NCBI GenBank assembly: GCA_944389065.1
Contig: CALXKZ010000023.1
Coordinates: forward strand, 1-64,000
Source: an uncultured Spirochaetaceae bacterium
GTDB taxonomy: Bacteria; Spirochaetota; Spirochaetia; Sphaerochaetales; Sphaerochaetaceae
Reading direction: 5' to 3'
Length of the DNA: 64,000 bases
Shown: piece by piece, positions 1 to 64,000 of the stretch
How positions within the stretch are numbered: position 1 is the stretch's first letter
How the letters are laid out: every line of letters begins with the position of its first letter
The notes under the pieces: model-generated
What the model saw: the letters and a program-made list of their open reading frames with translations, nothing else
What the model was told of the DNA's origin: nothing
The model's database searches: none
Translations under genes and position numbers: made by a program

Positions 1-1
1 C

Positions 2-514
2 AGGGAGAAGACCGTGGTCAGGAAGATAACTGACAACGTGAAATTCCTCGGCCACTCATTCTGGCGGAACGGCGAAGGGGGGATTGCCCTTGGCATCCAT
101 GAGAAGAGCATGGCTAAGATGAAGAGCACCCTGAAGGAGATAACTGCGGGGAAGACGAATCTAAGCTGGGAACAGCTGAAGATGATGCTCTCGCAGAAGA
201 TAACAGGATGGGTGAGTTGCTTCAGATATGCTAATGCAAAGAAGAAATTGCAAGCGCTTGATGAATGGCTGAGACACCGCATCAGGTGTCTGATATTCAG
301 AAGGTACTGGAGGCCTCGGTCACGCTATGCATTCTTCACCAAGAACTGCAATGCCAAGCATGAAGATGCCCTCAAGGTTGCCAACGCAAGACAAGGTTAT
401 TGGGCATTCTCTGGATTCCATCAGGTAAGCAAATGGGTTAACAACAATCTGCTCCGGAGAGCAGGCTATGTGTTTCTGTATGACGTGTACCAGAGGGTAC
501 ATACCGCGATTTAG
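2..514 (+). CDS. Group II intron reverse transcriptase/maturase, C-terminal part (5' end outside window)
   Basis: The frame is already open at the window edge, so only the last ~170 residues are present. They match the maturase (X) and C-terminal region of group II intron-encoded proteins: KFLGHSFW, then GIHEKS, then a basic stretch with RIRCLIFRRYWRPR and a GYWAFSG motif before the stop. This part binds the intron RNA and helps it splice; the polymerase domain would lie upstream. The stop at 512-514 directly abuts intron domain V, the normal arrangement. A G6 run (77-82) lies in frame. The family call is firm; activity cannot be judged from this fragment. Confidence 0.9.
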   Translation, partial: REKTVVRKITDNVKFLGHSFWRNGEGGIALGIHEKSMAKMKSTLKEITAGKTNLSWEQLKMMLSQKITGWVSCFRYANAKKKLQALDEWLRHRIRCLIFRRYWRPRSRYAFFTKNCNAKHEDALKVANARQGYWAFSGFHQVSKWVNNNLLRRAGYVFLYDVYQRVHTAI

Positions 515-603
515 GAACCGCCGTATACCGAACGGTACGCACGTTGCGGTGTGAGAGGACGGGATTCTGAGAGGTTTATCTTCTCAGATACCTCCTACTC
601 GAT
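514..603 (+). mobile_element. Group II intron 3' end (domains V and VI)
   Basis: Directly after the maturase stop, 514-552 forms the short hairpin expected of domain V (GAACCGCCGTATACC paired with GGTACGCACG, then GCGGT), a form common in bacterial introns. A second hairpin (566-572 with 582-588) fits domain VI, and CCTACTCGAT ending near 603 is the usual intron 3' end. The exact boundary is inferred by analogy. A third complementary arm lies at 611-623, just outside the intron. Confidence 0.75.
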
Positions 604-726
604 AGAAAGCTATCTGAGAAGATTTGTCTTGCTTATTTCATGAAAATTATGAAATACCCTGTTAATTTTGCATTATTATATAATTTATTGTTTGACTTAT
701 CATAATTTTTCTGTAAAAAAGAAACC

Positions 727-1413
727 ATGATAGATAATTTCATTAAAGCAAGGGAAATCCTTGTCTCCTCTTATCCCGAAGGAGATAAGGATACGAAAAG
801 GGAGGGGAGAGTCTTTTACATCAGATTTCTTCTTTCGTTGGATCTTAGTGTAAGTATCGGAAATGAATACTCGCTGACAAAGACCAAGGCTGTAAAGGAT
901 TGCTATTGCCAGATATACCGCCTTCTTGATATGTGGACAGTCTATGAAGCGTTATTGCAATATGCGGAAAGCCTTGGCCTGAAGAATGAGGATGATCATT
1001 CCAGATACAAGTGGATTTCAGCCTGTGGGACAGAGATATCAGAGAGCATAGATGGATGTGCTATGGATGGTATTGAGTATTTACGGTCCTTGAACGATGA
1101 GATCTCAAAGTTCGGCCTTGAGTCTTACTTTTATCACCTGGAACAGCAGTCTGAGAGCAGATCCTTGCAAAAGAATGTCCATAATATGTGGAATATAGTC
1201 AGTATGAGGCCGAATATCTTCGACCGTAAGATCTTCCTTGATTTGATTTATGCAGAGCGCTGTGCGTATTTCCACAACGGAGATTGTGTAAGGATGTCTA
1301 CTGATTACAGCATCAGATTGAAAATGCTGACAAAGTACTATGAAACTCTCAAGGAGGTGGTAATCCGACTTGGAGAATTCTGTTTCATGTATGAGACTCA
1401 AGAGCATCAATAA
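727..1413 (+). CDS. Hypothetical protein, possible HEPN-like domain
   Basis: This 228-residue protein has no signal peptide or membrane segment. It appears mostly helical, with an R-x4-H motif near residues 178-183 (RCAYFHNG) flanked by hydrophobic helices. That is the active-site pattern of HEPN RNases, which often act in toxin-antitoxin and abortive-infection systems. I recognise no closer family, and the motif is short enough to occur by chance. The gene sits alone between an intron end and a lipoprotein promoter, with no obvious MNT-type partner. Upstream is strongly AT-rich with only a weak AAAGAAA ribosome-binding site. The HEPN idea is an inference. Confidence 0.5.
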   Translation: MIDNFIKAREILVSSYPEGDKDTKREGRVFYIRFLLSLDLSVSIGNEYSLTKTKAVKDCYCQIYRLLDMWTVYEALLQYAESLGLKNEDDHSRYKWISACGTEISESIDGCAMDGIEYLRSLNDEISKFGLESYFYHLEQQSESRSLQKNVHNMWNIVSMRPNIFDRKIFLDLIYAERCAYFHNGDCVRMSTDYSIRLKMLTKYYETLKEVVIRLGEFCFMYETQEHQ

Positions 1414-1684
1414 GCTGTGTGAAACCAATTGACTTATACATGGCATATCCGGATGGGAACTGAAGGGTATGCTTTTACTTTAGGTATGTAAATTCCTAGT
1501 CTTCGAAAGTAAGAAAAAATAGGTGCTATCACAAATTTCAAAATTTCCTGCTTTTGTTTCTCAAAATAGCTATGAAGTACGCAAAACAATAAAAATAGAA
1601 TATATTTTTATAAAAATAATCTATTTTGATGATAATTAATTAAAATTGAGGGGGAACTTTTTTCATAAAAAAGGGGGGCAAAAC

Positions 1685-1713
1685 TTGACCTTTGCCATTA
1701 AGGGGGGTAAAAT
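1685..1713 (+). promoter_or_regulatory. Promoter of the 1748 lipoprotein with G6 run against the -10 box
   Basis: TTGACC (1685-1690), a 17-base spacer and TAAAAT (1708-1713). The last six spacer bases are GGGGGG (1702-1707). Two more G runs lie upstream, at 1650-1654 and 1673-1678. A change in G-run length would alter the -35/-10 spacing directly. The rest of the 1414-1684 gap holds only AT-rich sequence. Confidence 0.7.
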
Positions 1714-1747
1714 CACATCAGAATCTTAAAAAAGAGGGTTGAGAGAT

Positions 1748-4306
1748 ATGGCAAGAAAATCAAGCATTTTTCTTACAGTCGGTCTTGTGTTGCTGGCTCT
1801 CCTGATGGGCTGCTCCAACGAGACAAAATATCCGGATGTCCCGTCTGATGTCGTAATCACACAGGCAACAGACTTCCTTGAAGGACAGACTTTCAATTCA
1901 TCGAATTTCACAGTGAGTGTGAAATATCTCTATTCAAATGGGTATAGAGATGTTCCAGCATCCATTCTGACATTCAATGATAATGACAAGAACGGAGTAG
2001 TGTCCTTCGGAGATACTGTCACAGCATCCGCTGGTACTGATCTGAATGGAAAGGCTGTTGAAAAGACAGCTGACATCAATGTTTATGCAATTGATTACAT
2101 TACTGCAGTTGCAACAGTTGAAGCATTTGCATGGAATGGTTCAGCTGCAACAATAGCTGTAACACCAGACCAGGTAGAGGTAACAGCACATTATGCAGGT
2201 GATCAGACTCTTGTTCTTACAAGCACTGATTATTCTGCTGGTCCGATTGCAATCGATGTTGATAAAAACAAGGATAACGAGACATTTGAATCGAATTTCC
2301 GCGTTACACTTGCTGAGAGCCTTGCAGCGAAAGGAACAGTAGGTTCGGAATATCTTGTACCTGTTGTTGTTTCCCAGTCAATTTCCTCAGAGCTTGAGGA
2401 AGTACAGAGCGTAACAGGCTTTGCAACAAATACATATAATATTCCAAAGTTCGATTATGCTGATGCCGATGATCTTGCTTCATATCTTGATGCATCAAAG
2501 ATCAAGGTCAATGCTACTGGAATTGATAACCTTGGTAAGAAGACAACAAAGTCAGTTACTGCAGATACAATCGAAGGACTTGAGCTTTCATTTGTTAATG
2601 CTGAGACTGGCCTTGCACTTACAGATTTTGATTCCCTGAAGTATGCAACAGGATCAAATTTCACAGGTCTTGCTATCACTGGTACATTTAACGATGCTCC
2701 TGTTAATGGTAAAGTAACAGTAGGTTTGTATCAGGATACGGCTCTTAAGGTACAGTACAATGGTGAAGGCATTGTAATTGGAACAAAGAATACAGATCTT
2801 GATCTTAATGATTTCCGTGTACTCCTTACTGTAAATGGAGAAACATCGGATATTACTGATGAAGTATCAGCAGAAGATTTCTATTTTGCTACATCTAACA
2901 AAGATGATACAGACAAAACTGTTGTAAATGATACTTATTCCTATGTTGGAGTAAAGTACAAGGGTGCAGATACTGCCGCTGCTGGACTGGCATCTATCAC
3001 AACAAAATCTCAGTATGTTGATTACACACTTGGAAGCATGACAATTACTCTTGATGAGGATTTTGCTCTTAATCCGCAGTACTATCCAGAAGGAAAGGTA
3101 CTTGATCTTGTTAAGGGTGCAATCACATCAATAAAGGTAACAAAGACAGCCGCTGACAAGTCAACATCTGAAGTTGTTATCGATGTAAATGATCCTAACC
3201 TTACATTGACTCTTACAACAGATGGTATTAATGCATATGATTATGAGAAGGCTGTTTCTACAATTAAGTTGGGAGCATCCTATGAATATGGTGCAGAAGA
3301 TACTGTAAATCTGATGACACCTGTTGATGTTACTGTAGCATCTACAGCAACAATCACATCTGTTGTTCTTGAACCAGAGTATGAAGCAAATCCTGCAATT
3401 GGCGATCCTATTACATGGAAGGTCACAGTAAACGGAACAGATGGTGGCTGGGTACTCCAGGAGACAACACTTGATGTAAAGAACAAATCAGTAGGTAGTC
3501 TTGCTGTACGTTATTTCATTGATGGTGTTGAGTATAAAACAGCTACATTCGGTGGTACATCAAAGACTTATATTCCAACAACAATTGGTGAGACAGCAGT
3601 CGAGAATATCATCGTAAAGGTTGGTGACGTTAACTCTGAGGCCGTTGATCTTGTTGCTGGTAGATGGTATGTCGCACCGACAATTTCTTCTCTTGTTGCA
3701 GAGGTAACAGATGAGTATGCCGCTAAGGCTTACATTGACAGTGAAATAAGTGTTAATGTAAATGATTATGCTCTTACTGAAGAATCCATAAAGAAAGCAT
3801 TTGGAGTATCCAATATCGAGGATATTCCTGCACAGTATCTGCCGAAGATTGTTGAGATAATCCCAGCAGTAGATGGTGCAAAGGTTGTTTCTGGTGATAA
3901 TGCTAACTCTGTTAATGTTGTTGTAACCTATGTTGATAAGAGCGGTGCAACACAGAGAGAAACACTGACAAATGCAGTTGCATTTACTGGTAAAGCATGG
4001 ACCGATAACTCTGGCGCTTATCTGACACTTGAAGACGAAAAGATCGAGAATAACCAGCTTGAAGCAGGTGCTCATCCTTATGATTTTGATATAGCCGGCC
4101 TAGTTGATTATGGTACAGTAACAGCAGGAAAATTGATTGGTTATGTTAAGGGAACAACCTGGAATGGTGAGGTTTCTTCTCTTACTACTTCTGCTACAAA
4201 CTTCAGTGTACTTGAAGGTGAAAGCTATACTTTTGTTTATTCTTACGATGGAAAGACCGCGGAGTATGGCACAATAACAATAAATGTTGTTGCACCTGCA
4301 AACTGA
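1748..4306 (+). CDS. Large surface lipoprotein with Ig-like repeats
   Basis: 852 residues from ATG 1748, chosen because it begins a clean lipoprotein signal (MARKSSIFLTVGLVLLALLM then G-C). The TTG at 1739 is less likely. The mature N-terminus is an Ig-like repeat (ITQATDFLEGQTFNSSNF to GTDLNGKAVE) containing a 12-residue loop D-x-D-x-N-G-x-V-x-x-x-D encoded at 1979-2014, like an EF-hand or dockerin calcium site. Several further beta-rich domains follow, and no transmembrane segment. It is homologous along its length to the product of 12024; shared landmarks include IPKF(D/N)YA and DDFRV/NDFRV followed by LTV. Probably anchored in the outer membrane and exposed; the ligand is unknown. Its promoter contains a G6 run. 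Confidence 0.85.
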   Translation: MARKSSIFLTVGLVLLALLMGCSNETKYPDVPSDVVITQATDFLEGQTFNSSNFTVSVKYLYSNGYRDVPASILTFNDNDKNGVVSFGDTVTASAGTDLNGKAVEKTADINVYAIDYITAVATVEAFAWNGSAATIAVTPDQVEVTAHYAGDQTLVLTSTDYSAGPIAIDVDKNKDNETFESNFRVTLAESLAAKGTVGSEYLVPVVVSQSISSELEEVQSVTGFATNTYNIPKFDYADADDLASYLDASKIKVNATGIDNLGKKTTKSVTADTIEGLELSFVNAETGLALTDFDSLKYATGSNFTGLAITGTFNDAPVNGKVTVGLYQDTALKVQYNGEGIVIGTKNTDLDLNDFRVLLTVNGETSDITDEVSAEDFYFATSNKDDTDKTVVNDTYSYVGVKYKGADTAAAGLASITTKSQYVDYTLGSMTITLDEDFALNPQYYPEGKVLDLVKGAITSIKVTKTAADKSTSEVVIDVNDPNLTLTLTTDGINAYDYEKAVSTIKLGASYEYGAEDTVNLMTPVDVTVASTATITSVVLEPEYEANPAIGDPITWKVTVNGTDGGWVLQETTLDVKNKSVGSLAVRYFIDGVEYKTATFGGTSKTYIPTTIGETAVENIIVKVGDVNSEAVDLVAGRWYVAPTISSLVAEVTDEYAAKAYIDSEISVNVNDYALTEESIKKAFGVSNIEDIPAQYLPKIVEIIPAVDGAKVVSGDNANSVNVVVTYVDKSGATQRETLTNAVAFTGKAWTDNSGAYLTLEDEKIENNQLEAGAHPYDFDIAGLVDYGTVTAGKLIGYVKGTTWNGEVSSLTTSATNFSVLEGESYTFVYSYDGKTAEYGTITINVVAPAN

Positions 4307-4343
4307 TTAAACAGTGTGAACTCTGAGAATTCAGAGGATGATG

Positions 4344-4380
4344 TCCGTCCAGTCTGGATGACTGGATTGGACGGATTTTC
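4344..4380 (+). terminator. Terminator after the 1748 lipoprotein
   Basis: TCCGTCCA (4344-4351) pairs with TGGACGGA (4368-4375), with an inner CCAGTC/GACTGG stem, followed by TTTT. A small hairpin CTCTGA-GAAT-TCAGAG precedes it at 4321-4336. Confidence 0.75.
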
Positions 4381-4393
4381 TAGGAGGAAGACT

Positions 4394-4588
4394 ATGGAAG
4401 AGAAAGAGTCCCTCCGGAAACAGAAGATTCCAAAGGAGAAGAGGCAGGAATGCCTGAGGCTCTTTGATGCCGGTTATGGCTATAAGAAGACAGCGCAGCT
4501 TGCCGGGCTGAATACATATACAGTCCGGGATTACAAGAGGCGGTACATACAGGGAGACAACACCTGGGCTGATAGAGGTTCGTGCTGA
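4394..4588 (+). CDS. Small helix-turn-helix protein (transposase-like N-terminus)
   Basis: 64 residues from ATG 4394, preceded by a strong TAGGAGG ribosome-binding site (4381-4387). An in-frame GTG at 4316 lies before the upstream terminator and is rejected. Residues ~16-50 (ECLRLFDAGYGYKKTAQLAG, then NTYTVRDYKRRY) look like the HTH at the start of IS-type transposases or of small stand-alone HTH proteins. The protein ends soon after, so it is either an intact small DNA-binding protein or a transposase remnant. No terminal inverted repeats were seen. It lies between two lipoprotein genes with its own terminator downstream. Confidence 0.65.
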   Translation: MEEKESLRKQKIPKEKRQECLRLFDAGYGYKKTAQLAGLNTYTVRDYKRRYIQGDNTWADRGSC

Positions 4589-4614
4589 TCCCTGAACTGT
4601 GGAGGTTAGCCTCC

Positions 4615-4640
4615 AAGGGCCCATCATTGTGTGGGCCCTT
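4615..4640 (+). terminator. Hairpin terminator after the small HTH gene
   Basis: AAGGGCCCA (4615-4623) and TGGGCCCTT (4632-4640) form a perfect 9-bp stem with an 8-base loop. The U tract is poor (CTTCTTAAC), so it may be inefficient and allow read-through into the next lipoprotein. Confidence 0.65.
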
Positions 4641-4663
4641 CTTAACAAAGAGGAGATATGTTT

Positions 4664-5575
4664 ATGCGGAAGTTTATGTCTGCAGCCTTTGTTATTCTTA
4701 TGCTGCTTCTTGTCTCATGTCAGCCGCAGTCAAATACTGCTCTTGTTGATGAGACACGTAAGCTGAATGATTTTGCTGAAGACTTCAGTATCGAGGAACT
4801 CCTTTCGGATATGTCCGATGAATTGGTGTCCCTTGAGATAGATGTGAAAGAGATTTCATCTGAGGAGTACAATGCTGTTATCTCATTCGATCGATATGCA
4901 ATTGGAAAATACAGCAGAATAGACTCAGGCAGTTTGAGTTTCAGTTTCAGGACTGATGAGTATGGAAATGCTTTCAGCTATTCGATATCAACTGCAGCAC
5001 CTGTTTCAGTAAGCTACTCCAAGGATGGAAATATCGTGACAGGAAATGAATCCTGGACTGTGTCTGGAGTGACAATACTTACAGTAGAAGAGGGGAGCAT
5101 ATCAGGTGTTAAGATCTCTGGTGACAAAATCACTGTCGATGAATCCGTGCTTTCTGCAATCTTCTCTGAGGGATTGATCATCAGAGGAGGAAGCTTTGCT
5201 ACAGCTAATAGGGTAAAGATATTCCCTGACTGGATGCATGGTGATTATCTCGGTACTTTCACTGCAGCAGGTTCTTCGGAGGCGTCAATGCCGATTGCAT
5301 TCAGAATCAGTGATGAGCAGATTGCTGTTTCTTATCAGGAAGATGAGGATTCTCCATTGATGAGTGCTGTTCTGGGAAAGGGTGGCTATGAGATAACTGA
5401 TCCGTCTGTTGGAAGCAGTGCATCTAATAAGCAGTTTGCCTTCCAGACTGTTTATGATGTGTATCCTGTTTTGACTTTTGTTTTCAGCGAAGGTGAAAGC
5501 GGAGAGCTTGATGTTTCAATTTCCATTCCTGATGCTGGATCAGTAAATGGTAAATTCATTCCTGTGAATAACTGA
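4664..5575 (+). CDS. Lipoprotein of unknown function
   Basis: 303 residues from ATG 4664, eight bases after AGGAG (4651-4655); ATG 4658 is possible but too close to it. The signal MRKFMSAAFVILMLLLVSC gives a lipobox LVSC. The first ~150 mature residues, containing ISFDRYAIGK followed by SGSLSFSF, resemble the N-terminal domains of the products of 9891 and 57361 (F-x-GY, about ten residues, SG-x-x-x-x-F, then a serine-rich beta stretch). The C-terminal half is also beta-rich and has no known motif. It may be co-transcribed with the small HTH gene through a weak terminator. Function unknown. Confidence 0.8.
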   Translation: MRKFMSAAFVILMLLLVSCQPQSNTALVDETRKLNDFAEDFSIEELLSDMSDELVSLEIDVKEISSEEYNAVISFDRYAIGKYSRIDSGSLSFSFRTDEYGNAFSYSISTAAPVSVSYSKDGNIVTGNESWTVSGVTILTVEEGSISGVKISGDKITVDESVLSAIFSEGLIIRGGSFATANRVKIFPDWMHGDYLGTFTAAGSSEASMPIAFRISDEQIAVSYQEDEDSPLMSAVLGKGGYEITDPSVGSSASNKQFAFQTVYDVYPVLTFVFSEGESGELDVSISIPDAGSVNGKFIPVNN

Positions 5576-5599
5576 GAATCAACTCTTGGTCGTATAGAG

Positions 5600-5630
5600 A
5601 AGGCAGCCCTGTCATGAGCTGCCTTTCTTT
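5600..5630 (+). terminator. Terminator between convergent lipoprotein genes
   Basis: AAGGCAGC (5600-5607) pairs with GCTGCCTT (5618-5625), followed by TCTTT. It serves the plus-strand gene ending at 5575. Confidence 0.75.
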
Positions 5631-5637
5631 GTTGGCT

Positions 5638-6195
5638 TCAGCCAATCTCATTTGTGTCGAAGGAGTAGGGCACATTGTTGATTTTAACAGTGCCTGCAAC
5701 TTCGTCCATTGTTCCTTCGATATCGAAGACGTAATCATAGATTCTGATTCTTCCATCTGCTGTCATCTTCGGTTCAGTGGAGTCTGTCTCATCAACTCTG
5801 AACAATCCCCAGTATGCTACAGGGAAATCGACATTGGAAAGCTCTTCGCCTGAAAGCGTATAGTCCTTTCCGTATTCGATTTTCTGAGGATCGAAGGTAT
5901 CCTGTCCGATAGCAAAGACCATAGCAAGAAGCGTTCCGGCAGCATTTTCCTTTGGAATGGAAGAGCCCTGGCTCATGATGCTGTAGAATTCATCGAAGTC
6001 ACCATTCAACGCGGGCATCTCAGTATCTGTTCCAGGGTTTTCAGGTGTATCAGGATCACTTGGATCAGTGACTGGTTCCTCTGTTCCTGTTCCCGGGTTC
6101 TCTCCCTGGTCTGTTCCTGCATTTGGGCTGCAGGCAACGGCGAAGATTGCGATAAGTGCAATCACAAAAAGCATGCGCAGTTTCTTAAGCAACAT
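5638..6195 (-). CDS. Small lipoprotein with acidic Pro/Thr linker
   Basis: 185 residues from ATG 6195, five bases after GGAGG; the frame extends further upstream without another good start. The signal peptide ends in AVAC. A ~40-residue low-complexity linker rich in Pro, Thr, Glu, Asp and Gly (GTGTEEPVTDPSDPDTPENP) lifts a compact C-terminal domain of ~130 residues. I recognise no family. It lies downstream of the BspA-like gene on the same strand, separated by ~90 bases. Confidence 0.8.
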   Translation of the reverse strand: MLLKKLRMLFVIALIAIFAVACSPNAGTDQGENPGTGTEEPVTDPSDPDTPENPGTDTEMPALNGDFDEFYSIMSQGSSIPKENAAGTLLAMVFAIGQDTFDPQKIEYGKDYTLSGEELSNVDFPVAYWGLFRVDETDSTEPKMTADGRIRIYDYVFDIEGTMDEVAGTVKINNVPYSFDTNEIG

Positions 6196-6288
6196 GTTTT
6201 CCTCCAATGTTTGTTTTCTGATGTTGATGATAATGAGTTAATCAAATTAATGGAATGGCCATAAGCGAGTGCCTATGGCCAAGTGTGG

Positions 6289-8254
6289 TTACTGCTGGTT
6301 TTCAGTAATTGTTCCATCAGTGCATTTGACTGAAATAGGGTAGTTGCAGCCCCGGAATGCAAAGCCAAGTGCTTTCCACTCTTCTATTGTTCCACCGTAG
6401 GTTATATTCTGCAGATTATAGCAGTCGATGAATACATCATTGCCTGCATATGTAAGGGATGCAGGTATTGTTATTGATATAAGATTGTTGCAGCCAGAAA
6501 ATGCTTCATTCTCGATCGTTGTTACGCCCTCTGGGAGAACAATGCTGTCAAAATATGCATTTCTGAATGCCTCTTCGCCTATTGTCGTCAATGTCGAAGG
6601 GAATGATATCGAATCAATAACCTGCGTAAAGAAAACAGAATCTCCAAGTCTTGTAACGCCTTCAGGAACAACGATGTCCGTTATTTCTTCGTCCCAGATG
6701 AACAATGTCGTTCCATAGTCGCTGAGGAAAGAATTCCCAGAGCCTTCAATCCAGGAATACTCCGATCCTTCTGCGAACTTTATATCGCCATCATAGCCAT
6801 CAAAGGTAGTATAGTCGAAATCCTCGATACTTGCAGGGAGAGTCACGGATTCAAGTGAAGTGCATCCTGAGAATACTTCGGAGTCAATCTCTATAGGACA
6901 TTCTTCGAAAACGACTGTCTTTAACGATGAACAGCCTTTGAATACGTATGATCTGATATATCTTGCATAAGAGGAAAAGCTTGCCTCTGTAAGAGAAGTA
7001 CAGCCCTCGAAAAGACTTTCTCCGATGAACTCTTCCTTTGCGTTCACTTCCGCAGAGACAAGATTCTTGCAGTTCTTGAATATACTGTAGGACATCTCAA
7101 GAACTGTAGAAGGAACCGTAACTTCAGTCAGACCTGCTCCTTCGAATGCGGATTCGCCGATATAATCAAGCGAGGAGGGGAACTCGATTGCTTTCAGAGC
7201 AGTGCATCCTGCGAATGCTCTGCTGTTTATGCTGTCAAGAAGAGCCGGGAACTTCACAGTCTCAAGAGAAGTACAGCCTTCGAAGAGCTGATTGCTGATC
7301 ATATCGAGACCGCTTGCGGAAAGATCCACACTCTTCAGACTTTTGCAGTCCTGGAATGTACCGGATGCGTCCTCGCTATAATAGTATGTACTCTTGACTG
7401 TGGAAGGCACCCTGATTGTCTCGATGCCTGTACCTGCAAGGAATCCAGGGGAAAGCGATCTCATCCAGCGTGGGAATTCAAATGCAGTAATATTCACGCA
7501 GTCCTTGAATGCGTTGTATCCGAAATTCAGTTCATCGGAGCGGTCTTCGAACTGGACAGATGAAAGTGCTGATCCAGCAAAGGCATTATTCCCTATATAT
7601 TCTATAGAAGCAGGAATATAAACACTGCTGATCTGGCTGCCTTTGAATGCATCATCCTCGACTCTGGTAACTGATGCGCTGAAATCTTTATCAGCTACAG
7701 AGAATGAGATGTTCTCAGGAATCTCCAGAAGCTCTGCTGATCCTGTGAAACCTATGATGCTGGCTTCATTGTCTATCACAAGGTATATGATTCCTTTCTC
7801 GTCCTGATACCTTCTGGAAGGGTTCAGCTCATCAACCTGTTCCATATAGTCATCCATTCCTTCGATATCAGCCATAGGGCCGCTGGTCCATCTGAAGAAG
7901 CCTGGATTGAACATGCTGACTGTGGATTTCCCTGAATATCCTTCAGGGCCGTCAGCAAACTGAAGATCGACTGTGTTGCCAGAGACACTGTATGTGCCTT
8001 TGTATTCGCTTGTTGTAGTTACAGTGCCATCAACAGCAGTGGCAGAAGCTGTTCCGAATGTGAAAGAACCATCGTCGGAGAATACGAACCAATATGTCTC
8101 GCTTTCATTCTCTGAGTTGTATGTCTGCCATGTCCCGATGATATCCTTGCTGAGATCACCTGTAGTCTCTATGCCCCCCATTGGGTGCACAGGAGACAGC
8201 AAGCAGAATGCAGGATATCAGAGCAAAAAGAATATGCATTCTATTTCTTTGCAT
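6289..8254 (-). CDS. BspA-like leucine-rich-repeat lipoprotein, frameshifted at a C6 run
   Basis: The body (open from 8202) begins with a small domain with GTWQTY and DDGSFTF, then many LRR_5/BspA repeats of the type AF-x-GC-x-x-L-x-x-(I/V)-x-(I/F)-P to the C-terminus. These are surface adhesion-type repeats. It has no signal peptide of its own. In another frame, ATG 8254, preceded by GGAGG, encodes a lipoprotein signal ending LLAVSC then APNGG. The two frames are separated only by the G6 run read on this strand (C 8174-8179). With six G, translation stops nine codons after the lipobox Cys; with five it would continue into the LRR body. It is either a phase-variable gene caught off, a decayed gene or a sequence error. 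Confidence 0.85.
8174..8179 (-). repeat. Homopolymer G6 run at the lipobox/body junction
   Basis: Six C on the plus strand, hence six G in the gene. The start codon (8254) and the body frame (8202) are 52 bases apart; losing one base gives 51 and restores one frame. Confidence 0.85.
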
Positions 8255-8370
8255 AAAAACCTCCAATGCTGGAGTCTATCAGAAACACTATGGAATATAA
8301 AGGTTTCGATGCTTTTCTTCCGGATTATATATCTGACCATTGAAGACTTGTGCCGTCAGAAATAGTTCTG

Positions 8371-8399
8371 TTGCATTGCTATTATATATGCAATATACT
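8371..8399 (+). promoter_or_regulatory. Toxin-antitoxin promoter with overlapping operator
   Basis: TTGCAT (8371-8376), 17 bases, TATACT (8394-8399) make a strong promoter. TTGCAT and ATGCAA (8388-8393) form an inverted repeat spanning the -35 box and spacer, the usual place for autorepression by a DinJ/RelB-type complex. Confidence 0.7.
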
Positions 8400-8418
8400 T
8401 CTATTAGAGGTGAAATAT

Positions 8419-8691
8419 ATGGCAGATACAACGAATTTCAGTTTACGCATAGATAATGATTTAAAAAAACAGAGTGAAGATATTTTTGCAGAACTTGGTA
8501 TGAATCTCACAACTGCGATAAATGTTTTTCTCCGTCAGGCTGTACGAGAAGGGGGATTCCCGTTCAAGGTCAGGCTGGATGTGCCAAATAAACGGACGAT
8601 AGCTGCTATGGAAGAAGCTCTTGCATTGATTGCTGAAAAGAATACAAAAAAGTATTCTGTCGAAGAAGCGCTGCAGGAACTGAAAAAATGA
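8419..8691 (+). CDS. Type II antitoxin, RelB/DinJ family
   Basis: 90 residues from ATG 8419, after an AGAGGTG ribosome-binding site. The N-terminus (NFSLRIDNDLKKQSEDIFAE) is the ribbon-helix-helix DNA-binding segment typical of RelB/DinJ, with the family's GMNLTTAINVFLRQAV. The C-terminal ~35 residues (ALIAEKNTKKYSVEEALQEL) would wrap the toxin. It overlaps the toxin gene by four bases (ATGA), so the two are translationally coupled. It is expected to neutralise the YafQ-type toxin and repress its own promoter through the inverted repeat just upstream. Confidence 0.9.
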   Translation: MADTTNFSLRIDNDLKKQSEDIFAELGMNLTTAINVFLRQAVREGGFPFKVRLDVPNKRTIAAMEEALALIAEKNTKKYSVEEALQELKK

Positions 8692-8963
8692 GTCTCAATG
8701 TAATATGGACCACTCAATTCAAGAAGGATTATAAGAAAGCTTCTAAACGCAACCTTCCGATTGGGCTTCTGGATGACATAATCTGGAAACTTGCGGCAGG
8801 AGAGAAACTGCCGGAGAAGAATAGGGATCATGCGCTTTCCGGTAACTGGGCAGAATTCCGGGAGTGTCATATTCTTCCTGACTGGCTTCTGATATATCGG
8901 ATTGAAGCTGATATTCTTGTGCTGACTTTGGCTAGAACAGGGACTCATGGGGATTTATTCTGA
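8688..8963 (+). CDS. Type II toxin, YafQ family mRNA interferase
   Basis: 91 residues. YafQ/RelE features: WTTQFKKDYKKASKR at the N-terminus, a central DHALSGNWAEFRECHILPDW core and the C-terminal TLARTGTHGDLF. The family's usual catalytic His residues have counterparts here in DHALSG, RECH and GTHGDLF. Such toxins cut ribosome-bound mRNA. Start and stop are intact and it follows its antitoxin with a four-base overlap, so the module appears complete. Confidence 0.9.
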   Translation: MSLNVIWTTQFKKDYKKASKRNLPIGLLDDIIWKLAAGEKLPEKNRDHALSGNWAEFRECHILPDWLLIYRIEADILVLTLARTGTHGDLF

Positions 8964-9010
8964 TTTCAGGATTGATCCTCTTAGATAAGGAGAGTTGGTC
9001 ACCGAAATAA

Positions 9011-9625
9011 TCGCTTGGTGGATATCGTCTTCAGCAATCCGCTTTTCAGGAAAGGCGGATCCATAATAGGACAGAACGAGATGAGCTGATCAATATTGCT
9101 GATACAGCTGATATCTCCGTCAGCTTCATTGATTATAATTTCACAGATTGTGTGAAGGATCCTGCTGACAGCTGTTCCGATCTATATGAGCTTTCCGCAT
9201 GGAAATGCAGCTCTCTTGATGATGAGGAGATCAGAAAAGGACTGAAGGCTGCGCTTCTTGCATCCAGTGGCATCCGCAACAGCTGGTTCGTCATTCTATC
9301 CTCAGAGGATCTGGATGATGCAGGAGTCACCATAGATGAATCATCTCCAGGAAAGACTGGCCTTAAGGGTGGAGAATCCCTCCATGTTAATCTTAAGAAT
9401 CTCACATATAAGAAGATCGGGAAGCTTCTTGTCATGTACAGGAAAAGCATCGGAACATCAGCAGGGAAGATCCTATCAGAGATCAGGAAGGAGAAAGTCA
9501 GAGAGATTGTCCTTGAAGCCTGCCGGAATGATGAAATAAATGAAGATGCGATCAATCTTGCTTTGCTTAAGGATATTAAGCGCTATAAGGCAAAGGAAGA
9601 AGCCCAAAAAGCAGAGAATATCTGA
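9011..9625 (+). pseudogene. 5'-truncated gene of unknown function
   Basis: The frame is open and coding-like from just after TAA 9008-9010 (ERDELINIADTADISVSF and onward) but has no credible start upstream; the first start codon is GTG 9152, with no ribosome-binding site. A neighbouring frame at 9018-9089 encodes VDIVFSNPLFRKGGSIIG before a stop, suggesting an additional frameshift. The C-terminal part is helical and charged (YKKIGKLLVMYRKSIG, KILSEIRKEKVREIVLEA). I recognise no family. Most likely the remains of a longer gene; a functional 157-residue product from GTG 9152 cannot be excluded. Confidence 0.5.
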
Positions 9626-9784
9626 CATCAGTGAATATTCTTGATCAAAATACATACAAAGAGCGAATTATTCTATTCACAATGAATTCAGATGCATGTA
9701 TCATCTTCGTAGAATGTCAGCAGCTGCCAGTGAATATCCATTAATTTGCTTTGCTGCCCCCTGTAATATGAAAACCATAGTGGT

Positions 9785-9800
9785 GGGGGGGGGGTAATCT
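9785..9800 (+). promoter_or_regulatory. G10 run abutting a -10 box upstream of the 9891 lipoprotein
   Basis: Ten consecutive G (9785-9794) followed immediately by TAATCT (9795-9800), the same arrangement as in front of genes 1748 and 12024. No convincing -35 hexamer is visible at the present spacing, which may mean the promoter is out of register in this state. The rest of the 9626-9890 gap shows nothing else. Confidence 0.55.
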
Positions 9801-9890
9801 AAGACATTCTTCACTGATCATCGATAATTCCAAGGGCTCGATACCACCAGAAATGGTGGCATTCTGCTATGCCAATATAAGGAAGGAAAT

Positions 9891-11747
9891 ATGAAGAACA
9901 GGTATTTTCGCTTAATTGCTCTTATCTGCATCATCTGCCTTGCAGTCTCATGCACACAGAGGATCATGCATCTGCCAGACAGGAATCCTGGTGGATCTTC
10001 ATCCCCGATAGCCAGTGATATCAGTGCAACCTTCGGTGATATCAGCTGGGATGATCTGGTGGAGAAGGCTGTCAATCAGGCAGGCAAAGGCGAGAAGGAT
10101 GGTATGACATCAACTCTTGGTGCCGCTACTGCAGCAAGCAGCCGCAGCATCAATAGCCTTGTGCTTACAATAGTGTTCAATGGATACAAAGATGCATCGG
10201 GTGCGGTGATTGAATCTGGAACAGCTTCTTTCACCCTTGAATCAGAGAAGATCTCTGCTGGTACAATATATGCAGTCAGTTCCTATAAAGCAGAAACAGC
10301 AGGCTTATTGATTTCTCCTTCTTATTCAGCTTCTCCATCTGTCTCTGTCTCCTTCTCAATATCCGGAAAGGGATCGATGACAGTAAAAGAGACAGCTGGT
10401 GGTGCATTTGCTGCATCCAATGTTTCGCTGAGCATAATGACAGGATCCGGTACAATTTCAGCAAATGGGGAGAGAGATGAGCTTGATGATGTCTTCATCA
10501 ATGCAGATCCAGAGCCGGAGACAGGAAGCAGCGAGAAGCCATATATCATCAATGACTATCTTGATGTTCTTTCTATTTCCTACATGCTGACAGCAGAGCC
10601 GTTCTATGCAGAGCTCGGGGCTGATCTTGTGCTTCCAAATGCATGTCCGGTATATCTTCCTGAGAATACCGATCTTCATATCGATCTCCAGTCTTATGAT
10701 GTCTGGAAGAAGTTCAATGGAACTCCGGCAGGGGAGGGCTCTGATCAGAGAACATATGGCGACAGCAGTATTTTCCCGCTCATCCAGGTCAATGGTGGTA
10801 GCCTGGAAATCAAGGGAAATGGTTCCAATGTGATCGGTGGTTCTCTTTTTGAGAATCCAAATGCCAGGATAATCTATGTCAAGGATGGAGGTCACCTTGA
10901 TCTTGAAGGAGTAATCATACAGGCTTTCTCAAATACGGCAGGATCTGCTGTATATATCGAGAACAGCACTGCTGATATCAGAAACTGCGAGATCTATGGA
11001 ACCTATTTTGCATTAAGATCCTATCACGGATCCGAGGTAACAGTCAGGAATACAATCATAGCAAGCTGTGCAAGCAATCAGCTTGCATCGTATCCGGTAG
11101 ATAGCGAAGGCAATATCATATCAGGAAAATATGATTCTGGTTATGCATATGCTCTTGATTCGATAGGCGACAGCAATGATTTTGATGACATCGAAGTCTA
11201 TGGAATCCAGGGGGCAATCTCCATCTCCGGTGGCCGCTCTGAGCTTGGTCCTGGAATATATTCATATACAGGCCCAAAGGTTTTTGAGCATATGCCTGAG
11301 GAGTATCATGATTACTACATCAACTGGAGAAGTGCGTATGAACCTGATCACCAGGTTGCAGCCAATGAAATATGGAGCGCGCTATATGTTGCCGGAGAGA
11401 ATGCTGCAGTCAAAGCAGAGGTAAATGGTGGCACCTATATTACTGATGGATCCGGAAACCCAACTGTCCGTGTAGGCAATGCTGCTGATGGAGATGGAGG
11501 CCTTGGAAAGGAGGCTGCTACCGTCATAAACGATGGAACGTTCATAAACACATCAAGCGGAGTAGCTGTTGAAGTCTCAGGAGTCACTCCAGGAGAGTAC
11601 GGCTATGGTACGCTTAATATCAATGGTGGACGCTACATGGATAAAACAAGAGATCTTGGTACATTGCTTCCTGGTTTCATCAACAGCGATACACATGAAG
11701 TGATCGGTCCAGATGACGAAGGTTTCTATTCCGTTGTTCTAAAGTAA
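9891..11747 (+). CDS. Lipoprotein with C-terminal parallel beta-helix
   Basis: 618 residues from ATG 9891, after AAGGAAGG. The signal ends LAVSC. Residues ~40-200 form a Ser-rich beta domain with VFNGYKDASG and SGTASFTL, matching the N-terminal domains of the lipoproteins at 4664 and 57361. From ~220 to the end are short repeats such as VNGGSLEIKGNGS, VKDGGHLDLEG, AVYIENSTADIRNCEIYG, VNGGTYI and LNINGGRYMD, which is the pattern of right-handed beta-helix (pectin-lyase-like) surface proteins. It could bind or degrade polysaccharide, but no catalytic residues were identified. A G10 run stands in its promoter region, so expression may switch. Confidence 0.85.
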   Translation: MKNRYFRLIALICIICLAVSCTQRIMHLPDRNPGGSSSPIASDISATFGDISWDDLVEKAVNQAGKGEKDGMTSTLGAATAASSRSINSLVLTIVFNGYKDASGAVIESGTASFTLESEKISAGTIYAVSSYKAETAGLLISPSYSASPSVSVSFSISGKGSMTVKETAGGAFAASNVSLSIMTGSGTISANGERDELDDVFINADPEPETGSSEKPYIINDYLDVLSISYMLTAEPFYAELGADLVLPNACPVYLPENTDLHIDLQSYDVWKKFNGTPAGEGSDQRTYGDSSIFPLIQVNGGSLEIKGNGSNVIGGSLFENPNARIIYVKDGGHLDLEGVIIQAFSNTAGSAVYIENSTADIRNCEIYGTYFALRSYHGSEVTVRNTIIASCASNQLASYPVDSEGNIISGKYDSGYAYALDSIGDSNDFDDIEVYGIQGAISISGGRSELGPGIYSYTGPKVFEHMPEEYHDYYINWRSAYEPDHQVAANEIWSALYVAGENAAVKAEVNGGTYITDGSGNPTVRVGNAADGDGGLGKEAATVINDGTFINTSSGVAVEVSGVTPGEYGYGTLNINGGRYMDKTRDLGTLLPGFINSDTHEVIGPDDEGFYSVVLK

Positions 11748-11770
11748 TTTAACATAGATTCTATATTATA

Positions 11771-11815
11771 AGCCCATCGGAAATGAGTTGAACTCATAAT
11801 CGATGGGCTATTCAG
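11771..11815 (+). terminator. Terminator after the beta-helix lipoprotein
   Basis: AGCCCATCG (11771-11779) pairs with CGATGGGCT (11801-11809), with an inner ATGAG/CTCAT stem. There is no long U tract. Confidence 0.65.
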
Positions 11816-11961
11816 CATCCAAATAAATTTTCTAATTAAACCGATATAAAAATCATTTAAACAAATTCCTTTTAAATTTTTTACCTGAAAAATAAATCAG
11901 AACATTGTTCCATTAAACATTTTCAAGTAGCTATAAACACCCCCTTTTCATTGAAATTCTA

Positions 11962-11991
11962 TTGACAATTCATTCTCTTGGGGGGTACTCT
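11962..11991 (+). promoter_or_regulatory. Promoter of the 12024 lipoprotein with G6 run against the -10 box
   Basis: TTGACA (11962-11967), an 18-base spacer ending in GGGGGG (11980-11985), TACTCT (11986-11991). Loss of one G would give the optimal 17-base spacer. A C5 run lies at 11940-11944. The rest of the 11816-12023 gap is AT-rich with nothing recognised. Confidence 0.7.
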
Positions 11992-12023
11992 TATTGCAGA
12001 TAATTAAGTAAGAGAGGATTGAG

Positions 12024-14501
12024 ATGAAAAGAACAAACATTCTTTTATCTGCAGCTCTTATTGTTGTAGCAATCCTTGCGGGTTGTACAGCAGAGGGCGC
12101 TTATCCAGCATTCCCACAGTCAGTGCTTCTGACACAGAAGGGTGATTTCATTAAGGGACAGGATTTCGATGCATCCAAGTTCGAGGTTCTTGTAACATAT
12201 CTTGATGGATCATCCAGAGTGGTTAAAGATGCTATCCTGACTACAGGTGTGGATACAACAAAGGGCGTACAGGGTGGTGAATCTGTAAGCGTTAATGTCG
12301 GTACAGATTACAATGGTGAAGCTGTAACGTATTCCGGTGAGATTTCAAAGGTATATACCATTGATTACATCACTGCTATAACAAAGGAAACATCTTTTGC
12401 AGTAGAAGATGATGGTTCAGCTACTCCAAATCCGGAGCTTTTCACCGTTACTGCATATTACAATGGAACAAAGTCTGTTGTTCTTGGTGCAAATAATTAT
12501 TATGTTACAGTCACTGCTGATAAGTCCGTCGAGAATTATGGCGAAGCAACTGAAGTTCCTGCAACAGCTACTGTTTGGCTGAAGGGAAATCTTGCAGCAG
12601 CTAATGATTGGAAGTCTTGTACTGTCACAGGTCTGACAGCAACTAAGGATTCTGTTGCTCCTACAACTGTTAAGGAACTTACTGGAATAAGCTCAACTGA
12701 CATGGCAATTCCAAAATTCAATTATGCTTCTGTAGCTGATCTTCCTGCAATTGAGGACTATTATGGAGATATCGTTCTTTCTTATAAGGATTCAAACAAT
12801 ATTTCTCAGACAAAGAAGGCTGATCTGATAGCAAATGATTTCGATATCATCTATACAAATCAGTATGGTGAAGAGCTGACAGATAAGATTGTTTCTCTTG
12901 ATTTCGCAGGAGCAGAAGGTGAAGATCAGACTTCCGTTTATATTCAGCTTGTTGTAGATGGTGAGAATGTAGGCGAGCCTAAGGCTGTTAAGCTTGCAGA
13001 TACATCTATCGTAGTCTACTACGACGGTAATGGTTACCCTGCTAACACTGAGTATGAGGATATCAACCTCAATGTTGATGATTTCCGTGTATATCTTACT
13101 GTTGGAGAGGAAACAACCAATATTAGCGCTGAGATAACTGAAAAGGATCTTTTCTGGGCTGCTTATTCAGAAGGAATTACTGCAGATACAACAAATACTG
13201 CTATGCCTTCGTATGAAGAGGGTCAGAAGAATGGTCGTTATGTAAGTGTAAATTACAATGGTGTTACTGATGTAACTAATGCTGTTGTCCTTTCTCAGAA
13301 AGCTATTGCTTCAATTTCAACTGTTACATTTGATGTTACTGACGTAACAGGACCTGCAAAGCAGTATCTCAATGCTGTTCCTGCTGTTGATGTTTCTCAG
13401 ATTAAGGAGTTCAAGGTCACAATGAGTGATAGTTCTACTTCTACTCTGACAGCAGCTGATTTTGAGTGGGCTTTCTATACGGAAGCTAATGATGCAACAA
13501 GCAAGCTTGCACTTGTAGAGGGTGAAGTTGATCTTTCAAATGTTTCCGAGCTATATGTTGGAGCAACATATAACAAGGTAACATACTACAGCTCAACAAC
13601 TGTAAAAACTGTCACATCTGTTGTTGCCACTGGCCTTGAGCTTAGTGCTTCTTATGGTGATGTTGCTCTTTATGGTGAATCAATCGAATGGACAATCAAT
13701 CTTGTAAATGACAATGGAACAGTACAGAAGAATGTAACTGGCTATACTCCATATGTTGTAGTAGGTTCTGAGTCTACAAAGATTGCAGCTCTTCCTGATG
13801 AACTTGGAACAGCTGGAAGCTATAAGGTAGCATACGTTTACAATGATTCTCTTCTTGAGTCTAACGTTGTAGAGATTCCTGCTGGTACAAGCTATTTCAA
13901 CGAGATAACGGCAACTGATCTCAAAGTTGAATATAAGGGTGAAAAGCTTTATATCAGTGAGCAGCTCAGTTCTGTTTCAGCAAGTGATTTTGAAGTAACA
14001 ACAACTTCTAGTAAGTATGTTGGTGAAGGAGAAGCACCTAAGCTTACTGTTGCTAACATTCAGCTTGTTTCTGGTGAGACAATCGATGCAACTAACAAGA
14101 TTCTTGTGACTGTCAAGTATGTTGGTTCAGATCTTAAAGAGCATTCAGTTGTTAAGGAAGTTTCACTTACAGGAACTTCATGGGTTGAGGGAACTCCAGC
14201 CCTGAAGCTTGGTGATGTGGTTGTTACAGGAAAGACAGCAGAGACAGCTACTGAAGTTATAGCCAATACTTATACTTTTGATGCTAAGAAAGATGGCCTT
14301 GAGGCTCATGGAACTGGTGTTGGTCCTACTTATAGTGTGACAAATGTTAGCGGTACCGCTAGTGGAACTGGTTCAACTCTGACTATTGCTGCTGATGGTG
14401 TTGCAAAAGTTACAATTACTTACACTAATAAGGAAAAAGAGCAGGTTGTAGAGTTCTTTGTAAAGGGTGTAGCTGCTCCTGAAGAAGAGCCAACTACCTA
14501 A
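12024..14501 (+). CDS. Large surface lipoprotein, paralogue of the 1748 product
   Basis: 825 residues from ATG 12024, after AGAGGATTGAG. The signal peptide ends VAILAGC. The first Ig-like repeat (LLTQKGDFIKGQDFDASKF) corresponds to that of the 1748 product, but the calcium-type loop is lost here (TTGVDTTKGVQGGESV). Homology continues along the length (AIPKFNYASV, NVDDFRVYLTV, ending in beta-rich repeats). There is no membrane segment apart from the lipid anchor. Two such paralogues about 10 kb apart, each behind a G-run promoter, suggest alternative surface antigens. The ligand is unknown. Confidence 0.85.
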   Translation: MKRTNILLSAALIVVAILAGCTAEGAYPAFPQSVLLTQKGDFIKGQDFDASKFEVLVTYLDGSSRVVKDAILTTGVDTTKGVQGGESVSVNVGTDYNGEAVTYSGEISKVYTIDYITAITKETSFAVEDDGSATPNPELFTVTAYYNGTKSVVLGANNYYVTVTADKSVENYGEATEVPATATVWLKGNLAAANDWKSCTVTGLTATKDSVAPTTVKELTGISSTDMAIPKFNYASVADLPAIEDYYGDIVLSYKDSNNISQTKKADLIANDFDIIYTNQYGEELTDKIVSLDFAGAEGEDQTSVYIQLVVDGENVGEPKAVKLADTSIVVYYDGNGYPANTEYEDINLNVDDFRVYLTVGEETTNISAEITEKDLFWAAYSEGITADTTNTAMPSYEEGQKNGRYVSVNYNGVTDVTNAVVLSQKAIASISTVTFDVTDVTGPAKQYLNAVPAVDVSQIKEFKVTMSDSSTSTLTAADFEWAFYTEANDATSKLALVEGEVDLSNVSELYVGATYNKVTYYSSTTVKTVTSVVATGLELSASYGDVALYGESIEWTINLVNDNGTVQKNVTGYTPYVVVGSESTKIAALPDELGTAGSYKVAYVYNDSLLESNVVEIPAGTSYFNEITATDLKVEYKGEKLYISEQLSSVSASDFEVTTTSSKYVGEGEAPKLTVANIQLVSGETIDATNKILVTVKYVGSDLKEHSVVKEVSLTGTSWVEGTPALKLGDVVVTGKTAETATEVIANTYTFDAKKDGLEAHGTGVGPTYSVTNVSGTASGTGSTLTIAADGVAKVTITYTNKEKEQVVEFFVKGVAAPEEEPTT

Positions 14502-14532
14502 GTTTTGTAGGAAACATTTCTTTTAGACGATT

Positions 14533-14559
14533 TGGCCGGTCCGTAAACAGGATCGGCCA
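14533..14559 (+). terminator. Hairpin after the 12024 lipoprotein
   Basis: TGGCCGGTCC (14533-14542) and GGATCGGCCA (14550-14559) form a 10-bp stem (one G-U pair) with a 7-base loop. The U tract is weak. Confidence 0.65.
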
Positions 14560-14639
14560 TTTGCATGTGACTGGTATGTTCTATTTCTAGAAGATTAAAG
14601 TCCATTGAGAGAATTACACTACTTACTTCTAGTAGAATA

Positions 14640-15290
14640 GAGGGGTGTACATCGTAAAGTGGAATCTGAAGAAAAACTGAAGGCAAAGCTACGGGGTTAT
14701 TGTAAGAGAGGCATCTATGGATGGATGATTCCTCGAATCCGGACAAAATTTAATAATGCACGGAATCTATGGATACAAATAGCATAGGCTATGTATGGTG
14801 AAAGCAGTAAACCTTACCTTGTAAGGTCTCGCTAGCGCCGAGGCTGCAATATCGCCTATGACAGCGCAGTAACAACGAACTGTGAGAAGTCAGCCGTAGT
14901 CATAGTAGTCATAAGAGAGATGACGAAGGACCGAACATATGAATCCTTTTGGTAAGGATGAAAAGCTACCACATCTGCGATAGATACTGCTCGTCGGTGT
15001 AAGTTGGATACAGGAAGAAGGAAATAGATAAAAGAAGAGAATTTGAGAGAACCCCATACCGGAACTATGCAGGAGGATGCTCTCGCCTTATAATTTTTTA
15101 GTGTCAATCATCAATGAGCAAGTACAATTGGTTCTGGTGGAATAAGCAGCTTAATGATATCAGAAGAGAAGGCCCATATTATTCCTTCATTGTGCTCTCT
15201 TTGGATACAGTGGATACTAATAGCCGCATGATGGGAGAATCACATGTATGGTACATGGGAGAAAAACTTTTCCTTCCACTCGACTGAGAG
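14640..15290 (+). mobile_element. Decayed group II intron
   Basis: No gene is seen between 14502 and 15360. The stretch around 14880-14950 (GTGAGAAGTCAGCCGTAGTC, then GAAGGACCGAACATATGAAT) resembles the leader of group II intron maturase genes. At 15222-15252 AGCCGCATGATGGGAGAAT followed by CACATGTATGGT resembles domain V, including the AGC triad, and CACTCGAC near 15284 resembles an intron 3' end. The reverse transcriptase is almost entirely missing, with stops in all frames. Boundaries are approximate; the 5' end is a guess. It is a different intron type from that at 1-603. Confidence 0.55.
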
Positions 15291-15360
15291 GAAAGTTCTT
15301 AGCGCTGACAAGCTGAGAGTACATATTCGATTCTGTTTATGATTTAAAAGGAGGATTAGC

Positions 15361-16293
15361 ATGAGTAGAGATTTGAATGTATTTTATTCATGGAGCTCAG
15401 ATAATAAAAACATTTACGATATAAAAGAAGCTATCAGAAAAGCGATTGATTCTTTGAATCAAAATAGAGTGGATATACAGTTGAAGTACCAAGAGGCTAC
15501 CAGGGAAGTTCCAGGTAGTCCCAATATTGTTTCTTTAATTAAGAATAAGATTCTCTCATCTTCAATTTTCATTTGTGATTTAACCCCATCATTTGAGAAT
15601 GGTGGTGAGTCTTTTCCAAATTCCAATGTTGTTTTTGAATATGGATTTGCAATGTCTGTTCTTGGGGAGGAAAGATGCATTGCATTTGTTGATAAGTCCT
15701 GTTCTAAGCAAAATGTTCTTTCCTCTCTTCCATTTGATATTGCACAAAATAGAACATCGAAAATTGATGGATCATCTATAACTAACATGACAAAGGATTT
15801 TGAATATTATATTGATGAAATATTAAAGCATGATCCAGTAATGCCTTTTGCTTTGAACCGTGAAAAGTTTAATGATGATATAAATACAGCGAAGAATCTT
15901 ATTGAAGAACTAAAACTTGAGGACTATATTTCAAGTGCTGAGTTTGCTGCTCAAAATCATAGGTTTGATAATGAACATCTGAAGAAAACATGTACTATTG
16001 AGAATCATCTTGCAAAGCCTGAAACTCTATTTCACGATAATGATGTACAGAAGTATTTTGAGAAATTTAAAAATGCATTTTTTGAATTCAGAAGCTCTCA
16101 AGCAATTAACTTTTCCCCATGCACAAGAGATATCAATATTTTTATTATTGAAAAACCAGTAGGGTATGTCAGTTCAGAAGATTATAAAAAAATCTATCTT
16201 GATAAGGTTAACGACTATGCAGAGTGTGTTAACAAATTAGCGGATGCATACAAAGATTTTAGAATTGCTATTAAGAATAATCTTTTGTATTAG
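15361..16293 (+). CDS. TIR-like / nucleotide-hydrolase-fold protein, possible defence effector
   Basis: 310 residues from ATG 15361, after AAAGGAGG. The N-terminal ~160 residues carry VFYSWSSDNK, PGSPNIVSLIKNKI, SIFICDLTPS, SNVVFEYGFAMSVLGEERCI and LPFDIAQNR. This is the arrangement of TIR-like proteins with a flavodoxin/deoxyribosyltransferase fold that I associate with bacterial anti-phage loci; the Glu in VFEYG is the likely catalytic residue. The C-terminal ~150 residues are helical and of unknown function. It is visibly more AT-rich than its neighbours and follows an intron remnant, both suggesting horizontal acquisition. No partner gene is adjacent. NADase activity is inference only. 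Confidence 0.65.
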   Translation: MSRDLNVFYSWSSDNKNIYDIKEAIRKAIDSLNQNRVDIQLKYQEATREVPGSPNIVSLIKNKILSSSIFICDLTPSFENGGESFPNSNVVFEYGFAMSVLGEERCIAFVDKSCSKQNVLSSLPFDIAQNRTSKIDGSSITNMTKDFEYYIDEILKHDPVMPFALNREKFNDDINTAKNLIEELKLEDYISSAEFAAQNHRFDNEHLKKTCTIENHLAKPETLFHDNDVQKYFEKFKNAFFEFRSSQAINFSPCTRDINIFIIEKPVGYVSSEDYKKIYLDKVNDYAECVNKLADAYKDFRIAIKNNLLY

Positions 16294-16333
16294 GTAACCA
16301 ATGTTTAATGAGATAAACGACAGCAGACTATAA

Positions 16334-16378
16334 TTTTGTTCGATAACTCTTGCTTATAAACTCTGATTAGAGTAGTAT
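16334..16378 (+). promoter_or_regulatory. Promoter with upstream TGTTCGATAAC box for the 16413 lipoprotein
   Basis: TTGCTT (16350-16355), 17 bases, TAGTAT (16373-16378). TTTTGTTCGATAACTC (16334-16349) directly abuts the -35 box. A like box stands in the same place before genes 29756 and 35042, suggesting a shared activator or repressor site. Confidence 0.6.
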
Positions 16379-16412
16379 GAATGCATCAGAATATCTGTAA
16401 AAGGATGCTTTT

Positions 16413-18149
16413 ATGCGTATTGCAGGTTTTATAACACTTCTTCTGGCTTCATTGATTACTGCATGTGCACCAGTAGCTTATTCCGATCTCTCTGATCCCG
16501 GAATATCTGTGCCAGAAGCAGGTGCTGAGATCATAAGTGCTTCATATAATGAAAACAATGTGATAGCCGTCTTCCCAGCTATAACAGGAGCAAGGAGCTA
16601 CGGCTATTCCTTTGATAATTCGAATATACTTGCAGGAAATACTGAGTTTTCCGATGGTATTTATACTATGTCTTTCCCGAAGCCTGCTGGCTTTTCTGAG
16701 AGTGATTCATTCTCTCTGTATGCATCACCAAGCCGCAATCCTTCCGATGGAAATCCTGGATGGGTCTGGTTTGCTGATGTCACAGGAGCTGGCTATGAGG
16801 CTGTTGATATCAACAGTGTAGCGCCTGAGGGATATGTCTCGGAAAGGACTGAGAGCAGCGTTACGATCGCATTTGTCAATCAGCCGGGTGAGATGGAGTA
16901 CAAAGCTGTTGTTCCTGGAGTAGGAGAGGTGGAAGGAAGCGGAAGCGAGATTACCATCACAGGGCTTTCTTCTGATGCTTCCTACAGCATTGCAATCTGT
17001 CATAGATACAAAGGGCATGAGGAATATGGGGATAAATCCTCTATCATCACTGTTGGATCCTATGACTCTGATGAGGTTCTGAGGATATCAAGCAGCGGGA
17101 AGGCGATTACTGTTTCTCAGCTTCCTGCTGTAGCTGGTGAGCTTTCGATCGTCAATGATGCAACCGGTGCAGTCCTTGTTTCTGCAACGACTGAGGGAGA
17201 GAACAGCCATACATTCACCGAAGAGGATATAACTCTTTTCGATACAGGTATTTTCCATGCTGTATTCAGAAGCAATGGTTCTGAAGCAGTCAGTGGAAAC
17301 ATTCCGTATACGGCAGAGCTTACTGTTGAATCATATGATGTGATGAGACAGCATTATGTGGCTTATATTCCGGCTCCTGAAGGTATTAATACAAGTGTTT
17401 TCAGCATTGCTCTTGCAGGTGTTCCAACTGCAGAATGCAACGTCGAGTGGATTGATGGGAATGCAGTTGTGACAGTATCAGGGCTATCAAGCCTTACTTC
17501 CTACACTGGTGCTATTACTTCAGGTGGTGAGACATATCCTCTCTCATTCACTACAGAAGGTTTTACCGGAAGATACAGATTCCTTGATGGAACAGCTGAA
17601 GGAAACTATGAAGTCGGCGAGTTCGTCGTTGATGTTGAGAAAGCTGCAGAAGGAAGCTCTACACGCTATTACTTCTATGCATCCTCCGAGGATCCTCATT
17701 CTACCGCGGATCAGGGCAGACTGAGGATATCGCCGCTGATTGACTCCAGCCTCGAGGAAGTACCTGATGGGGATATCGACTACAATGGCAGCGAGTACTA
17801 TCAGAAGGCTTACAGGTGGAACAATACGAAATGGAACGCTGCTGACGGGGCCGAAGTCAAGTCGTGGCTTATAAAGAGCTATTCTCCCTCAGGGGATTCA
17901 TATGTCTCAATCGTATCATCCACAGCTTCTATGTTCGGTCTCACGACAAGTGCAGAGACAACAACGAGGTTCATGCTTGAGGAAGATGAGGATGGAAATG
18001 CCTCTCTGATATTCTTCAACAAGATCACAGGAGGAGCTTTCGCATCTGTCGGAAATAATATGATAAGAAAGAATCCTAATCCAGATACAGCAAGATTCGG
18101 AGAGGATGCTCCATTCACATTCGAGCTTGGACTGGAGGAGACTGTATGA
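16413..18149 (+). CDS. Lipoprotein of a lipoprotein/outer-membrane-barrel pair (copy 1)
   Basis: 578 residues with a signal peptide ending LITAC. The mature protein starts APVAYSDLS and has FN3-like beta domains (GARSYGYSF; TESSVTIAF; ITGLSSDASYSIAI), then a conserved C-terminal domain with KAYRWNNTKWN and FFNKITGG, then RKNPNPDTARF. The product of 29756 has the same order of landmarks. The stop overlaps the start of the beta-barrel gene by four bases (ATGA), so the two are made together. They may form a surface complex in which the lipoprotein caps or uses the barrel. The biochemical role is unknown. Confidence 0.8.
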   Translation: MRIAGFITLLLASLITACAPVAYSDLSDPGISVPEAGAEIISASYNENNVIAVFPAITGARSYGYSFDNSNILAGNTEFSDGIYTMSFPKPAGFSESDSFSLYASPSRNPSDGNPGWVWFADVTGAGYEAVDINSVAPEGYVSERTESSVTIAFVNQPGEMEYKAVVPGVGEVEGSGSEITITGLSSDASYSIAICHRYKGHEEYGDKSSIITVGSYDSDEVLRISSSGKAITVSQLPAVAGELSIVNDATGAVLVSATTEGENSHTFTEEDITLFDTGIFHAVFRSNGSEAVSGNIPYTAELTVESYDVMRQHYVAYIPAPEGINTSVFSIALAGVPTAECNVEWIDGNAVVTVSGLSSLTSYTGAITSGGETYPLSFTTEGFTGRYRFLDGTAEGNYEVGEFVVDVEKAAEGSSTRYYFYASSEDPHSTADQGRLRISPLIDSSLEEVPDGDIDYNGSEYYQKAYRWNNTKWNAADGAEVKSWLIKSYSPSGDSYVSIVSSTASMFGLTTSAETTTRFMLEEDEDGNASLIFFNKITGGAFASVGNNMIRKNPNPDTARFGEDAPFTFELGLEETV

Positions 18150-19423
18150 GAAAACTCTGTTTTGCCGCTGCTATTTCAATTCTGGTCTCTTCCATGCTCT
18201 ATGCTGCTGCAGTTCCTATCCAGAACTTCCGCGATCAGGAGCAGTGGGTTAAGCATCCTGGTCTTCTTCCGTTTACAGAGGAGTCGATTGCATTCGATGT
18301 ATCTGCTGATTTCGGCAACAGCATCGATGGATTCAGGTTCCTCTCCGATCCTGTAGGAACGCTGCAGAAGGCGGCTGACTATTTTGCAGATGCAGTATTC
18401 TCAATGAGCGATGAGGAGATTCTTGGAACATATGATGTGCTTTCCGATTCATTCTCATTCGATCCGGCTTTCCCGAAAAGAGGAAATACAGATTCTGAGA
18501 CTGTATACTTTGTCCGTGATTACTTCAGAAGCGGAGGCCGTTTCGACTCTCTTGATGATGCGAACAAAGCCAGGGGAGTGGCATCTTCTGTGCGTAACGG
18601 CCTTGCACCGTACCCTGATAAATTCCTGACAGGAGCAATGTACCTGGATTTCAGGATGAGCGGAGGAAAGGTTCATAACGGCTTCGGCTGGGACTGGAAT
18701 GTCGATTTCTTCTTCGATGGTGCCGAGTCTCTGCTTACACAGCCTATGAGGCCCGACCACAGGTATGGCAATGAGTTCGGTGTCACTTTCGGTGGCGATG
18801 TCGGATATGGCGCACTGCTTCTTGATGACAGGCTTTCGCTTGGTATCACTGCATCACCTCAGATGTACTTCCGTACAAGCTTTCTCAATGCGGATTACAT
18901 CGAAGGAAGGCTGAGCGGCAATCCATTCATGCTGCTTGCATCGAATGTCTTCTATCTTGGGATCGGACTTGATGTGAATGCAGGGCTTTTGTACAGGATC
19001 GATGACAATCTTTCCGTTGCATTCGATCTGAGGCATATCCCATCGCTTCAGACTGCATGGTATTTCACTGCTGATGATCTTCTGGGATCTTTCACATTCC
19101 ATCATGACGGTATTCTGTACTATGAGCCGTTTGATGCTGCTGCGACGCTTTTCATGGACTATGGGAAGATCCATGCATCTGTTGAGATAAGCAATATCAT
19201 ATCTGAAGCGATATGGGTAGCAGCCGTTCCTGGATGGAGAATGGATTACTGGAGCTTCGTGACACTTGGCTTCGGCTATGACCTTCGGGAAGATCTCACG
19301 CTTTATACAAAGTATGAGAGGAGAACGCTATCTCTGGGAGTAGAGTACAAGGGCTTTACTGCCGAGATCTCTTCAAGACTCGATATAGCTGCTTTTGGAA
19401 TCAAGGCAGGATATGCCTTTTGA
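18146..19423 (+). CDS. Outer-membrane beta-barrel protein of the pair (copy 1)
   Basis: 425 residues. Sec signal peptide (MRKLCFAAAISILVSSMLYA), a ~130-residue soluble N-terminal part with SDPVGTLQKAADYF, then alternating amphipathic strands (NGFGWDWNVDFFFDG, GGDVGYGALLLDDRLSLGI, LTLYTKYERRTLSLGVEY) and a final GYAF, the terminal aromatic typical of BAM-inserted barrels. It is homologous to the product of 31536. Translationally coupled to the lipoprotein upstream. I cannot name the family; transport or adhesion are both possible. Confidence 0.8.
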   Translation: MRKLCFAAAISILVSSMLYAAAVPIQNFRDQEQWVKHPGLLPFTEESIAFDVSADFGNSIDGFRFLSDPVGTLQKAADYFADAVFSMSDEEILGTYDVLSDSFSFDPAFPKRGNTDSETVYFVRDYFRSGGRFDSLDDANKARGVASSVRNGLAPYPDKFLTGAMYLDFRMSGGKVHNGFGWDWNVDFFFDGAESLLTQPMRPDHRYGNEFGVTFGGDVGYGALLLDDRLSLGITASPQMYFRTSFLNADYIEGRLSGNPFMLLASNVFYLGIGLDVNAGLLYRIDDNLSVAFDLRHIPSLQTAWYFTADDLLGSFTFHHDGILYYEPFDAAATLFMDYGKIHASVEISNIISEAIWVAAVPGWRMDYWSFVTLGFGYDLREDLTLYTKYERRTLSLGVEYKGFTAEISSRLDIAAFGIKAGYAF

Positions 19424-19446
19424 ATAAAACAATCTCAATCCTCTCC

Positions 19447-19472
19447 GATGCCCCTGCAAGCGCAGGGGTATC
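19447..19472. terminator. Hairpin between convergent genes
   Basis: CCCCTGC (19451-19457), loop AAGC, GCAGGGG (19462-19468), extended by GATG/TATC. It lies between the barrel gene and the convergent protease gene and could act both ways; there is no U tract on either side. Confidence 0.6.
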
Positions 19473-19497
19473 ATTATGAGAAGAGGGGGCTGGGTGA

Positions 19498-20928
19498 TCA
19501 GATTCCAGTACGTATCCAGTCAAAAGCCCTTGCAAGACGTGAATCCGTACCGCTTTCAAACTCAGTGATGCTGAAAGGTATTGATGATTCATCAGGATCG
19601 ATGCCAATACCTTCTCTTATCACACCGTCATATGCTCTTGATTCATAGATCGGCGTATTGCTGAAAGCAATGTAATCATCAATGATATAAGGGCTGGAAA
19701 GGTGGAAGCTTCCTGATCCGTATTTATCGGAGGGATTATCCTCATCCAGAGGTCCATGTGCTCCGAATGTCCTGTCTCCGATCACATATGTATTTCCTCC
19801 GTGGTTATCCCTGAAAGCCTTGAAGAAGTATGTCGTCATCTCAGAGCATGATGCTGAAAGGCCATTCACAAGGACTGCGACAGGCTTATCGAAGTTCTTC
19901 TCAGCGCTGCCATTGGCCTTTATATCAAGATCACGCCATGATGAGTATGACTGCCGGTTGTCAGTCTTCTTTCCCCTGAGCTGTACGATATTCACATCCT
20001 CTTTGATGAATGAAGGCCAGAGAAGGCTGAGGTCTGTGATAAGACCGCCGCCATTTCCCCTTATATCGATTATGGCACCGGTGCAGTCCTCTGAATCTGA
20101 GATGTAATCAAGGATGCTTTCAAGGAGTGCAACGACCTGGAGCCCTACAGGATTGCCTTCATTTGTTCCGCTGAATACGAACGGGGAGATCATGAACCCG
20201 GAGAACAGAATATATGCTATCCCGTCCTCTGTTATGCCTGCAAAGAGGGCGAAATCCCCGACGTCCATGGTTTCATTTCCGGCCTCGATAACATAGCTTT
20301 CAGGAGTGATGAAGTAACCTGCCTTTGCAAAGTACTCGCCGATGCGTCCTTCTTCTGCAGTCTTTTCAGAGAACTCCCTGTACAATGGCTCGTCCTGTAC
20401 ATCTGTATCGATGCCGAAGATATTCTTCATTATGCTTATGGCTTTCTCATTCTTCGCAGCGGAGGTGCTGAATTCCTCATAGTCGGAGGATGTGGCATTC
20501 AGCACAGCATCCTTTGCCTCCTCAGGAGTAAGCCCGAGTCTTGTAAGAAGCCTTGTCTTTCCTGGCTGATACCTGACGCTCTCCCTTCCTGGAAGATTGA
20601 GGTCCATATAGTAATGGCCATCGCTGAGAGAGGCTGTGATCTCATAGAAATCATCGATGACAGCACTCTGTGTCTCTTCGTCCGACATCTCTATATTCCC
20701 ATAGGAGACGAAGCGAGGATGGTATTCGCTGTATACTTCATCCCATTCTGTACCAGGTGAGTCGAGATCCCAGAATACATAGTATCTGTTCATCTTATCC
20801 CACCAGGCATCGAAGAGCTCTGCGTATGTCGTGATCTCTTCCGCAGGCGGGGGTGAGGTTATGTCCTGTCTGCACGAAAAGAGGCTGAGAAGAAGGAGGG
20901 CCGTAAGCAGTATCGTTATCTTTTTCAT
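19498..20928 (-). CDS. S41 family peptidase, lipoprotein
   Basis: 476 residues with a lipoprotein signal ending LSLFSC. The C-terminal half shows the S41 (C-terminal processing/tricorn type) catalytic core: GAIIDIRGNGGG, then VAVLVNGLSASCSEM with the nucleophile Ser, then GDRTFGAHGPL. The N-terminal half has the family's YYVFWDLDSPGTEWD and SLSDGHYYMDL. No PDZ domain is evident. It is periplasmic or surface-facing by its lipid anchor, cleaving unknown envelope proteins. It overlaps the OMP gene upstream by four bases (ATGA), so the barrel may be a partner. Confidence 0.85.
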   Translation of the reverse strand: MKKITILLTALLLLSLFSCRQDITSPPPAEEITTYAELFDAWWDKMNRYYVFWDLDSPGTEWDEVYSEYHPRFVSYGNIEMSDEETQSAVIDDFYEITASLSDGHYYMDLNLPGRESVRYQPGKTRLLTRLGLTPEEAKDAVLNATSSDYEEFSTSAAKNEKAISIMKNIFGIDTDVQDEPLYREFSEKTAEEGRIGEYFAKAGYFITPESYVIEAGNETMDVGDFALFAGITEDGIAYILFSGFMISPFVFSGTNEGNPVGLQVVALLESILDYISDSEDCTGAIIDIRGNGGGLITDLSLLWPSFIKEDVNIVQLRGKKTDNRQSYSSWRDLDIKANGSAEKNFDKPVAVLVNGLSASCSEMTTYFFKAFRDNHGGNTYVIGDRTFGAHGPLDEDNPSDKYGSGSFHLSSPYIIDDYIAFSNTPIYESRAYDGVIREGIGIDPDESSIPFSITEFESGTDSRLARAFDWIRTGI

Positions 20929-21620
20929 CTCTGGTAATCTCCTTTTCCGATCAGGATGTTGTAGCCGATCGATACAGAGAATGCATCGATGTATCTTGTG
21001 ACCATATTCTCCTGGTAGTTCCTGTCGAGGGACGTGAATGAATACTTGTAGCGTGCTGCGATGTACATCTCGCTCCTCTCTCCGAATCTGACGCCTCCTC
21101 CGAGCTCTGCAAGGAATCCCGCATCGAACATATTGTCAGTGAGTGGATTGAGCTCGACAGTTCCGTTTATATAAGAATTGCTTCCATCGAGCGCGACAGC
21201 ATTGCCATCCTCTGTCGATCTGAATCTCCATCCAAGATATATACCGGCTCCGGCAAAGCCGCGGACGAATCCGTTATCAAGGGAGAAACGGAGAGAGGCA
21301 GGAACATCGAAGAAATGCTCCGTATTCCTGAGACTGAATACGAGCTGGTTCTCATATTCGCGCTCAGAGCCATAGGCCCGTCCTTCATAGAACAGACCGG
21401 AAGCAAGACTCAGCCAGGATGTGAAATGGTATTCGGCAGGAATACCTATAGAGAATGCATGTCCCGGAGAGTATTCAGTGATCCTGGATCCGCCTTTCTG
21501 GTCGTATAGCCCGAGCGTGTATCCAGCCTCTATTCCGATGCTCAGCGTTCCTGCTCTGGATGCATATAGAGATGCAGGAACAATAATGGCAATCAGAAGG
21601 ATTATCATGATCTTTTTCAT
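20925..21620 (-). CDS. Small outer-membrane beta-barrel protein
   Basis: 231 residues from ATG 21620, after GAGGTGG; a longer frame to 21644 lacks support. Signal peptide MKKIMIILLIAIIVPASLYA, then eight-strand-type alternating pattern (GIEAGYTLGLYD, SLASGLFYEGRAYG, GFAGAGIYLGWRF, MYIAARYKYSF, SVSIGYNILIG), like OMP_b-brl porin-family proteins. First gene of a two-gene operon with the S41 protease. Confidence 0.75.
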   Translation of the reverse strand: MKKIMIILLIAIIVPASLYASRAGTLSIGIEAGYTLGLYDQKGGSRITEYSPGHAFSIGIPAEYHFTSWLSLASGLFYEGRAYGSEREYENQLVFSLRNTEHFFDVPASLRFSLDNGFVRGFAGAGIYLGWRFRSTEDGNAVALDGSNSYINGTVELNPLTDNMFDAGFLAELGGGVRFGERSEMYIAARYKYSFTSLDRNYQENMVTRYIDAFSVSIGYNILIGKGDYQR

Positions 21621-21896
21621 ATCCACCTCAGAAGGATTATACACTTATAATTCATGATTCATGAACATAAATCCTGCGGTTCTGCACTATTTTGCTATAA
21701 TCATGTGCAGATGGATTATTCCCTGCTTTATTGAAGCTTCTTCGCTATACGTGTGAAAATATGTGCAATATCATGGAAAAGGCAGATGGAAAGATTGCTT
21801 TTGAAGAAAACCCATGCAATACTTTCCGCAACTGAGGTTGGTTCGTTCATCATCGCTTCTCCTCTTATACCTCAGTGCTTAAAAGGAGGAATCTTA

Positions 21897-22790
21897 GTGA
21901 TCAATTCAATCTCAATCAAAGGCTACAGCCTGTCAGGGCTGATGGCCTGGAATCCCTCTGTGTATACGCTGACAAGAATGCTTTCCCGTATCGGACTGGA
22001 TATCATTACATTCCTGAATCAGATGGATGAGGGAAACGGACTGTATGCTGCCAATCCATCATCGGAGGTCATATTCTATTCAAATGAGGAGATATTCATC
22101 TTCCTGAGCGATGTCTACAGAACGCAATCGATGGACACAGCGCGGATGGAAGAGGTCATGATGCGCTCAAATGTCTATTCCTCAAGACTTTCGACGATTC
22201 TTTCATTCTCAGCTCCTGCTGGGCTTTCGCTGAAGATGGTATTCGAGGGAGTAGGATCAAGAAGGAAGGAGAGTGCGGAGGAAAAGCGCTCTGAACGCCC
22301 GGATCTGCCTGATGAGCCGATAAGCATCTCAGCTCTCTCCTCGCTTCATCTTATCGCCCGTCTGGAAGGTCTTCAGGATATGCCGGATGCATACTACTCA
22401 TGTCTGTCGAAATATGGATGGAATCCTACATTCGCATCATTGGCCCATCTGCTCTTTCCTCTCTCTATCGATATCTCGGATTTCCTTATTGCCGCATCCC
22501 GGGATGATCTTGTGATAGCCCCTTCTGAGAAGTTCTCCGGAACGGAGTACGGCAGGGACCTGATGGATACCATAAGTTTCCTTCACAGAGAGCAGGGCAG
22601 ATCCTACGTAAGGACCGGGAAGGATATCGACAGGGACAGGACTGCTGTGATGAGGGCCATGACAAGAAGGGAAGGGGAGCTGATCACAGTGGGTCATGTA
22701 ATGAATTACATCAGGCCTCTCAACATAACTCTTCCGGAGCTCCTTGCCATCCATGACAGGCGATCTGCAGAGCTTCTTGGAAAAGAATAA
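21897..22790 (+). CDS. Protein with degenerate tandem XRE-like domains
   Basis: 297 residues from GTG 21897, preceded by AAAGGAGG seven bases earlier; the frame continues upstream to 21753 but that part is non-coding. Three segments echo the last helices of XRE/Cro HTH domains: NPSVYTLTRMLSRIGLDIITF near residue 20, NPTFASLAHLLFPLSIDISDF near 180, and LITVGHVMNYIRPLNITLPEL near 270. The third is preceded by a fuller helix set (LMDTISFLHREQGRSY and onward). The recognition helices look degenerate, so it may use the fold for protein contacts. No membrane segments. Flanked by a protease operon and small envelope genes. Function unknown. Confidence 0.6.
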   Translation: MINSISIKGYSLSGLMAWNPSVYTLTRMLSRIGLDIITFLNQMDEGNGLYAANPSSEVIFYSNEEIFIFLSDVYRTQSMDTARMEEVMMRSNVYSSRLSTILSFSAPAGLSLKMVFEGVGSRRKESAEEKRSERPDLPDEPISISALSSLHLIARLEGLQDMPDAYYSCLSKYGWNPTFASLAHLLFPLSIDISDFLIAASRDDLVIAPSEKFSGTEYGRDLMDTISFLHREQGRSYVRTGKDIDRDRTAVMRAMTRREGELITVGHVMNYIRPLNITLPELLAIHDRRSAELLGKE

Positions 22791-22812
22791 TCCTCCCCGG
22801 GGATGGGGAGGA
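22791..22812 (+). terminator. Terminator after the XRE-like gene
   Basis: TCCTCCCC (22791-22798), loop GGGGAT, GGGGAGGA (22805-22812): a perfect 8-bp stem starting right after the stop codon; poor U tract. The following gap to 23028 shows nothing clear. Confidence 0.6.
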
Positions 22813-23028
22813 AATCCTCAGCATTGAGAATAGAGAGGATTGAGAAGGTGCATTCCTTCATCGATTATTCTATCAGAAACCATCTTCTGCTTCTGTGTTT
22901 TTCATAGCATGGCAATGCTTTTTCATCGGATACAGGATGTATATTCTATGAACTCTGCGTAGATTATCTGTACCGCTGTAACCTTTCTGTCCTCATTTTG
23001 TTGGCAAAGTGTTCTGGAGCGTTCAAGC

Positions 23029-23301
23029 ATGAAAATCGGAAGAGCTGCCTCTGTGTTTGCAATTTCTGTCCTTCTTATCGGCTGTGAGTCCTTTGTGCCT
23101 CACTCTGCAGAGGATTTGAATCCATCGGATTATATAGTCCTTGGTGCGATTTCCTATGACGATGTCAGAGGGGATGGCTATGAGGGGATGCTGAAAGCAG
23201 CAATGGAGGTGTATCCAGGGACTACCGATGTCATTGATATTGTCCCTGGGTCGGATATGGCAGTGCTTTCAGGTATCGCAATACAGAAAATACAGGCATA
23301 G
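23029..23301 (+). CDS. Small lipoprotein
   Basis: 90 residues. Signal peptide MKIGRAASVFAISVLLIGC with lipobox LIGC. The mature part (DYIVLGAISYDDVRGDGYEG then LKAAMEVYPGTTDVIDI) has the pattern of small conserved spirochaetal lipoproteins with LG-x-(V/I)-S-x, GY-x-x-LL-x-A and YPG-x-DDVV motifs, similar to TRL-like proteins. No catalytic residues are known for them. No strong ribosome-binding site is visible. It probably belongs with the two small envelope genes that follow. Confidence 0.7.
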   Translation: MKIGRAASVFAISVLLIGCESFVPHSAEDLNPSDYIVLGAISYDDVRGDGYEGMLKAAMEVYPGTTDVIDIVPGSDMAVLSGIAIQKIQA

Positions 23302-23341
23302 ATTCTGTTCTTTTTCATCTCTCTGATTTATATTCTCGTAT

Positions 23342-23887
23342 ATGAGAAAGATACTGATCCTTGCTGTTCTGCTTCTGTTTTTGATCCTTCCTCTGTCAGC
23401 CGATGCGGGTTGGACTCCTTCTCTCAGCATCGGAATTGGTGTCAATACGACAGATAAAGAATACGAGGGAGTATCCTCGGGCTTCCTTCCTGTCCTTGCT
23501 CTCTCTGCAGAACTTGATCTTATATCATTCAGGTCAGGAGATGAGTACGTATCATTTCCTATTGCTTATCAGTATGTGCTTGATAACAGCAGCCAGAATG
23601 GGGAAGGAGCGAGGCAGGATATATTCCTTTCCATAAGATATGGCCATAGATTCGGCAGTATGTTCCGCCTTTATGCATCTGGGAATATCGGTTATTCGAT
23701 ATCAATGGATGACTGGGGGAAAACATGGCTTTTCGGTGGAACAATCACTCCCGCTTTCGCTGTGAATGAGAACTTCATGGTCCAGCTTCCGATCTCTGCA
23801 CATACAGGAAGCGGCACTGTCGTTATCGATGCGCGGATAATGCTCACCCTTGCATTCGATGTTTCTGGAGAGATACGGCAGAAGTAG
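23342..23887 (+). CDS. Small outer-membrane beta-barrel protein
   Basis: 181 residues. Sec signal MRKILILAVLLLFLILPLSA, then strands alternating in hydrophobicity (TPSLSIGIGVN, FRLYASGNIGYSI, WLFGGTITPAFAV, VIDARIMLTLAFDV). There is no Shine-Dalgarno sequence. TATATT (23329-23334) stands seven bases before the ATG, so the message may be leaderless, although no good -35 box is visible. Function unknown. Confidence 0.7.
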   Translation: MRKILILAVLLLFLILPLSADAGWTPSLSIGIGVNTTDKEYEGVSSGFLPVLALSAELDLISFRSGDEYVSFPIAYQYVLDNSSQNGEGARQDIFLSIRYGHRFGSMFRLYASGNIGYSISMDDWGKTWLFGGTITPAFAVNENFMVQLPISAHTGSGTVVIDARIMLTLAFDVSGEIRQK

Positions 23888-23985
23888 GGTGTTTTCTGCA
23901 TTTTGTGTGTATTGCGGATTTTCATAGATGTCTTATCTGGAATGCGTGCTAGAATCAGAATTGCATTAACCAAAAAGGAGAGTCT

Positions 23986-24447
23986 ATGAAGAAATCAATG
24001 CTTTTTGTATTCGTGCTGCTTGTCATTCTTATGACAGCATGTCAGACCATGTCTCTTCCAGCTCCAACACAGGAAGAGGCCGATGCCTATGAGCGTGCAC
24101 TTCAGGAGATCCTGACATCTGCTGGCTTCGGTGGGATAATCGATGCGGCAAAGGGAGATGGAGGCGATGGAGAGTACAGCGAAGGAGACAGGATCGGAGT
24201 CTATACCGTGACAAAGCAGAGCCATGTAAGGATCGATGTTGACCTGTCTGGCATTCTTAAGGGAGAGCAGTCGGTATCCTATGATGTCGATGTATCCTAT
24301 AAGCCGCTTATCGGTGATGAGAAGTCCATCGTCTATGTTGCAGAGACAAGAGCTGGAAGCGATGGCAATGTCACAGTCATCAGCAGGGCAGAGCTCAATG
24401 GAAAGGCATTCGATCCAGATGCGATGCAGCGCATGATGTCAGATTGA
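23986..24447 (+). CDS. Small lipoprotein
   Basis: 153 residues from ATG 23986, with AAAAAGGAGAG just upstream. The signal ends ILMTAC. The mature protein has a Gly/Asp-rich turn (GDGGDGEYSEGDRIG) and a beta-rich C-terminus (SVSYDVDVSYKPLIGDEKS). No known motif. The gene is last in a run of small envelope genes and is followed by a hairpin. Confidence 0.75.
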   Translation: MKKSMLFVFVLLVILMTACQTMSLPAPTQEEADAYERALQEILTSAGFGGIIDAAKGDGGDGEYSEGDRIGVYTVTKQSHVRIDVDLSGILKGEQSVSYDVDVSYKPLIGDEKSIVYVAETRAGSDGNVTVISRAELNGKAFDPDAMQRMMSD

Positions 24448-24474
24448 ACTCTCATCCATTCTGACCATGCAGAG

Positions 24475-24498
24475 GCTCCCGGAGATGTTCTTGGGAGC
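24475..24498. terminator. Hairpin between convergent genes
   Basis: GCTCCC (24475-24480) pairs with GGGAGC (24493-24498) across a 12-base loop, between the stops of a plus-strand lipoprotein and the minus-strand RloB gene. Confidence 0.5.
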
Positions 24499-25374
24499 TT
24501 ATTCTATTTTCAGAAGCTTCTCAAATAGGTGAGGAAGATTTGATCCGAGTTCATCATTTGCAATCAATGATGAGATATCTGTTTCAAACTCTTTAGCCTG
24601 ATCCACTGCATCCTTTAACGAATTCAGATAGTATTTCCTGAATGCAGTCTCTGAAATATGCTTTGAATGCTTTGCTCTGCTCCATACCTCACGGCTGGTA
24701 TATGTATGTGTCCCTGAAACTCTTTTGTTGGATTTCAGTTCTTCTATCTGATCCGCATATTCTTTGTTCACATTGCAAAGATGCAGAAGTAGCCAGAACT
24801 CGAAACAGGGGGATGTGATATAGCAATTATATCCGTGTTTGCTGCAGTCTGCCTGAACATTCAGCAATTGTTCTATGCTATGCGTTGCACTGTCTTTGTC
24901 TATGACAATGCAGAAATGGTCTGAATCCCGATTGCATTCAGAAAGAAAACGAAAGTAGGCAAAATCAATTCCTTTGGCTTTCATTTTGCCCTCAAAGTCC
25001 TCTATTTCATATTCTGGAAGCGAATCGGGACAGATTATATAATTCTCAATGAACTCAATATCGTACCCTGCTGGAATGAGTTCTTTGAGCTTTGAAGCAT
25101 CAAGACCATTTTGGTGAATATCAACCATTTCGCATAGTAAATCGAATACTGATTCAGGAGAGCTTTTGGTATCATTATTCGCACGCTTTATGACTTCTAC
25201 ACGTATAAGGTTGTCAATACCAAGCTCTGCCCTGAATTTATCGACATTCCGGAAGTAATCATATTCAGTCTCATTTCCTTCGACAGCGATGAAGATAATG
25301 CTTTTAGGCTGTATGTTCAGGTTATCATCAATTCTTGTGAAGAGATCAGTTGACCTGATTCTGTACTGGCTCAT
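24499..25374 (-). CDS. RloB-like protein (AbiLii-like), TOPRIM-type partner of the ATPase
   Basis: 291 residues. RloB-family features: IFIAVEGNETEYDYFRN near residue 30, FCIVIDKDSATH near 155, and YITSPCFEFWLLLHL near 185. The conserved Glu and the Asp pair in VIDKD fit a metal-binding TOPRIM-like nuclease site. The start overlaps the stop of the ATPase gene by four bases. RloB next to an AAA_15-type ATPase is a known pairing, described as RloAB beside restriction systems and as AbiL in phage abortive infection. Anti-phage function here is inferred from that pairing. Confidence 0.8.
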   Translation of the reverse strand: MSQYRIRSTDLFTRIDDNLNIQPKSIIFIAVEGNETEYDYFRNVDKFRAELGIDNLIRVEVIKRANNDTKSSPESVFDLLCEMVDIHQNGLDASKLKELIPAGYDIEFIENYIICPDSLPEYEIEDFEGKMKAKGIDFAYFRFLSECNRDSDHFCIVIDKDSATHSIEQLLNVQADCSKHGYNCYITSPCFEFWLLLHLCNVNKEYADQIEELKSNKRVSGTHTYTSREVWSRAKHSKHISETAFRKYYLNSLKDAVDQAKEFETDISSLIANDELGSNLPHLFEKLLKIE

Positions 25375-26705
25375 TTGCTATCCTCAATGTCATCTTCAGA
25401 CTGAGTGAAACACGGTATTGAACCGAATCTCCCAAGAAGATAGTCCTTTATGATCTTCTTATCATATCGTATCTGGAATTGATTAAGTGAATACATATTT
25501 GAAGACCCGGATTGATTGTCGCGGTATACAAACCAGATTTCATCCTGCCGCATAATATCGAAATTCATCAGATTGACATCATGCAGAGTGGCAATAAGCT
25601 GGATATCCAGGTCTTTTGTATTCTGGAAAAACAGCTCTATGTATCTGATAATAAGGTTTGTATGAAAACTTCTATCTATCTCGTCTATCAGGATCACCCC
25701 GGATCCTTCTATCCCGACAACAAATGGCAATAAATCAAAAAGCCTCTTTGTTCCATCGGATTCATCTTCAAATGAGAAAAGCTCATCGGGATTGCCATGA
25801 TTCATTAATTGCGATGATGCAATGATCTCTCCATTTTCCTTTCTGAATGAATAATGATCATTCATTATGACAGCACTGATGCTTTTATCTGTTTTCTTCA
25901 GCAGATCTGCCATGTCAGAAGAGACTTTATCCCGCAGCCTTTCCGGCATATACGATAATATTGATTCAAGCGGTCCTTCATTGAAGGTTATCGATTTGAT
26001 ACCGGTATCAAGGGAGGAGAGGACCTGATAGAATTCCTCGGATGATAATTCCTTATGGCCTTCAGCATTGATATGCGTATGCGGGAAGATTATCACCAAT
26101 TCCTGGAACCACTTCCATACAGCTTTGAAATCAGAGAACTTTGAAGAGTTTATCAATTCTTTTTCCGCAATATCCATAAGGAATGTTTTTTTTCTTGAAA
26201 TATCCTCTTCATAGATTCTGAAACGTGTAGCTATCTCTTTATCAAAGATGAGATCTGATGAAATCGATGTCTTATCATCTTTTATTTCTCTGTCAAAAAT
26301 GCACATCTCATCATTGTTTTCAATTTTATAAAGCCATTCTGATATTATTTCACAATCAATATAGGAGAAAGCAAAACCATAGGAGTAGAAATTGCCTCCA
26401 GCATAGATTTCAAACTGGAATATGCCAGGCTTATTCCTGTATTCAGGATCAATACGGAAATATTTTCTTTCAATACCATATTTATTGATTCCTTTCAGGA
26501 TTATGTTCTTTGCTGTATCGATTGATTTTATGAAATTTGATTTCCCTGAGGCATTTGCTCCGAATATGAGACTGCTTTTAAGAATTCTTCTTCCTTCAGC
26601 ATTTCTTAAATGATCAGAATGTCTTGTATGTTTTCCTGCAATCATGGAAAAGGTCTGACGCTCTTTGAAGGACATGAAATTCTCGACTGAAAATCTGATC
26701 AGCAT
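25371..26705 (-). CDS. AAA_15/OLD-like ATPase, RloA (AbiLi-like)
   Basis: 444 residues from ATG 26705, six bases after GGAG; TTG 26717 is rejected. Starts MLIRFSVENFMSFKERQTFS, the hallmark of RecF/OLD-like AAA_15 ATPases. Walker A GANASGKSN near residue 50, signature-like SFEDESDGTKRLFDLLPF near 310, Walker B ILIDEIDRSFH near 335, and the H-loop region LIATLHDVNLM. It would bind DNA or sense infection and license the RloB nuclease. First gene of the operon. A perfect 9-bp inverted repeat lies just upstream of the start. Confidence 0.85.
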   Translation of the reverse strand: MLIRFSVENFMSFKERQTFSMIAGKHTRHSDHLRNAEGRRILKSSLIFGANASGKSNFIKSIDTAKNIILKGINKYGIERKYFRIDPEYRNKPGIFQFEIYAGGNFYSYGFAFSYIDCEIISEWLYKIENNDEMCIFDREIKDDKTSISSDLIFDKEIATRFRIYEEDISRKKTFLMDIAEKELINSSKFSDFKAVWKWFQELVIIFPHTHINAEGHKELSSEEFYQVLSSLDTGIKSITFNEGPLESILSYMPERLRDKVSSDMADLLKKTDKSISAVIMNDHYSFRKENGEIIASSQLMNHGNPDELFSFEDESDGTKRLFDLLPFVVGIEGSGVILIDEIDRSFHTNLIIRYIELFFQNTKDLDIQLIATLHDVNLMNFDIMRQDEIWFVYRDNQSGSSNMYSLNQFQIRYDKKIIKDYLLGRFGSIPCFTQSEDDIEDSK

Positions 26706-26721
26706 ATTGTTCTCCAATTAG

Positions 26722-26744
26722 AATATGTGATTTTTTCACATATT
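26722..26744 (-). promoter_or_regulatory. Inverted repeat upstream of the RloAB operon
   Basis: AATATGTGA (26722-26730), five T, TCACATATT (26736-26744): a perfect 9-bp palindrome 17 bases before the ATPase start. The position suits an operator or a hairpin in the leader. The surrounding 26706-26880 is very AT-rich. Confidence 0.6.
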
Positions 26745-26992
26745 ATGCAAGCTTTATTTTTATTTTTTGTTTATATTTTCGCTAAATATTTATTTTATAG
26801 TGATTTTCTTTTTTCGAGAAAAAAAGCATAAGAGATTTTTTGAATAACATTACACTTTTTCAGAGTAGAATGCAGGACTAAATCAGAAACCATATCATTT
26901 GGTTTAAACTGCATGTGAAAAGATCACCAATAGGTGAGCAAATCCAGATTATTGCCAGAATCCTGGCTGATAATGCTAAAGGCAATCCCATT

Positions 26993-29524
26993 TCAGAGGA
27001 TTGCAGTGATTGATTCAGAGTCCTCGACTGTATAGCCGACACCAGCTTTGAGGTTTCCATCATAGCCGTTGTCCTTTTCGAATGTAACGGTGTATGATCC
27101 ACTTCTTTCCATAACATTGACACCATTGTATTTTATATACGCAAGGCCCTGATTATCTGGCAGAGTGATAGTGAGCGTGTCATCGCCGTCTCCTTTGCCG
27201 ATGATCTCAAGCGGATCTGTTCCAAGGTAACCTGCCCAGCCATCGTTATTGCCCTTTGCCTGAAGTGAGAGCTTTCCTTTTATAGATGCTTCTCCTACTG
27301 AGCAGGTGAATGAATAATCAGATGGGAATTCAATATAGCCATTTGTCTGACTGGCGCTTCCTGCATATGTTCCATCGCTGCTGTGGACAGCAATCCCTGG
27401 CATCTTGTCATACAGATATCCTTCATACCAGGAATCTGTTCCCCACCAGTCACCTCCGAACTCCTTATCAGCAGCGGCTATCGGGGCAGCGAGTATGCTG
27501 TTTACTGTATTCACAAGAGATTCCGCATCAGTGAATCCTGTTTTGTAGACATCGAATTCGATTGTCTCAGAAATTCCTGTATGGTATTCAGGCGATACCG
27601 TGATAACAACAGTTCCTGTTCCGCCTGTGAGCGTCATAAGCCCTGTCTTTTCATCTATTATTGCTATATCAGGGTTGCTTGACTGGTAGACAGCATTCTT
27701 CACAGTTGATGTCTCTGGCAGGGTAGTGGCTGAAAGCTGCACCTGGCGCTCTTCTCCTGTAGAGAGAGCTGTTGAGACTCTTGTATTCACAGGAGTGATT
27801 GCAACTCCCGTGCTTGGAGTCTTCACCACCATGAAATCAACATCATTGCTCTTTACAGGTCCTGATGCGGTATGGACTGTCAGGCAGAGCTTGTTGATGC
27901 CTTCCTGAAGCAGTGGACTGTCCTCGATGACGATGAATGTCCCGCCATTCTCAGCAGTCTCGGCTTTTGCATCAGTGCCGTTTATGCTCCAGCTGTATCC
28001 TGCTGCATCATCAATTGCGCTGATCGATACGCAGAGGTCTGCTGTTTCCGGGAATATGACCATCTTCTCTGGTTCAGACGGGGTTATATCGAAGCCTTCT
28101 GAAAGCTCTGGCTTCGATATCGTAACAATATTCTCTGATATAGCCATCTGTGGAGTCTGGCTGCTGAGGCTGCCTTCGACTTCTCCGCGCATTCCCATTA
28201 CTTTATATGCATATACCTTATAGGAATAGAGCGAGGAATCGGAATATACCGTGGTATCACCTACATTCGTAAGGAACTTGAACTCCCTGCCGTTCTCGCT
28301 TCTGTATATGGCATAGCTGTCAGCACCTTTTACCTTGCTCCATGAGAGCGTGAAGGCATTGCCATCCCTTCTGGCAGATACAGAAAGAGGTGCTTCGAGA
28401 ATTATTTCTGCAGCTATTGGCTCTGGATACTCATACCATGAAGATGAGAATCCCGTCTTATGATGCGCCTGGAAGCTTACTGTGTACTCATCTCCCATCT
28501 TCATGCCGCTGATCGTGAATGAGGATTCCTCATTTCCGCTGATATCCACTTTCGCTGTCTTCTCGCTGACAGTGGGGGAAGAGTACCTGACTGTGACGTA
28601 ATCGAAGATGACCTCATCATCAACCATTGGATTCTTCCAGCTTATTGTCACAGACGATCCTTCATCAGGTCCGCTTGCATATGAGACATCATAGATATTA
28701 TCCATGCTCATTATGTCTTCTTTCCCAAGAGTGAGGACTTCTGAGCTTTCGGATCCAGGGATGATCGAAGTGAGATCAGGGAATATCTGGGTAGTGGTGG
28801 TGAGAAGAGAGGGATTGAGCATCGTTCCGTCCGATGCAGTCAGTGCGTACCTGATGCTCAGACCTGTGGATACAGGGAGCTTGCCGACTTCGAACTGATA
28901 GGTTGTAGCGCTTTTTCCCGTTGCTGCGCTCCGTCCGGCCTCAACCCATGACGAAGAGGCGGCATTATAGTAATAGATGATGAATACGAATCCTCCATTG
29001 TCCATGATGCTCCTTACTGCATCATCATCTGCAGCATCCTTCCAGCTGAATGTAATGGAGGCAGATCCTGTGTATCTTCCTGTCTCAATGGATGCAAGGC
29101 TGACAGCGACTGAATTCGATCCATCCTTCGAGACAGTAAGGTAATCATCACCCCTGCCATTGAAGAGCTTCGTCCTTCCATCAGTGCCGAATGCGTCGAT
29201 TATGACTGCATATGTGCCAAGCTCGACATTCTTGATGACGAACTCGCTTGCAGAGCCCGGGAAGCTTTCATTTCTCTTTCCGGACTGATCCGGGCTTATG
29301 ACCCATCTGCCGTTCCTGCTCTCGATAGCTCCGAGAGAGACAGCGTATGTTGCTACATCGGGGTAGGCGACTTCTCTTGTACTGTTGATTGAGGCTGTGG
29401 CAGCAGATGGACTTCTGAGCATTACAGTCGCATCGGCTCTTGGGATTCCCGGGGTTGTATTTGTACATGAAAGGATCATAAGAACAATCAGTACGATTGC
29501 AGAAAGTGATCCGTATCTTCTCAT
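26993..29524 (-). CDS. Large lipoprotein with FN3 and BIG2-like domains
   Basis: 843 residues. The lipoprotein signal ends VLMILSC. An N-terminal domain (NVELGTYAVIIDAFG), two or more FN3-like modules (SVTISWKNPMVDDEV; SVSARRDGNAFTLSWSKVKG then SYAIYRSENG), a BIG2-like segment (VQLSATTLPETS, then QSSNPDIAIIDEKTGLMTL) and a Trp-rich C-terminal module with DKEFGGDWWGTDSWYEG. It is homologous to the product of 35042 in domain order. Extracellular or surface binding is likely; no enzyme motif. It is divergent from the 29756 lipoprotein and shares the upstream region with it. Ribosome-binding site CAGGAG. Confidence 0.8.
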   Translation of the reverse strand: MRRYGSLSAIVLIVLMILSCTNTTPGIPRADATVMLRSPSAATASINSTREVAYPDVATYAVSLGAIESRNGRWVISPDQSGKRNESFPGSASEFVIKNVELGTYAVIIDAFGTDGRTKLFNGRGDDYLTVSKDGSNSVAVSLASIETGRYTGSASITFSWKDAADDDAVRSIMDNGGFVFIIYYYNAASSSWVEAGRSAATGKSATTYQFEVGKLPVSTGLSIRYALTASDGTMLNPSLLTTTTQIFPDLTSIIPGSESSEVLTLGKEDIMSMDNIYDVSYASGPDEGSSVTISWKNPMVDDEVIFDYVTVRYSSPTVSEKTAKVDISGNEESSFTISGMKMGDEYTVSFQAHHKTGFSSSWYEYPEPIAAEIILEAPLSVSARRDGNAFTLSWSKVKGADSYAIYRSENGREFKFLTNVGDTTVYSDSSLYSYKVYAYKVMGMRGEVEGSLSSQTPQMAISENIVTISKPELSEGFDITPSEPEKMVIFPETADLCVSISAIDDAAGYSWSINGTDAKAETAENGGTFIVIEDSPLLQEGINKLCLTVHTASGPVKSNDVDFMVVKTPSTGVAITPVNTRVSTALSTGEERQVQLSATTLPETSTVKNAVYQSSNPDIAIIDEKTGLMTLTGGTGTVVITVSPEYHTGISETIEFDVYKTGFTDAESLVNTVNSILAAPIAAADKEFGGDWWGTDSWYEGYLYDKMPGIAVHSSDGTYAGSASQTNGYIEFPSDYSFTCSVGEASIKGKLSLQAKGNNDGWAGYLGTDPLEIIGKGDGDDTLTITLPDNQGLAYIKYNGVNVMERSGSYTVTFEKDNGYDGNLKAGVGYTVEDSESITAIL

Positions 29525-29553
29525 AAACTGTTTACTCCTGGCAGCATTCTGCC

Positions 29554-29725
29554 TTAACGAACAAAAGAATATAGATTTGTCGTTTAAGTATCAATATGCA
29601 ATATGCATACAATCTGCTGGATTTTCTGACAGCTTTCATGCCTTTGTCAATATCCAGAGGGTTAACGAACAACGGCAATTGTTTTTGTTAGATAACTTGT
29701 AATAGTTTCCACTTTATGATTTACT
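29554..29725. promoter_or_regulatory. Divergent lipoprotein control region with three TGTTCG/TGTTAG boxes
   Basis: TTTTGTTAGATAAC (29683-29696) runs into TTGTAA (29697-29702) and, after 17 bases, TTTACT (29720-29725), a promoter for gene 29756. Two boxes face the other way for gene 26993-29524: GTTAACGAACAA (29661-29672) and TTAACGAACAAAAG (29554-29567). The latter is followed by a GGCAG-AATG-CTGCC hairpin before the ribosome-binding site. Confidence 0.55.
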
Positions 29726-29755
29726 ATGGCGGGCCCCAAAGTTCCTTAAGGCCTT

Positions 29756-31534
29756 ATGATTATGAGAAAATATTGGTTTTATATAATAAATGCACTGCTT
29801 CTGTTTATGATTCTCGCAGGATGCTCTCCGATGGTCTATGAGGATCTTTCAAATGATGACAACTCCATTTCCATTGATAGGAATGAGTATGAGATAGAGG
29901 CATCTGAGAGCGGTGAGAGCATTTCGATCACATTCGATAGCGTTCCGGGTGCACGTTCATATGGCTATGGCCTTTCAAGCAAGGATGTGACGAAATTCGC
30001 AAAGAGCGAGCTCTCATTCTCATCAGGCAGCTATACTGCGAATATAAGCCGGGATATTTTCTCTTCCTCTCCATCATCCTCCCGTGCCTCTGGCGGGAAG
30101 TTCTCAATCGTGCTTTTCGCATCCACCATGCAGGAGCCTGCTGCATCGGACTGGATAATCCTTGATGCAGTCGATGTATCCCTCAGTCTCGGGATCGCCC
30201 CAAGCCTGACTGTATCGGAAAGAGACGAGACCAGCATAACGCTTGATGCCAGATCGGAGGCGATCAGCGGGAATATGTCATATATGGTGGAATATGGAGA
30301 AGGGAAAAGCGCGGTATTCGATTCCGATGAGCTTCCATTCACGATCGAGGATGCAGGAACGGAGGCATTCGATATAACTGTCTACCATAAGTATATCGGA
30401 TCAGGATCGTACTGCGATCTGACGCAGACAGTCTCTGTTCCCGAGTTCGATCCGAGGCAGGCTGATATAGAGATCAGCATCCAGGAAGATGGATCCATTG
30501 CTCTATCGGATATCCCTGCAGAAGCAGATAACCTTTCGAATATGGGTGTTGTCTCAATGGGAGCGGATAATAAGCTTTCACTTATTCATTCACAGATGAA
30601 CAATGTCTCAGGAACCGCAACACTTGATAAAAGCATTTTCGGTACAGGCTTCTATGTTGGTTCAGTCCGAGTTGTGTTCTACAACAACGATCCCAATGAC
30701 GATGATGCAATCATAAGCTCATCAATCGACTATGAAGCTGAGCTGGATGCCGTGAAGACAGATGAGAAGATAGGGCGGCAGAGCTACAGCGTTTCCATAC
30801 CTGTTTCCGATAAGCTCGGCCTTACTGATGCTGATATCACTGTATCAGGAATCCCTGGGGCAGAGATATCCAGAAGCTTTGAGGATGGGGTCCTGAAGAT
30901 CGGTATCGGAGCAGGGGAGCTTCTGAGCCGTACCTCATACTCTCTTGATATCTCGTTCAGCATCCCATCCTATGGGAAGATAACGAAAGCCCTGGATTTC
31001 ACAACCAATGGCTTTGAGGGAAGCTACGAATGGAAAGTCGATGCATCCAATCAGTTTGCGGTGATTGTTGAAACTGCTCCTGAGGGAAGCAAGTACAACT
31101 ACTATGTCTATACTTCCCCCCTTGATATCAAATACACAGGAGAGAAGCTCTGCCTTTCTCCGCTTTTCGAGAATGACGGGGATGCCGCGAATCTCTCATA
31201 TGGCGATGAGAAGCTCAAGGCATACCGCTGGAACAATGAGAAGTGGAACACAAGCAGCATGAAGCCCGATGCTCTTTCAAAGATCACTACGACGATAAAG
31301 AACAAGGACAGCGTATCTGCCGATGTAGTCTCTAAGGCACTTGGAATTTCCGTTACGACCAGGACAGAGCTCTTCTTCAAGGAGAAGGCAGATGGATCAT
31401 GCTATATGGTTTTCCATAATGAGATCACGAATGGACCGGGAGGAAGCTATCTGAGGGAGAATCCATCCCCCAATCCTGATAACTTTGAGGAAAGCCCGTA
31501 CTACTATTCGCTTCTACGCATAGGGGACAACTGA
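29756..31534 (+). CDS. Lipoprotein of a lipoprotein/outer-membrane-barrel pair (copy 2)
   Basis: 592 residues from ATG 29756 (ATG 29762 is equally possible). The signal ends MILAGC. Paralogue of the 16413 product: SPMVYEDLSN, GARSYGYGL, WIILDAVDV, SERDETSITL, KAYRWNNEKWN, and FHNEITNG then RENPSPNPDNF in the same order. FN3-like beta domains with a conserved C-terminal domain. A C6 run (31116-31121) lies in frame in TSPLDI and could be a slippage point. The stop is one base before the GTG start of the barrel gene, so the two are coupled. Role unknown. Confidence 0.8.
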   Translation: MIMRKYWFYIINALLLFMILAGCSPMVYEDLSNDDNSISIDRNEYEIEASESGESISITFDSVPGARSYGYGLSSKDVTKFAKSELSFSSGSYTANISRDIFSSSPSSSRASGGKFSIVLFASTMQEPAASDWIILDAVDVSLSLGIAPSLTVSERDETSITLDARSEAISGNMSYMVEYGEGKSAVFDSDELPFTIEDAGTEAFDITVYHKYIGSGSYCDLTQTVSVPEFDPRQADIEISIQEDGSIALSDIPAEADNLSNMGVVSMGADNKLSLIHSQMNNVSGTATLDKSIFGTGFYVGSVRVVFYNNDPNDDDAIISSSIDYEAELDAVKTDEKIGRQSYSVSIPVSDKLGLTDADITVSGIPGAEISRSFEDGVLKIGIGAGELLSRTSYSLDISFSIPSYGKITKALDFTTNGFEGSYEWKVDASNQFAVIVETAPEGSKYNYYVYTSPLDIKYTGEKLCLSPLFENDGDAANLSYGDEKLKAYRWNNEKWNTSSMKPDALSKITTTIKNKDSVSADVVSKALGISVTTRTELFFKEKADGSCYMVFHNEITNGPGGSYLRENPSPNPDNFEESPYYYSLLRIGDN

Positions 31535-31535
31535 G

Positions 31536-32810
31536 GTGCGGAAACTGCTTGCTGCCATCCTGCTTCTTGCTGCAGCTCAATCCATGGCTTCTGCATCATG
31601 GATCCCGATGAGCGATTATGATGAGCAGACGGTTTTCTCAAGCCCTGCGCTCCTTGCTTCTATGGATGACAGGCCAATCCCTTTCGGCATTGAGCTCAAG
31701 GGCTATGCTGATATGGATATGATAGACTTCATCTCCGATCCTGCATCTGTGCTGCAGGATGCTGCGGAGCATCTAAGGACATTCCTCCTGGATCAGGATG
31801 ACCAGTATCTTTCTGACAACTATGATGCCATACGGGATATCTTCCAGCCAGATACGAGATTCCCGGACTTTTCCGATGATGTCACAGAGATCTCGTATCA
31901 GATCAGGGAGTATCTTAAGTCACGATTCACCATGCTCAATCCCGGCAATAAGGCTCTGGCTGCTTCCAGGGCGATGAACTCCTCTCTCAATATCTATCCG
32001 GAGGATACTTCATCGCTTATCAGAGGGGATCTCGATTTCTCGATGAGAATGTACGGAGGTGCTGTAAGGAACGGCTTTGCATGGAACATCGGTATGGGCA
32101 TCGTCTATGATGGAGCTTCCTCAATCATGAGCTCGGTCTCATTCAAGGACCATAAGTATGGAAGCGACCTGTATTTCACGCTTGGCGGAGATCTAGGTTA
32201 TGGATCATATATAGGGGATAGTTTCGCAATAGGTGTATCATTCTCGCCAGACTTTGTATTCAGCACGACAATAAGCAATAAGGATCTTGTTTCCTCAAGG
32301 ATCGATGGAAGCATTCTTGGCCTCTTTGCAAACAATGCATTCGATTTCGGCCTCGCTCTTGATCTCAATCTCGGTTTCATGATCGATGCAGGCAATGCGA
32401 AGATCCTGATTGATTTCAGGAACATTCCATCGATGTCCATGAACTGGTACTTCAATGCCACTGATGTCCTCATGGGATTCAGCCTCATAGCAGATGACAA
32501 TATATACTTCGTGCCTCCAGATGCATCGGTCGGCTTCATATATGATAATGGACCATGGCATCTGAAGGGGGAGATAAGCAATATCCTTGATCAGTTCATA
32601 TGGTCCTCAATGATCCATACCTATAAGTTCGATATCCTGTCAGTTCCAAAGTTCTCTGTTTTCTATGATATACTCGACAGCTTTTCACTCGGGCTCGGCT
32701 ATGAGTACAGGTCTGTGCTCCTGACAATGCTATGGAGCGGATTCAAGGCAGAGTTCAGAGTCTCTCTTGATAAAGCAGGATTCGGCGTAGCTATAGGGTA
32801 CGAATTCTGA
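31536..32810 (+). CDS. Outer-membrane beta-barrel protein of the pair (copy 2)
   Basis: 424 residues from GTG 31536. Signal peptide VRKLLAAILLLAAAQSMASA. Same plan as the 18146 product: SDPASVLQDAAEHL in the soluble N-terminal part, GGAVRNGFAWNIGMGIVYDG, GGDLGYGSYIGDSF, DFRNIPSMSMNWYFNATDV, and a terminal GYEF. The terminal Phe and alternating strands predict BAM-dependent insertion. The pair has been duplicated and has diverged while keeping gene order and coupling, which suggests the two products work together. Confidence 0.8.
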   Translation: MRKLLAAILLLAAAQSMASASWIPMSDYDEQTVFSSPALLASMDDRPIPFGIELKGYADMDMIDFISDPASVLQDAAEHLRTFLLDQDDQYLSDNYDAIRDIFQPDTRFPDFSDDVTEISYQIREYLKSRFTMLNPGNKALAASRAMNSSLNIYPEDTSSLIRGDLDFSMRMYGGAVRNGFAWNIGMGIVYDGASSIMSSVSFKDHKYGSDLYFTLGGDLGYGSYIGDSFAIGVSFSPDFVFSTTISNKDLVSSRIDGSILGLFANNAFDFGLALDLNLGFMIDAGNAKILIDFRNIPSMSMNWYFNATDVLMGFSLIADDNIYFVPPDASVGFIYDNGPWHLKGEISNILDQFIWSSMIHTYKFDILSVPKFSVFYDILDSFSLGLGYEYRSVLLTMLWSGFKAEFRVSLDKAGFGVAIGYEF

Positions 32811-33025
32811 TGGGCCAGATCCTGCCTTTCAGGAAAGCACAATGTGGCAGAGGTCTCTATTTTTCATTTCTTAAATACTCTGTGACTGCAGCATTGGACT
32901 CTTATTCTTCATCCAACCATTTCTTCATATTGTAAAAGGTTGAAGAAGTCCTTGCACTGTGCAATAATTTACTCAATGATATTAGATAATTAACTCAATA
33001 TTCTGAGATAAATGAAAGGAGGCAT

Positions 33026-34222
33026 ATGGAGAGAATCAGATACACAAAGATGCTTAGGAGCAGGCTCAGAGAGGGAAGACGGTTCATACAGATCCTAATA
33101 GGCCCAAGGCAGGTCGGGAAAAGCACGATTATAGCTGATGTCCTTTCTACAATAGATATCCCATATGTCAGTGAAAGCGCCGATGACATCCCTGTTTCCG
33201 GTGAAGCCTGGCTGAAAGGAATATGGGACAGGGCTAGAGTGATGGCAGAACGTCATGGTGAAGCGCTGGTCGTGGTTGATGAAATACAGAAGATCGGAAA
33301 CTGGAGTGAAGCTGTTAAGAAGCTATGGGATGAAGATAAGAAGACTGGGGCGAACGTAAAGGTTCTCTTGTCAGGTTCACCCCGGATTTTGCTCACGAAA
33401 GGGCTCTCCGAATCCCTTCAGGGACGGTTCGAGCTGATTCCTGTTTCCCATTGGTCATATGCTGAGATGAAGAGTGTATTCGGCTTCTCCCTTGATCAAT
33501 TCATATACTTCGGTTCATATCCTGGGCCTGCCGGACTTATAGGAGATGAGAAACGCTGGAAGGCGTACATACGCGACTCAATCATGGAACCGAGCATAAC
33601 AAGGGATATAATAATGCTGACTCCTGTCCAGAAGCCGGCATTGCTGAGACAGCTCATGGAACTGGGATCATATTATTCCGGGCAGATCCTGCCGTTCGAC
33701 CACATGCTTGGACAGCTTTCCGATGCAGGGAATACGACGACACTGGCGTATTATCTTGATCTTCTGAAGCAGAGCGGCCTGATTGCAGGATTGCAGAAAT
33801 ACTCGGGTAGTGAGGTACGTAAACGCGCTTCCAGCCCAAAGCTGCAAGTCTTCAACAATGCATTGATGTCATCAAGGCACCCGTTGAGTCTCACCAAAGC
33901 AAAAGAGGATGATACGTTCTGGGGCCGGCTTGTAGAATCAGCTGTAGGAACCCATATCATCAATTCCATAGCAGGAGAAGATGTCAATCTTAGCTATTGG
34001 AGAGAAAAGCAGGATGAAGTGGATTTCGTCCTATATAATGAATACTCCACCGCTGCATTCGAAGTGAAAAGCGGTTCAAGGACATATGGCAAAGGCATGG
34101 AGGCTTTCCTGAAAAGATATCCGAAAAGCAAAGTGTTTTCTGTATCAGCTGAGGCCAGCCACGATTCTGCTGTGATTCCATTGGAAGAGTTTCTGCTTGG
34201 AGATCCATTGTCTTATCTATAG
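33026..34222 (+). CDS. DUF4143/AAA_14 family ATPase
   Basis: 398 residues from ATG 33026, after AAAGGAGG. Walker A IGPRQVGKST near residue 28, Walker B VVVDEIQKIGNW near 93, sensor VLLSGSPRILLTKGL near 115, then a winged-helix/DUF4143 region and a C-terminal nuclease-like fold with EVDFVLYN and AAFEVKSG, the E-V-K core of PD-(D/E)xK-like domains. These proteins are abundant in gut bacteria and their cellular role is not settled. It stands alone, between the barrel gene and tRNA-Thr. Confidence 0.9.
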   Translation: MERIRYTKMLRSRLREGRRFIQILIGPRQVGKSTIIADVLSTIDIPYVSESADDIPVSGEAWLKGIWDRARVMAERHGEALVVVDEIQKIGNWSEAVKKLWDEDKKTGANVKVLLSGSPRILLTKGLSESLQGRFELIPVSHWSYAEMKSVFGFSLDQFIYFGSYPGPAGLIGDEKRWKAYIRDSIMEPSITRDIIMLTPVQKPALLRQLMELGSYYSGQILPFDHMLGQLSDAGNTTTLAYYLDLLKQSGLIAGLQKYSGSEVRKRASSPKLQVFNNALMSSRHPLSLTKAKEDDTFWGRLVESAVGTHIINSIAGEDVNLSYWREKQDEVDFVLYNEYSTAAFEVKSGSRTYGKGMEAFLKRYPKSKVFSVSAEASHDSAVIPLEEFLLGDPLSYL

Positions 34223-34482
34223 TGGATTATTGAGAAAATCCATATCCAGCTGAGAATGAGAGAAAGCTAGTCAGCCGTTGATGCAGAAGAAGTTTTTTGG
34301 GGTATTCTCCCCCCACTATGTTACGTTTCATCTAAGAAAAGAGTACCTTTTTCTAAAGATCGGATCAGTTTCATTTTTGCAGGACGCAATGGCTAATGTT
34401 TTTCTTCTCTGTCATGACAATCCTCCTTTGGAAGATTGTACGATGCGGCTGGAAACGAAAAATTAAATCAAAAAACAAATGG

Positions 34483-34517
34483 AAAAACCTCGATTCAATG
34501 CGCTGATCGAGGTTTTC
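34483..34517 (-). terminator. Terminator of tRNA-Thr
   Basis: AAAACCTCGAT (34484-34494) pairs with ATCGAGGTTTT (34506-34516), a symmetric stem flanked by A and T runs. Read on the minus strand it ends in GGTTTTTCC downstream of the tRNA. The gap 34223-34482 holds only a C6 run (34309-34314) and no supported gene. Confidence 0.8.
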
Positions 34518-34551
34518 TGGGATTTTACGTTTAATAATTTTTTTGATTTAA

Positions 34552-34623
34552 AGCCAAAGATGGGAGTCGAACCCGCGACCTGCTCATTACGAGTGAGCTG
34601 CTCTACCACTGAGCTACTTTGGC
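34552..34623 (-). tRNA. tRNA-Thr (anticodon CGT)
   Basis: A full cloverleaf on the minus strand: acceptor GCCAAAG with CTTTGGC, D arm GCTCAGTGGTAGAGC, anticodon stem GCTCA/TGAGC with loop CTCGTAA, T arm GCGGGTTCGACTCCC. The anticodon CGT reads ACG. CCA is not encoded. Confidence 0.93.
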
Positions 34624-34673
34624 AATATCTGCACCCTCCGGCATGATAAATCCTATTACCGAAGCGCAGATGG

Positions 34674-34702
34674 AGATTACACTATTTAATCTTATTTGGC
34701 AA
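34674..34702 (-). promoter_or_regulatory. Promoter of tRNA-Thr
   Basis: On the minus strand TTGCCA (34702-34697), 17 bases, TAATCT (34679-34674), about 50 bases before the mature tRNA. Confidence 0.6.
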
Positions 34703-34936
34703 GTATGCATGCCCAAACGGGATGCTGGCCAAGGATTCTTAATAATGAATGCTGCAATTTCTTTTGGATCAAGGAAAAATACAGACAGGAATGATAGTAC
34801 ATGTTCTCTTTTGCTTTCTTCTCTATTTTTGTTCTGAAATATAGTTCTGTAAGATTGATTTTTCTTTCCTGAATCTGTTGACCAATTATAGCAGATTTAT
34901 ATAATGAATCGAGGTTATTCTACAATGGAAGCTCCA

Positions 34937-34977
34937 AGTGTTCGTTAACTTGCCCATAATTTACATTTTGGTAAAAA
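34937..34977 (+). promoter_or_regulatory. Promoter with upstream TGTTCGTTAAC box for the 35042 lipoprotein
   Basis: AGTGTTCGTTAAC (34937-34949) directly abuts TTGCCC (34950-34955); after 16 bases comes TAAAAA (34972-34977). Same layout as before genes 16413 and 29756. Confidence 0.6.
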
Positions 34978-35041
34978 ACGTAATGCAAGGGTTTCCTAGA
35001 TTGACCGATATTAATTTAGAGAAGATCTGGAGAAATATCCG

Positions 35042-38011
35042 ATGCTATCAAAACGCGTAATCAGCATCTTTGCATTCATATTCATAACATTGATTGTACT
35101 CTCATCCTGCGCTCCTAGTGCTGTCACTGATCCTGAAGCGACTGCGGATCTTACGATTGTAGCTTCCATTCCAGATAGCAGAGCTTCAAGGACAATCCAG
35201 CCAGGGATCGACAGTGTCGTCCCTGACAGGCTTGTGGTAGAGCTTTCAGGATCTGAAGACAAGATCGGCGATTTCACATATGAAGATGGAAAGGAAAGCT
35301 ATACGCTCACAAATGTAAAGGTCGGATCATATACGATCAAGGTTACAGGATATGCATCCTATGAGATTGCTGGTGAGAAGACTGATGCCAAGGTAATGTA
35401 CGGTGAATCAAGCTATACTGTCACAGCCAGCGGCGCAAACTCATGCCGTGTTGAGCTTGAGTTCGGTACAGATGGCACAGGCGCGATCTCAGCTATGATC
35501 ACATGGACGGATCTTGCATCGGGCAATAGCCCTGTTGCAGATGCAATGAGAAACGGTAGCATTGGATTCCTGGCATATTACACAAAGAACAATGAGCCTG
35601 TGATAGGGGAAGATAAGAGTTCTGATGACCTTGATGCGATCATCCATTGGGTTGATGATGCAGAAGCAGGAGAATACCAGTACTTCGAGGATAAGATCCC
35701 AGCAACGGGCAAAGTAGCTGAGGATATCTACTTCCTGATCTATACGAAGGATGCAGATTGGAATATCTCTGTAGTAGGCAAGACTTTCTATTCAACGCTT
35801 ACCGTATACAGCAATGTAATATCGATCCCGGATAAGAATGAGCTTTATAACTTCCATCTCGACAGCAGCAATGTCCAGGGCTATCTTCTGAATGTAACAC
35901 ATGTCAATGCATCCCATTCAGAAACCGATCCATCAGGTACTCTTATAGTCACGTGGAAGAATCCTGATTTCTCCGACAATGTCTATCCGATGACAGTTAC
36001 AGTGACACTGAAGGAAGAGACGGAGGAAGCAAACGGATATTCAGCAGTGAATGATGTAGAGTTCAAAACAGAAGCTTCTGAAGGAAGAACAGAGTTCAAA
36101 GGCCTTGATCCGAACAAGACATACTCAATCTATTTCAAGATCAATGGCGCGATTGGCTACTCCCTTGAGGAACTGAAGTTTGAGAATGCAAGGACACAGG
36201 GTGTCACAGCCATAGCATTCAAGTCCGAAATCGCGGAATCATATACCGTTGGTGATACAGTGACTGTGACTGCCTCGATAACGCCATCAGCTGCTGATCA
36301 GAGTGCATTCACGATCATAGAAACAAATAGCAGCCCAGATGCATCGATTGATAATGAAGCACATACAATCACATTCAATAAGCATGGTGACTATTCCTTC
36401 AAGCTTGTTGCAAGAGAGAAGGAAAGCATTGAATCAGATGTTAAGACAACAACAGTAAGGCTTAATGCGCCACTAGCTGTCGAAGCTGAAGCAAAGGATA
36501 ATGTTGAGATAACATGGGATGCTGTCGAGAATGCTACGGGCTATAAGATCTACAGAAACGGATCTGCAGAACCAATAAATACTGTCTCAGAGAACAAGTA
36601 TACAGATACTGCAACGATAGCTGGAGAGACATATACGTACTCTGTCGCAGCATCAGCAGGCGATGCAAAGTATGATAGTGAAGCAACTGCATCAAATGAA
36701 GTGACAACAGCAGGTGCCTTCATTAGCATAGAGCTTCCAAAGCTCCCAAAGGATGATATCTCATCATACCTTGAGCCAGTCAGAGGCAAGTACATCAATC
36801 CAGATGATCCTGATAAGGAGAAGAACTCATTCAGCATCGGACTCAGCAACCCTATCGAAGGAGCAAAGGAGTACATCTGGCTTCTGAATGATAAGGAGAT
36901 ACAGAGGACCAATAACTATGCAGAAGCTTCAGTAGAGATCTCATCATCAACGAAAGGCTTCCTCGGTGATAGTGACTACAATCCGAACACACTTGTCCTC
37001 AGAGTAGAGACAGCAGATGGCACATGCTCCGGCTCTGTGAACTTCTATGTGATCAAAGGAGAGCTGAAGACACTTGAGTCATTCCGGATAGGCGATGGCG
37101 ATGGCCGTGTTGTCTTTGGTAATGAGAATGCAGAAGAGCTCATTCCTGTATTCAGTGCGGATGGAACAATTGAACCTGTTGTAACATGGTCTGCTTCTCC
37201 TGAAGGTATCGTTGAGATCACAGAAGATGGAAAAGTAAATGCACTCAAGATGGGAGATGCAACAATAACAGCTTCTGTTGATATCAATGGTGAGATAAAG
37301 AGCCTTACACAGAAAATAAAGAGCTATATCCCAGTTGGTGAGATAACAATCGGAGAGCTACCTCATACTGAGATGATTCTCTCTGGTGATAGTTTCCCAG
37401 GAGTAGAGATCGTAGATACAAGCTATAGCTCTCAGAACCTTTCCGATTATCTGACAATCATAGGAAAGAATGGAGAGGCAATATCAAAGGAACAGCTTGG
37501 CGTATATTCTTCCAGCATCATCTGGGAATCCTCAAATACCAACGCTCTCTCTGTTAATAATGGAGTGGTATCAACAGGGACAGTTGCAGATACTGCTGTA
37601 ATAATCACAGCAAAGTCATCTGATGATTCTGCTATCAACGATACAGTTGCAATGCAGGCTTTGAAAGTTGATATTCTATGTAATAATGCTGTAGTTACTG
37701 GAAAAGAAGGATCAGTTGGATCAACGTGGACAGGCCATGACCCATCAAGATTAAATTTGAGTTTTAGTAATGACTATATTACGGAATCAACATATTCATC
37801 ATCCGAATTTAAAAATGATTGGTGCTTGGATGGTGAAATTGGAAAATTGCAAACTGGTGGAGCATACTCTACATTTACAATTTCCAATTCCGGATTTACA
37901 GCGACAGCCACTCGCAAAGCCCTTGCTGATAATATTACCGTATCTGCTGTATTGCAAGAAAAAGATACTCTCTCACGAATTGCTGTTTTGAGTTTTACAG
38001 CAGTGAATTGA
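35042..38011 (+). CDS. Large lipoprotein with FN3 and BIG2-like domains, paralogue of the 26993-29524 product
   Basis: 989 residues, GGAG nine bases upstream. The signal ends VLSSC. N-terminal beta domain (LTNVKVGSYTIKVTGYASYE), FN3-like modules (TLIVTWKNPDFSDNV; VEITWDAVENATGYKIYRNG) and BIG2-like segments (VVTWSASPEGIVEITEDGKV; IIWESSNTNALSVNNGVVST), then a ~110-residue C-terminal module. Domain order follows the 843-residue paralogue. The last ~350 bases are more AT-rich than the rest, which could mark a recombined 3' module. Surface or extracellular binding function is inferred. Confidence 0.8.
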   Translation: MLSKRVISIFAFIFITLIVLSSCAPSAVTDPEATADLTIVASIPDSRASRTIQPGIDSVVPDRLVVELSGSEDKIGDFTYEDGKESYTLTNVKVGSYTIKVTGYASYEIAGEKTDAKVMYGESSYTVTASGANSCRVELEFGTDGTGAISAMITWTDLASGNSPVADAMRNGSIGFLAYYTKNNEPVIGEDKSSDDLDAIIHWVDDAEAGEYQYFEDKIPATGKVAEDIYFLIYTKDADWNISVVGKTFYSTLTVYSNVISIPDKNELYNFHLDSSNVQGYLLNVTHVNASHSETDPSGTLIVTWKNPDFSDNVYPMTVTVTLKEETEEANGYSAVNDVEFKTEASEGRTEFKGLDPNKTYSIYFKINGAIGYSLEELKFENARTQGVTAIAFKSEIAESYTVGDTVTVTASITPSAADQSAFTIIETNSSPDASIDNEAHTITFNKHGDYSFKLVAREKESIESDVKTTTVRLNAPLAVEAEAKDNVEITWDAVENATGYKIYRNGSAEPINTVSENKYTDTATIAGETYTYSVAASAGDAKYDSEATASNEVTTAGAFISIELPKLPKDDISSYLEPVRGKYINPDDPDKEKNSFSIGLSNPIEGAKEYIWLLNDKEIQRTNNYAEASVEISSSTKGFLGDSDYNPNTLVLRVETADGTCSGSVNFYVIKGELKTLESFRIGDGDGRVVFGNENAEELIPVFSADGTIEPVVTWSASPEGIVEITEDGKVNALKMGDATITASVDINGEIKSLTQKIKSYIPVGEITIGELPHTEMILSGDSFPGVEIVDTSYSSQNLSDYLTIIGKNGEAISKEQLGVYSSSIIWESSNTNALSVNNGVVSTGTVADTAVIITAKSSDDSAINDTVAMQALKVDILCNNAVVTGKEGSVGSTWTGHDPSRLNLSFSNDYITESTYSSSEFKNDWCLDGEIGKLQTGGAYSTFTISNSGFTATATRKALADNITVSAVLQEKDTLSRIAVLSFTAVN

Positions 38012-38040
38012 GATTTGAATTGAGTCAACAATAAGTTATT

Positions 38041-38074
38041 GGAGCTGTCATGATTATGTGATAGCTCCTTTTAC
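38041..38074 (+). terminator. Terminator after the 35042 lipoprotein
   Basis: GGAGCTGTCA (38041-38050) pairs with TGATAGCTCC (38059-38068, one G-U), followed by TTTTACTTTT. Confidence 0.85.
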
Positions 38075-38207
38075 TTTTATGATATCTGAACACGTAAATA
38101 TCACGATTATGGCATTTCTTTGCTATGGTAAAACTTAGATGATGGTATTGCTAAGGTTCGGATAGCGGATAGTTGATATAGTACCCAATATTGCTTTACT
38201 ATAAAGC

Positions 38208-38476
38208 ATGGAGAAATATAAGGTATTCATCAGCAAAAAGCACTTAAAGGTATAGAAAAGCTTCCCAGAAAAGAACGGAGTACTCTTGTGAAGCTGATAG
38301 AAGACCTTAAGATTTCCGGGCCAATCCAGCCAGGATATCGGAATTACAGTGCGTTAGGAGGAAATCGATATCATTGCCATCTGAGTTATCGCTGGGTAGC
38401 TTGCTGGTATGAAGAAAAGGGAAAGCTAAGGATAGAGGTGTATTATGTTGGTAGTCGTGAATCAGCCCCTTATTAA
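38208..38476 (+). pseudogene. RelE/HigB-like toxin, frameshifted in an A run
   Basis: ATG 38208 begins MEKYKVFISKK and then hits TAG at 38253. The frame one base over continues ALKGIEKLPRKERSTLVKLI to VEVYYVGSRESAPY-type RelE/HigB sequence and stops at 38476. The switch falls in a five-A run (38235-38239); six A would give one 89-residue toxin. The antitoxin gene behind it is intact and overlaps its end. The toxin is probably inactivated, or at most made at low level by slippage. A start at GTG 38288 would lack the N-terminal helices. Confidence 0.7.
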
Positions 38477-38816
38477 TGATTTCAGAATCGAAGGAATGCT
38501 CTCCAGTTCTTTTCTTGATAATCTCCGGAAGGAATTCGGTGATTCCATGAAGATCATCAGGCAGGATGAGGATGAAGGATGGGTGAATGCTGATGATCTT
38601 GACTGGTATAAGGAAGAGATTGCCAAGGAAACCCCTGGAAGCAATCTACGTTTCTATAGAAAGCTTGCAGACATGACCCAGAAGGAACTTGCGGATAAGC
38701 TTGGAATGACGAAGCAGCATATATCTGATATGGAAAGGGACAAGCGTGCAATAAGCAAGGCAACAGCAAAGAAGCTCGGAAGTCTTTTCAAGGTATCGCC
38801 TGTGCGTTTTATCTAA
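38445..38816 (+). CDS. XRE-family antitoxin (HigA-like)
   Basis: 123 residues from ATG 38445, after AGAGGTGT. The C-terminal ~55 residues are a canonical Cro/C1 HTH: FYRKLADMTQKELADKLGMT, then KQHISDMERDKRAISKATAK. The N-terminal part (DSMKIIRQDEDEGWVNADDL) would contact the toxin. It overlaps the decayed RelE/HigB toxin frame by 32 bases, the toxin-first order of HigBA-type modules. It probably represses its own promoter. Confidence 0.85.
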   Translation: MLVVVNQPLINDFRIEGMLSSSFLDNLRKEFGDSMKIIRQDEDEGWVNADDLDWYKEEIAKETPGSNLRFYRKLADMTQKELADKLGMTKQHISDMERDKRAISKATAKKLGSLFKVSPVRFI

Positions 38817-38902
38817 ATCTTGGATTGGCTTTTAAGATTATGATGCATTCAGCCTGTGAATGCTTTCAGAACGTTTCCTTGGTGTTTTAGAATCATGGAA
38901 TA

Positions 38903-40252
38903 TCAGGACAGGCAGAATACCATATATGAAGGTATGTTGTATCCTTTTTCTGTTATGCTGAATGGTTTTGGTGATATCACATAGGACTCAGCTATTCTTT
39001 TGCCGAATCTGGCTTTGAATGCATCATATGATACAGTTGTGAAATTCATAGATGATTTGACCTCGATAGGATAGACCTTCATATTCGTTTTGCTTTCGGA
39101 GGATATAAGGAAATCGATTTCAATATCGTTGCGATGCTTTTCAGCTGAATAATGAGTATAGAAATATAAGGATTTCCCCTTAGCTGTCAGCATCTGCGCT
39201 ATAAGGTTCTCATGGAGCATGCCCTCGTTCAGAGAAAGTCTGCCATTCATTATTTCCTTGTATAGTTCTGTGCTCGATATTTCGTTTTCACTGAATGCAT
39301 GGCTGACTAGCAAACCTGTATCTCCCATGTAGCACTTTATGAACGTTTCATCTTCATTCAATGCAAAACCTGCATTCGGATCATTGCATCTATAGCATAT
39401 ATTGCAGATCATTGAGTCTCCTAGCCAGAATAGGGGTTCATCATAACTGCTGCTGTCCCCGATTTTGCTAAGCATAACACGCTTCTCATGGGTTGAAAGA
39501 AACCCCGGTATATTCTCAAATAATCTTGAGACGCGGGAGTTGTATCTTGCTGCTGCTTTTCTTATATCATCGCGATAGAGCGATAGTATCCTGCGCTTTT
39601 CAATATCAGCGGCATAGAAATCTTTATTTCCTGATATATAAGCAGCAACACTCTGAGGCATTCCTCCCACGAGCATGTATTCTCTTAAGCATCTTGATGC
39701 TTTTTTATGAAAAGCATTTTCGAGAGGCTTCCTTGCTCTGTAGCATTCTCTGATATATTCAAGAAGGATTTCCTCTCCTTCAGCAAGAAGGAATTCCTCG
39801 AAGTCCAGTGGATACATACTGATCCGATCTTCTTCTGAAGGAATCACAATGTCTTTGACGTTCTCTTTTATTGATATCAATGAGCCTGTCTCGATATAGT
39901 CGTATCTTCCGTCTGCTACAAGATACTTTATTGCTTCTCTGGCTCTTGGGAATTTCTGTATTTCATCAAAAATGATAAGAGATCTTCGTTTGAATAGGTG
40001 TGTATTGTATTCAAGAGAAAGAATCTGGAAAAAAGTATCAAGGTCATTAAGATTGTCCCGGAAATTATCCAGAACTGTTTTTGGGGCATTTGCGAAGTCG
40101 ATAGCAATATATGAATCGTAATTCTCTTTACCGAATTTTATAGCGAGTGTTGTTTTTCCTACGCGTCTTGCTCCTTCAATAAGAAGTGCCGAATGCCCAT
40201 TAGATGAATCTTTCCAATGCCGCAGTTTGTCATAAGCTTTTCTATAAAATTC
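38903..40252 (-). pseudogene. DUF4143/AAA_14 ATPase lacking a start codon
   Basis: The frame is complete from the family's N-terminus (EFYRKAYDKLRHWKDSSNGH, codon 40250-40252) with Walker A IEGARRVGKTT, Walker B LIIFDEIQKFPRAREA, sensor YIETGSLISI and the C-terminal IEIDFLI/IEVKSS nuclease-like core. No ATG, GTG or TTG precedes the Walker A motif in frame; the first is TTG 39880, after the ATPase core begins. AGGGGACAAGAAT directly upstream looks like a ribosome-binding site whose ATG was lost by a 2-base deletion. Alternatively, an extra G in the AGGGGA run would join it to ATG 40283. Confidence 0.7.
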
Positions 40253-40284
40253 TTGTCCCCTAAGTGATTATTATCATAATACAT

Positions 40285-40366
40285 AAAAACGCAAAGTAAA
40301 TTATTTTAAAATTGTGGAAAAAGCGCAGAGTAGCTTTACTGAAAAAGCTATAAAAAGCGCAGAGTA
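40285..40366. repeat. Three direct repeats, AAAAAGCGCAGAGTA type
   Basis: AAAAAGCGCAGAGTA occurs at 40318-40332 and 40352-40366, with a variant AAAAACGCAAAGTA at 40285-40298: period 33-34 bases. Read on the minus strand (TACTYTGCGYTTTTT) they lie directly upstream of the AAA_14 gene and could be regulator binding sites about three helical turns apart. Confidence 0.75.
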
Positions 40367-40375
40367 ACAGAGTGG

Positions 40376-40864
40376 CTAGTAACTGCTCTCGAAGATGATC
40401 ATCTCATTGTTTATCTTTATAGCGAATGCCTGCATGTCATCTGAAAATGAGAGCAGCACCTTTTTCCTTGCCTGATACGCTGTAAGGTATCCATTTTCGT
40501 ATCTGAATGAGATTGTCTTTGAAAAGGAAGGAGAGTGGAAGGTTATGAGAACTCCCTTTCCTTCCTTTTCAGTCCTTGCAGTTCCATCAGCATCGATATG
40601 GAATATCGAATCAAGGATCTTCCTATTGTCCTCATCAGCAAGCCACTTTCTTCCATCAGCGATATTGATCTCCGATGCTATCTCGCCATATGTTTTTTCC
40701 TCGATATCTGTGGAAAGGAAGATCTCTATGCTTGATGCAGCCAGCACTGTTATGAGTACAGCTGATATAAAGAGCGCAGCTGCCAGCTTCTTCCAGTCTT
40801 TCACAGGGCCATCACCTTGTTCCATATATTTCTTTGTCGGCTTTAGGTCCTCTTGTTCCATCAT
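40376..40864 (-). CDS. Small single-pass membrane protein of unknown function
   Basis: Taken as 162 residues from the first ATG of MMEQEDLKP (40864); the frame extends to 40930 and the start is uncertain because no ribosome-binding site is well placed. A short cytoplasmic segment, one membrane helix (LAAALFISAVLITVLAAS) near residue 30, and a ~115-residue outside domain with KTISFRYENGYLTAYQARKK. Architecture only; no known family. Confidence 0.55.
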   Translation of the reverse strand: MMEQEDLKPTKKYMEQGDGPVKDWKKLAAALFISAVLITVLAASSIEIFLSTDIEEKTYGEIASEINIADGRKWLADEDNRKILDSIFHIDADGTARTEKEGKGVLITFHSPSFSKTISFRYENGYLTAYQARKKVLLSFSDDMQAFAIKINNEMIIFESSY

Positions 40865-40969
40865 GCTGATGGTAATCCTCTTTATTCCATTGGATATGTG
40901 CATAGTGGCTAACACGTGCGTAAGAATCATTTTTGTGCTAATCTACTGTCAGGTGCATGGATCATGCCA

Positions 40970-40995
40970 TTGACTTGGGGGCAGTGTGGTATTAT
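40970..40995 (+). promoter_or_regulatory. Possible promoter of the tsaD operon with short spacer and G5 run
   Basis: TTGACT (40970-40975) and TATTAT (40990-40995) are separated by only 14 bases, which include GGGGG (40977-40981). The -10 box is good; the -35 box may be used poorly at this spacing. Confidence 0.4.
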
Positions 40996-41027
40996 CTTAG
41001 CATCAGCGTACGGAGGCAGAAGACAAT

Positions 41028-41255
41028 ATGGAAGAGATCAGATTTGATTCGCTCGGAGCCGATCTCAGCGGTCTGGGGCTGTCTATTCTTCAGGATTTAA
41101 CTGAAAGATCCAAGCAGAAAGGAGTCCAGATCGGTGTACCATGGTCAAAGGATGTTTACAGATATATCTTTGAGCTTACACCTCCCGGAGAAGCAGAGAT
41201 CATTCTTGAGAATTCAATCTGCGGTCTGACGATAATCGATCCGGAAAATCTATGA
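41028..41255 (+). CDS. Small conserved-looking protein upstream of tsaD
   Basis: 75 residues starting MEEIRFDSLGADLSGLGLSI and containing SKDVYRYIFELTPPGEAEII. No signal peptide. It overlaps tsaD by four bases (ATGA), so the two are translated together. I do not recognise the family; the coupling suggests a link to tRNA modification or simply shared expression. Confidence 0.65.
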   Translation: MEEIRFDSLGADLSGLGLSILQDLTERSKQKGVQIGVPWSKDVYRYIFELTPPGEAEIILENSICGLTIIDPENL

Positions 41256-42265
41256 TTGTACTTGGAATTGAAACCAGCTGCGATGAATGCAGTGCGGCCG
41301 TTGTCCGTGATGGCCATGATATTCTTTCAAATGTGATAGCAACCCAGATAGAGCTTCATAAGCCTTATCAGGGGGTAGTTCCTGAGCTTGCCTCACGTCT
41401 TCATACCGAGTGGATACAGCAGGTCGTTGAAGCTGCGCTGATGCAGGCTGGAATAACGAATAAAGAGCTGGATGCAGTTGCTGTTACATCGCGTCCGGGG
41501 CTTCTTGGGTCGCTCCTTGTCGGCGTCAGCTTCGCAAAATGCTATGCCAAGGCTCTTGGGATTCCATTCATCGGTATAGATCATATCAGGGCGCATCTCT
41601 ATGCATCGCAGATAGAGAATCCTCTTGAGTATCCTTATCTTGGTGTTCTCGTATCAGGAGGACATACTGTGATCTGCCGCGTCGATTCATATGACAAGGT
41701 CGATGTCTTAGGAACAACGATCGATGATGCGATAGGTGAGGCTTTCGATAAGGTTGCGAAGTTCTATGATCTTGGCTTTCCTGGCGGAGTTGTCATAGAC
41801 AGACTGTCGAAGAATGGTGATCCGAATGCATTCCTTTTCCCCGGTCCATCATTGGACAGGACTGAGCATCCCTACGATATGTCATATTCAGGGCTTAAGA
41901 CAGCTGTCATCAATCAGAAGGATAAGTTCCGGAATAAAGATGCCCAGGATACTCCTGAGAATATCGCGGCATCATTCCAGCGTCAGGCTGTAGGCATTCT
42001 CATGAGGCGTGTTAAGCTTGCTCTTGCTGATACAGGCCTTAAGAGGGTCTCTGCAGGTGGAGGAGTGGCTGCCAACTCTCTCCTCCGCTCAGAGCTCAAA
42101 GCACTGGAGAAAAGCGGATATACAGTCACATTCCCATCTCTGAAGCTCTGTACTGATAATGGTGCGATGGTAGCAGGCCTTGCATACTGCTATCTAAAGG
42201 ATGGCTATCGTGACAATGAGCGCCTGAGCGCGTCGGCACGTGTCACAGCTTTCAAAAAATTCTGA
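41252..42265 (+). CDS. tsaD: tRNA N6-adenosine threonylcarbamoyltransferase TsaD
   Basis: 337 residues, usual length. ASKHA-fold features: LGIETSCDECSAAVV at the N-terminus, VPELASRLHTEWI, TSRPGLLGSLLVG, the metal-site IDHIRAH, LVSGGHT, TTIDDAIGEAFDKVAK, GGGVAANSLLR and LCTDNGAMVAGLA. With TsaB and TsaE it transfers threonylcarbamoyl to A37 of tRNAs reading ANN codons. Neither partner is in this window. Followed by tRNA-Gln and tRNA-Glu genes on the same strand with their own promoter. Confidence 0.97.
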   Translation: MIVLGIETSCDECSAAVVRDGHDILSNVIATQIELHKPYQGVVPELASRLHTEWIQQVVEAALMQAGITNKELDAVAVTSRPGLLGSLLVGVSFAKCYAKALGIPFIGIDHIRAHLYASQIENPLEYPYLGVLVSGGHTVICRVDSYDKVDVLGTTIDDAIGEAFDKVAKFYDLGFPGGVVIDRLSKNGDPNAFLFPGPSLDRTEHPYDMSYSGLKTAVINQKDKFRNKDAQDTPENIAASFQRQAVGILMRRVKLALADTGLKRVSAGGGVAANSLLRSELKALEKSGYTVTFPSLKLCTDNGAMVAGLAYCYLKDGYRDNERLSASARVTAFKKF

Positions 42266-42337
42266 TACTATCTCATTATATTACTTGAAATTAGTAATAT
42301 AATGAATAAATAAGACAGAATATTTTCACCAAAGCTA

Positions 42338-42366
42338 TTGACAGATAGTCAACATTCCTTTAATCT
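42338..42366 (+). promoter_or_regulatory. Promoter of the tRNA-Gln/tRNA-Glu genes
   Basis: TTGACA (42338-42343), exactly 17 bases, TAATCT (42361-42366); the tRNA begins 20 bases later. Confidence 0.8.
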
Positions 42367-42386
42367 TGCTGAGGATTCGGAAAAAT

Positions 42387-42457
42387 TGGGATGTGGTGTA
42401 ACGGTAACACTGCAGATTCTGGTTCTGCCTTTGGGGGTTCGAGTCCCTCCATCCCAG
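42387..42457 (+). tRNA. tRNA-Gln (anticodon CTG)
   Basis: Acceptor TGGGATG pairs with CATCCCA; anticodon stem GCAGA/TCTGC with loop TTCTGGT; T arm GGGGGTTCGAGTCCCTC. The anticodon CTG reads CAG. The U1-A72 pair is typical of tRNA-Gln. Confidence 0.93.
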
Positions 42458-42466
42458 GAGTAAAAC

Positions 42467-42538
42467 GGTTCCTTCGTCTAATGGTTAGGACAGGAGATTC
42501 TCAGTCTCTAAATAGGGGTTCGATTCCCCTAGGAACTA
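42467..42538 (+). tRNA. tRNA-Glu (anticodon CTC)
   Basis: Acceptor GGTTCCT with AGGAACT, anticodon stem GGAGA/TCTCT with loop TTCTCAG, T arm TAGGGGTTCGATTCCCCTA. The anticodon CTC reads GAG. Lies 9 bases after tRNA-Gln, in the same transcript. Confidence 0.93.
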
Positions 42539-42541
42539 AAT

Positions 42542-42584
42542 AAGCCCGCTGGACTATAAGAATAGTTCTCGGGCTTTTCTTTTG
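42542..42584 (+). terminator. Terminator of the tRNA operon
   Basis: AAGCCCG (42542-42548) pairs with CGGGCTT (42570-42576), followed by TTCTTTT. The loop contains a small ACTAT/ATAGT hairpin. Confidence 0.8.
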
Positions 42585-42604
42585 CCTCTTTCTTTTCATT
42601 GCAT

Positions 42605-42702
42605 CCATATTCGTTAAAATAATTTTCAGTATTTTTATTTAAATCATCAAAATTATTTTAATGATTTATCTTAATTATGATAAAATATCCTTAACGATAT
42701 GG
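42605..42702 (+). promoter_or_regulatory. AT-rich control region bracketed by inverted repeats
   Basis: CCATATTCGTTAA (42605-42617) and TTAACGATATGG (42691-42702) are reverse complements apart from one extra T, and enclose ~70 bases of very AT-rich DNA. The right arm covers the ribosome-binding site of the ATPase gene at 42711. Confidence 0.55.
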
Positions 42703-42710
42703 AGAGTGAA

Positions 42711-44015
42711 ATGGATTTGACTGTAATCAAAGAAAAGATTCTCTCTGATAGGGAATATATATTTTCCAGGAAATATGCAGAAAGGGATTTCAGCTTTAAG
42801 GAACTGCCTGGTATGGCCGTGATTGTCGTAGGGGCAAGACGTTCCGGGAAGACTTCATGGCTCAGAGGATATGCCAGGAAGCTTATAAATGAAGGGATAC
42901 CTAAAGAGAAAATCTGCTATATGAATTTCTTCGAGCATCTGGATGGTCTTACGATTCCTCTGATCGAGAGAGCTTTTTTTGAGCTTTATCCGAAACTGCA
43001 GGATGATGGCGATGTCAGATTCCTATTCGATGAGGTACAGAACATAAAGGACTGGGGAGCAGGGGTCTCTGTCCTGATGGATAGGCATCCGTGCCATGTG
43101 ATACTTACCGGGTCTTCCGCAAAGTACCTTGCTGTTGATATCGCAGATGAGATGAGAGGACGAGGGCTGCCATTTTCATTCTATCCTCTGTCATTCCGTG
43201 AATTCTGCCGATTCTGCGGTGTTTCTGTTTCTGTTGGCAATGTCTATCCGCTGTCAGAGCAGAATATAATCTCGAATATGTTTGATCTGTATCTCAGCCG
43301 GGGCTCATATCCAGCGCTTTCAGCTGTTGATGATGCAAGCCTCCGCCAGATGGTCCTGAATGATTACTTTGATCTAGCATACTCCCGTGATATCATAGAT
43401 AGATTTGAGGTCACAAAAGGAACGATGCTACGGCATCTTCTTTTCAGGTTTGTAAAGAACAGTGGGAGCCCATATACGGTCAGCCGTCTTGTGCATATGC
43501 TTAAGAGTGAAGGATTCTCCACATCTGCAGATCTTGTTTCATCCTATATTGATATGATCAAGAATACGCGGTTTATGGTGGATGTTGAGATATACGGGAC
43601 TGAGACGGAGAAGAAAAGGAATCCTCGTAAGCTATATGCAATAGATCACCAGATGGCAGTCCTTTTCCGTGAGTTCGGATTCTCTGAGGGAATTGTGCTT
43701 GAGCATGCGGTATTCTCCTCCCTGATCCGGACTGGCCTGAATATAAGCTATTACCGTGATAAGGATGGCTATGAGACTGATTTCGTAGCCTCTGATATCT
43801 CTATGGATCCGAAAGCTCTTATCCAGGTTTCATGTAGTCTTTCTGAAAGCCGGGAGCGCGAGTTCAGGGGGCTCAGAAGTGCAATGTCAGCATTCGGCAT
43901 CAGAGAGGGGCTGATCATAACCAAGGATGAAGAGGGCGAGGAGGAATGCCCGGAAGGAACAATCAGGATTGTAAGAGGATGGCGTTTCGTGCTGGATACG
44001 GAAGCATTCCTGTAA
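42711..44015 (+). CDS. DUF4143/AAA_14 family ATPase
   Basis: 434 residues from ATG 42711, after GGAGAG; ATG 42699 lies inside the control repeat. Walker A VVGARRSGKTSW near residue 37, Walker B RFLFDEVQNIKDW near 105, sensor VILTGSSAKYL near 128, the DUF4143 region, and a C-terminal nuclease-like domain (SYYRDKDGYETDFVA then IQVSCSLSE). Same family as the genes at 33026 and 38903-40252. The function of these ATPases is unsettled. Confidence 0.88.
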   Translation: MDLTVIKEKILSDREYIFSRKYAERDFSFKELPGMAVIVVGARRSGKTSWLRGYARKLINEGIPKEKICYMNFFEHLDGLTIPLIERAFFELYPKLQDDGDVRFLFDEVQNIKDWGAGVSVLMDRHPCHVILTGSSAKYLAVDIADEMRGRGLPFSFYPLSFREFCRFCGVSVSVGNVYPLSEQNIISNMFDLYLSRGSYPALSAVDDASLRQMVLNDYFDLAYSRDIIDRFEVTKGTMLRHLLFRFVKNSGSPYTVSRLVHMLKSEGFSTSADLVSSYIDMIKNTRFMVDVEIYGTETEKKRNPRKLYAIDHQMAVLFREFGFSEGIVLEHAVFSSLIRTGLNISYYRDKDGYETDFVASDISMDPKALIQVSCSLSESREREFRGLRSAMSAFGIREGLIITKDEEGEEECPEGTIRIVRGWRFVLDTEAFL

Positions 44016-44094
44016 TGCTTACAGGCTCCGCTGATTGGAATAGGGCAGGGAGTCTGGATCGGAATAGCGTTTCATCGCATATCTATCGGATAAA

Positions 44095-45747
44095 TCATTT
44101 TACGCATAGTGCAAGCGCAGTCTTCTGGAAGAATGAGACGCCATAGCAGATTATGCTATCGTATTCTAGGAGCCCTGAGCGGTAGTCCATTGCCCTGATC
44201 TGCCCTAGCGCAGCCTCCGCATCCTTCTCCATGTTCACTGCGCTCCTAGATCTCTTGAACTCAAATACCGCAGCCCTCCCTGCATCAGCATCTGCTATTA
44301 TCAGATCTGGCCTGCCGCTGCCCGATTCCCTGTTCGACATCACCTTGTAGCCAGAGGATGCGACAAGTCCTGCTACGAATGCATGGTAGTAGCTCTCGCT
44401 GTAGTCGTAGTAGCTTATTGTCCTCCTGAGATACGATGTTATGATCCTCGAGAGCCCTGATGTATCCCCTTCCCATATCGCATCGAAGAGGGGAGTCCTA
44501 TCCGCCTTCTTTGCCATGTCATGGAACCAGCTGTCGACCTCCTCTATGAATAGATGCCTTATCTCCTCGTTCGGAAGCCTCAGCTTCGTTTCTTCATATG
44601 GGACATATCCTTCCGCAAGCGTGAGATATCCCGTGGAGAGCAGGAGGCTCCATATGTTCATTTCATTCTTGTACAGGTCTCCATATGTGAGGCTCTCGGA
44701 TATCCTCATCGAGATAGCCTCGCCGTTTATGAGCGCGCTGTACTCAGGGGAGATAGATGCATTCGTCTTCTCGATGAACCTCCTTATCACATCATTGCCG
44801 CTCGTGTCTGCCCAGAAGTCCTCTGGAGGAGCAGTCCTATCATATTGGAGTCTGTCTACGTACCGTATGACATCCCATGAGGCGAATATCGATTCATCGC
44901 CGATCCTGTAGCCGTCATACCACTCCCTTATGGTCCCTGCCTTATCGGAGAGCCCTGCATCATCAAGGAGCTTCATCACCTCGCTGTCTGTAAAGCCGAA
45001 ATAGCGTGCGTACCGCTTGTCAGTCAGCGAGTAGACGGCCATGTTGTTTACGCCAGTGAAGAGGCTCTCCTTCGATATCCTCAGACAGCCGGTGAGGATA
45101 GCCTTCCTCACATTTGGATTATCCTTGAGAACAGAGGAGAAGATCGTTCTGATCATATCAAGCATTTCATTGTAGTAGCCATTCCGCTCAGCTGAAGATA
45201 ACGGCACATCACATTCATCCACGATTATTATCGCTTCTCTGCCATAATATGTTTTCAGCACCTTCACAAGAACGGAAAGGGCCATGCATATCTCAGAGGA
45301 TGAAAGCTTGGAGGAAAGAGCATGCTCAAAGATTATCTTATCTCCTTCTGCAATATTCTCTTCAAGGATGAACCTGTATTCCTCGAAAATATTCAGAAAA
45401 AGCCCAGACAGCAGACTAAGTGCTTTTCCAATCCGTATTCCCTCGACATCCTTCAGTGAAAGATAGATTACAGGATACCTGTTCATCCACCTTGATACAG
45501 CCTCGTCGTCCTCCATTACTGAAAGCCCTTCGAAAAGCTTCCTGTAATCCTCTCTGATGTCAAAGAACGATGAGAGCATGGTCTGGACTGTAGTCTTGCC
45601 GAAGCGGAGTGGCCTGGTGAAGAGGATCACGCGGGCATCATCCCTTATGATCTCGCTGATGATTCCAGTCTTATCGATATAGTAGTTCCCGGATTCCCGT
45701 ATGTCCCTGAATCCTGAGCTTCCGATCGGCAACGATACTTTTTCCAT
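44095..45747 (-). CDS. AAA-ATPase-like / PD-(D/E)xK nuclease fusion protein
   Basis: 550 residues from ATG 45747. The N-terminus (SSGFRDIRESGNYYIDKTGI) and FTRPLRFGKTT Walker A mark the AAA-ATPase_like family; Walker B is EAIIIVDECDVPL near residue 190. The C-terminal ~100 residues form the PDDEXK_9 type nuclease domain: GSGRPDLIIADADAGRAAVF, then EFKRSRS. TATAAT lies six bases before the ATG with no ribosome-binding site, suggesting a leaderless message. Such proteins are numerous in gut spirochaetes and Bacteroidetes; their role is unknown. Confidence 0.88.
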   Translation of the reverse strand: MEKVSLPIGSSGFRDIRESGNYYIDKTGIISEIIRDDARVILFTRPLRFGKTTVQTMLSSFFDIREDYRKLFEGLSVMEDDEAVSRWMNRYPVIYLSLKDVEGIRIGKALSLLSGLFLNIFEEYRFILEENIAEGDKIIFEHALSSKLSSSEICMALSVLVKVLKTYYGREAIIIVDECDVPLSSAERNGYYNEMLDMIRTIFSSVLKDNPNVRKAILTGCLRISKESLFTGVNNMAVYSLTDKRYARYFGFTDSEVMKLLDDAGLSDKAGTIREWYDGYRIGDESIFASWDVIRYVDRLQYDRTAPPEDFWADTSGNDVIRRFIEKTNASISPEYSALINGEAISMRISESLTYGDLYKNEMNIWSLLLSTGYLTLAEGYVPYEETKLRLPNEEIRHLFIEEVDSWFHDMAKKADRTPLFDAIWEGDTSGLSRIITSYLRRTISYYDYSESYYHAFVAGLVASSGYKVMSNRESGSGRPDLIIADADAGRAAVFEFKRSRSAVNMEKDAEAALGQIRAMDYRSGLLEYDSIICYGVSFFQKTALALCVK

Positions 45748-45753
45748 GCTTGG

Positions 45754-45759
45754 ATTATA
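45754..45759 (-). promoter_or_regulatory. -10 box giving a likely leaderless message
   Basis: TATAAT on the minus strand, six bases from the ATG at 45747. The matching -35 (TTCTGA at 16 bases) is weak. Confidence 0.45.
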
Positions 45760-45848
45760 TCTTGTTTTCCGATCCTCAGAAAGAACAGATCGCAAGAAAT
45801 AGAGAATCCCGCCTTTCTGGCGGGACTCTCAGTTCTGGCTTTATTATT

Positions 45849-48800
45849 TCAGCCGACGATATCATCAAGGCTCTTCAGCCTTCTCATATCGTACTCCCTG
45901 AGCTGGTTGGTAAGCGACTCAGGATCATCGTAGTGCTTCTCTCTTCTGCCATTGAATATCGAGTAGAGGACAGGGGAGAGGAGGAGTGTGAGGAATGCTC
46001 CCGTTGTAATACCGCCAGTGAATGTAAGAGCGATAGGCTGGAGCATCTCTGCGCCTTCTCCAGGGAAGAATGCCATAGGGATAAGGCCAAGGATTGTCGT
46101 GAGCGTTGTCATGAGAATAGGTCTCAGACGTCCATACGCTGCTTGGAGACAAGCCTGGCGCACAGGTACCTTCTGCTTCACGAGACGGTTGATGCAGTCT
46201 ATGAGAACAATACCGTTGTTTACGACAACACCGATGAGTGCGACTATGCCGACGATCGAGAACAGCGAGAAGGACTGGCCGTATGCAAGGTGTATTCCTA
46301 TTACACCGATCATCAGAAGCGGGATTGTCGCGAAGATGATGAACGGGTCGACAAGCGATTCGAACTGGGCCGCCATGACAGCATAGACAAGGAAGAGGGC
46401 AAGGGCAACGATCATGATAAGCGTTCCCATATATCCTGCCATCTCACTCATCTGTCCACCCTGTTCGATCGTAACGCCTTCAGGAAGAACAAGATACTCA
46501 GCAAGTGCCTTGTCAAGCTCATTCTGGACATCGCTGGCTGCATAGCCATCGAGAAGATCTGCGGTGACATGGTTGATCCTGACTCTGTCCTCTCTAATGA
46601 TCGATACAGGCGATGTCGTGCGTTCGAACTGGGCGATGGTATCAAGCCTGATCATTCCTGATGATGATGGGATGAGAAGCTGTCCCAGCTGATCCACGGT
46701 CGTGAGGGTGTCTGGGTCGAATTCAACGACAACGTCGAATGTCTCATTGCTGTCGAATGTCGATATGGTCGACGAAGTGGTACCGGAAATAGCTGTCTGA
46801 AGCACGCTTGTTATCGTAGAAACGTTTATTCCGTAATCAGCAGCAAGATCCTTGTCGATGCTGACATTGATCTTCGGAGCTCCGTTATCGGCATCGCTGT
46901 CGATATTGACCGCTCCTGGAACATATTCCTGCATTATCGCGGCTACCTGATCTGCAACATACTTTGCGTCGCCTGTCTCATCGCTGTGGATCTCAACATC
47001 GATTGCGCTGATGCTTCCTGCTGATGAAGACTCGAAAAGCCATGGAGCATTCGGATCAGCAACTGTGAATGGCCTTATGAGATTCTGGACCTCGGTTGCA
47101 GATACAGTCTGCTTTGTGATATCAGGCAGCTTGATCGTGATGCTTCCTGAGTTCTCGGACGTCGTAAGCATGCCTGTACCGATGAAGAGCTGGATGCTCT
47201 CATAGGAATCCTCCGGCAGTACGGACTTGATGTTCTCGTACATATCCATGACGTATTCTCTTGTCACATCGATTGCAGTTCCCTGTTCAAGCTCAAGCTC
47301 AAGCGTTACCTCATCGTCCGTTGTCTGCTGCGGCATGAGATCGAAACCGAGAAGAGGGAAGAGCTTGAGGCAGAATGCAAGAAGGAGAACAAGAAGAACG
47401 ATGAGAAGAAGGCGGTGCCTCATAAAGTAGGCGAGGACACGCACATAGCCTCTCTTCATCGAGTTCTCGAAGTTGATGCATGCGTCATCGATTTTCTTCA
47501 TCCAGCGGAGCTTCAGAGGCTTCTGCGTTCTCGTGTTGATTCTCATGATCGATCCGCAGAGAGCCGGAACCAGCGTTACAGCAACAAAGAGCGAGCATGC
47601 AAGCGAGATACAGATCGTGATTACGATATCCTGGAACATGATTCCAAGGAACTCGAGATCGTTCTTGAAGATGATGATCGGAAGGAATACGCAGATTGTC
47701 GTAAGAGTGGATGCGAAGATCGCATTGAACATGTTCTTGCTTCCGAGTATTGCGGCAACCGCGCTCTTCTCGCCGAGAAGTCTGTATGAATATGTATTCT
47801 CAAGGATAACGATTGATGCATCAACGATCATACCGATGCCGAGGATGAGACCTGACATGCTCATGGCGTTGATTGTTACATCGAAGATAGACATGAGCAT
47901 CATCGTGATGAGAACGCAGATAGGCATCGAAAGTGAGATGATGATCGTTGTCTTGATGCCTCTTAAGAAGAGCCAGATGATGAGAGCGGCGAGTATAACA
48001 CCCTGATAGAGTGAGTTGAATGCCTCGCTCATCGTACTCTTGATCATCTCCGTAGAGTCATTGAGGAGCTCAAGCGATACACCCTCAGGAAGCTCTGCCT
48101 TTATCGCATCTAGCTCAGAAAGGACTGCTGTAGCGACCGTTGTGGCATTGCTGTCCGAGTCATTTGTTACGCTGATCGTGACGATTCTCTCATTTCCGAG
48201 ATAGGATTCGCTTCTGCTGTTCCTGTCGTTACTCTCCTTGACTGTAGCAACATCATTTATGCGTACCGGGTATCCATCAATAGTTGCAACGACTGTCCTG
48301 CCGATATCGCTGAAGGTCTTGTAGCGTGCATCAGCCGCAACCTGCAGATTCATCCCCGCCTCTGTGATCTGTCCACCTGTTGCCTGGATGTTGTCAGACG
48401 CGATTGCGCTGATGATCTGGGTAAGGGAAAGACCGTAGGCTTCAAGTCTGTTAGGATCGACATCGATATGGTATTCAATATCGCTTCCGCCTCTTACGGA
48501 TACCTGCCCGACACCATCGATTCTCTCGATGAGAGGGGAAACAGTCGTCTCACCAAGCATCTTAAGGTCATCAAGCGACATTGAATCGCTTGTGAGAGAG
48601 AGCGTAAGGGCAGATCCTGCACCCATTGAATCGAGCCTGAAGTACTGCGGTGTCTCCGTCCAGTCAGGAAGGATCTGGGAAAGGATTGTGATAGCAGAGT
48701 TCAGATCGCGCTCGGAGTCATCAAGATCGGTACCATAATCATACTGGAGGATAGCCATGCAGCTTCCATCGCTTGATATAGTCAGGATCGTATCAAGGTT

Positions 48801-49025
48801 CTCAAGCGAGCTGAAGCGGTCCTCAAGCTCCTTTGCAACCTGCTGCTCAATCTCCTCCGGACCGGCATCCCCGCAGTCAACGAAGACAGTGATGACAGGA
48901 AGATCTATGCTAGGATAGAGAGCGATCTCCATCCTCGGAAGGAATACCATTGCTATAACCATGATCAGCACATAGATCATGGTCATCAGCACAGGTCTCC
49001 TTACTGATAGTTCGGATAAAGTCAT
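45849..49025 (-). CDS. RND efflux transporter, inner-membrane pump (HAE-1/AcrB family)
   Basis: 1058 residues from ATG 49025, five bases after AAGGAGG. Usual RND plan: TM1 just after LSVRRPVLMTMI, a large periplasmic loop, a central block of membrane helices, a second loop, and a last membrane block with PILMTTLTTILGLIPMAFF. The proton-relay segment is LGIGMIVDASIVILEN: the first Asp of the AcrB Asp pair is kept and the second is Ala. It would export drugs, lipids or other amphiphiles through the adaptor and TolC encoded just upstream. Last gene of the operon. Confidence 0.95.
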   Translation of the reverse strand: MTLSELSVRRPVLMTMIYVLIMVIAMVFLPRMEIALYPSIDLPVITVFVDCGDAGPEEIEQQVAKELEDRFSSLENLDTILTISSDGSCMAILQYDYGTDLDDSERDLNSAITILSQILPDWTETPQYFRLDSMGAGSALTLSLTSDSMSLDDLKMLGETTVSPLIERIDGVGQVSVRGGSDIEYHIDVDPNRLEAYGLSLTQIISAIASDNIQATGGQITEAGMNLQVAADARYKTFSDIGRTVVATIDGYPVRINDVATVKESNDRNSRSESYLGNERIVTISVTNDSDSNATTVATAVLSELDAIKAELPEGVSLELLNDSTEMIKSTMSEAFNSLYQGVILAALIIWLFLRGIKTTIIISLSMPICVLITMMLMSIFDVTINAMSMSGLILGIGMIVDASIVILENTYSYRLLGEKSAVAAILGSKNMFNAIFASTLTTICVFLPIIIFKNDLEFLGIMFQDIVITICISLACSLFVAVTLVPALCGSIMRINTRTQKPLKLRWMKKIDDACINFENSMKRGYVRVLAYFMRHRLLLIVLLVLLLAFCLKLFPLLGFDLMPQQTTDDEVTLELELEQGTAIDVTREYVMDMYENIKSVLPEDSYESIQLFIGTGMLTTSENSGSITIKLPDITKQTVSATEVQNLIRPFTVADPNAPWLFESSSAGSISAIDVEIHSDETGDAKYVADQVAAIMQEYVPGAVNIDSDADNGAPKINVSIDKDLAADYGINVSTITSVLQTAISGTTSSTISTFDSNETFDVVVEFDPDTLTTVDQLGQLLIPSSSGMIRLDTIAQFERTTSPVSIIREDRVRINHVTADLLDGYAASDVQNELDKALAEYLVLPEGVTIEQGGQMSEMAGYMGTLIMIVALALFLVYAVMAAQFESLVDPFIIFATIPLLMIGVIGIHLAYGQSFSLFSIVGIVALIGVVVNNGIVLIDCINRLVKQKVPVRQACLQAAYGRLRPILMTTLTTILGLIPMAFFPGEGAEMLQPIALTFTGGITTGAFLTLLLSPVLYSIFNGRREKHYDDPESLTNQLREYDMRRLKSLDDIVG

Positions 49026-49035
49026 TCCCGCCTCC

Positions 49036-50028
49036 TTACTCAAGAACGTTGACGGCGCTTCCGTCAGCGACTGTACCTGCGGTTATGACGACATCACCTG
49101 CATTTAGGCCGGATGTGATGACTGTATCGGAATCATTCCTGCTTCCTGTCGTGACAGTGCGGGCAGATGCTGTTCCATTCTCTACAACGTATACGATATT
49201 CCCATCAAGGGTCTCTGTGATCGCAGATGATGGGATTGCGATTGCGTTCTCTATCTCCTCTGTCACAAGATCGATCGTGACATACATGCCTTCTCTGAGC
49301 TTCTCGCCTCCGTTTGTTATTTCGAGCTCGATATCAGAGGTGCGGTTTGTTGTCTTTACAGAAGGGGAGATGAATGAAAGCTCAGCAGTGAAGACTTCGC
49401 CAGGGTAGGCAACGCTTGTGAAATCAGCAGCCATTCCAACTTCTGTTGTACCTATATAGCGCTCGGGCAGGGATGCTTCGATGTACAGCGTCTTATCTCC
49501 GGAGACTGTAGCGATGGAGGATGCAGCTGATACCTGCTCTCCGATCGATACAGGAATGGATGTGATCATTCCATCTACTGGTGATGTCACAGGGTTTTCC
49601 TTGAAGCTCTGGCCAGGGCGTGACGGATCGATATATGCGATCACATCACCTGCTTTTACCATATCGCCGCGCTTGACAAGAATGGATGCGACATTTCCCG
49701 ATGTATCAGGAACGATTGCGACATCGCTGTTGTTGCTTCCGATCTCACCGTTGAGCCTTGTATAGTTCCTGAATGTCTCAGGTGCAACCTGCTCGGCACG
49801 GACATTTATCCTGTTGTCTGCAGTCTCCTCTACGGCAGCAACCTCTCTTGATCCGACCGAACCGAAGATGACATATGCAGCAAGGGCTACACAGATTGCA
49901 AGAAGTATGATTGTCGTAACACGGTCGAATGCTGAGGACTTACGTGAGATCTTCGCAAGATCCTCAAAGGAAATCTTTGAATCCTCTACCTGCTCTGTCA
50001 GGTCTTTCTTCTCTTTATCTTCACTCAT
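49036..50028 (-). CDS. RND efflux periplasmic adaptor (membrane-fusion protein)
   Basis: 330 residues. The N-terminus is cytoplasmic and acidic, with one membrane anchor (TIILLAICVALAAYVIFG) near residue 40. The split lipoyl/barrel-sandwich halves are visible (GNVASILVKRGDMVKAGDVI; PVDGMITSIPVSIGEQV) followed by beta-barrel segments (GMAADFTSVAYPGEVFTAEL). The coiled-coil hairpin is minimal, as in short adaptors. It overlaps the TolC-like gene by four bases and precedes the pump gene by ten. It bridges pump and outer-membrane channel. Confidence 0.93.
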   Translation of the reverse strand: MSEDKEKKDLTEQVEDSKISFEDLAKISRKSSAFDRVTTIILLAICVALAAYVIFGSVGSREVAAVEETADNRINVRAEQVAPETFRNYTRLNGEIGSNNSDVAIVPDTSGNVASILVKRGDMVKAGDVIAYIDPSRPGQSFKENPVTSPVDGMITSIPVSIGEQVSAASSIATVSGDKTLYIEASLPERYIGTTEVGMAADFTSVAYPGEVFTAELSFISPSVKTTNRTSDIELEITNGGEKLREGMYVTIDLVTEEIENAIAIPSSAITETLDGNIVYVVENGTASARTVTTGSRNDSDTVITSGLNAGDVVITAGTVADGSAVNVLE

Positions 50029-51395
50029 TGATTATTCTCCCTATCAGCTGCAAATGCTGTCTGCAGTTCTGTCAATTCAATATTAAGTTTATCAGCAAGG
50101 CCATAGCATGAAATAAGATGATCAAGCTTTATGGATGTCAGGGACATCTGCTCTGAAAGAAGCTTGTTACGTGCAGAGGCAAGGTCTGTAGCAGTCATCA
50201 TCCCTGCATCGAAAGCATCCTCTGAAAGCTCATAGGAGCGCTGGGCAGAGTCCACCGCTTCCTGCTGCAGAGTCATATTCGACTGGTTCTGTCCTATTGT
50301 TATGATGCACTGCTTCACATCCTCAAGATATGTATTCCTTGCATCCTGAAGGGAGAGCGCTGAGAGCTTTGCACTATCCTCCGCATCCTTTATAGCCATG
50401 TTCTCTTCAGATCCAGGAAGGATGGCGCTTAATGGAATTGTAACGTTCACGCTTCCTGTGATCGCATTTGTCATATTCGAATAATCTGTCCAGCTGTTCT
50501 TGTAGTACTGATAGCCGCTTCCAGCATAATTGTATCCGACCTGGGCTGTGAGGATTGGAAAATACGATCCCATGCGTGCTGTATCGGCAGCGTTCTTCGC
50601 ACTATCAAGCTGGTTTCTCGCACTCTGTATCTCAAGGGATCCCTCTGCATATTCTCTCACGATATCCTCAGGGGCAGGGAAAGAGAGGATCACAGGCTCA
50701 GGAAGCTCTGAGGTTGTGAAATCGAAATCTATTCCCGTTGTATTCCGGAAAGCCGACATTAAAAGGGTCTTGCTGTCCTCGAGCGTCCTTACCTGGAGCT
50801 CTGCCTGCTTGAGCGCAAGCTCTGTCTGACGCAGCGTAAGCTCATCTGCAAGTCCGTTCTCATACATCTCGGATACTGAATCATATGATGACTGGGCATC
50901 TTCAAGAAGAAGCTTTGCGTTGCTGATCGAGATATCCGCAGCTGCAAGATTCCAGTATGCTTCCGTGATGGCACTCTTAAGAGATGTCCATGTTGTCTGG
51001 TACTGGAGCGAAGCGCTCTGTTTGGCAAGTTCCCTTGTCTTTGCGTCTGTGATCATCGTTCCGTTGAACGTAAACGAGGCTGAAACCCCTGCATTCACAG
51101 ATAGTCCGCCGAACATCGGCGAGTCGATCTTGCCGATTTCTGTGACAGAGGTTCCTGGAAAGGAAACACCTGTGGACGCTCCCGCCGTGATCGCTAGATC
51201 AGGCATGAATGTTGTCATGACAGCGTCCTGGTTTCTCAGTGCCATCTGCAGCGTAAGTGCAGCCTGCTGCAGCGGAATGCTCATATCCTCAGCAGAGCTG
51301 ACTGCCTCATCGAGTGTCAGCGTCTGGATATCATCCGCATGAAGAGGCAGCAGGAAAGCTGCGGCAATGATAAGAAAGGATCCTATCTTCTTCAT
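50025..51395 (-). CDS. TolC-family outer-membrane efflux protein
   Basis: 456 residues from ATG 51395, nine bases after CGGAG. Signal peptide (MKKIGSFLIIAAAFLLPLHA), then two OEP repeats of long helices with Ala/Gln/Leu heptads (LTLDEAVSSAEDMSIPLQQA; LLEDAQSSYDSVSEMYENGL, then ADELTLRQTELALKQAELQV). The second repeat ends in YELSEDAFDAGMMTATDLAS. It forms the trimeric exit duct. First gene of the efflux operon. Confidence 0.93.
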   Translation of the reverse strand: MKKIGSFLIIAAAFLLPLHADDIQTLTLDEAVSSAEDMSIPLQQAALTLQMALRNQDAVMTTFMPDLAITAGASTGVSFPGTSVTEIGKIDSPMFGGLSVNAGVSASFTFNGTMITDAKTRELAKQSASLQYQTTWTSLKSAITEAYWNLAAADISISNAKLLLEDAQSSYDSVSEMYENGLADELTLRQTELALKQAELQVRTLEDSKTLLMSAFRNTTGIDFDFTTSELPEPVILSFPAPEDIVREYAEGSLEIQSARNQLDSAKNAADTARMGSYFPILTAQVGYNYAGSGYQYYKNSWTDYSNMTNAITGSVNVTIPLSAILPGSEENMAIKDAEDSAKLSALSLQDARNTYLEDVKQCIITIGQNQSNMTLQQEAVDSAQRSYELSEDAFDAGMMTATDLASARNKLLSEQMSLTSIKLDHLISCYGLADKLNIELTELQTAFAADRENNQ

Positions 51396-51441
51396 CAGTT
51401 TATACTCCGTATATTTCAATTTCATTGATTTTAAGAATTCA

Positions 51442-51471
51442 ATAATAAAGATATAGTTTTTCAGAGTTCAA
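51442..51471 (-). promoter_or_regulatory. Promoter of the efflux operon
   Basis: On the minus strand TTGAAC (51471-51466), 18 bases, TATTAT (51447-51442), ~45 bases before the TolC-like start. Confidence 0.6.
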
Positions 51472-51627
51472 GGTACAGTAAGGAAAAATGTTGATTTTGT
51501 GTATTGTGGGGAATATGGAGGAAAAACCTTGCTGTATTGGCTATATTTTCTGCTAGCTGATTTGGCTTTCTTGCGCAAGTACAGTGTATTATCATAAATA
51601 GAGAAGGAATCTATCCGGGAGGTGTGT

Positions 51628-52188
51628 ATGAAAAGGACAATCATCGCTATCAGCCGTCAGTATGGATCGGGAGGGAGACTTATAGGAAAATCACTGGCAG
51701 ACAGGCTTTCCATTCCATTCATCGATGGCAATACGGCCATTCCGGATTTCCATGAAAGGGAAGGAATTCTGAAGGAACCAGTCCTTGGCTTCCTTGAAAG
51801 CGCCGCTGATAACTTTGATGTATCAGATGCGATCCTCAAGCGCCTTGCATCTGAGATAAAGGATGTCGCATCCTCCTCCTGCGTCATTGTCGGTCTTTCC
51901 GCAAGCCATATCCTCCGTAAGGATCCAGATCTTGTCACTGTCTTCATCAAAGCTCCGGAGGAGGCGAGGCTGGAAAGGGCAATCAATGTATATGGAGTGG
52001 AGAAGAAGAAGGCTGTGAAGCTTCTCAGGCGTATGGATACCGCCCGCTCATCATACTTTGAGTATGTTTCAGACAGGAAATGGGGAATGGCAAGGAACTA
52101 CAATATAACAATAGATTCATCGATGACTGGAATCGATGGGGCAGTGGAGGTCATCCTGTCATTCCTGAAGAGGGCCGGAAGACTGTAG
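51628..52188 (+). CDS. Cytidylate kinase-like protein
   Basis: 186 residues from ATG 51628, five bases after GGGAGG. Starts IIAISRQYGSGGRLIGKSLA, the P-loop region of the cytidylate-kinase-like family (GSGG in place of a standard Walker A), with VTVFIKAPEEARLERAI and an MDTARSSYFEYV segment that corresponds to the lid/NMP region. Such proteins phosphorylate or bind nucleotides; they are not the canonical Cmk. It stands alone, divergent from the efflux operon. Confidence 0.85.
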   Translation: MKRTIIAISRQYGSGGRLIGKSLADRLSIPFIDGNTAIPDFHEREGILKEPVLGFLESAADNFDVSDAILKRLASEIKDVASSSCVIVGLSASHILRKDPDLVTVFIKAPEEARLERAINVYGVEKKKAVKLLRRMDTARSSYFEYVSDRKWGMARNYNITIDSSMTGIDGAVEVILSFLKRAGRL

Positions 52189-52204
52189 CCGATTCAGGTA
52201 ATTG

Positions 52205-52260
52205 TTGACAGAGAAAAGAGCAATTGTTACGATAAAGCGGTTTTGACGGGCTCATGCCCG
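52205..52260 (+). promoter_or_regulatory. Promoter and leader hairpin of the ABC-F/coaX operon
   Basis: TTGACA (52205-52210), 17 bases, TACGAT (52228-52233). In the short leader CGGGC-TCAT-GCCCG (52247-52260) forms a perfect hairpin before the GAGAGGGTGAAAGG ribosome-binding site. Confidence 0.65.
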
Positions 52261-52287
52261 AATATTCTCTGAGAGGGTGAAAGGCTA

Positions 52288-53925
52288 ATGATCACTGCTT
52301 CGAACATATCGCTGTCTTATGGGACACAGGTTCTTTTCAAGGAAGTCAATATAAAGTTCACACCGGGCAACTGCTACGGAATCATAGGTGCAAACGGGGC
52401 TGGGAAGTCCACGTTCCTGAAGATCCTTTCAGGTGAGATCGAGCCAGATACAGGGGAGATCATCATGACTCCGGGCGAGCGCATGGCAGTGCTGCGGCAG
52501 GATCACTTCGCATTCAATGACTATCGTGTAATCGATACTGTCATCATGGGCTATCAGAAGCTTTATGATATAATGCAGGAGCGTGATGCAATATATGCAA
52601 AGCCTGACTTCTCCGAGGAAGACGGAATAAGGGCTGCAGAGCTTGAGAGCGAGTTCGCAGAGCTCGGTGGCTGGGAAGCTGAGGCAAATGCCGGTCAGAT
52701 GCTTGACGGGCTGGGAATTGCCCAGGATATGCATGAGAAGAAGATGGCTGAGATCGAAGACAATCTCAAGGTCCGCGTCCTTCTTGCCCAGGCGCTTTTC
52801 GGCAATCCTGATATCCTTCTTCTCGATGAGCCTACGAACCACCTCGATCTTGAGTCGATCCACTGGCTCGAGGACTATCTTGAGACATTCAATAATACCG
52901 TTATCGTCGTTTCCCATGACAGGCACTTCCTTAATACTGTCTGTACCCATATCTGCGATATCGATTACGGCAAGATCCAGCTCTATGTCGGTAACTATGA
53001 TTTCTGGTATATGTCATCCCAGCTTGCCGCCAAGCAGCTGAAGGATGAGAAGAAGAGAAGGGAGGACAAGATCGCAGAGCTCAAGGAGTTTATCCAGCGC
53101 TTCTCGTCCAATGTCGCAAAGGCAAAGCAGGCTACAAGCCGCAAGAAGCTCATCGATAAGCTCACTATCGACGATATCCGTCCATCCTCCAGGAGATTCC
53201 CGTATGTGGCATTCAAGCCTAACAGGGAGATCGGTAAGAATGTCCTAGAGATAAAGAACCTCTCTAAGACAATTGAGGGAGAGAAGATACTCGATAATCT
53301 CTCTCTTACGATAAATCCTGGCGACAAGGTTGCTTTTGTAGGCCCGAATCACTTTGCAAAGACTGTTCTTTTCCAGATTCTTGCAGGCGAGATCGAGCCT
53401 GATGAAGGTACTTTCACATGGGGCGTTACGACATCCCTTTCGTACTTCCCGAAGGACAACACAGGGATGTTCAAGGAGAATGAGTCGATTGCCGATTACC
53501 TCCAGCAGTTCTCGAAGGAGGATGATGACACTTATGTCCGCTCCTTCCTTGGTCGAATGCTCTTCACAGGCGATGAGGCCTTGAAGCCATGCAATGTCCT
53601 TTCCGGTGGAGAGAGGGTAAGGGTGGTGCTTGCCAGGATGATGCTTGAAGGTGCTAACTGCATGATCTTCGACGAGCCGACATCCCATCTTGATCTCGAG
53701 GCAATCCAGGCATTGAACAATGGGATAATCGAATTCAAGGGCGTTGTCCTCTTCAATTCCCATGACCATCAGTTCGTCGATTCGATTGCGAACAGGATAA
53801 TCGAGTTCACTCCTGACGGGCTTATCGACAGGATGATGCAGTTCGATGACTACATCAATGATGAGTCGATAAAGGCGATCAGGCAGAAAGCCTACAAGGA
53901 CGTAAAGGGAGTTGTTCTTCTCTGA
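52288..53925 (+). CDS. ABC-F family ATPase, YbiT-like
   Basis: 545 residues, two ABC domains and no membrane segments. Domain 1: GANGAGKST, DILLLDEPTNHLDLESIHWL; its signature motif is degenerate (AEIEDNLKVRVLL instead of LSGG-type). Linker: QRFSSNVAKAKQATSRKKLI. Domain 2: a non-standard P-loop GPNHFAKTVLF, intact VLSGGERVRVVLA and IFDEPTSHLDLEAI. These deviations resemble those of a known YbiT-like ABC-F clade and probably not decay. ABC-F proteins act on the ribosome in translation control. Its stop overlaps the coaX start (TGATG). Confidence 0.92.
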   Translation: MITASNISLSYGTQVLFKEVNIKFTPGNCYGIIGANGAGKSTFLKILSGEIEPDTGEIIMTPGERMAVLRQDHFAFNDYRVIDTVIMGYQKLYDIMQERDAIYAKPDFSEEDGIRAAELESEFAELGGWEAEANAGQMLDGLGIAQDMHEKKMAEIEDNLKVRVLLAQALFGNPDILLLDEPTNHLDLESIHWLEDYLETFNNTVIVVSHDRHFLNTVCTHICDIDYGKIQLYVGNYDFWYMSSQLAAKQLKDEKKRREDKIAELKEFIQRFSSNVAKAKQATSRKKLIDKLTIDDIRPSSRRFPYVAFKPNREIGKNVLEIKNLSKTIEGEKILDNLSLTINPGDKVAFVGPNHFAKTVLFQILAGEIEPDEGTFTWGVTTSLSYFPKDNTGMFKENESIADYLQQFSKEDDDTYVRSFLGRMLFTGDEALKPCNVLSGGERVRVVLARMMLEGANCMIFDEPTSHLDLEAIQALNNGIIEFKGVVLFNSHDHQFVDSIANRIIEFTPDGLIDRMMQFDDYINDESIKAIRQKAYKDVKGVVLL

Positions 53926-54689
53926 TGCTTGTCACTGCTGATATAGGAAATACGAATATCGTTCTTGCGATCTTCGATGGTGAGAAGTTCGTCACATCTT
54001 TCCGTGTCTATACCGATAGCCATAAGACCGGTGATGAGTACTTCGTCATATTCAATGCTCTTTTCCGTGAAGGCGGTGTCAAGGCTGAATCTGTCACAAG
54101 AGCGATAATCTCATCGGTTGTTCCCAATCTCACAAGATCGGTGGAGAAGAACCTCAGAAGGCTTTTCGGCATTGATCCGCTTGTCATAAACCATGATGTT
54201 GAGACAGGGCTGAGGAAGGAGACAATACCGTCAGAGCTTGGATCGGATCTTCTTTGCAATCTTGCATATGCGCACTACAGGAAACCTGATGATGCTGTCA
54301 TGGTCATTGACTTCGGGACTGCATTGACGCTCTCAGCCGTTGATTCCGATGGAAGCATATTCGGCTGTTCCATAGCCCCTGGGCTCGTTACAGCGGTGAA
54401 TGCGCTCTTCGGAAGCACTGCCCAGCTTCCGCAGGTTGAGCTGAAGATCCCTGAAAGGGCAATGGGAAGGGATTCTCAGGAATCGATAAGGGCAGGGATA
54501 ATGCTTGGTTATGCAGGCCTTGTCGATTCGATGATCCTCCGTACCGAAGAGGAGATCGGCAAGAAACTCTATGTGATTGCCACAGGAGGGCTTTCCCAGA
54601 CGATCTCCCCTCTGATCAGGCATGTCGATGAAATAGATGGCCTCCATACCTTAAGAGGCCTTGAGCTTATATCGCGCCTTAACAGCTAG
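53925..54689 (+). CDS. coaX: Type III pantothenate kinase
   Basis: 254 residues. LVTADIGNTNIVLAIFDGEK at the N-terminus (phosphate-binding loop of the ASKHA fold), HKTGDEYFV, ELGSDLLCNLAYAH, VMVIDFGTALTLSAV with the catalytic Asp, CSIAPGLVTAVNALF, GIMLGYAGLVDSMI and VIATGGLSQTI. It catalyses the first step of coenzyme A synthesis. Co-translated with the ABC-F gene. Its stop shares the CTAG with the stop of the convergent M29-like gene. Confidence 0.96.
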   Translation: MLVTADIGNTNIVLAIFDGEKFVTSFRVYTDSHKTGDEYFVIFNALFREGGVKAESVTRAIISSVVPNLTRSVEKNLRRLFGIDPLVINHDVETGLRKETIPSELGSDLLCNLAYAHYRKPDDAVMVIDFGTALTLSAVDSDGSIFGCSIAPGLVTAVNALFGSTAQLPQVELKIPERAMGRDSQESIRAGIMLGYAGLVDSMILRTEEEIGKKLYVIATGGLSQTISPLIRHVDEIDGLHTLRGLELISRLNS

Positions 54690-55828
54690 AATCCGTCGGG
54701 GATGAAGCCATCCTCCATGATGGTATACTCATTTCCATCTGCATCTGAGGCTGTGATCAGTGTCTCAGCCGTACCTACAGGAATCGAGAGTGTTGCCAGC
54801 GAGTCGTTGGCGCTCGTTTCATTTCCTTCGATGCTTTCAGGTCTTGGACCGCCTATCGTAACAGATACGGTCCTCATCCTGTCCCATTCAGGCAGTGCGA
54901 AATACTCTATATCCGAAGCCGGAGAGGAGATCTCAGAGAGCGAAAGCTCTGAAAGCCTTCCAGCACTCTGGTCAAGGGAAAGGAATGTCCTGAGAAGATC
55001 ACCGCTCTTTTCATCGGTTGAGAACTCCCTGATCATCCCGTCCTTGAATGAAGCGGAGAATGAACGCACTGCCTTTCCGAAGAGCATGAATGGCTTTGAT
55101 GAAGTTATATAGCCTTCTGCAGAAGTGGGATCAATTGCCCTGAATATATCGGAAGAGAAGATCGTTGGCACAAAACGACGGCCTGACGGCAGCTGGGCGA
55201 TTGTCGTTGTGAACTTTGATCCTGGAAGGAATGTGAACGATATGTCTGTACCGTTCTCGTCTCTGATCCTTCCTTCTTTAAGTTCAAGCCTGTTCAGCTC
55301 ATTCCTGTCATAGATAATAAGATCCGAGTCCTCCTTAAGCTTTTCAATGAAGCTGTCATCCTCAAGAGAGAGCACAGATGATATGAATGAAGCTGGAAGC
55401 ATCATATCCCCATCTTCCTCGATTGAAGCACCCCATGCATCGGATGGGGCAGGGGCAGATGCGAAGGCAATGGATGGGGCAGGATTGCCGAGAGGATCCG
55501 AAAGATGCCTGAAGCGCTGTATTGCAGCCGGGTCAAGCTTCATTTCCTCCGGGTTTCCATATTCTCTGTATACAGGAATGTACAGAAGGGCCGTAGGTTT
55601 TGCAGAGATCGGGAAGTCTGAGAAGATCTCATCGCTTGAGATTACCTTGCCGTTCTCTATTGTCTGGATAAACGATCCGTTTCCTGTGATTTCCTTTGCA
55701 AGCCTTGCGACATCATTTGCGAAATCAAGGTTATCGGATTCGGTGTTTATCGAAAGGACATCGCCTTTTCCCAGCCCAAGTGCAAAGCGGAGGATCGCCT
55801 CCGCATATCTTGAAGTGAAGATATCCAT
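54686..55828 (-). CDS. M29-like aminopeptidase homologue, probably without zinc ligands
   Basis: 380 residues from ATG 55828, overlapping the PUR gene stop (TGATG). The N-terminus (YAEAILRFALGLGKGDVLSI, NLDFANDVARLAKEITGNGS) and the layout FLPGSKFTTTIAQLPSGRRF follow the M29 (AmpS/PepS, thermophilic metalloprotease) family. Where M29 enzymes have an N-x-S-x-x-H-x-D-type metal segment, this has ETSANDSLATLSIPVGT, with no His, and the preceding Glu-containing stretch is EYFALPEWDR. It may thus have lost hydrolase activity. The family call is moderately sure, the inactivation less so. Confidence 0.65.
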   Translation of the reverse strand: MDIFTSRYAEAILRFALGLGKGDVLSINTESDNLDFANDVARLAKEITGNGSFIQTIENGKVISSDEIFSDFPISAKPTALLYIPVYREYGNPEEMKLDPAAIQRFRHLSDPLGNPAPSIAFASAPAPSDAWGASIEEDGDMMLPASFISSVLSLEDDSFIEKLKEDSDLIIYDRNELNRLELKEGRIRDENGTDISFTFLPGSKFTTTIAQLPSGRRFVPTIFSSDIFRAIDPTSAEGYITSSKPFMLFGKAVRSFSASFKDGMIREFSTDEKSGDLLRTFLSLDQSAGRLSELSLSEISSPASDIEYFALPEWDRMRTVSVTIGGPRPESIEGNETSANDSLATLSIPVGTAETLITASDADGNEYTIMEDGFIPDGF

Positions 55829-56121
55829 CACTGTTTATCCGTATCAGGAGTCCTCTTCCTTCGTCTGAGGTTGTCCTCACGTACGCGTGTTCCATGCATC
55901 TTGATATAATCTATGGATTTCTGGAACTCTTTGATGAACTCTCCCATATCCTCCTGATAGACAATTATAGACTGTCTGAGGTATCTTCCTTCCGTATCTG
56001 TCGGACGTGATTCAACGATATTAAGGAAAAGATCACCATAGATATTCTCCTTCACATTGAAAAAATACGTGCGGTCATTCTTGATCAGCTTGGTCGAAAA
56101 GACCTCTCCTCGCTCTCCCAT
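55828..56121 (-). CDS. PUR-alpha-like nucleic-acid-binding protein (DUF3276, BpuR-like)
   Basis: 97 residues. MGERGEVFSTKLIKNDRTYF, then FNVKENIYGDLFLNIVESRP is the hallmark start of bacterial PUR-domain proteins such as Borrelia BpuR, a DNA/RNA-binding regulator. A helix (GEFIKEFQKSIDYIKMHG) and a basic tail (REDNLRRRKRTP) complete the half-repeat, which dimerises in known cases. The window supports a nucleic-acid-binding role; its targets cannot be read from the sequence. Confidence 0.88.
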   Translation of the reverse strand: MGERGEVFSTKLIKNDRTYFFNVKENIYGDLFLNIVESRPTDTEGRYLRQSIIVYQEDMGEFIKEFQKSIDYIKMHGTRVREDNLRRRKRTPDTDKQ

Positions 56122-56187
56122 GATGGGTCCTCCGTTATTGATTGATAGCCTTTTATATCATCATAATGAATATTATGAAAAGATATA

Positions 56188-56216
56188 TTGACACACTTTT
56201 TCAGTTAGTGTAATGT
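56188..56216 (+). promoter_or_regulatory. Promoter of tRNA-Gly
   Basis: TTGACA (56188-56193), 17 bases, TAATGT (56211-56216), 17 bases before the tRNA. Confidence 0.75.
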
Positions 56217-56232
56217 ATCACCCGTTGCTGAT

Positions 56233-56304
<72 letters not shown>

Positions 56305-56308
56305 CTAC

Positions 56309-56337
56309 TCCTCCAGAAGTGGAGGATTTTCTTTTTC
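56309..56337 (+). terminator. Terminator of tRNA-Gly
   Basis: TCCTCCA (56309-56315), loop GAAG, TGGAGGA (56320-56326), then TTTTCTTTTT. Confidence 0.88.
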
Positions 56338-56428
56338 TTCTCCTTTCCGGTTTCTGGATTTATATTCACAGTGCTTTCGTTGACATGTATAATATTGCAA
56401 AGCGGAGACAGCCTTGCAGGGGAAGTAT

Positions 56429-56590
56429 ATGACCGGATATGAGTATGCGCTTAGGGAAATGGAGAAATCCGAGATGTACAGAGAGGATGAGAGGATAATC
56501 CTGGAGTACTGCAGGGAAATCAGGGAGAAAAGAGCAGCAGAGAAAGGGAAGGGAATCACAGATGAAAGACAAGTTCCGCATGACCGTTGA
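56429..56590 (+). CDS. Small protein overlapping the Fic gene, possible antitoxin
   Basis: 53 residues from ATG 56429 (AGGGGAAG upstream): MTGYEYALREMEKSEMYRED, then DERIILEYCREIREKRAAEK. Highly charged and helical, overlapping the Fic gene start by 29 bases in another frame. Small helical proteins encoded just before Fic genes often act as inhibitors of AMP transfer, but I do not see a clear inhibitory S/T-x-x-x-E-G-N motif here. Real by ribosome-binding site, composition and position; the antitoxin role is a guess. Confidence 0.55.
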   Translation: MTGYEYALREMEKSEMYREDERIILEYCREIREKRAAEKGKGITDERQVPHDR

Positions 56591-57302
56591 CGACAATATC
56601 GGATTTGCTAAAAGGATGATTGTTGATTCAATATATCGCGAAGCACAGGTGGAAGGTATCAATGTGACATTTCCTGAGACTCAGCAGGTCTATGATGGTA
56701 TTACCATTGAAAGTCTCACATATGAGGAGACAACGAAGATAGTCAATCTGAAAAGAGCCTGGTATTTCATTTTTGACAGTCTTGAGTATCGTTTTGATTT
56801 CAGGTATCTGCGCCATCTTAACTCCATTATAGAGAATAATCTGATTTGTAATGCGGGAGTGCTCAGAGAGATATCCGTCAGGATCTCCGGAACTGACTGG
56901 ATTCCTGAAATCCCTACGCATGAAATCATAGAGAACACTCTTTAGCGGATAAGACAGATAGAAAATGCAACAGAGCGCAGTCTTAAGCTTATGCTGGCAA
57001 TCATGCGCGGACAGTACTTTGAGGATGGAAATAAGCGCACAGCACAGCTTGCTGCCAATCAGGAGCTTATCAAGCATGGCGGGGGGATAATCTCCATTCC
57101 CGCAGATAGGAAGGAGGAATTCTCCGAGCTTCTTTTCAGGTTCTATGAGACAGGGAGACACGATGAAATCATGGATTTCCTTTATTCCGAGTGCATATCC
57201 GGATTTGAGAGGGAGAGGGAAATACCGGATGATGAGATAGAGCGTCAGAGGATGGAAGACAGGGCGATGATTGAGAATTTCATCCGCGGAAAGAAGAGAT
57301 AA
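56562..57302 (+). pseudogene. Fic/DOC-family gene interrupted by an amber codon
   Basis: One frame from ATG 56562 to 57302 encodes a Fic-type protein of ~246 codons but codon 128 (56943-56945) is TAG. Before it is an N-terminal domain (YDGITIESLTYEETTKIVNL); after it is the Fic core GQYFEDGNKRTAQLAAN (from ~57009). The usual catalytic His of HPFxxGNGR is Gln, a variant I recall in a Fic subgroup, so it may not transfer AMP even if read through. A G6 run (57081-57086) lies in the second half. Two separate products or simple decay are both possible; only an ATG at 56991 without a ribosome-binding site follows the stop. Confidence 0.75.
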
Positions 57303-57324
57303 TATCTATCAATTGCTCCAAGCC

Positions 57325-57353
57325 TTACAAATTATCTTTCTTTCTGCTATAGT
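57325..57353 (+). promoter_or_regulatory. Promoter of the 57361 lipoprotein, likely leaderless
   Basis: TTACAA (57325-57330), exactly 17 bases, TATAGT (57348-57353), and the ATG only seven bases later. No ribosome-binding site can fit, so transcription would start at or next to the ATG. Confidence 0.65.
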
Positions 57354-57360
57354 TCTAGCT

Positions 57361-58971
57361 ATGAGATGTCGTTTTTCCCTTATTCTGATCATTTCTCTTC
57401 TTATTCTTATTTCATGTAATCCTGCACCATCTGGAAACACTTCATCAGACTCTGTCATTTCCAGTGAGGATATTCACACAGAAGCTTTAGTTGAGGATAT
57501 ACTCTCCGGAGACGAAGGGATCACAGTCACATGGGAAGAGGCAGATTCCGCTATTGCAGCTGAAAGAGGCGCAGAGCATTATTCGCTTATTGCCCATGTT
57601 TTCTTTGATGGATATAGGGGAAAAGGTATTTCAGATGCTATCGAGGAGATAGTATCAGGCGCAATAGATCTTGTGTTCGACGCAGCAAGGCAGGACGGCA
57701 TTGTCTCTCTCGGCGAATTCACAATCTCTACATCCTCAGAGCTTTCTGTCAGCAGAAAAGATTCCTCTGGGCCGGAATCAGCAATATTCACAGGAAGCGG
57801 AAGCGCTGAAGGAACCGATATATCCTATTCTTCCGATTCTTCTGGCACTGTATCAGGAATAGTAGTCAAGACGGAAATCAGTATAACTGTGGAAATCAAT
57901 ATAACGATCAATGCAGGAACATCGGAAAAGCCATCCGATGCCCCGTCTCTTCTTCAGGCTGATATCTCGCTGCGTGAAGGAATAGAGGTAGAGAAGGGGG
58001 ATGTATTCGATGCATCTGATTATACAGTGAAGCTTTATTTCGATGATGGCTCTATAAAGGAAGTGCTTGGTACCTCAATCATTACTCCCTACAGTCCTGT
58101 AATAGATGAAACTCCTTTCAAGATAGTTGTCCAGTATGAGGGGCAATCGGTCATTTCCGAAATCGATTATGAATTCCAGCTCATTCCTGTCCTTCCCGTT
58201 ATGCCTGTCAGTGTAAAGATCACACAGACCGGAAGCTTCACAGAAGGGGATGCTTTCGATTCATCAGCTTTCAGAATCAATGTCACATACAATGATGGTT
58301 CAACCTGTGAACTCAACGGAGCAGGCATTGTCTTTAAAGATAGAGACAATAGCGGCGATGTCACAGAAGGGGATACTGTATCCATTGATGTGGGTAGAGA
58401 TCAGTATGGAAATCCTGTGACAGATGAGATTGAGATCGAGGTTGTGACGCCCGTATATACTGTCTCTGTTGATATTACCCAGATTGCAGGATTTGAAAAC
58501 GGGGATCCTTTTGATTCTGATAAGTTCCGGATTACAGCCAGATACAGCAACGGAAATGAAGCTGTTCTCTCATCATCCATTCTTAAATTCAATGATAATG
58601 ACAGCAGCGGGAATGTCACGGAAGGGGATACAGTATCCATTGAAGCAGGTTCAGATCAGGATGGAAATCCTGTGACTGCTGAGGCTCCGATTATTGTTAC
58701 TGTGGTTATTTATCCGATGTTTCCAACTTCTATTTATATAGAACAGGTTGGGGATTTCAAAGAAGGAGATGCTTTTGATCCATCGAAATTCAGAATTACT
58801 GTCGAGTATTTGAATGGAGAAACAAAAGTTCTTGATAGTCCTACACTGATATTCAGTGATAACGATAACAGCGGCAATGTCACAAAAGGTGATACTGTCT
58901 CAGCCAGTGCTGGAAATGATATCAACGGAAATCCTGTGGTTGTAACAGTGAGAATACCAATTTCAGAATAA
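57361..58971 (+). CDS. Lipoprotein with four Ig-like repeats, three with EF-hand-like loops
   Basis: 536 residues from ATG 57361, where the signal peptide MRCRFSLILIISLLILISC begins; a longer frame to 57271 overlaps the Fic end and is rejected. An N-terminal domain (LIAHVFFDGYRGKG) matches those of the 4664 and 9891 lipoproteins. Then come four repeats of ~85-88 residues, each starting like ITQTGSFTEGDAFDSSAFRI. The last three contain D-x-D-x-(S/N)-G-x-V-T-x-G-D loops encoded at 58339-58374, 58594-58629 and 58858-58893; the first lacks one. The same repeat is at the N-terminus of the 1748 product. Calcium binding is inferred from the loop pattern. Confidence 0.82.
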   Translation: MRCRFSLILIISLLILISCNPAPSGNTSSDSVISSEDIHTEALVEDILSGDEGITVTWEEADSAIAAERGAEHYSLIAHVFFDGYRGKGISDAIEEIVSGAIDLVFDAARQDGIVSLGEFTISTSSELSVSRKDSSGPESAIFTGSGSAEGTDISYSSDSSGTVSGIVVKTEISITVEINITINAGTSEKPSDAPSLLQADISLREGIEVEKGDVFDASDYTVKLYFDDGSIKEVLGTSIITPYSPVIDETPFKIVVQYEGQSVISEIDYEFQLIPVLPVMPVSVKITQTGSFTEGDAFDSSAFRINVTYNDGSTCELNGAGIVFKDRDNSGDVTEGDTVSIDVGRDQYGNPVTDEIEIEVVTPVYTVSVDITQIAGFENGDPFDSDKFRITARYSNGNEAVLSSSILKFNDNDSSGNVTEGDTVSIEAGSDQDGNPVTAEAPIIVTVVIYPMFPTSIYIEQVGDFKEGDAFDPSKFRITVEYLNGETKVLDSPTLIFSDNDNSGNVTKGDTVSASAGNDINGNPVVVTVRIPISE

Positions 58972-59090
58972 ACAAAGATTTCTTCACACGCGGTAGTCAA
59001 GCAACCTTTGCTGGGATAATTCCTATGCTGGAGAATCCATTTGCTTGTAATGGGGGGCAGTCAGTCTGCTGATATGGTTCTGAGCCCTGA

Positions 59091-59711
59091 TCAGAATAGC
59101 TCTGGCTGGCTGCTGCTCTTTTCCTCTATTCCTGTCGTGAATGTCATGCGCTCGATTGGTGATGGACCGAGAATTGCGATCATTTTCCTGTGCTCAGGAG
59201 AAGGGTAGCCTTTGTGCTTTGCATATCCATAGCCTGGCCATTTCCTGTCGCATAGAACCATGATCCTGTCGCGTTCGTTCTTTGCAAGGATCGATGCAGC
59301 CATTATCTCGGGAATCTTCGCATCACCCTTGACTATCGCTCTGCATTCGATATCCACATCGGGTGTCCTGTTCCCATCTGCAAGAAGGACATCAATATGT
59401 GTTTTCCCTGCGACTTTCAGATAAGCCCTCTTCATGGCAAGCATCGAAGCATTGAGGATATTTATCTCGTCTATGATCCTGTGGCTTACAGCCGCAGTTG
59501 CCCAGATTGCTCTCTCTTTTATGATCTTCTCCGCTTCAATTCGTTTCTTCTCTGACAGCTTCTTGCTGTCTCCGAGTATCTCTATGGGAAAATCCTTCGG
59601 AAGAACCACAGCAGCAGCTACCACAGGACCTGCTAGGGGGCCTCTGCCGGCTTCATCGGTGCCACAGACGATAAGGGTTCTATCTTCGAGTTCAAACAGA
59701 GTGTTTTCCAT
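59091..59711 (-). CDS. rnhB: Ribonuclease HII
   Basis: 206 residues, GGAGGAA directly before the ATG. VCGTDEAGRGPLAGPVVAAA carries the first catalytic Asp-Glu pair, LADGNRTPD and KGDAKIPEIMAASILAKNER, then DR the others, and GYGYAKHKGYPSPEHR the substrate-recognition segment. It removes ribonucleotides from RNA/DNA hybrids. Complete and standard length. A G6 run (59052-59057) lies in the gap to the convergent lipoprotein. Confidence 0.96.
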   Translation of the reverse strand: MENTLFELEDRTLIVCGTDEAGRGPLAGPVVAAAVVLPKDFPIEILGDSKKLSEKKRIEAEKIIKERAIWATAAVSHRIIDEINILNASMLAMKRAYLKVAGKTHIDVLLADGNRTPDVDIECRAIVKGDAKIPEIMAASILAKNERDRIMVLCDRKWPGYGYAKHKGYPSPEHRKMIAILGPSPIERMTFTTGIEEKSSSQPELF

Positions 59712-59723
59712 TTCCTCCGTTAA

Positions 59724-59732
59724 TGCTATAAT
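59724..59732 (+). promoter_or_regulatory. Extended -10 promoter of smc
   Basis: TGCTATAAT (59724-59732) is an extended -10 element (TG one base before TATAAT); no strong -35 is visible. Faces away from rnhB, whose start is 13 bases upstream. Confidence 0.6.
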
Positions 59733-59762
59733 CGGGAGGATTTCTTTTCAAGGAGTGGGCCG

Positions 59763-62579
59763 TTGTTTCTCAAGTCTCTAGAACTCTATGGCTTCAAGGG
59801 CTTCGCTGACAGAACGCATATCAACTTCGTAGATGGCATCACAGCGCTTATCGGGCCTAATGGCTGCGGTAAGTCGAATATTGTCGATGCTGTGAAGTGG
59901 GTTCTCGGTGAACAGTCGATGAAGACGATCAGGGCAGGCAAGAAAGAGGATGTCATCTTCAATGGCACGGATACGCGTAAGCCTATGACATTCGCTGAAG
60001 TCTCGCTTGTCATTGACAACAGCGCCCATACCCTCCCTACGGATATCGAGGAGATAGAGATAAGAAGAAGGGTATTCCGCTCAGGAGAGAGTGAATACTA
60101 CCTCAATAAGCAGCGCTGTCTTTTAAGGAACATCCAGGAGCTTTTCTTTGATACTGGTGTTGGAAAGAGCGCATACTCGATACTCGAGCAGGGAAAGATT
60201 GACCAGATACTTTCCACAAAACCTGAGGACAGAAGGTACATATTCGAGGAAGCAGCGGGAATCTCTCGCTACAAAGTTCAGTGCAATGAGGCGCAGAACA
60301 AGCTCCAGCGCACTGAGGAGAACATCAGCGATATCGAGGTGCAGGCTAGGGAAGCTAAGAGAATCTGCGACAGGACAAGGAACCAGGCAGAGAAAGCGAT
60401 AAAGGCAAAGGAGCTGGAGAAGAAGGCCTTTTCACTTGATGTCCAGTTCCATCTTGGCCAGCTCAGGACATATTCCCTTATGAATGATGAAAGGGCAAGG
60501 CTCCTTTCGGAGGCTCAGGTTGAGATTGAGAGGATCAAGGCCCAGATTGAGACTCTGACAGCAGAGATCAACAGCGAGCAGGATACTGTCAGGACCGACA
60601 GCGATCATCTCCATGCTCTCCAGATAGAGATGACGGCATTGGATGGTAGCATACAGAATGCCGATCAGGCGATATCGATGCTCAATGACAGATATAAGGA
60701 GTATGCCCTTTCTGAGCGTGCAATGAGGGAGAAGGCTGAGGAGATCCGCTCATCCCTTGACCGCGACAAGGGCGAGATAGAGCGCTATGAGGAGACTGTC
60801 CGGGACAATGAGGACAGGCTTGAGGAGGAAGAGCGTCAGCTCCAGGCCCTCCGGAAGATGCTCGATGACAATACTGAGAAGATCCAGAAGACAGAGGAGG
60901 AAGCAAGTGCCCGTGAGGCGAGGAATACTGAGCTTGATGCAGAGCTTCTCTCCCTTTCAGATGAGCTCAGGGGTATAATCGAGGAACTTGTCAGCGAGGT
61001 CGATGAGAATACGGGAACCGAGTTTTCATCCGAGCGCCGCGACAAAGCTGACAGATCCATACATGAGAAGGCTTCAGAGCTTATCGATCTGCTTGATGGA
61101 AGGATTGGGCATATATCATCTCTGAAGGACGATGTTCCTATTTCAAAGGATGGTGTGATAAAGGATTTCTCCCGGATCCATGCAGGAATTGACGCTATCA
61201 TCGCTGATTTTGAGGAATACAAAGCCTCGATTCCTCCTGTAATTGATCTTCTTCTTTCACCTGAAGGTCTTATCGCAAGGAAAAGAAGCGCGGAAAAGAG
61301 AGAGAAGGAAGTCAGAGCGGAGATGGCAGAGAACCGTATCTTCATCTCTGATGCAAGGGATCGGGTACAGATACTCAGAAGCGATACTGATTCACTGCGC
61401 AATGCAATCGATGCCGCAAATAGACACTATGGTGAGCTGAAGGCTTCTGTCGAGGGTTCGCAGCAGATTCTCGAGAATATGAAGAAAGCCCTTGAGGAGA
61501 AAGCCTTCACGCTTTCCGATGCCCTGGCAGAGGCTGAGAAGGCTAAAGGAAGAATGGCAGATGTCCAGGAAGGGCTTAGGGCAAAGGATGAAGAGAAGGC
61601 TGCTGCAATACAAAGGCGGAAAGAGAAGAGCGAGGAATACGATATCCTCTCAGCTGAATCCTCCGAGAAGAACCAGCTGCTTGCTAAGAAGCGCCATGAT
61701 AAAGATGAGCTCATGACAAAGCTGACAGATACGCAGTCAGCTGCAGCCGCGCAGAAATCATTCCTTGAAAGCTCAGGCAATCTTACACAGAATACGATCC
61801 AGAATTTCTTCAACAAATACGGAAGGAATCTCGGTGAGTTCATGGAGGAGTACAAGGATAAGGAGATTCCATCTGAGACGCTTATACAGAATGAGCTCAA
61901 GGAAGTCCAGACTGAGCTTCAGTCATATGGGAACATAAACTATATGGCAGAGCAGGAGTATGAGGAGTCGCTTGAGCAGTACAAGTTCTATGCAAAGCAC
62001 CTTGAGGACCTTGAGAAGGCGAAGGCCGATCTTGTCCAGGTTCTTGATGAGATCACTCATCGCTCAGAGGAGCTGTTCACAAAGACTTACAAGGAGATCA
62101 GTGCGAACTTCCAGGCGATGTTCAAGAGGCTTTTCGGAGGAGGAAGGGCAGAGATCACGCTTGAGGACCCTGAGAATGTACTCACTTCAGGTATCAACAT
62201 ACTTGCACAGCCTCCAGGGAAGAAGCCCCAGTATCTCAACCTCCTCTCCGGAGGTGAGAGATCCATGACAGCTGTCGCGCTTCTATTTGCGACGTACCAG
62301 GTCAAGCCTTCCCCGTTCTGCATCCTTGATGAGCTTGATGCTGCCCTTGATGACAGGAATATCGGATACTTCCTGGGAGTCCTCGAGGACTTCTCGCGTT
62401 CCAGCCAGTTCATCATCATCACCCATAATAAGCATACCGTTACAGGTTCCCAGAGCCTTCTCGGTGTAACCCAGATGGAGCCTGGTGTTTCCATTACCAC
62501 TACCTATAGACTTGAGAGCGTAAAGGGTGAGCCGGTCATCTTCGACGACAGCAATAAGGAAGTCAGTTTCGATGCCTGA
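59763..62579 (+). CDS. smc: Chromosome segregation protein SMC, short form without recognisable hinge
   Basis: 938 residues from TTG 59763, after AAGGAG. The N-terminal head has FKGFADRTHINF and Walker A GPNGCGKSN (near residue 33); the C-terminal head has the signature LNLLSGGERSMTA, Walker B FCILDELDAALDD and the H-loop IITHNKHT. Between them lies coiled coil, but the ~200-residue globular hinge with its Gly-rich turns, expected near the middle of ~1180-residue SMCs, is not evident. Spirochaetal SMCs are known to be short; how the dimer forms then is unclear. Condensin ATPase in chromosome organisation. Confidence 0.93.
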   Translation: MFLKSLELYGFKGFADRTHINFVDGITALIGPNGCGKSNIVDAVKWVLGEQSMKTIRAGKKEDVIFNGTDTRKPMTFAEVSLVIDNSAHTLPTDIEEIEIRRRVFRSGESEYYLNKQRCLLRNIQELFFDTGVGKSAYSILEQGKIDQILSTKPEDRRYIFEEAAGISRYKVQCNEAQNKLQRTEENISDIEVQAREAKRICDRTRNQAEKAIKAKELEKKAFSLDVQFHLGQLRTYSLMNDERARLLSEAQVEIERIKAQIETLTAEINSEQDTVRTDSDHLHALQIEMTALDGSIQNADQAISMLNDRYKEYALSERAMREKAEEIRSSLDRDKGEIERYEETVRDNEDRLEEEERQLQALRKMLDDNTEKIQKTEEEASAREARNTELDAELLSLSDELRGIIEELVSEVDENTGTEFSSERRDKADRSIHEKASELIDLLDGRIGHISSLKDDVPISKDGVIKDFSRIHAGIDAIIADFEEYKASIPPVIDLLLSPEGLIARKRSAEKREKEVRAEMAENRIFISDARDRVQILRSDTDSLRNAIDAANRHYGELKASVEGSQQILENMKKALEEKAFTLSDALAEAEKAKGRMADVQEGLRAKDEEKAAAIQRRKEKSEEYDILSAESSEKNQLLAKKRHDKDELMTKLTDTQSAAAAQKSFLESSGNLTQNTIQNFFNKYGRNLGEFMEEYKDKEIPSETLIQNELKEVQTELQSYGNINYMAEQEYEESLEQYKFYAKHLEDLEKAKADLVQVLDEITHRSEELFTKTYKEISANFQAMFKRLFGGGRAEITLEDPENVLTSGINILAQPPGKKPQYLNLLSGGERSMTAVALLFATYQVKPSPFCILDELDAALDDRNIGYFLGVLEDFSRSSQFIIITHNKHTVTGSQSLLGVTQMEPGVSITTTYRLESVKGEPVIFDDSNKEVSFDA

Positions 62580-62586
62580 TTCCATA

Positions 62587-62615
62587 TTGACTGTAACGCG
62601 ACGTTATTGTATAAG
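62587..62615 (+). promoter_or_regulatory. Promoter of ffh
   Basis: TTGACT (62587-62592), 17 bases, TATAAG (62610-62615), ~30 bases before the start. Confidence 0.7.
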
Positions 62616-62646
62616 CATAATGTTGTTTTATTTGGGTTAGATAACG

Positions 62647-63981
62647 ATGTTCGATAGCATTACAGCGAAATTCAGCGGGATAATGAGAACTCTTTCCGGC
62701 AAAGGAAAGATTTCTGAGAAGAATGTAAGGGACGCAGTCGAGGAAATCAAGGAGGCGCTCCTTGATGCGGATGTCAATCTCCGTGTCGTCCGCCGCTTCG
62801 TCAACTCCACGCTGGATGAAGCTCTTGGAGAGAAGGTTCTCCAGTCTGTGAATCCAGGTCAGCAGTTCACCAAGATTGTCTATGACAAGATGGTGCAGCT
62901 CCTTGGAGGGGACGAGGCATCAACACTCAATCTGAAGGGAAAGGATACTACATCTGTCATCCTTCTCATGGGTCTTCAGGGTTCTGGAAAGACTACAGCC
63001 AGCCATAAGCTTGCATATAAGCTGAAGAAAGAGGGAAGGTCTGTGATGCTTGTCGCAGCTGACCTTGTCCGTCCTGCAGCTATCACACAGCTCCAGGTTC
63101 TCGGTGAGAAGGCAGGTGTCCCTGTATTCACTGTTCCTGGAGAGAAGGATCCCGCATCTGTTGCTGAGAAGGCGATTGCAAAGGCCAGGCATGATCTTAT
63201 TGATACTGTCATCATCGATACATCTGGCCGTATGCACCTTGATCAGGCACTGATGGAGGAGATACAGCGTGTTGCCAAGGTCTCAAGACCTGATGAGACG
63301 CTTTTCGTAGCCGATGCGATGACAGGTCAGAGCGCCGTTGATATCGCGAAGGAATTCGAGGAGAAGGTCGGGATCTCCGGAGTTATACTCACCAAGTTCG
63401 ATTCCGATACAAGAGGTGGTGCAGCTCTATCTCTCCGCTCAGTTGTCGGCAAGCCGATCAAGTTCATCGGTACCGGCGAGAAGATGGAGGATCTTGAGGT
63501 CTTCCATGCTGACAGGATCGCATCCCGCATACTTGGGATGGGCGATGTCGTATCGCTTGTTGAGAAAGCACAGGAACAGTATGATCAGGCCGAGGCCGAG
63601 AAGCTCCAGAAGAAGATGGAGAAGAACACCTTCGATCTTCAGGACTATCTTGACCAGCTTGAGAAAGTAGGGAATATGGGATCGGCAGATAAGCTGATCG
63701 AGATGATACCGGGAGCTAAGGGAAACATATCAGAAGAAGATATCGACCTCAAAGGCCTGGAGAAGGAAAAGGCAATCATCAAGTCGATGACAAGGTTCGA
63801 GAAAGAGAACTACAGGATCATCGGACCATCAAGACGCAAGAGGATTGCCAAGGGATCTGGAACATCAGTTGCGGATGTCGCAAGACTGCTGAAGAAGTTC
63901 GAGAAATCGAAGCTTATGATGAGAAAGATCATGACAAACAAGAAATTACAGGCTGCATTCCTTAAGCAGATGGGCATGTAG
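62647..63981 (+). CDS. ffh: Signal recognition particle protein Ffh (SRP54)
   Basis: 444 residues. N domain (KISEKNVRDAVEEIKEALLD), G domain with P-loop LMGLQGSGKTT, DLVRPAAITQL, VIIDTSGRMHLD, LTKFDSDTRGGAA and GTGEKMEDLEVF, then the M domain (helical, with SMTRFEKENYRII, SRRKRIAKGSGTSVADVARL and a Met-rich end). It binds the SRP RNA and the signal sequences of emerging membrane and secreted proteins. Complete; nothing unusual. Confidence 0.97.
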   Translation: MFDSITAKFSGIMRTLSGKGKISEKNVRDAVEEIKEALLDADVNLRVVRRFVNSTLDEALGEKVLQSVNPGQQFTKIVYDKMVQLLGGDEASTLNLKGKDTTSVILLMGLQGSGKTTASHKLAYKLKKEGRSVMLVAADLVRPAAITQLQVLGEKAGVPVFTVPGEKDPASVAEKAIAKARHDLIDTVIIDTSGRMHLDQALMEEIQRVAKVSRPDETLFVADAMTGQSAVDIAKEFEEKVGISGVILTKFDSDTRGGAALSLRSVVGKPIKFIGTGEKMEDLEVFHADRIASRILGMGDVVSLVEKAQEQYDQAEAEKLQKKMEKNTFDLQDYLDQLEKVGNMGSADKLIEMIPGAKGNISEEDIDLKGLEKEKAIIKSMTRFEKENYRIIGPSRRKRIAKGSGTSVADVARLLKKFEKSKLMMRKIMTNKKLQAAFLKQMGM

Positions 63982-64000
63982 CTTTCAAGCAGTATAAGGA

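Follow-up and report, generated by a model that had tools for sequence, protein, structure and literature searches.

The window, the whole stretch of 64,000 nucleotides that was analyzed, carries on its minus strand a gene that is divided between two reading frames. The frame of a signal peptide and that of an LRR body lie one position apart and meet at a run of six G residues. The features of the locus, together with the gene downstream of it, are as follows.

8273..8301, minus strand: putative weak promoter TTTATA-17-TAGACT, without a G tract; it agrees with the consensus at 8 of 12 positions and lies under the scan threshold
8260..8264, minus strand: ribosome-binding site (RBS) GGAGG, read from the sequence, 5 nt 5' of the ATG at 8254
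8156..8254, minus strand: signal-peptide open reading frame MQRNRMHILFALISCILLAVSC-APNGGHRDYR, 32 aa, with its stop at 8156, shortly after the G6 run
8174..8179, minus strand: G6 run (C on the plus strand) where the two frames meet; it begins 12 nt past the first base of the lipobox Cys codon
6289..8202, minus strand: BspA-type LRR body with an intact open frame of 637 aa and a weak lipocalin-like N-terminal stretch
5638..6207, minus strand: downstream lipoprotein (CSPNAG...), homologous to a lipoprotein with a G9 run on contig C57 of the same genome (E = 2e-6, 21% over 126 aa)

Signal peptide and repeat body

The start region on the minus strand reads GGAGG-TTTTT-ATG, with the ATG at 8254. 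Codons 20 to 22 form the lipobox Val-Ser-Cys (Cys codon 8191-8189, minus strand), and Ala-Pro-Asn follows. Judged by rule rather than by a trained predictor, MQRNRMHILFALISCILLAVSC has the basic n-region, the hydrophobic core and the lipobox Cys of a bacterial lipoprotein. A first-pass annotation of this DNA had placed the ATG, the RBS and the lipobox at these positions and in these frames, and re-reading of the sequence bore this out. It had also described an LRR body open from 8202 in a frame other than that of the signal peptide, with the G6 run at 8174-8179 between them; each of these points was verified.

The body matched the Pfam family PF13306 (LRR_5) with an E value of 9.7e-84 and 278 bits, far above the gathering cutoff of 27.7, and therefore belongs to the BspA type. 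In the assembled allele, the export signal is not in frame with the LRR repeats. An internal ATG at 8181 has no RBS 5' of it, and neither the sequence nor the promoter scan revealed a G tract in the -35/-10 spacer of the focal promoter region. The run lies at the frame junction near the 5' end of the gene, where a change in its length would switch the frame, as is typical of contingency genes. The product of the gene, which belongs to an uncultured gut spirochaete, is probably a BspA-type LRR lipoprotein anchored at the surface, with surface exposure predicted. A RelB/YafQ-type toxin-antitoxin pair (window positions 8350-8963) is located divergently from it.

No orthologue of the focal gene was found in 60 relatives, in genome_contigs or in viral_contigs; the best matches had approximately 31 to 39% identity and covered the LRR region only. 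A DNA pattern in which the run length could vary yielded no match in viral_contigs.

The G6 run and the frame break within the genome

The length of the run and the break between the frames were compared with sampled stretches of about 1.24 Mb from three genomes, window included, of which 446 kb came from the focal gene's own genome (G000). Within the window, 10 G/C runs of at least six bases were observed, and about 8.6 are expected from dinucleotides. In the own-genome sample, G/C runs of five bases numbered 145 and those of six bases 33; no run had seven or eight bases, a single one had nine and two had ten. Of the 33 six-base runs, 26 were situated inside intact open reading frames. By itself, G6 is thus a background length class in this genome and is not above chance. 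In a contingency gene, the tract is expected to rise above background, for G/C at about 7 or more bases; the focal tract, with six, is shorter.

Unlike the run itself, the mismatch between signal peptide and body is unusual. Among 21 ATG-started lipoprotein-like open reading frames in the own-genome sample, 18 were intact and three showed such a mismatch; by the same rule, none was detected in the samples of two relatives. In each of the three, the break lies no more than a few codons past the lipobox Cys: at G6 in the focal gene, at G9 in the gene on contig C57 and at GAGGGAGGG, without a homopolymer, in the third, an LRR paralogue on contig C7 (G000:C7 about 13774, minus strand). The body is in the same relative frame in all three. 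In the C7 paralogue, the signal-peptide frame stops at a TGA directly 3' of GGA GGG.

Since the C7 paralogue has its frame break at this position too, and has no homopolymer there, the break in the focal gene can be explained without any run. The main rival to a switching history is a plain frameshift pseudogene, in which glycine codons of an ordinary lipoprotein gene formed a short G run by chance, a single indel occurred and the gene will decay. Chance indels usually fall in short runs, and the G6 length is common in this genome. However, the LRR body carries no second lesion across 622 codons, the other in-gene G6 runs are intact, and the break coincides exactly with the position where the genus places its switch tracts (see below). 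We consider the pseudogene rather unlikely.

An error in assembly or consensus would leave the real gene in frame. The source genome is a metagenome-assembled genome of 92 contigs, 87% complete and 5.7% contaminated, so that errors of this kind are conceivable. Yet most G6 runs of the sample sit in intact open reading frames, and the few lipoprotein mismatches all fall at a single position. Contig names of the relatives follow the MEGAHIT/SPAdes style of short-read assemblies, and such assemblies seldom err at six bases. This explanation is very unlikely in our view.

Long tracts behind signal peptides and in promoter spacers of the genus

Across 48 genomes, the pattern Cys-x-Pro-Asn followed by G6 or longer occurred five times, whereas the reversed-pattern control did not occur at all. 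The run has six bases in the focal gene and 9, 10, 9 and 8 in the others, and one of the five genes is in frame. Four other lipoproteins thus have G8-G10 runs at the same offset from the Cys codon as the focal G6. Three of these genes are orthologous and syntenic, lie divergently from groEL and carry G10 (OFF), G9 (OFF) and G8 (ON). They were found only in genomes G009, G069 and G023; the possibility that this groEL-linked lipoprotein is shared throughout the genus was rejected, as it was absent at all 30 other groEL loci checked. The C57 lipoprotein of the own genome has its G9 run past the lipobox and is out of frame.

Less strict patterns and an inspection of LRR loci brought up further tracts directly past a signal peptide in other genomes: G8 in G063 (ON), G9 (ON) and G8 (OFF) in two genes of G068, G8 in a sugar-binding-type transporter protein of G007 (ON; its signal is not of the lipoprotein type) and C8 in a BspA-type LRR lipoprotein of G019 (OFF). 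In total, nine genes other than the focal one have a long tract (G8-G10 or C8) in this position; four of these genes are ON and five are OFF. Because the search patterns took in only part of the possible lipobox codons, additional tracts of the class may exist. Three matches (L344, L348 and L349) were discarded, not being behind any signal peptide. The C-run matches (TACCCCCCCCC) appear from their sequence to be poly-G promoters read from the opposite strand. A run does not always accompany Cys-x-Pro-Asn-Gly-Gly; in the C57 orthologue of G019, which is in frame, GGTGGC takes the place of a run.

These tracts show that, in this genus, homopolymers of varying length do occupy the spot just past the lipobox. 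The first-pass annotation had read the focal locus as a phase-variable switch. As to position, this agrees with the practice of the genus; as to length, it does not, since the focal tract is of background size and the others have at least eight bases. An active switch that toggles at contingency-locus rates would account for the position and the architecture, which match those of the genus tracts, and strains of Neisseria meningitidis have been reported to alternate between C5 and C6 at one coding tract (PMC5084427). On the other hand, tract instability rises with length (PMC5084427), intragenic G tracts of Campylobacter jejuni are mainly G9 and G10 (PMC8355987), all other switch tracts in the genus are longer, and G6 runs in the own genome lie mostly within intact genes. 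An active high-rate switch is quite unlikely here.

The groEL-linked trio also bears on the possibility of leaky expression, in which slippage during translation or transcription of the G run, or else an internal start, would yield low levels of the body and the mismatch would keep expression low. The shared relative frame of the three mismatched genes and the TGA directly after GGA GGG in the C7 gene would fit such a mechanism. The orthologues, however, occupy three frames at G8, G9 and G10, as expected of tracts that vary in length rather than of a single programmed shift, and a product from the ATG at 8181, besides having no RBS, would be devoid of a signal peptide. We consider leaky expression highly improbable. 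Programmed ribosomal frameshifting as the main reading was rejected because the frame of these orthologues differs with run length.

A second class of tracts was found in promoters. Two or three G-tract promoters are present within the window.

1685..1713, plus strand: promoter TTGACC-17-TAAAAT with G6 (1702-1707) abutting the -10 element, 5' of a large lipoprotein (1739-4306)
9785..9800, plus strand: G10 tract (9785-9794) followed by TAATCT, with no clear -35 element, about 90 nt 5' of a lipoprotein (9891-11747)
11962..11991, plus strand: promoter TTGACA-18-TACTCT with G6 (11980-11985) abutting the -10 element, 5' of a large lipoprotein (12024-14501)

The lipoprotein at 9891-11747 gave a weak beta-helix match. 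Those at 1739-4306 and 12024-14501 have no Pfam match and resemble poly-G-promoter lipoproteins on contigs C37, C44, C49 and C81.

Genus-wide, the pattern TTGAC-N(7-16)-G7-TANNNT gave 252 matches in 36 of the 48 genomes, with up to 14 per genome, and its reversed form gave none in any genome. The spacer promoters of the genus carry G7-G12. When 30 sites were inspected, one per genome, 24 preceded a lipoprotein by a simple rule and one more did so by eye; two ran off the contig. Among 106 listed sites, G9 was the most frequent tract length (58 sites), followed by G8 and G10 (18 each), and the commonest spacer was 19. Paralogous promoters that share their flanking sequence within a genome have unequal numbers of G residues, for example 12 versus 9 in the own genome. 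Taken together, the genome context appears to be of the phase-variable type, and switching is what we infer from these tract lengths.

Several related observations were made. The lipoprotein start and the flanks of its promoter are the same at two contig ends of G000, L044 (C37) and L051 (C49), where the tracts are G12 and G9; the near-identical copies of a multigene family on these C37 and C49 ends differ in tract length. An in-frame G10 within the n-region of a lipoprotein signal peptide (L048, G000:C38:7933) shows that long tracts also occur at a third kind of position. At L040 (G000:C1:19338), G9 lies immediately 5' of the start of a purD-like gene, which encodes a nonsurface protein. Poly-G spacer promoters are also numerous in some other Spirochaetia (family f24, genera g66 and g24), where most of the spacers are shorter, about 13 to 17 nt.

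Proposed reading and comparison with known systems

The reading that we tentatively prefer, with nearly even confidence, is that the focal locus represents a contracted or nearly locked contingency locus in the OFF register, with a short and slow tract. In such a locus, the G tract just behind the lipid-anchored Cys would join the signal peptide to the LRR body, and the same architecture was found with G8-G10 or C8 at other loci of the genus. At the longer tracts, slipped-strand mispairing at replication would alter the length and hence the frame. The assembled focal allele would be OFF; as the signal-peptide frame ends a few codons past the run, the cell is predicted to make a lipopeptide of roughly 10 residues and no LRR protein. 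With only six bases, and with instability rising with tract length, switching at the focal tract would be slow. The locus may switch on occasion, and its tract may once have been longer. Since six G residues are an ordinary length in this genome, a slow or frozen switch is more likely than an active one for the focal copy.

For the genus, we think it likely that this group of gut spirochaetes would switch much of its surface lipoproteins at two levels, by poly-G tracts in promoter spacers and by G or C tracts just past the lipobox, with the focal LRR lipoprotein as a slow member. Both kinds of tract, in promoters and past the lipobox, are seen directly in the sequence; the switching is inferred from them. 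This genus-wide set is of more interest than the focal gene, by itself a modest finding; the focal locus is mainly valuable as a test of the shortest tract that can still switch.

Phase-variable BspA-like proteins, adhesin switching by homopolymers at the 5' end and poly-G promoters are already known. A search of mainly open-access literature returned no title or abstract on such switching in gut spirochaetes. "Candidatus Mycoplasma girerdii" has, like the focal locus, BspA-like LRR surface proteins; these are switched by repeat-length frameshifts, and the main allele is often OFF (PMC5476646). Its repeats are mainly dinucleotides and their length variants were measured at read level, whereas the focal tract is a G6 read from an assembly. 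Among BspA-type LRR proteins (PF13306), the focal body is a strong match that differs in being preceded by a lipoprotein signal peptide in another frame. The vaa adhesin of Mycoplasma hominis is also a surface gene with a homopolymer in its 5' coding end, and it is OFF when out of frame (PMC524362); that tract, however, is poly-A with 8 bases when ON and is reported to switch at a rate of 1e-3 to 1e-4, while ours is G6 in another phylum. The poly-G/C contingency genes of C. jejuni (PMC8355987) share intragenic frameshift switching, and their usual G9-G10 length resembles that of the long tracts of the genus; the focal tract is shorter.

The closest spirochaete parallel is Treponema pallidum, in which TP0126 and tpr genes for outer membrane proteins have poly-G promoters (PMC7864442). 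In TP0126, the poly-G lies between the -35 and -10 elements, the same anatomy as in the neighboring lipoprotein promoters and the genus-wide set, and a 17-nt spacer is optimal (PMC7864442). Such a spacer tract is lacking at the focal gene and is present at its neighbors (G6 at 1702 and 11980) and, as G7-G12, throughout the genus. T. pallidum switches at the promoter, whereas in the focal gene the run is part of the coding sequence and the promoter is without a G tract. The genus also differs from T. pallidum in that its genes are those of lipoproteins of uncultured gut spirochaetes and in that the tract directly abuts the -10 element. Among spirochaetes, poly-G-based phase variation of surface proteins is best documented for the syphilis treponeme. 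If the genus-wide reading is true, such phase variation would also be one of the main ways in which the surface is controlled in gut spirochaetes that only metagenomes have revealed so far, and it would be measurable directly in existing metagenome reads.

Follow-up and report, generated by a model that had tools for sequence, protein, structure and literature searches.

The closest described parallel to the locus considered here is found in the BAM complex of Bacteroidota, in which BamG, a barrel of the FadL family, holds the surface lipoprotein BamH. The conserved lipidated tail of BamH is wedged along the BamG barrel, and in B. thetaiotaomicron bamG2 and bamH2 form a putative operon (PMC12578637, PMC12611786). 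The integral outer-membrane proteins known from spirochaetes are few, and FadL-like barrels belong to them; they are syphilis vaccine candidates (PMC11761103, PMC12808356), yet have been studied singly. The Treponema pallidum FadL orthologues (TP0548/0856/0858/0859/0865) have the FadL fold and an NPA-type hatch and occur in multiple copies. In the structural survey that covers the outer-membrane proteins of T. pallidum, these five FadLs are dealt with on their own, without a lipoprotein partner (PMC8407342).

The window analysed here, a stretch of 64,000 nucleotides from an uncultured spirochaete, carries two pairs made of a lipoprotein gene and an outer-membrane barrel gene (Table 1). As was stated in the preliminary description, these are paralogous pairs of the same gene order and tight coupling: the open reading frames were confirmed, with an overlap of 4 bases between the genes of pair I and a gap of 1 base between those of pair II. 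The similarity of the two pairs is far beyond chance for the lipoproteins (34% identity, E 2.9e-41) as well as for the barrels (33% identity, E 6.6e-68). Both lipoproteins start with a Sec signal with a lipobox (LITA-C and ILAG-C). The four landmarks which had been proposed as conserved (KAYRWNN-x-KWN, SDP-x-x-x-LQ-x-A, GGD-x-GYG and terminal GY-x-F) are all present in both copies, but in the alignments the family as a whole keeps only the YxWNxxKWN signature and the C-terminal aromatic residue, while the SDP and GGD motifs vary.

The resemblance to BamG-BamH consists in the combination of a 14-strand barrel of the FadL family with a lipoprotein, judged here from gene pairing and predicted fold only, and in the lipidated tail, which is conserved in BamH and in the spirochaete lipoprotein. 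As in the case of bamG2-bamH2, the barrel and the lipoprotein are encoded together. The fold of BamH was described as carbohydrate-binding-like, whereas the spirochaete lipoprotein is of the FN3-KWN type. Moreover, BamG/H is a core component, near-universal and essential in Bacteroidota, whereas the spirochaete pair is patchy, multi-copy and absent from nearly all of the class. The earlier statement that no system with these features was known is therefore not supported, since a FadL-family barrel with a surface lipoprotein is known as BamG-BamH and bamG2-bamH2 (PMC12578637, PMC12611786). The pair is not wholly unprecedented (BamG2-BamH2), and it is new for spirochaetes as far as searched.

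Table 1. Features of the two gene pairs and of the neighbouring large lipoprotein genes in the window.
Feature	Position	Strand	Details
Pair I lipoprotein gene	16413..18149	+	578 aa; signal peptide and lipobox, then four FN3-like domains and a KWN domain at the C-terminus
Lipidated Cys18 and conserved tail, pair I	16464..16499	+	CAPVAYSDLSDP; family consensus CSPxxYxxL
Four FN3/Ig-like beta-sandwich domains, pair I	16533..17564	+	residues 41-384; AF2 pLDDT 83
C-terminal KWN domain, pair I	17565..18146	+	residues 385-578; KAYRWNNTKWN at 17805-17837
Pair I barrel gene	18146..19423	+	425 aa, predicted FadL-fold outer-membrane barrel; model made on pair II paralogue
HPG, pair I form of SPA motif before strand 1	18254..18262	+	from alignment; family consensus SPA
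Large FN3/Big_2 lipoprotein	26993..29524	-	divergent from pair II; family recurs beside pairs of the pair II clade
Pair II lipoprotein gene	29756..31534	+	592 aa, architecture as in pair I
Lipidated Cys23 and tail, pair II	29822..29857	+	CSPMVYEDLSND
KWN domain, pair II lipoprotein	31025..31513	+	residues 424-586
Pair II barrel gene	31536..32810	+	424 aa, GTG start, FadL-fold, 14 predicted strands
SPA motif S36-P37-A38 before strand 1, pair II barrel	31641..31649	+	offset of FadL's NPA hatch motif; position inferred from start of aligned range
Large loop between strands 1 and 2, pair II barrel	31713..32030	+	residues 60-165, conserved helices 60-147 (AF2 model)
Large FN3/Big_2 lipoprotein	35042..38011	+	downstream of pair II; distantly similar to 26993..29524 product (23% identity)

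The AlphaFold2 (AF2) model of the pair II barrel, built from 14 sequences (pLDDT 79.8, pTM 0.68), contains 14 strands with short turns alternating with long loops, in agreement with the earlier assignment of this gene to an outer-membrane barrel. According to barrel topology (even strand number and C-terminal aromatic residue), the large loop 1 should be extracellular. The best Foldseek matches of the model are TodX/FadL (E 4e-7), followed by PorV (E 1.2e-6), with TM-scores of only about 0.4. The VIA search returned CymD (Z 19.5 over 267 residues, 3.9 A), FadL/TodX (Z 17-18), PorV (Z 16.7) and BamG (Z 15.8-16.6). OmpG, a generic 14-strand barrel, also reaches Z 18 in VIA. The fold class of the model is thus clear; the structure alone does not prove homology, as OmpG scores alike. 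The predicted barrel is unlike the SusC-SusD and other TonB-dependent pairs (22-strand barrel with a plug), having 14 predicted strands and no match to a TonB or plug domain. It is also unlike the SLAM exporter with its N-terminal TPR-like periplasmic domain, since only ~25 residues lie between the signal peptide and strand 1.

In common with the FadL, TodX, TbuX and CymD transporters (PF03349), which supply the best Foldseek and VIA matches, the window barrels have 14 predicted strands; their SPA segment lies about where the NPA hatch motif would be. The [SH]-P-[AG] motif is conserved at the offset of the FadL NPA hatch, as judged by aligned ranges. Residues F34, S36 and P37 belong to the most strongly conserved positions of the barrel, and the structural matches of FadL type take in the segment preceding strand 1. 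With the FadLs of T. pallidum the family likewise shares the predicted FadL fold, the multi-copy occurrence and perhaps an NPA-type hatch. In contrast to FadL, TodX, TbuX and CymD, the window barrels have a helical loop 1 of ~100 residues, a lipoprotein gene partner and no PF03349 match at the cut-off. Throughout the barrel family this cut-off was not reached (1 of 30 members at E 0.015, none in the genome of the window).

A comparison of all four window proteins with Pfam and NCBIfam yielded no family. For the barrel none reached its cut-off; PF13505 (OMP_b-brl) was matched in one relative only (8.5e-7). An identity with OMP_TP0733 was rejected, the match (E 0.0008) being far below the cut-off and covering a part of the barrel only. 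The search of PDB sequences with the barrel profile gave nothing. The hhalign comparison of the barrel with E. coli FadL alone fails (P 1.5), and its homology is therefore argued via spirochaete intermediates together with structure. Against the FadL-like barrels of other spirochaete families, the barrel profile gave P 93 (E 3e-7) and P 97 (E 4e-11) in hhalign. These class-wide barrels in turn match the PorV/PorQ model NF033709 with E up to 3e-11, below its cut-off, and TraF_2 (PF13729) above the cut-off in 5 of 60 genomes, while the window barrels matched neither model. PorV/PorQ and TraF_2 are thus distant profile relatives reached through the class-wide barrels only.

The N-terminus of the mature lipoprotein harbors the conserved tail. 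The lipid Cys is aligned in 40 of 41 lipoproteins, and conservation of C18, P20, V21 and L26 is well above the mean of the pair I lipoprotein. The tail is followed by the FN3-like region, and the naming of this protein as FN3-like in the preliminary description is borne out: Foldseek and VIA matches of the lipoprotein model are fibronectin strings, and fn3 profile matches (best 2e-12) place FN3 domains behind the lipobox in 7 of 24 members. A search of PDB chains with the lipoprotein profile returned FN3 proteins only, with no sequence match to BamH. The fold searches likewise gave FN3 proteins and no BamH entry; a homology to BamH may have escaped these searches. The most conserved domain of the lipoprotein is the C-terminal KWN domain with the YxWNxxKWN signature.

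FN3 domains in strings are often met in surface adhesins and in enzymes acting on glycans. Together with the large predicted extracellular loops of the barrel, the FN3 string could mean that the lipoprotein serves as an adhesin or as an arm that binds glycans, with the barrel anchoring it in the membrane or exporting it. We consider this improbable, as no significant adhesin or carbohydrate-binding domain was detected in the lipoproteins (weak CBM_4_9 in 2 members), and a FadL hatch-like segment would be needless in a mere anchor.

In the sequence search of 60 relatives both genes were found in the same genus only; the relatives G028 and G023 also have the pair, with barrels 53-54% identical to those of the window. 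In the profile search of 297 class genomes the barrel turned up in 18 genomes, which belong to two genera of a single family, with three weak matches elsewhere. Within the sampled genomes of the class, the barrel family is therefore confined to these two genera of uncultured spirochaetes. Co-occurrence had been suggested as a check of the pairing: a long lipoprotein gene lies directly upstream on the same strand at 41 of the 42 collected barrel loci, most commonly with a 4-base overlap. The sole exception is G214:C29 (L141/L168), where 97% identity to the related locus L139 starts only ~80 bases upstream of the barrel. Judging by this junction, either the contig is chimeric or the locus has recombined, and it makes a poor counter-example. 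Three further loci (G007:C24, G022:C104 and G029:C62) are situated at contig ends and are uninformative on pairing.

Inheritance of the two genes is closely correlated. The Mantel correlation between barrel and lipoprotein distances is 0.87 (permuted maximum 0.16), and the maximum-likelihood trees of barrels and lipoproteins have 26 of 38 splits in common (shuffled maximum 3). A species history common to both genes adds to this congruence of the trees, but not to the parallel paralogue clades. The clades holding pair I (10 rows) and pair II (8 rows) are separate and are recovered in both gene trees, and both paralogue types occur together in at least five MAGs (G000, G028, G023, G009 and MAG E04_bin178). 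As indicated by these clades and this co-occurrence, a duplication of the whole pair preceded the separation of these species, and neither copy was lost afterwards. The suggestion that the pair was retained through duplication and behaves as a two-part unit is thus upheld by the pairing, the common splits and the parallel clades. As to the occurrence of either gene alone, which would have spoken against such a unit, the barrel was never found cleanly alone, but the KWN domain of the lipoprotein is found without a barrel.

The KWN domain also exists as a secreted protein of ~270 aa beside the topoisomerase I gene (topA), family-wide and in the genome of the window as well. In addition, three genomes (G018, G006 and G033) encode a KWN lipoprotein of 322-379 aa that is not followed by a barrel. 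Since the KWN domain occurs without the barrel in most of the family, it has a role apart from the barrel. For the same reason the lipoprotein gives the impression of an older KWN module that became fused to an FN3 stalk, and of the two partners it is the barrel that seems to depend on the lipoprotein rather than the reverse. These occurrences would also fit the absence of any physical partnership, where co-transcription alone keeps two envelope genes together and the lipoprotein is periplasmic like its topA-linked relative. Such an explanation is very improbable in view of the almost invariable pairing, the parallel paralogue clades and the conserved tail. Besides, the order of lipoprotein and then barrel recurs elsewhere in the class with an unrelated-looking lipoprotein. 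The support for a two-part surface unit is good but evolutionary in kind; the physical complex, its surface exposure, the docking of the tail, transport and the substrate are inferred.

The surroundings of the pairs include large FN3/Big_2 lipoproteins, which recur within 7 kb of the pairs as families of 8 and 7 loci and a 9-locus family. The family of the 26993 lipoprotein belongs to the cluster of 8 loci, which includes the 35042 lipoprotein. Further upstream in the window, a 'BamA' candidate (1739-4306, weak POTRA match) was rejected, as it is lipoprotein-like and without a barrel. The recurrence of the large lipoproteins raises another explanation, namely that the dimer, like BamG-BamH or PorV, assembles, anchors or delivers these neighbours and has no part in small-molecule transport. 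It agrees with the position of the barrel-less KWN lipoprotein of G033, which adjoins such large lipoproteins. It also agrees with PorV/PorQ being the best match of the class-wide relatives, and with BamG and PorV being among the best structural matches. However, the large lipoproteins belong to differing families between clades, are missing at some loci and are without similarity to KWN or A2. Furthermore, while BamG is essential and present in nearly all Bacteroidota, the barrel considered here is lacking in several genomes of the genus that are 92-96% complete (G011, G015, G020 and G021) and present in 1-3 copies elsewhere. We regard a scaffold or assembly role as unlikely, if still a serious candidate. 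The absence of the barrel from such complete genomes and its multiple copies in others favor an accessory, specificity-bearing role over a general assembly factor, and this patchy, multi-copy distribution is the reason why an uptake module is favored over a scaffold.

With a confidence falling only just short of even, each pair is taken here to be a surface capture-and-uptake module, a heterodimer of the FadL-fold barrel and a docked lipoprotein. The downstream gene would provide the 14-strand barrel of the FadL superfamily, in which a short segment at the N-terminus would form the hatch and loop 1 would be large, helical and extracellular. The upstream gene would provide a dedicated lipoprotein, whose lipidated N-terminal tail may dock beside the barrel as that of BamH does on BamG. 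The four FN3-like domains would then hold the C-terminal KWN head away from the membrane. The lipoprotein might bind or concentrate a small, probably hydrophobic or aromatic compound, and the barrel might pass this ligand on by the FadL route. By duplication, two pairs that differ in specificity would have arisen. Passage through a barrel of FadL type is a plausible route of uptake; neither a ligand site nor a cognate periplasmic transporter was identified for the pairs. Lipoprotein display, which had been named as another possible function, found no direct support.

The association of barrels with lipoproteins extends beyond this family. Other spirochaete barrels of FadL/PorV-like or PorV/TraF_2-like type are present in 66 of 92 sampled genera and have a lipoprotein gene directly upstream in 41 of 52 loci, compared with 6 of 107 control gene pairs at the same loci. 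The count of 41 was obtained by an automatic lipobox rule on loci with enough upstream sequence, drawn from the best matches, and is not an unbiased census. Inspection by eye showed that at least 3 misses are lipoproteins, and that an MtaB-like protein and a TPR protein had been counted falsely among the 41. The commonest upstream lipoprotein of this class-wide type has ~210 aa and starts with C-[QE]-x-[VIM]-F-T-[YT]-S. It looks unrelated to the FN3-KWN type, though the order of lipoprotein and then barrel is the same. At many loci an MtaB-like gene is followed by lipoprotein A, barrel A, lipoprotein B and barrel B. The genome of the window itself has a pair of the class-wide type beside rpsB (L220, L221).

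A lipoprotein partner for FadL-like barrels is thus apparently a wider spirochaete habit, to judge from gene order, and one undescribed as far as searched: in the open literature, to which the search was confined, no description of the pairing of spirochaete FadL/PorV-like barrels with lipoproteins was found. It is quite possible, although we lean somewhat against it, that a two-part complex with a lipoprotein of its own is obligatory for each of the PorV/FadL-like barrels throughout Spirochaetia, to which relatives of the syphilis FadL vaccine candidates may belong. The lipoprotein would dock by its conserved lipidated tail, of the form C-[QE]-x-[VIM]-F-T-[YT]-S in most of the class and CSPxxYxxL in the family of the window. 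The partner would then have been exchanged in one lineage for the FN3-KWN type. If true, spirochaetes would possess a counterpart of BamG-BamH, and their outer membrane an organising principle that has so far gone unrecognised. Should FadL-like barrels of spirochaetes have lipoprotein partners dedicated to them, the surface, the antigenicity, the transport and the assembly of these barrels would have to be studied anew in the presence of the lipoprotein. For the question how spirochaete lipoproteins associate with barrels, the pair offers a simple genetic handle.

The window belongs to contig C23 of a MAG of 2.3 Mb in 92 contigs (87% complete, 5.7% contaminated). Contig C20 of the same MAG carries a third pair, whose identity to genome G025 is 92-94%. 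The rpsB region is present twice in this MAG, in copies that are 89% identical. For these reasons the C20 pair may come from a contaminating species, and it was left out as a third copy of this organism. The named relatives are MAGs labelled uncultured Spirochaetaceae/Spirochaetales. Their isolate labels and small genomes suggest that the host group consists of gut bacteria.

Between the two lipoprotein-barrel pairs, pair I and pair II, lies an inserted stretch (24484-26991) holding the RloB-like and AAA_21 ATPase genes, which likely constitute a defence pair of RloAB type. Comparison with the related locus L139 demonstrates that the sequences flanking this stretch adjoin there without a gap. 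The AAA_14/DUF4143 ATPase gene is also missing in L139, which is syntenic, and position 7275 of this locus joins 7312.

Neighbouring genes of the two pairs in the window (nt)
Feature	Position	Remark
Gene with CAP12/Pycsar-type TIR domain	15361-16293	PF10137, barely above cut-off
S41 peptidase lipoprotein + OMP_b-brl_2 barrel	19498-21644	convergent with pair I
RloB-like gene	24499-25374	PF13707
AAA_21 ATPase gene	25371-26717	
AAA_14/DUF4143 ATPase gene	33026-34222 (within 32811-34417)	immediately downstream of pair II

The TIR gene is the immediate upstream neighbour of pair I, and none is present in the neighbourhood of locus L130. The S41 peptidase lipoprotein and the OMP_b-brl_2 barrel are kept in L130.

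In L141/L168 (G214:C29) near position 5919, unrelated DNA replaces the sequence upstream of the type II barrel, the break point lying ~80 bases ahead of the barrel. It may be either the joint of a chimeric contig or a recombination point. The source assembly itself (G000) is probably a mix of at least two related species, because this single MAG carries two rpsB regions, G000:C81 and G000:C17 (L220, L221), that are 89% identical.

A lipoprotein-barrel-lipoprotein-barrel order in tandem is found in L178, L181, L185, L228, L232, L234 and L235. Such clusters span several spirochaete families and are often preceded by a gene for an MtaB-like methylthiotransferase. A conserved secreted FN3-KWN protein of unassigned function adjoins topA (L117:4596-5417 and equivalents throughout the family), with a small lipoprotein gene close to its own.
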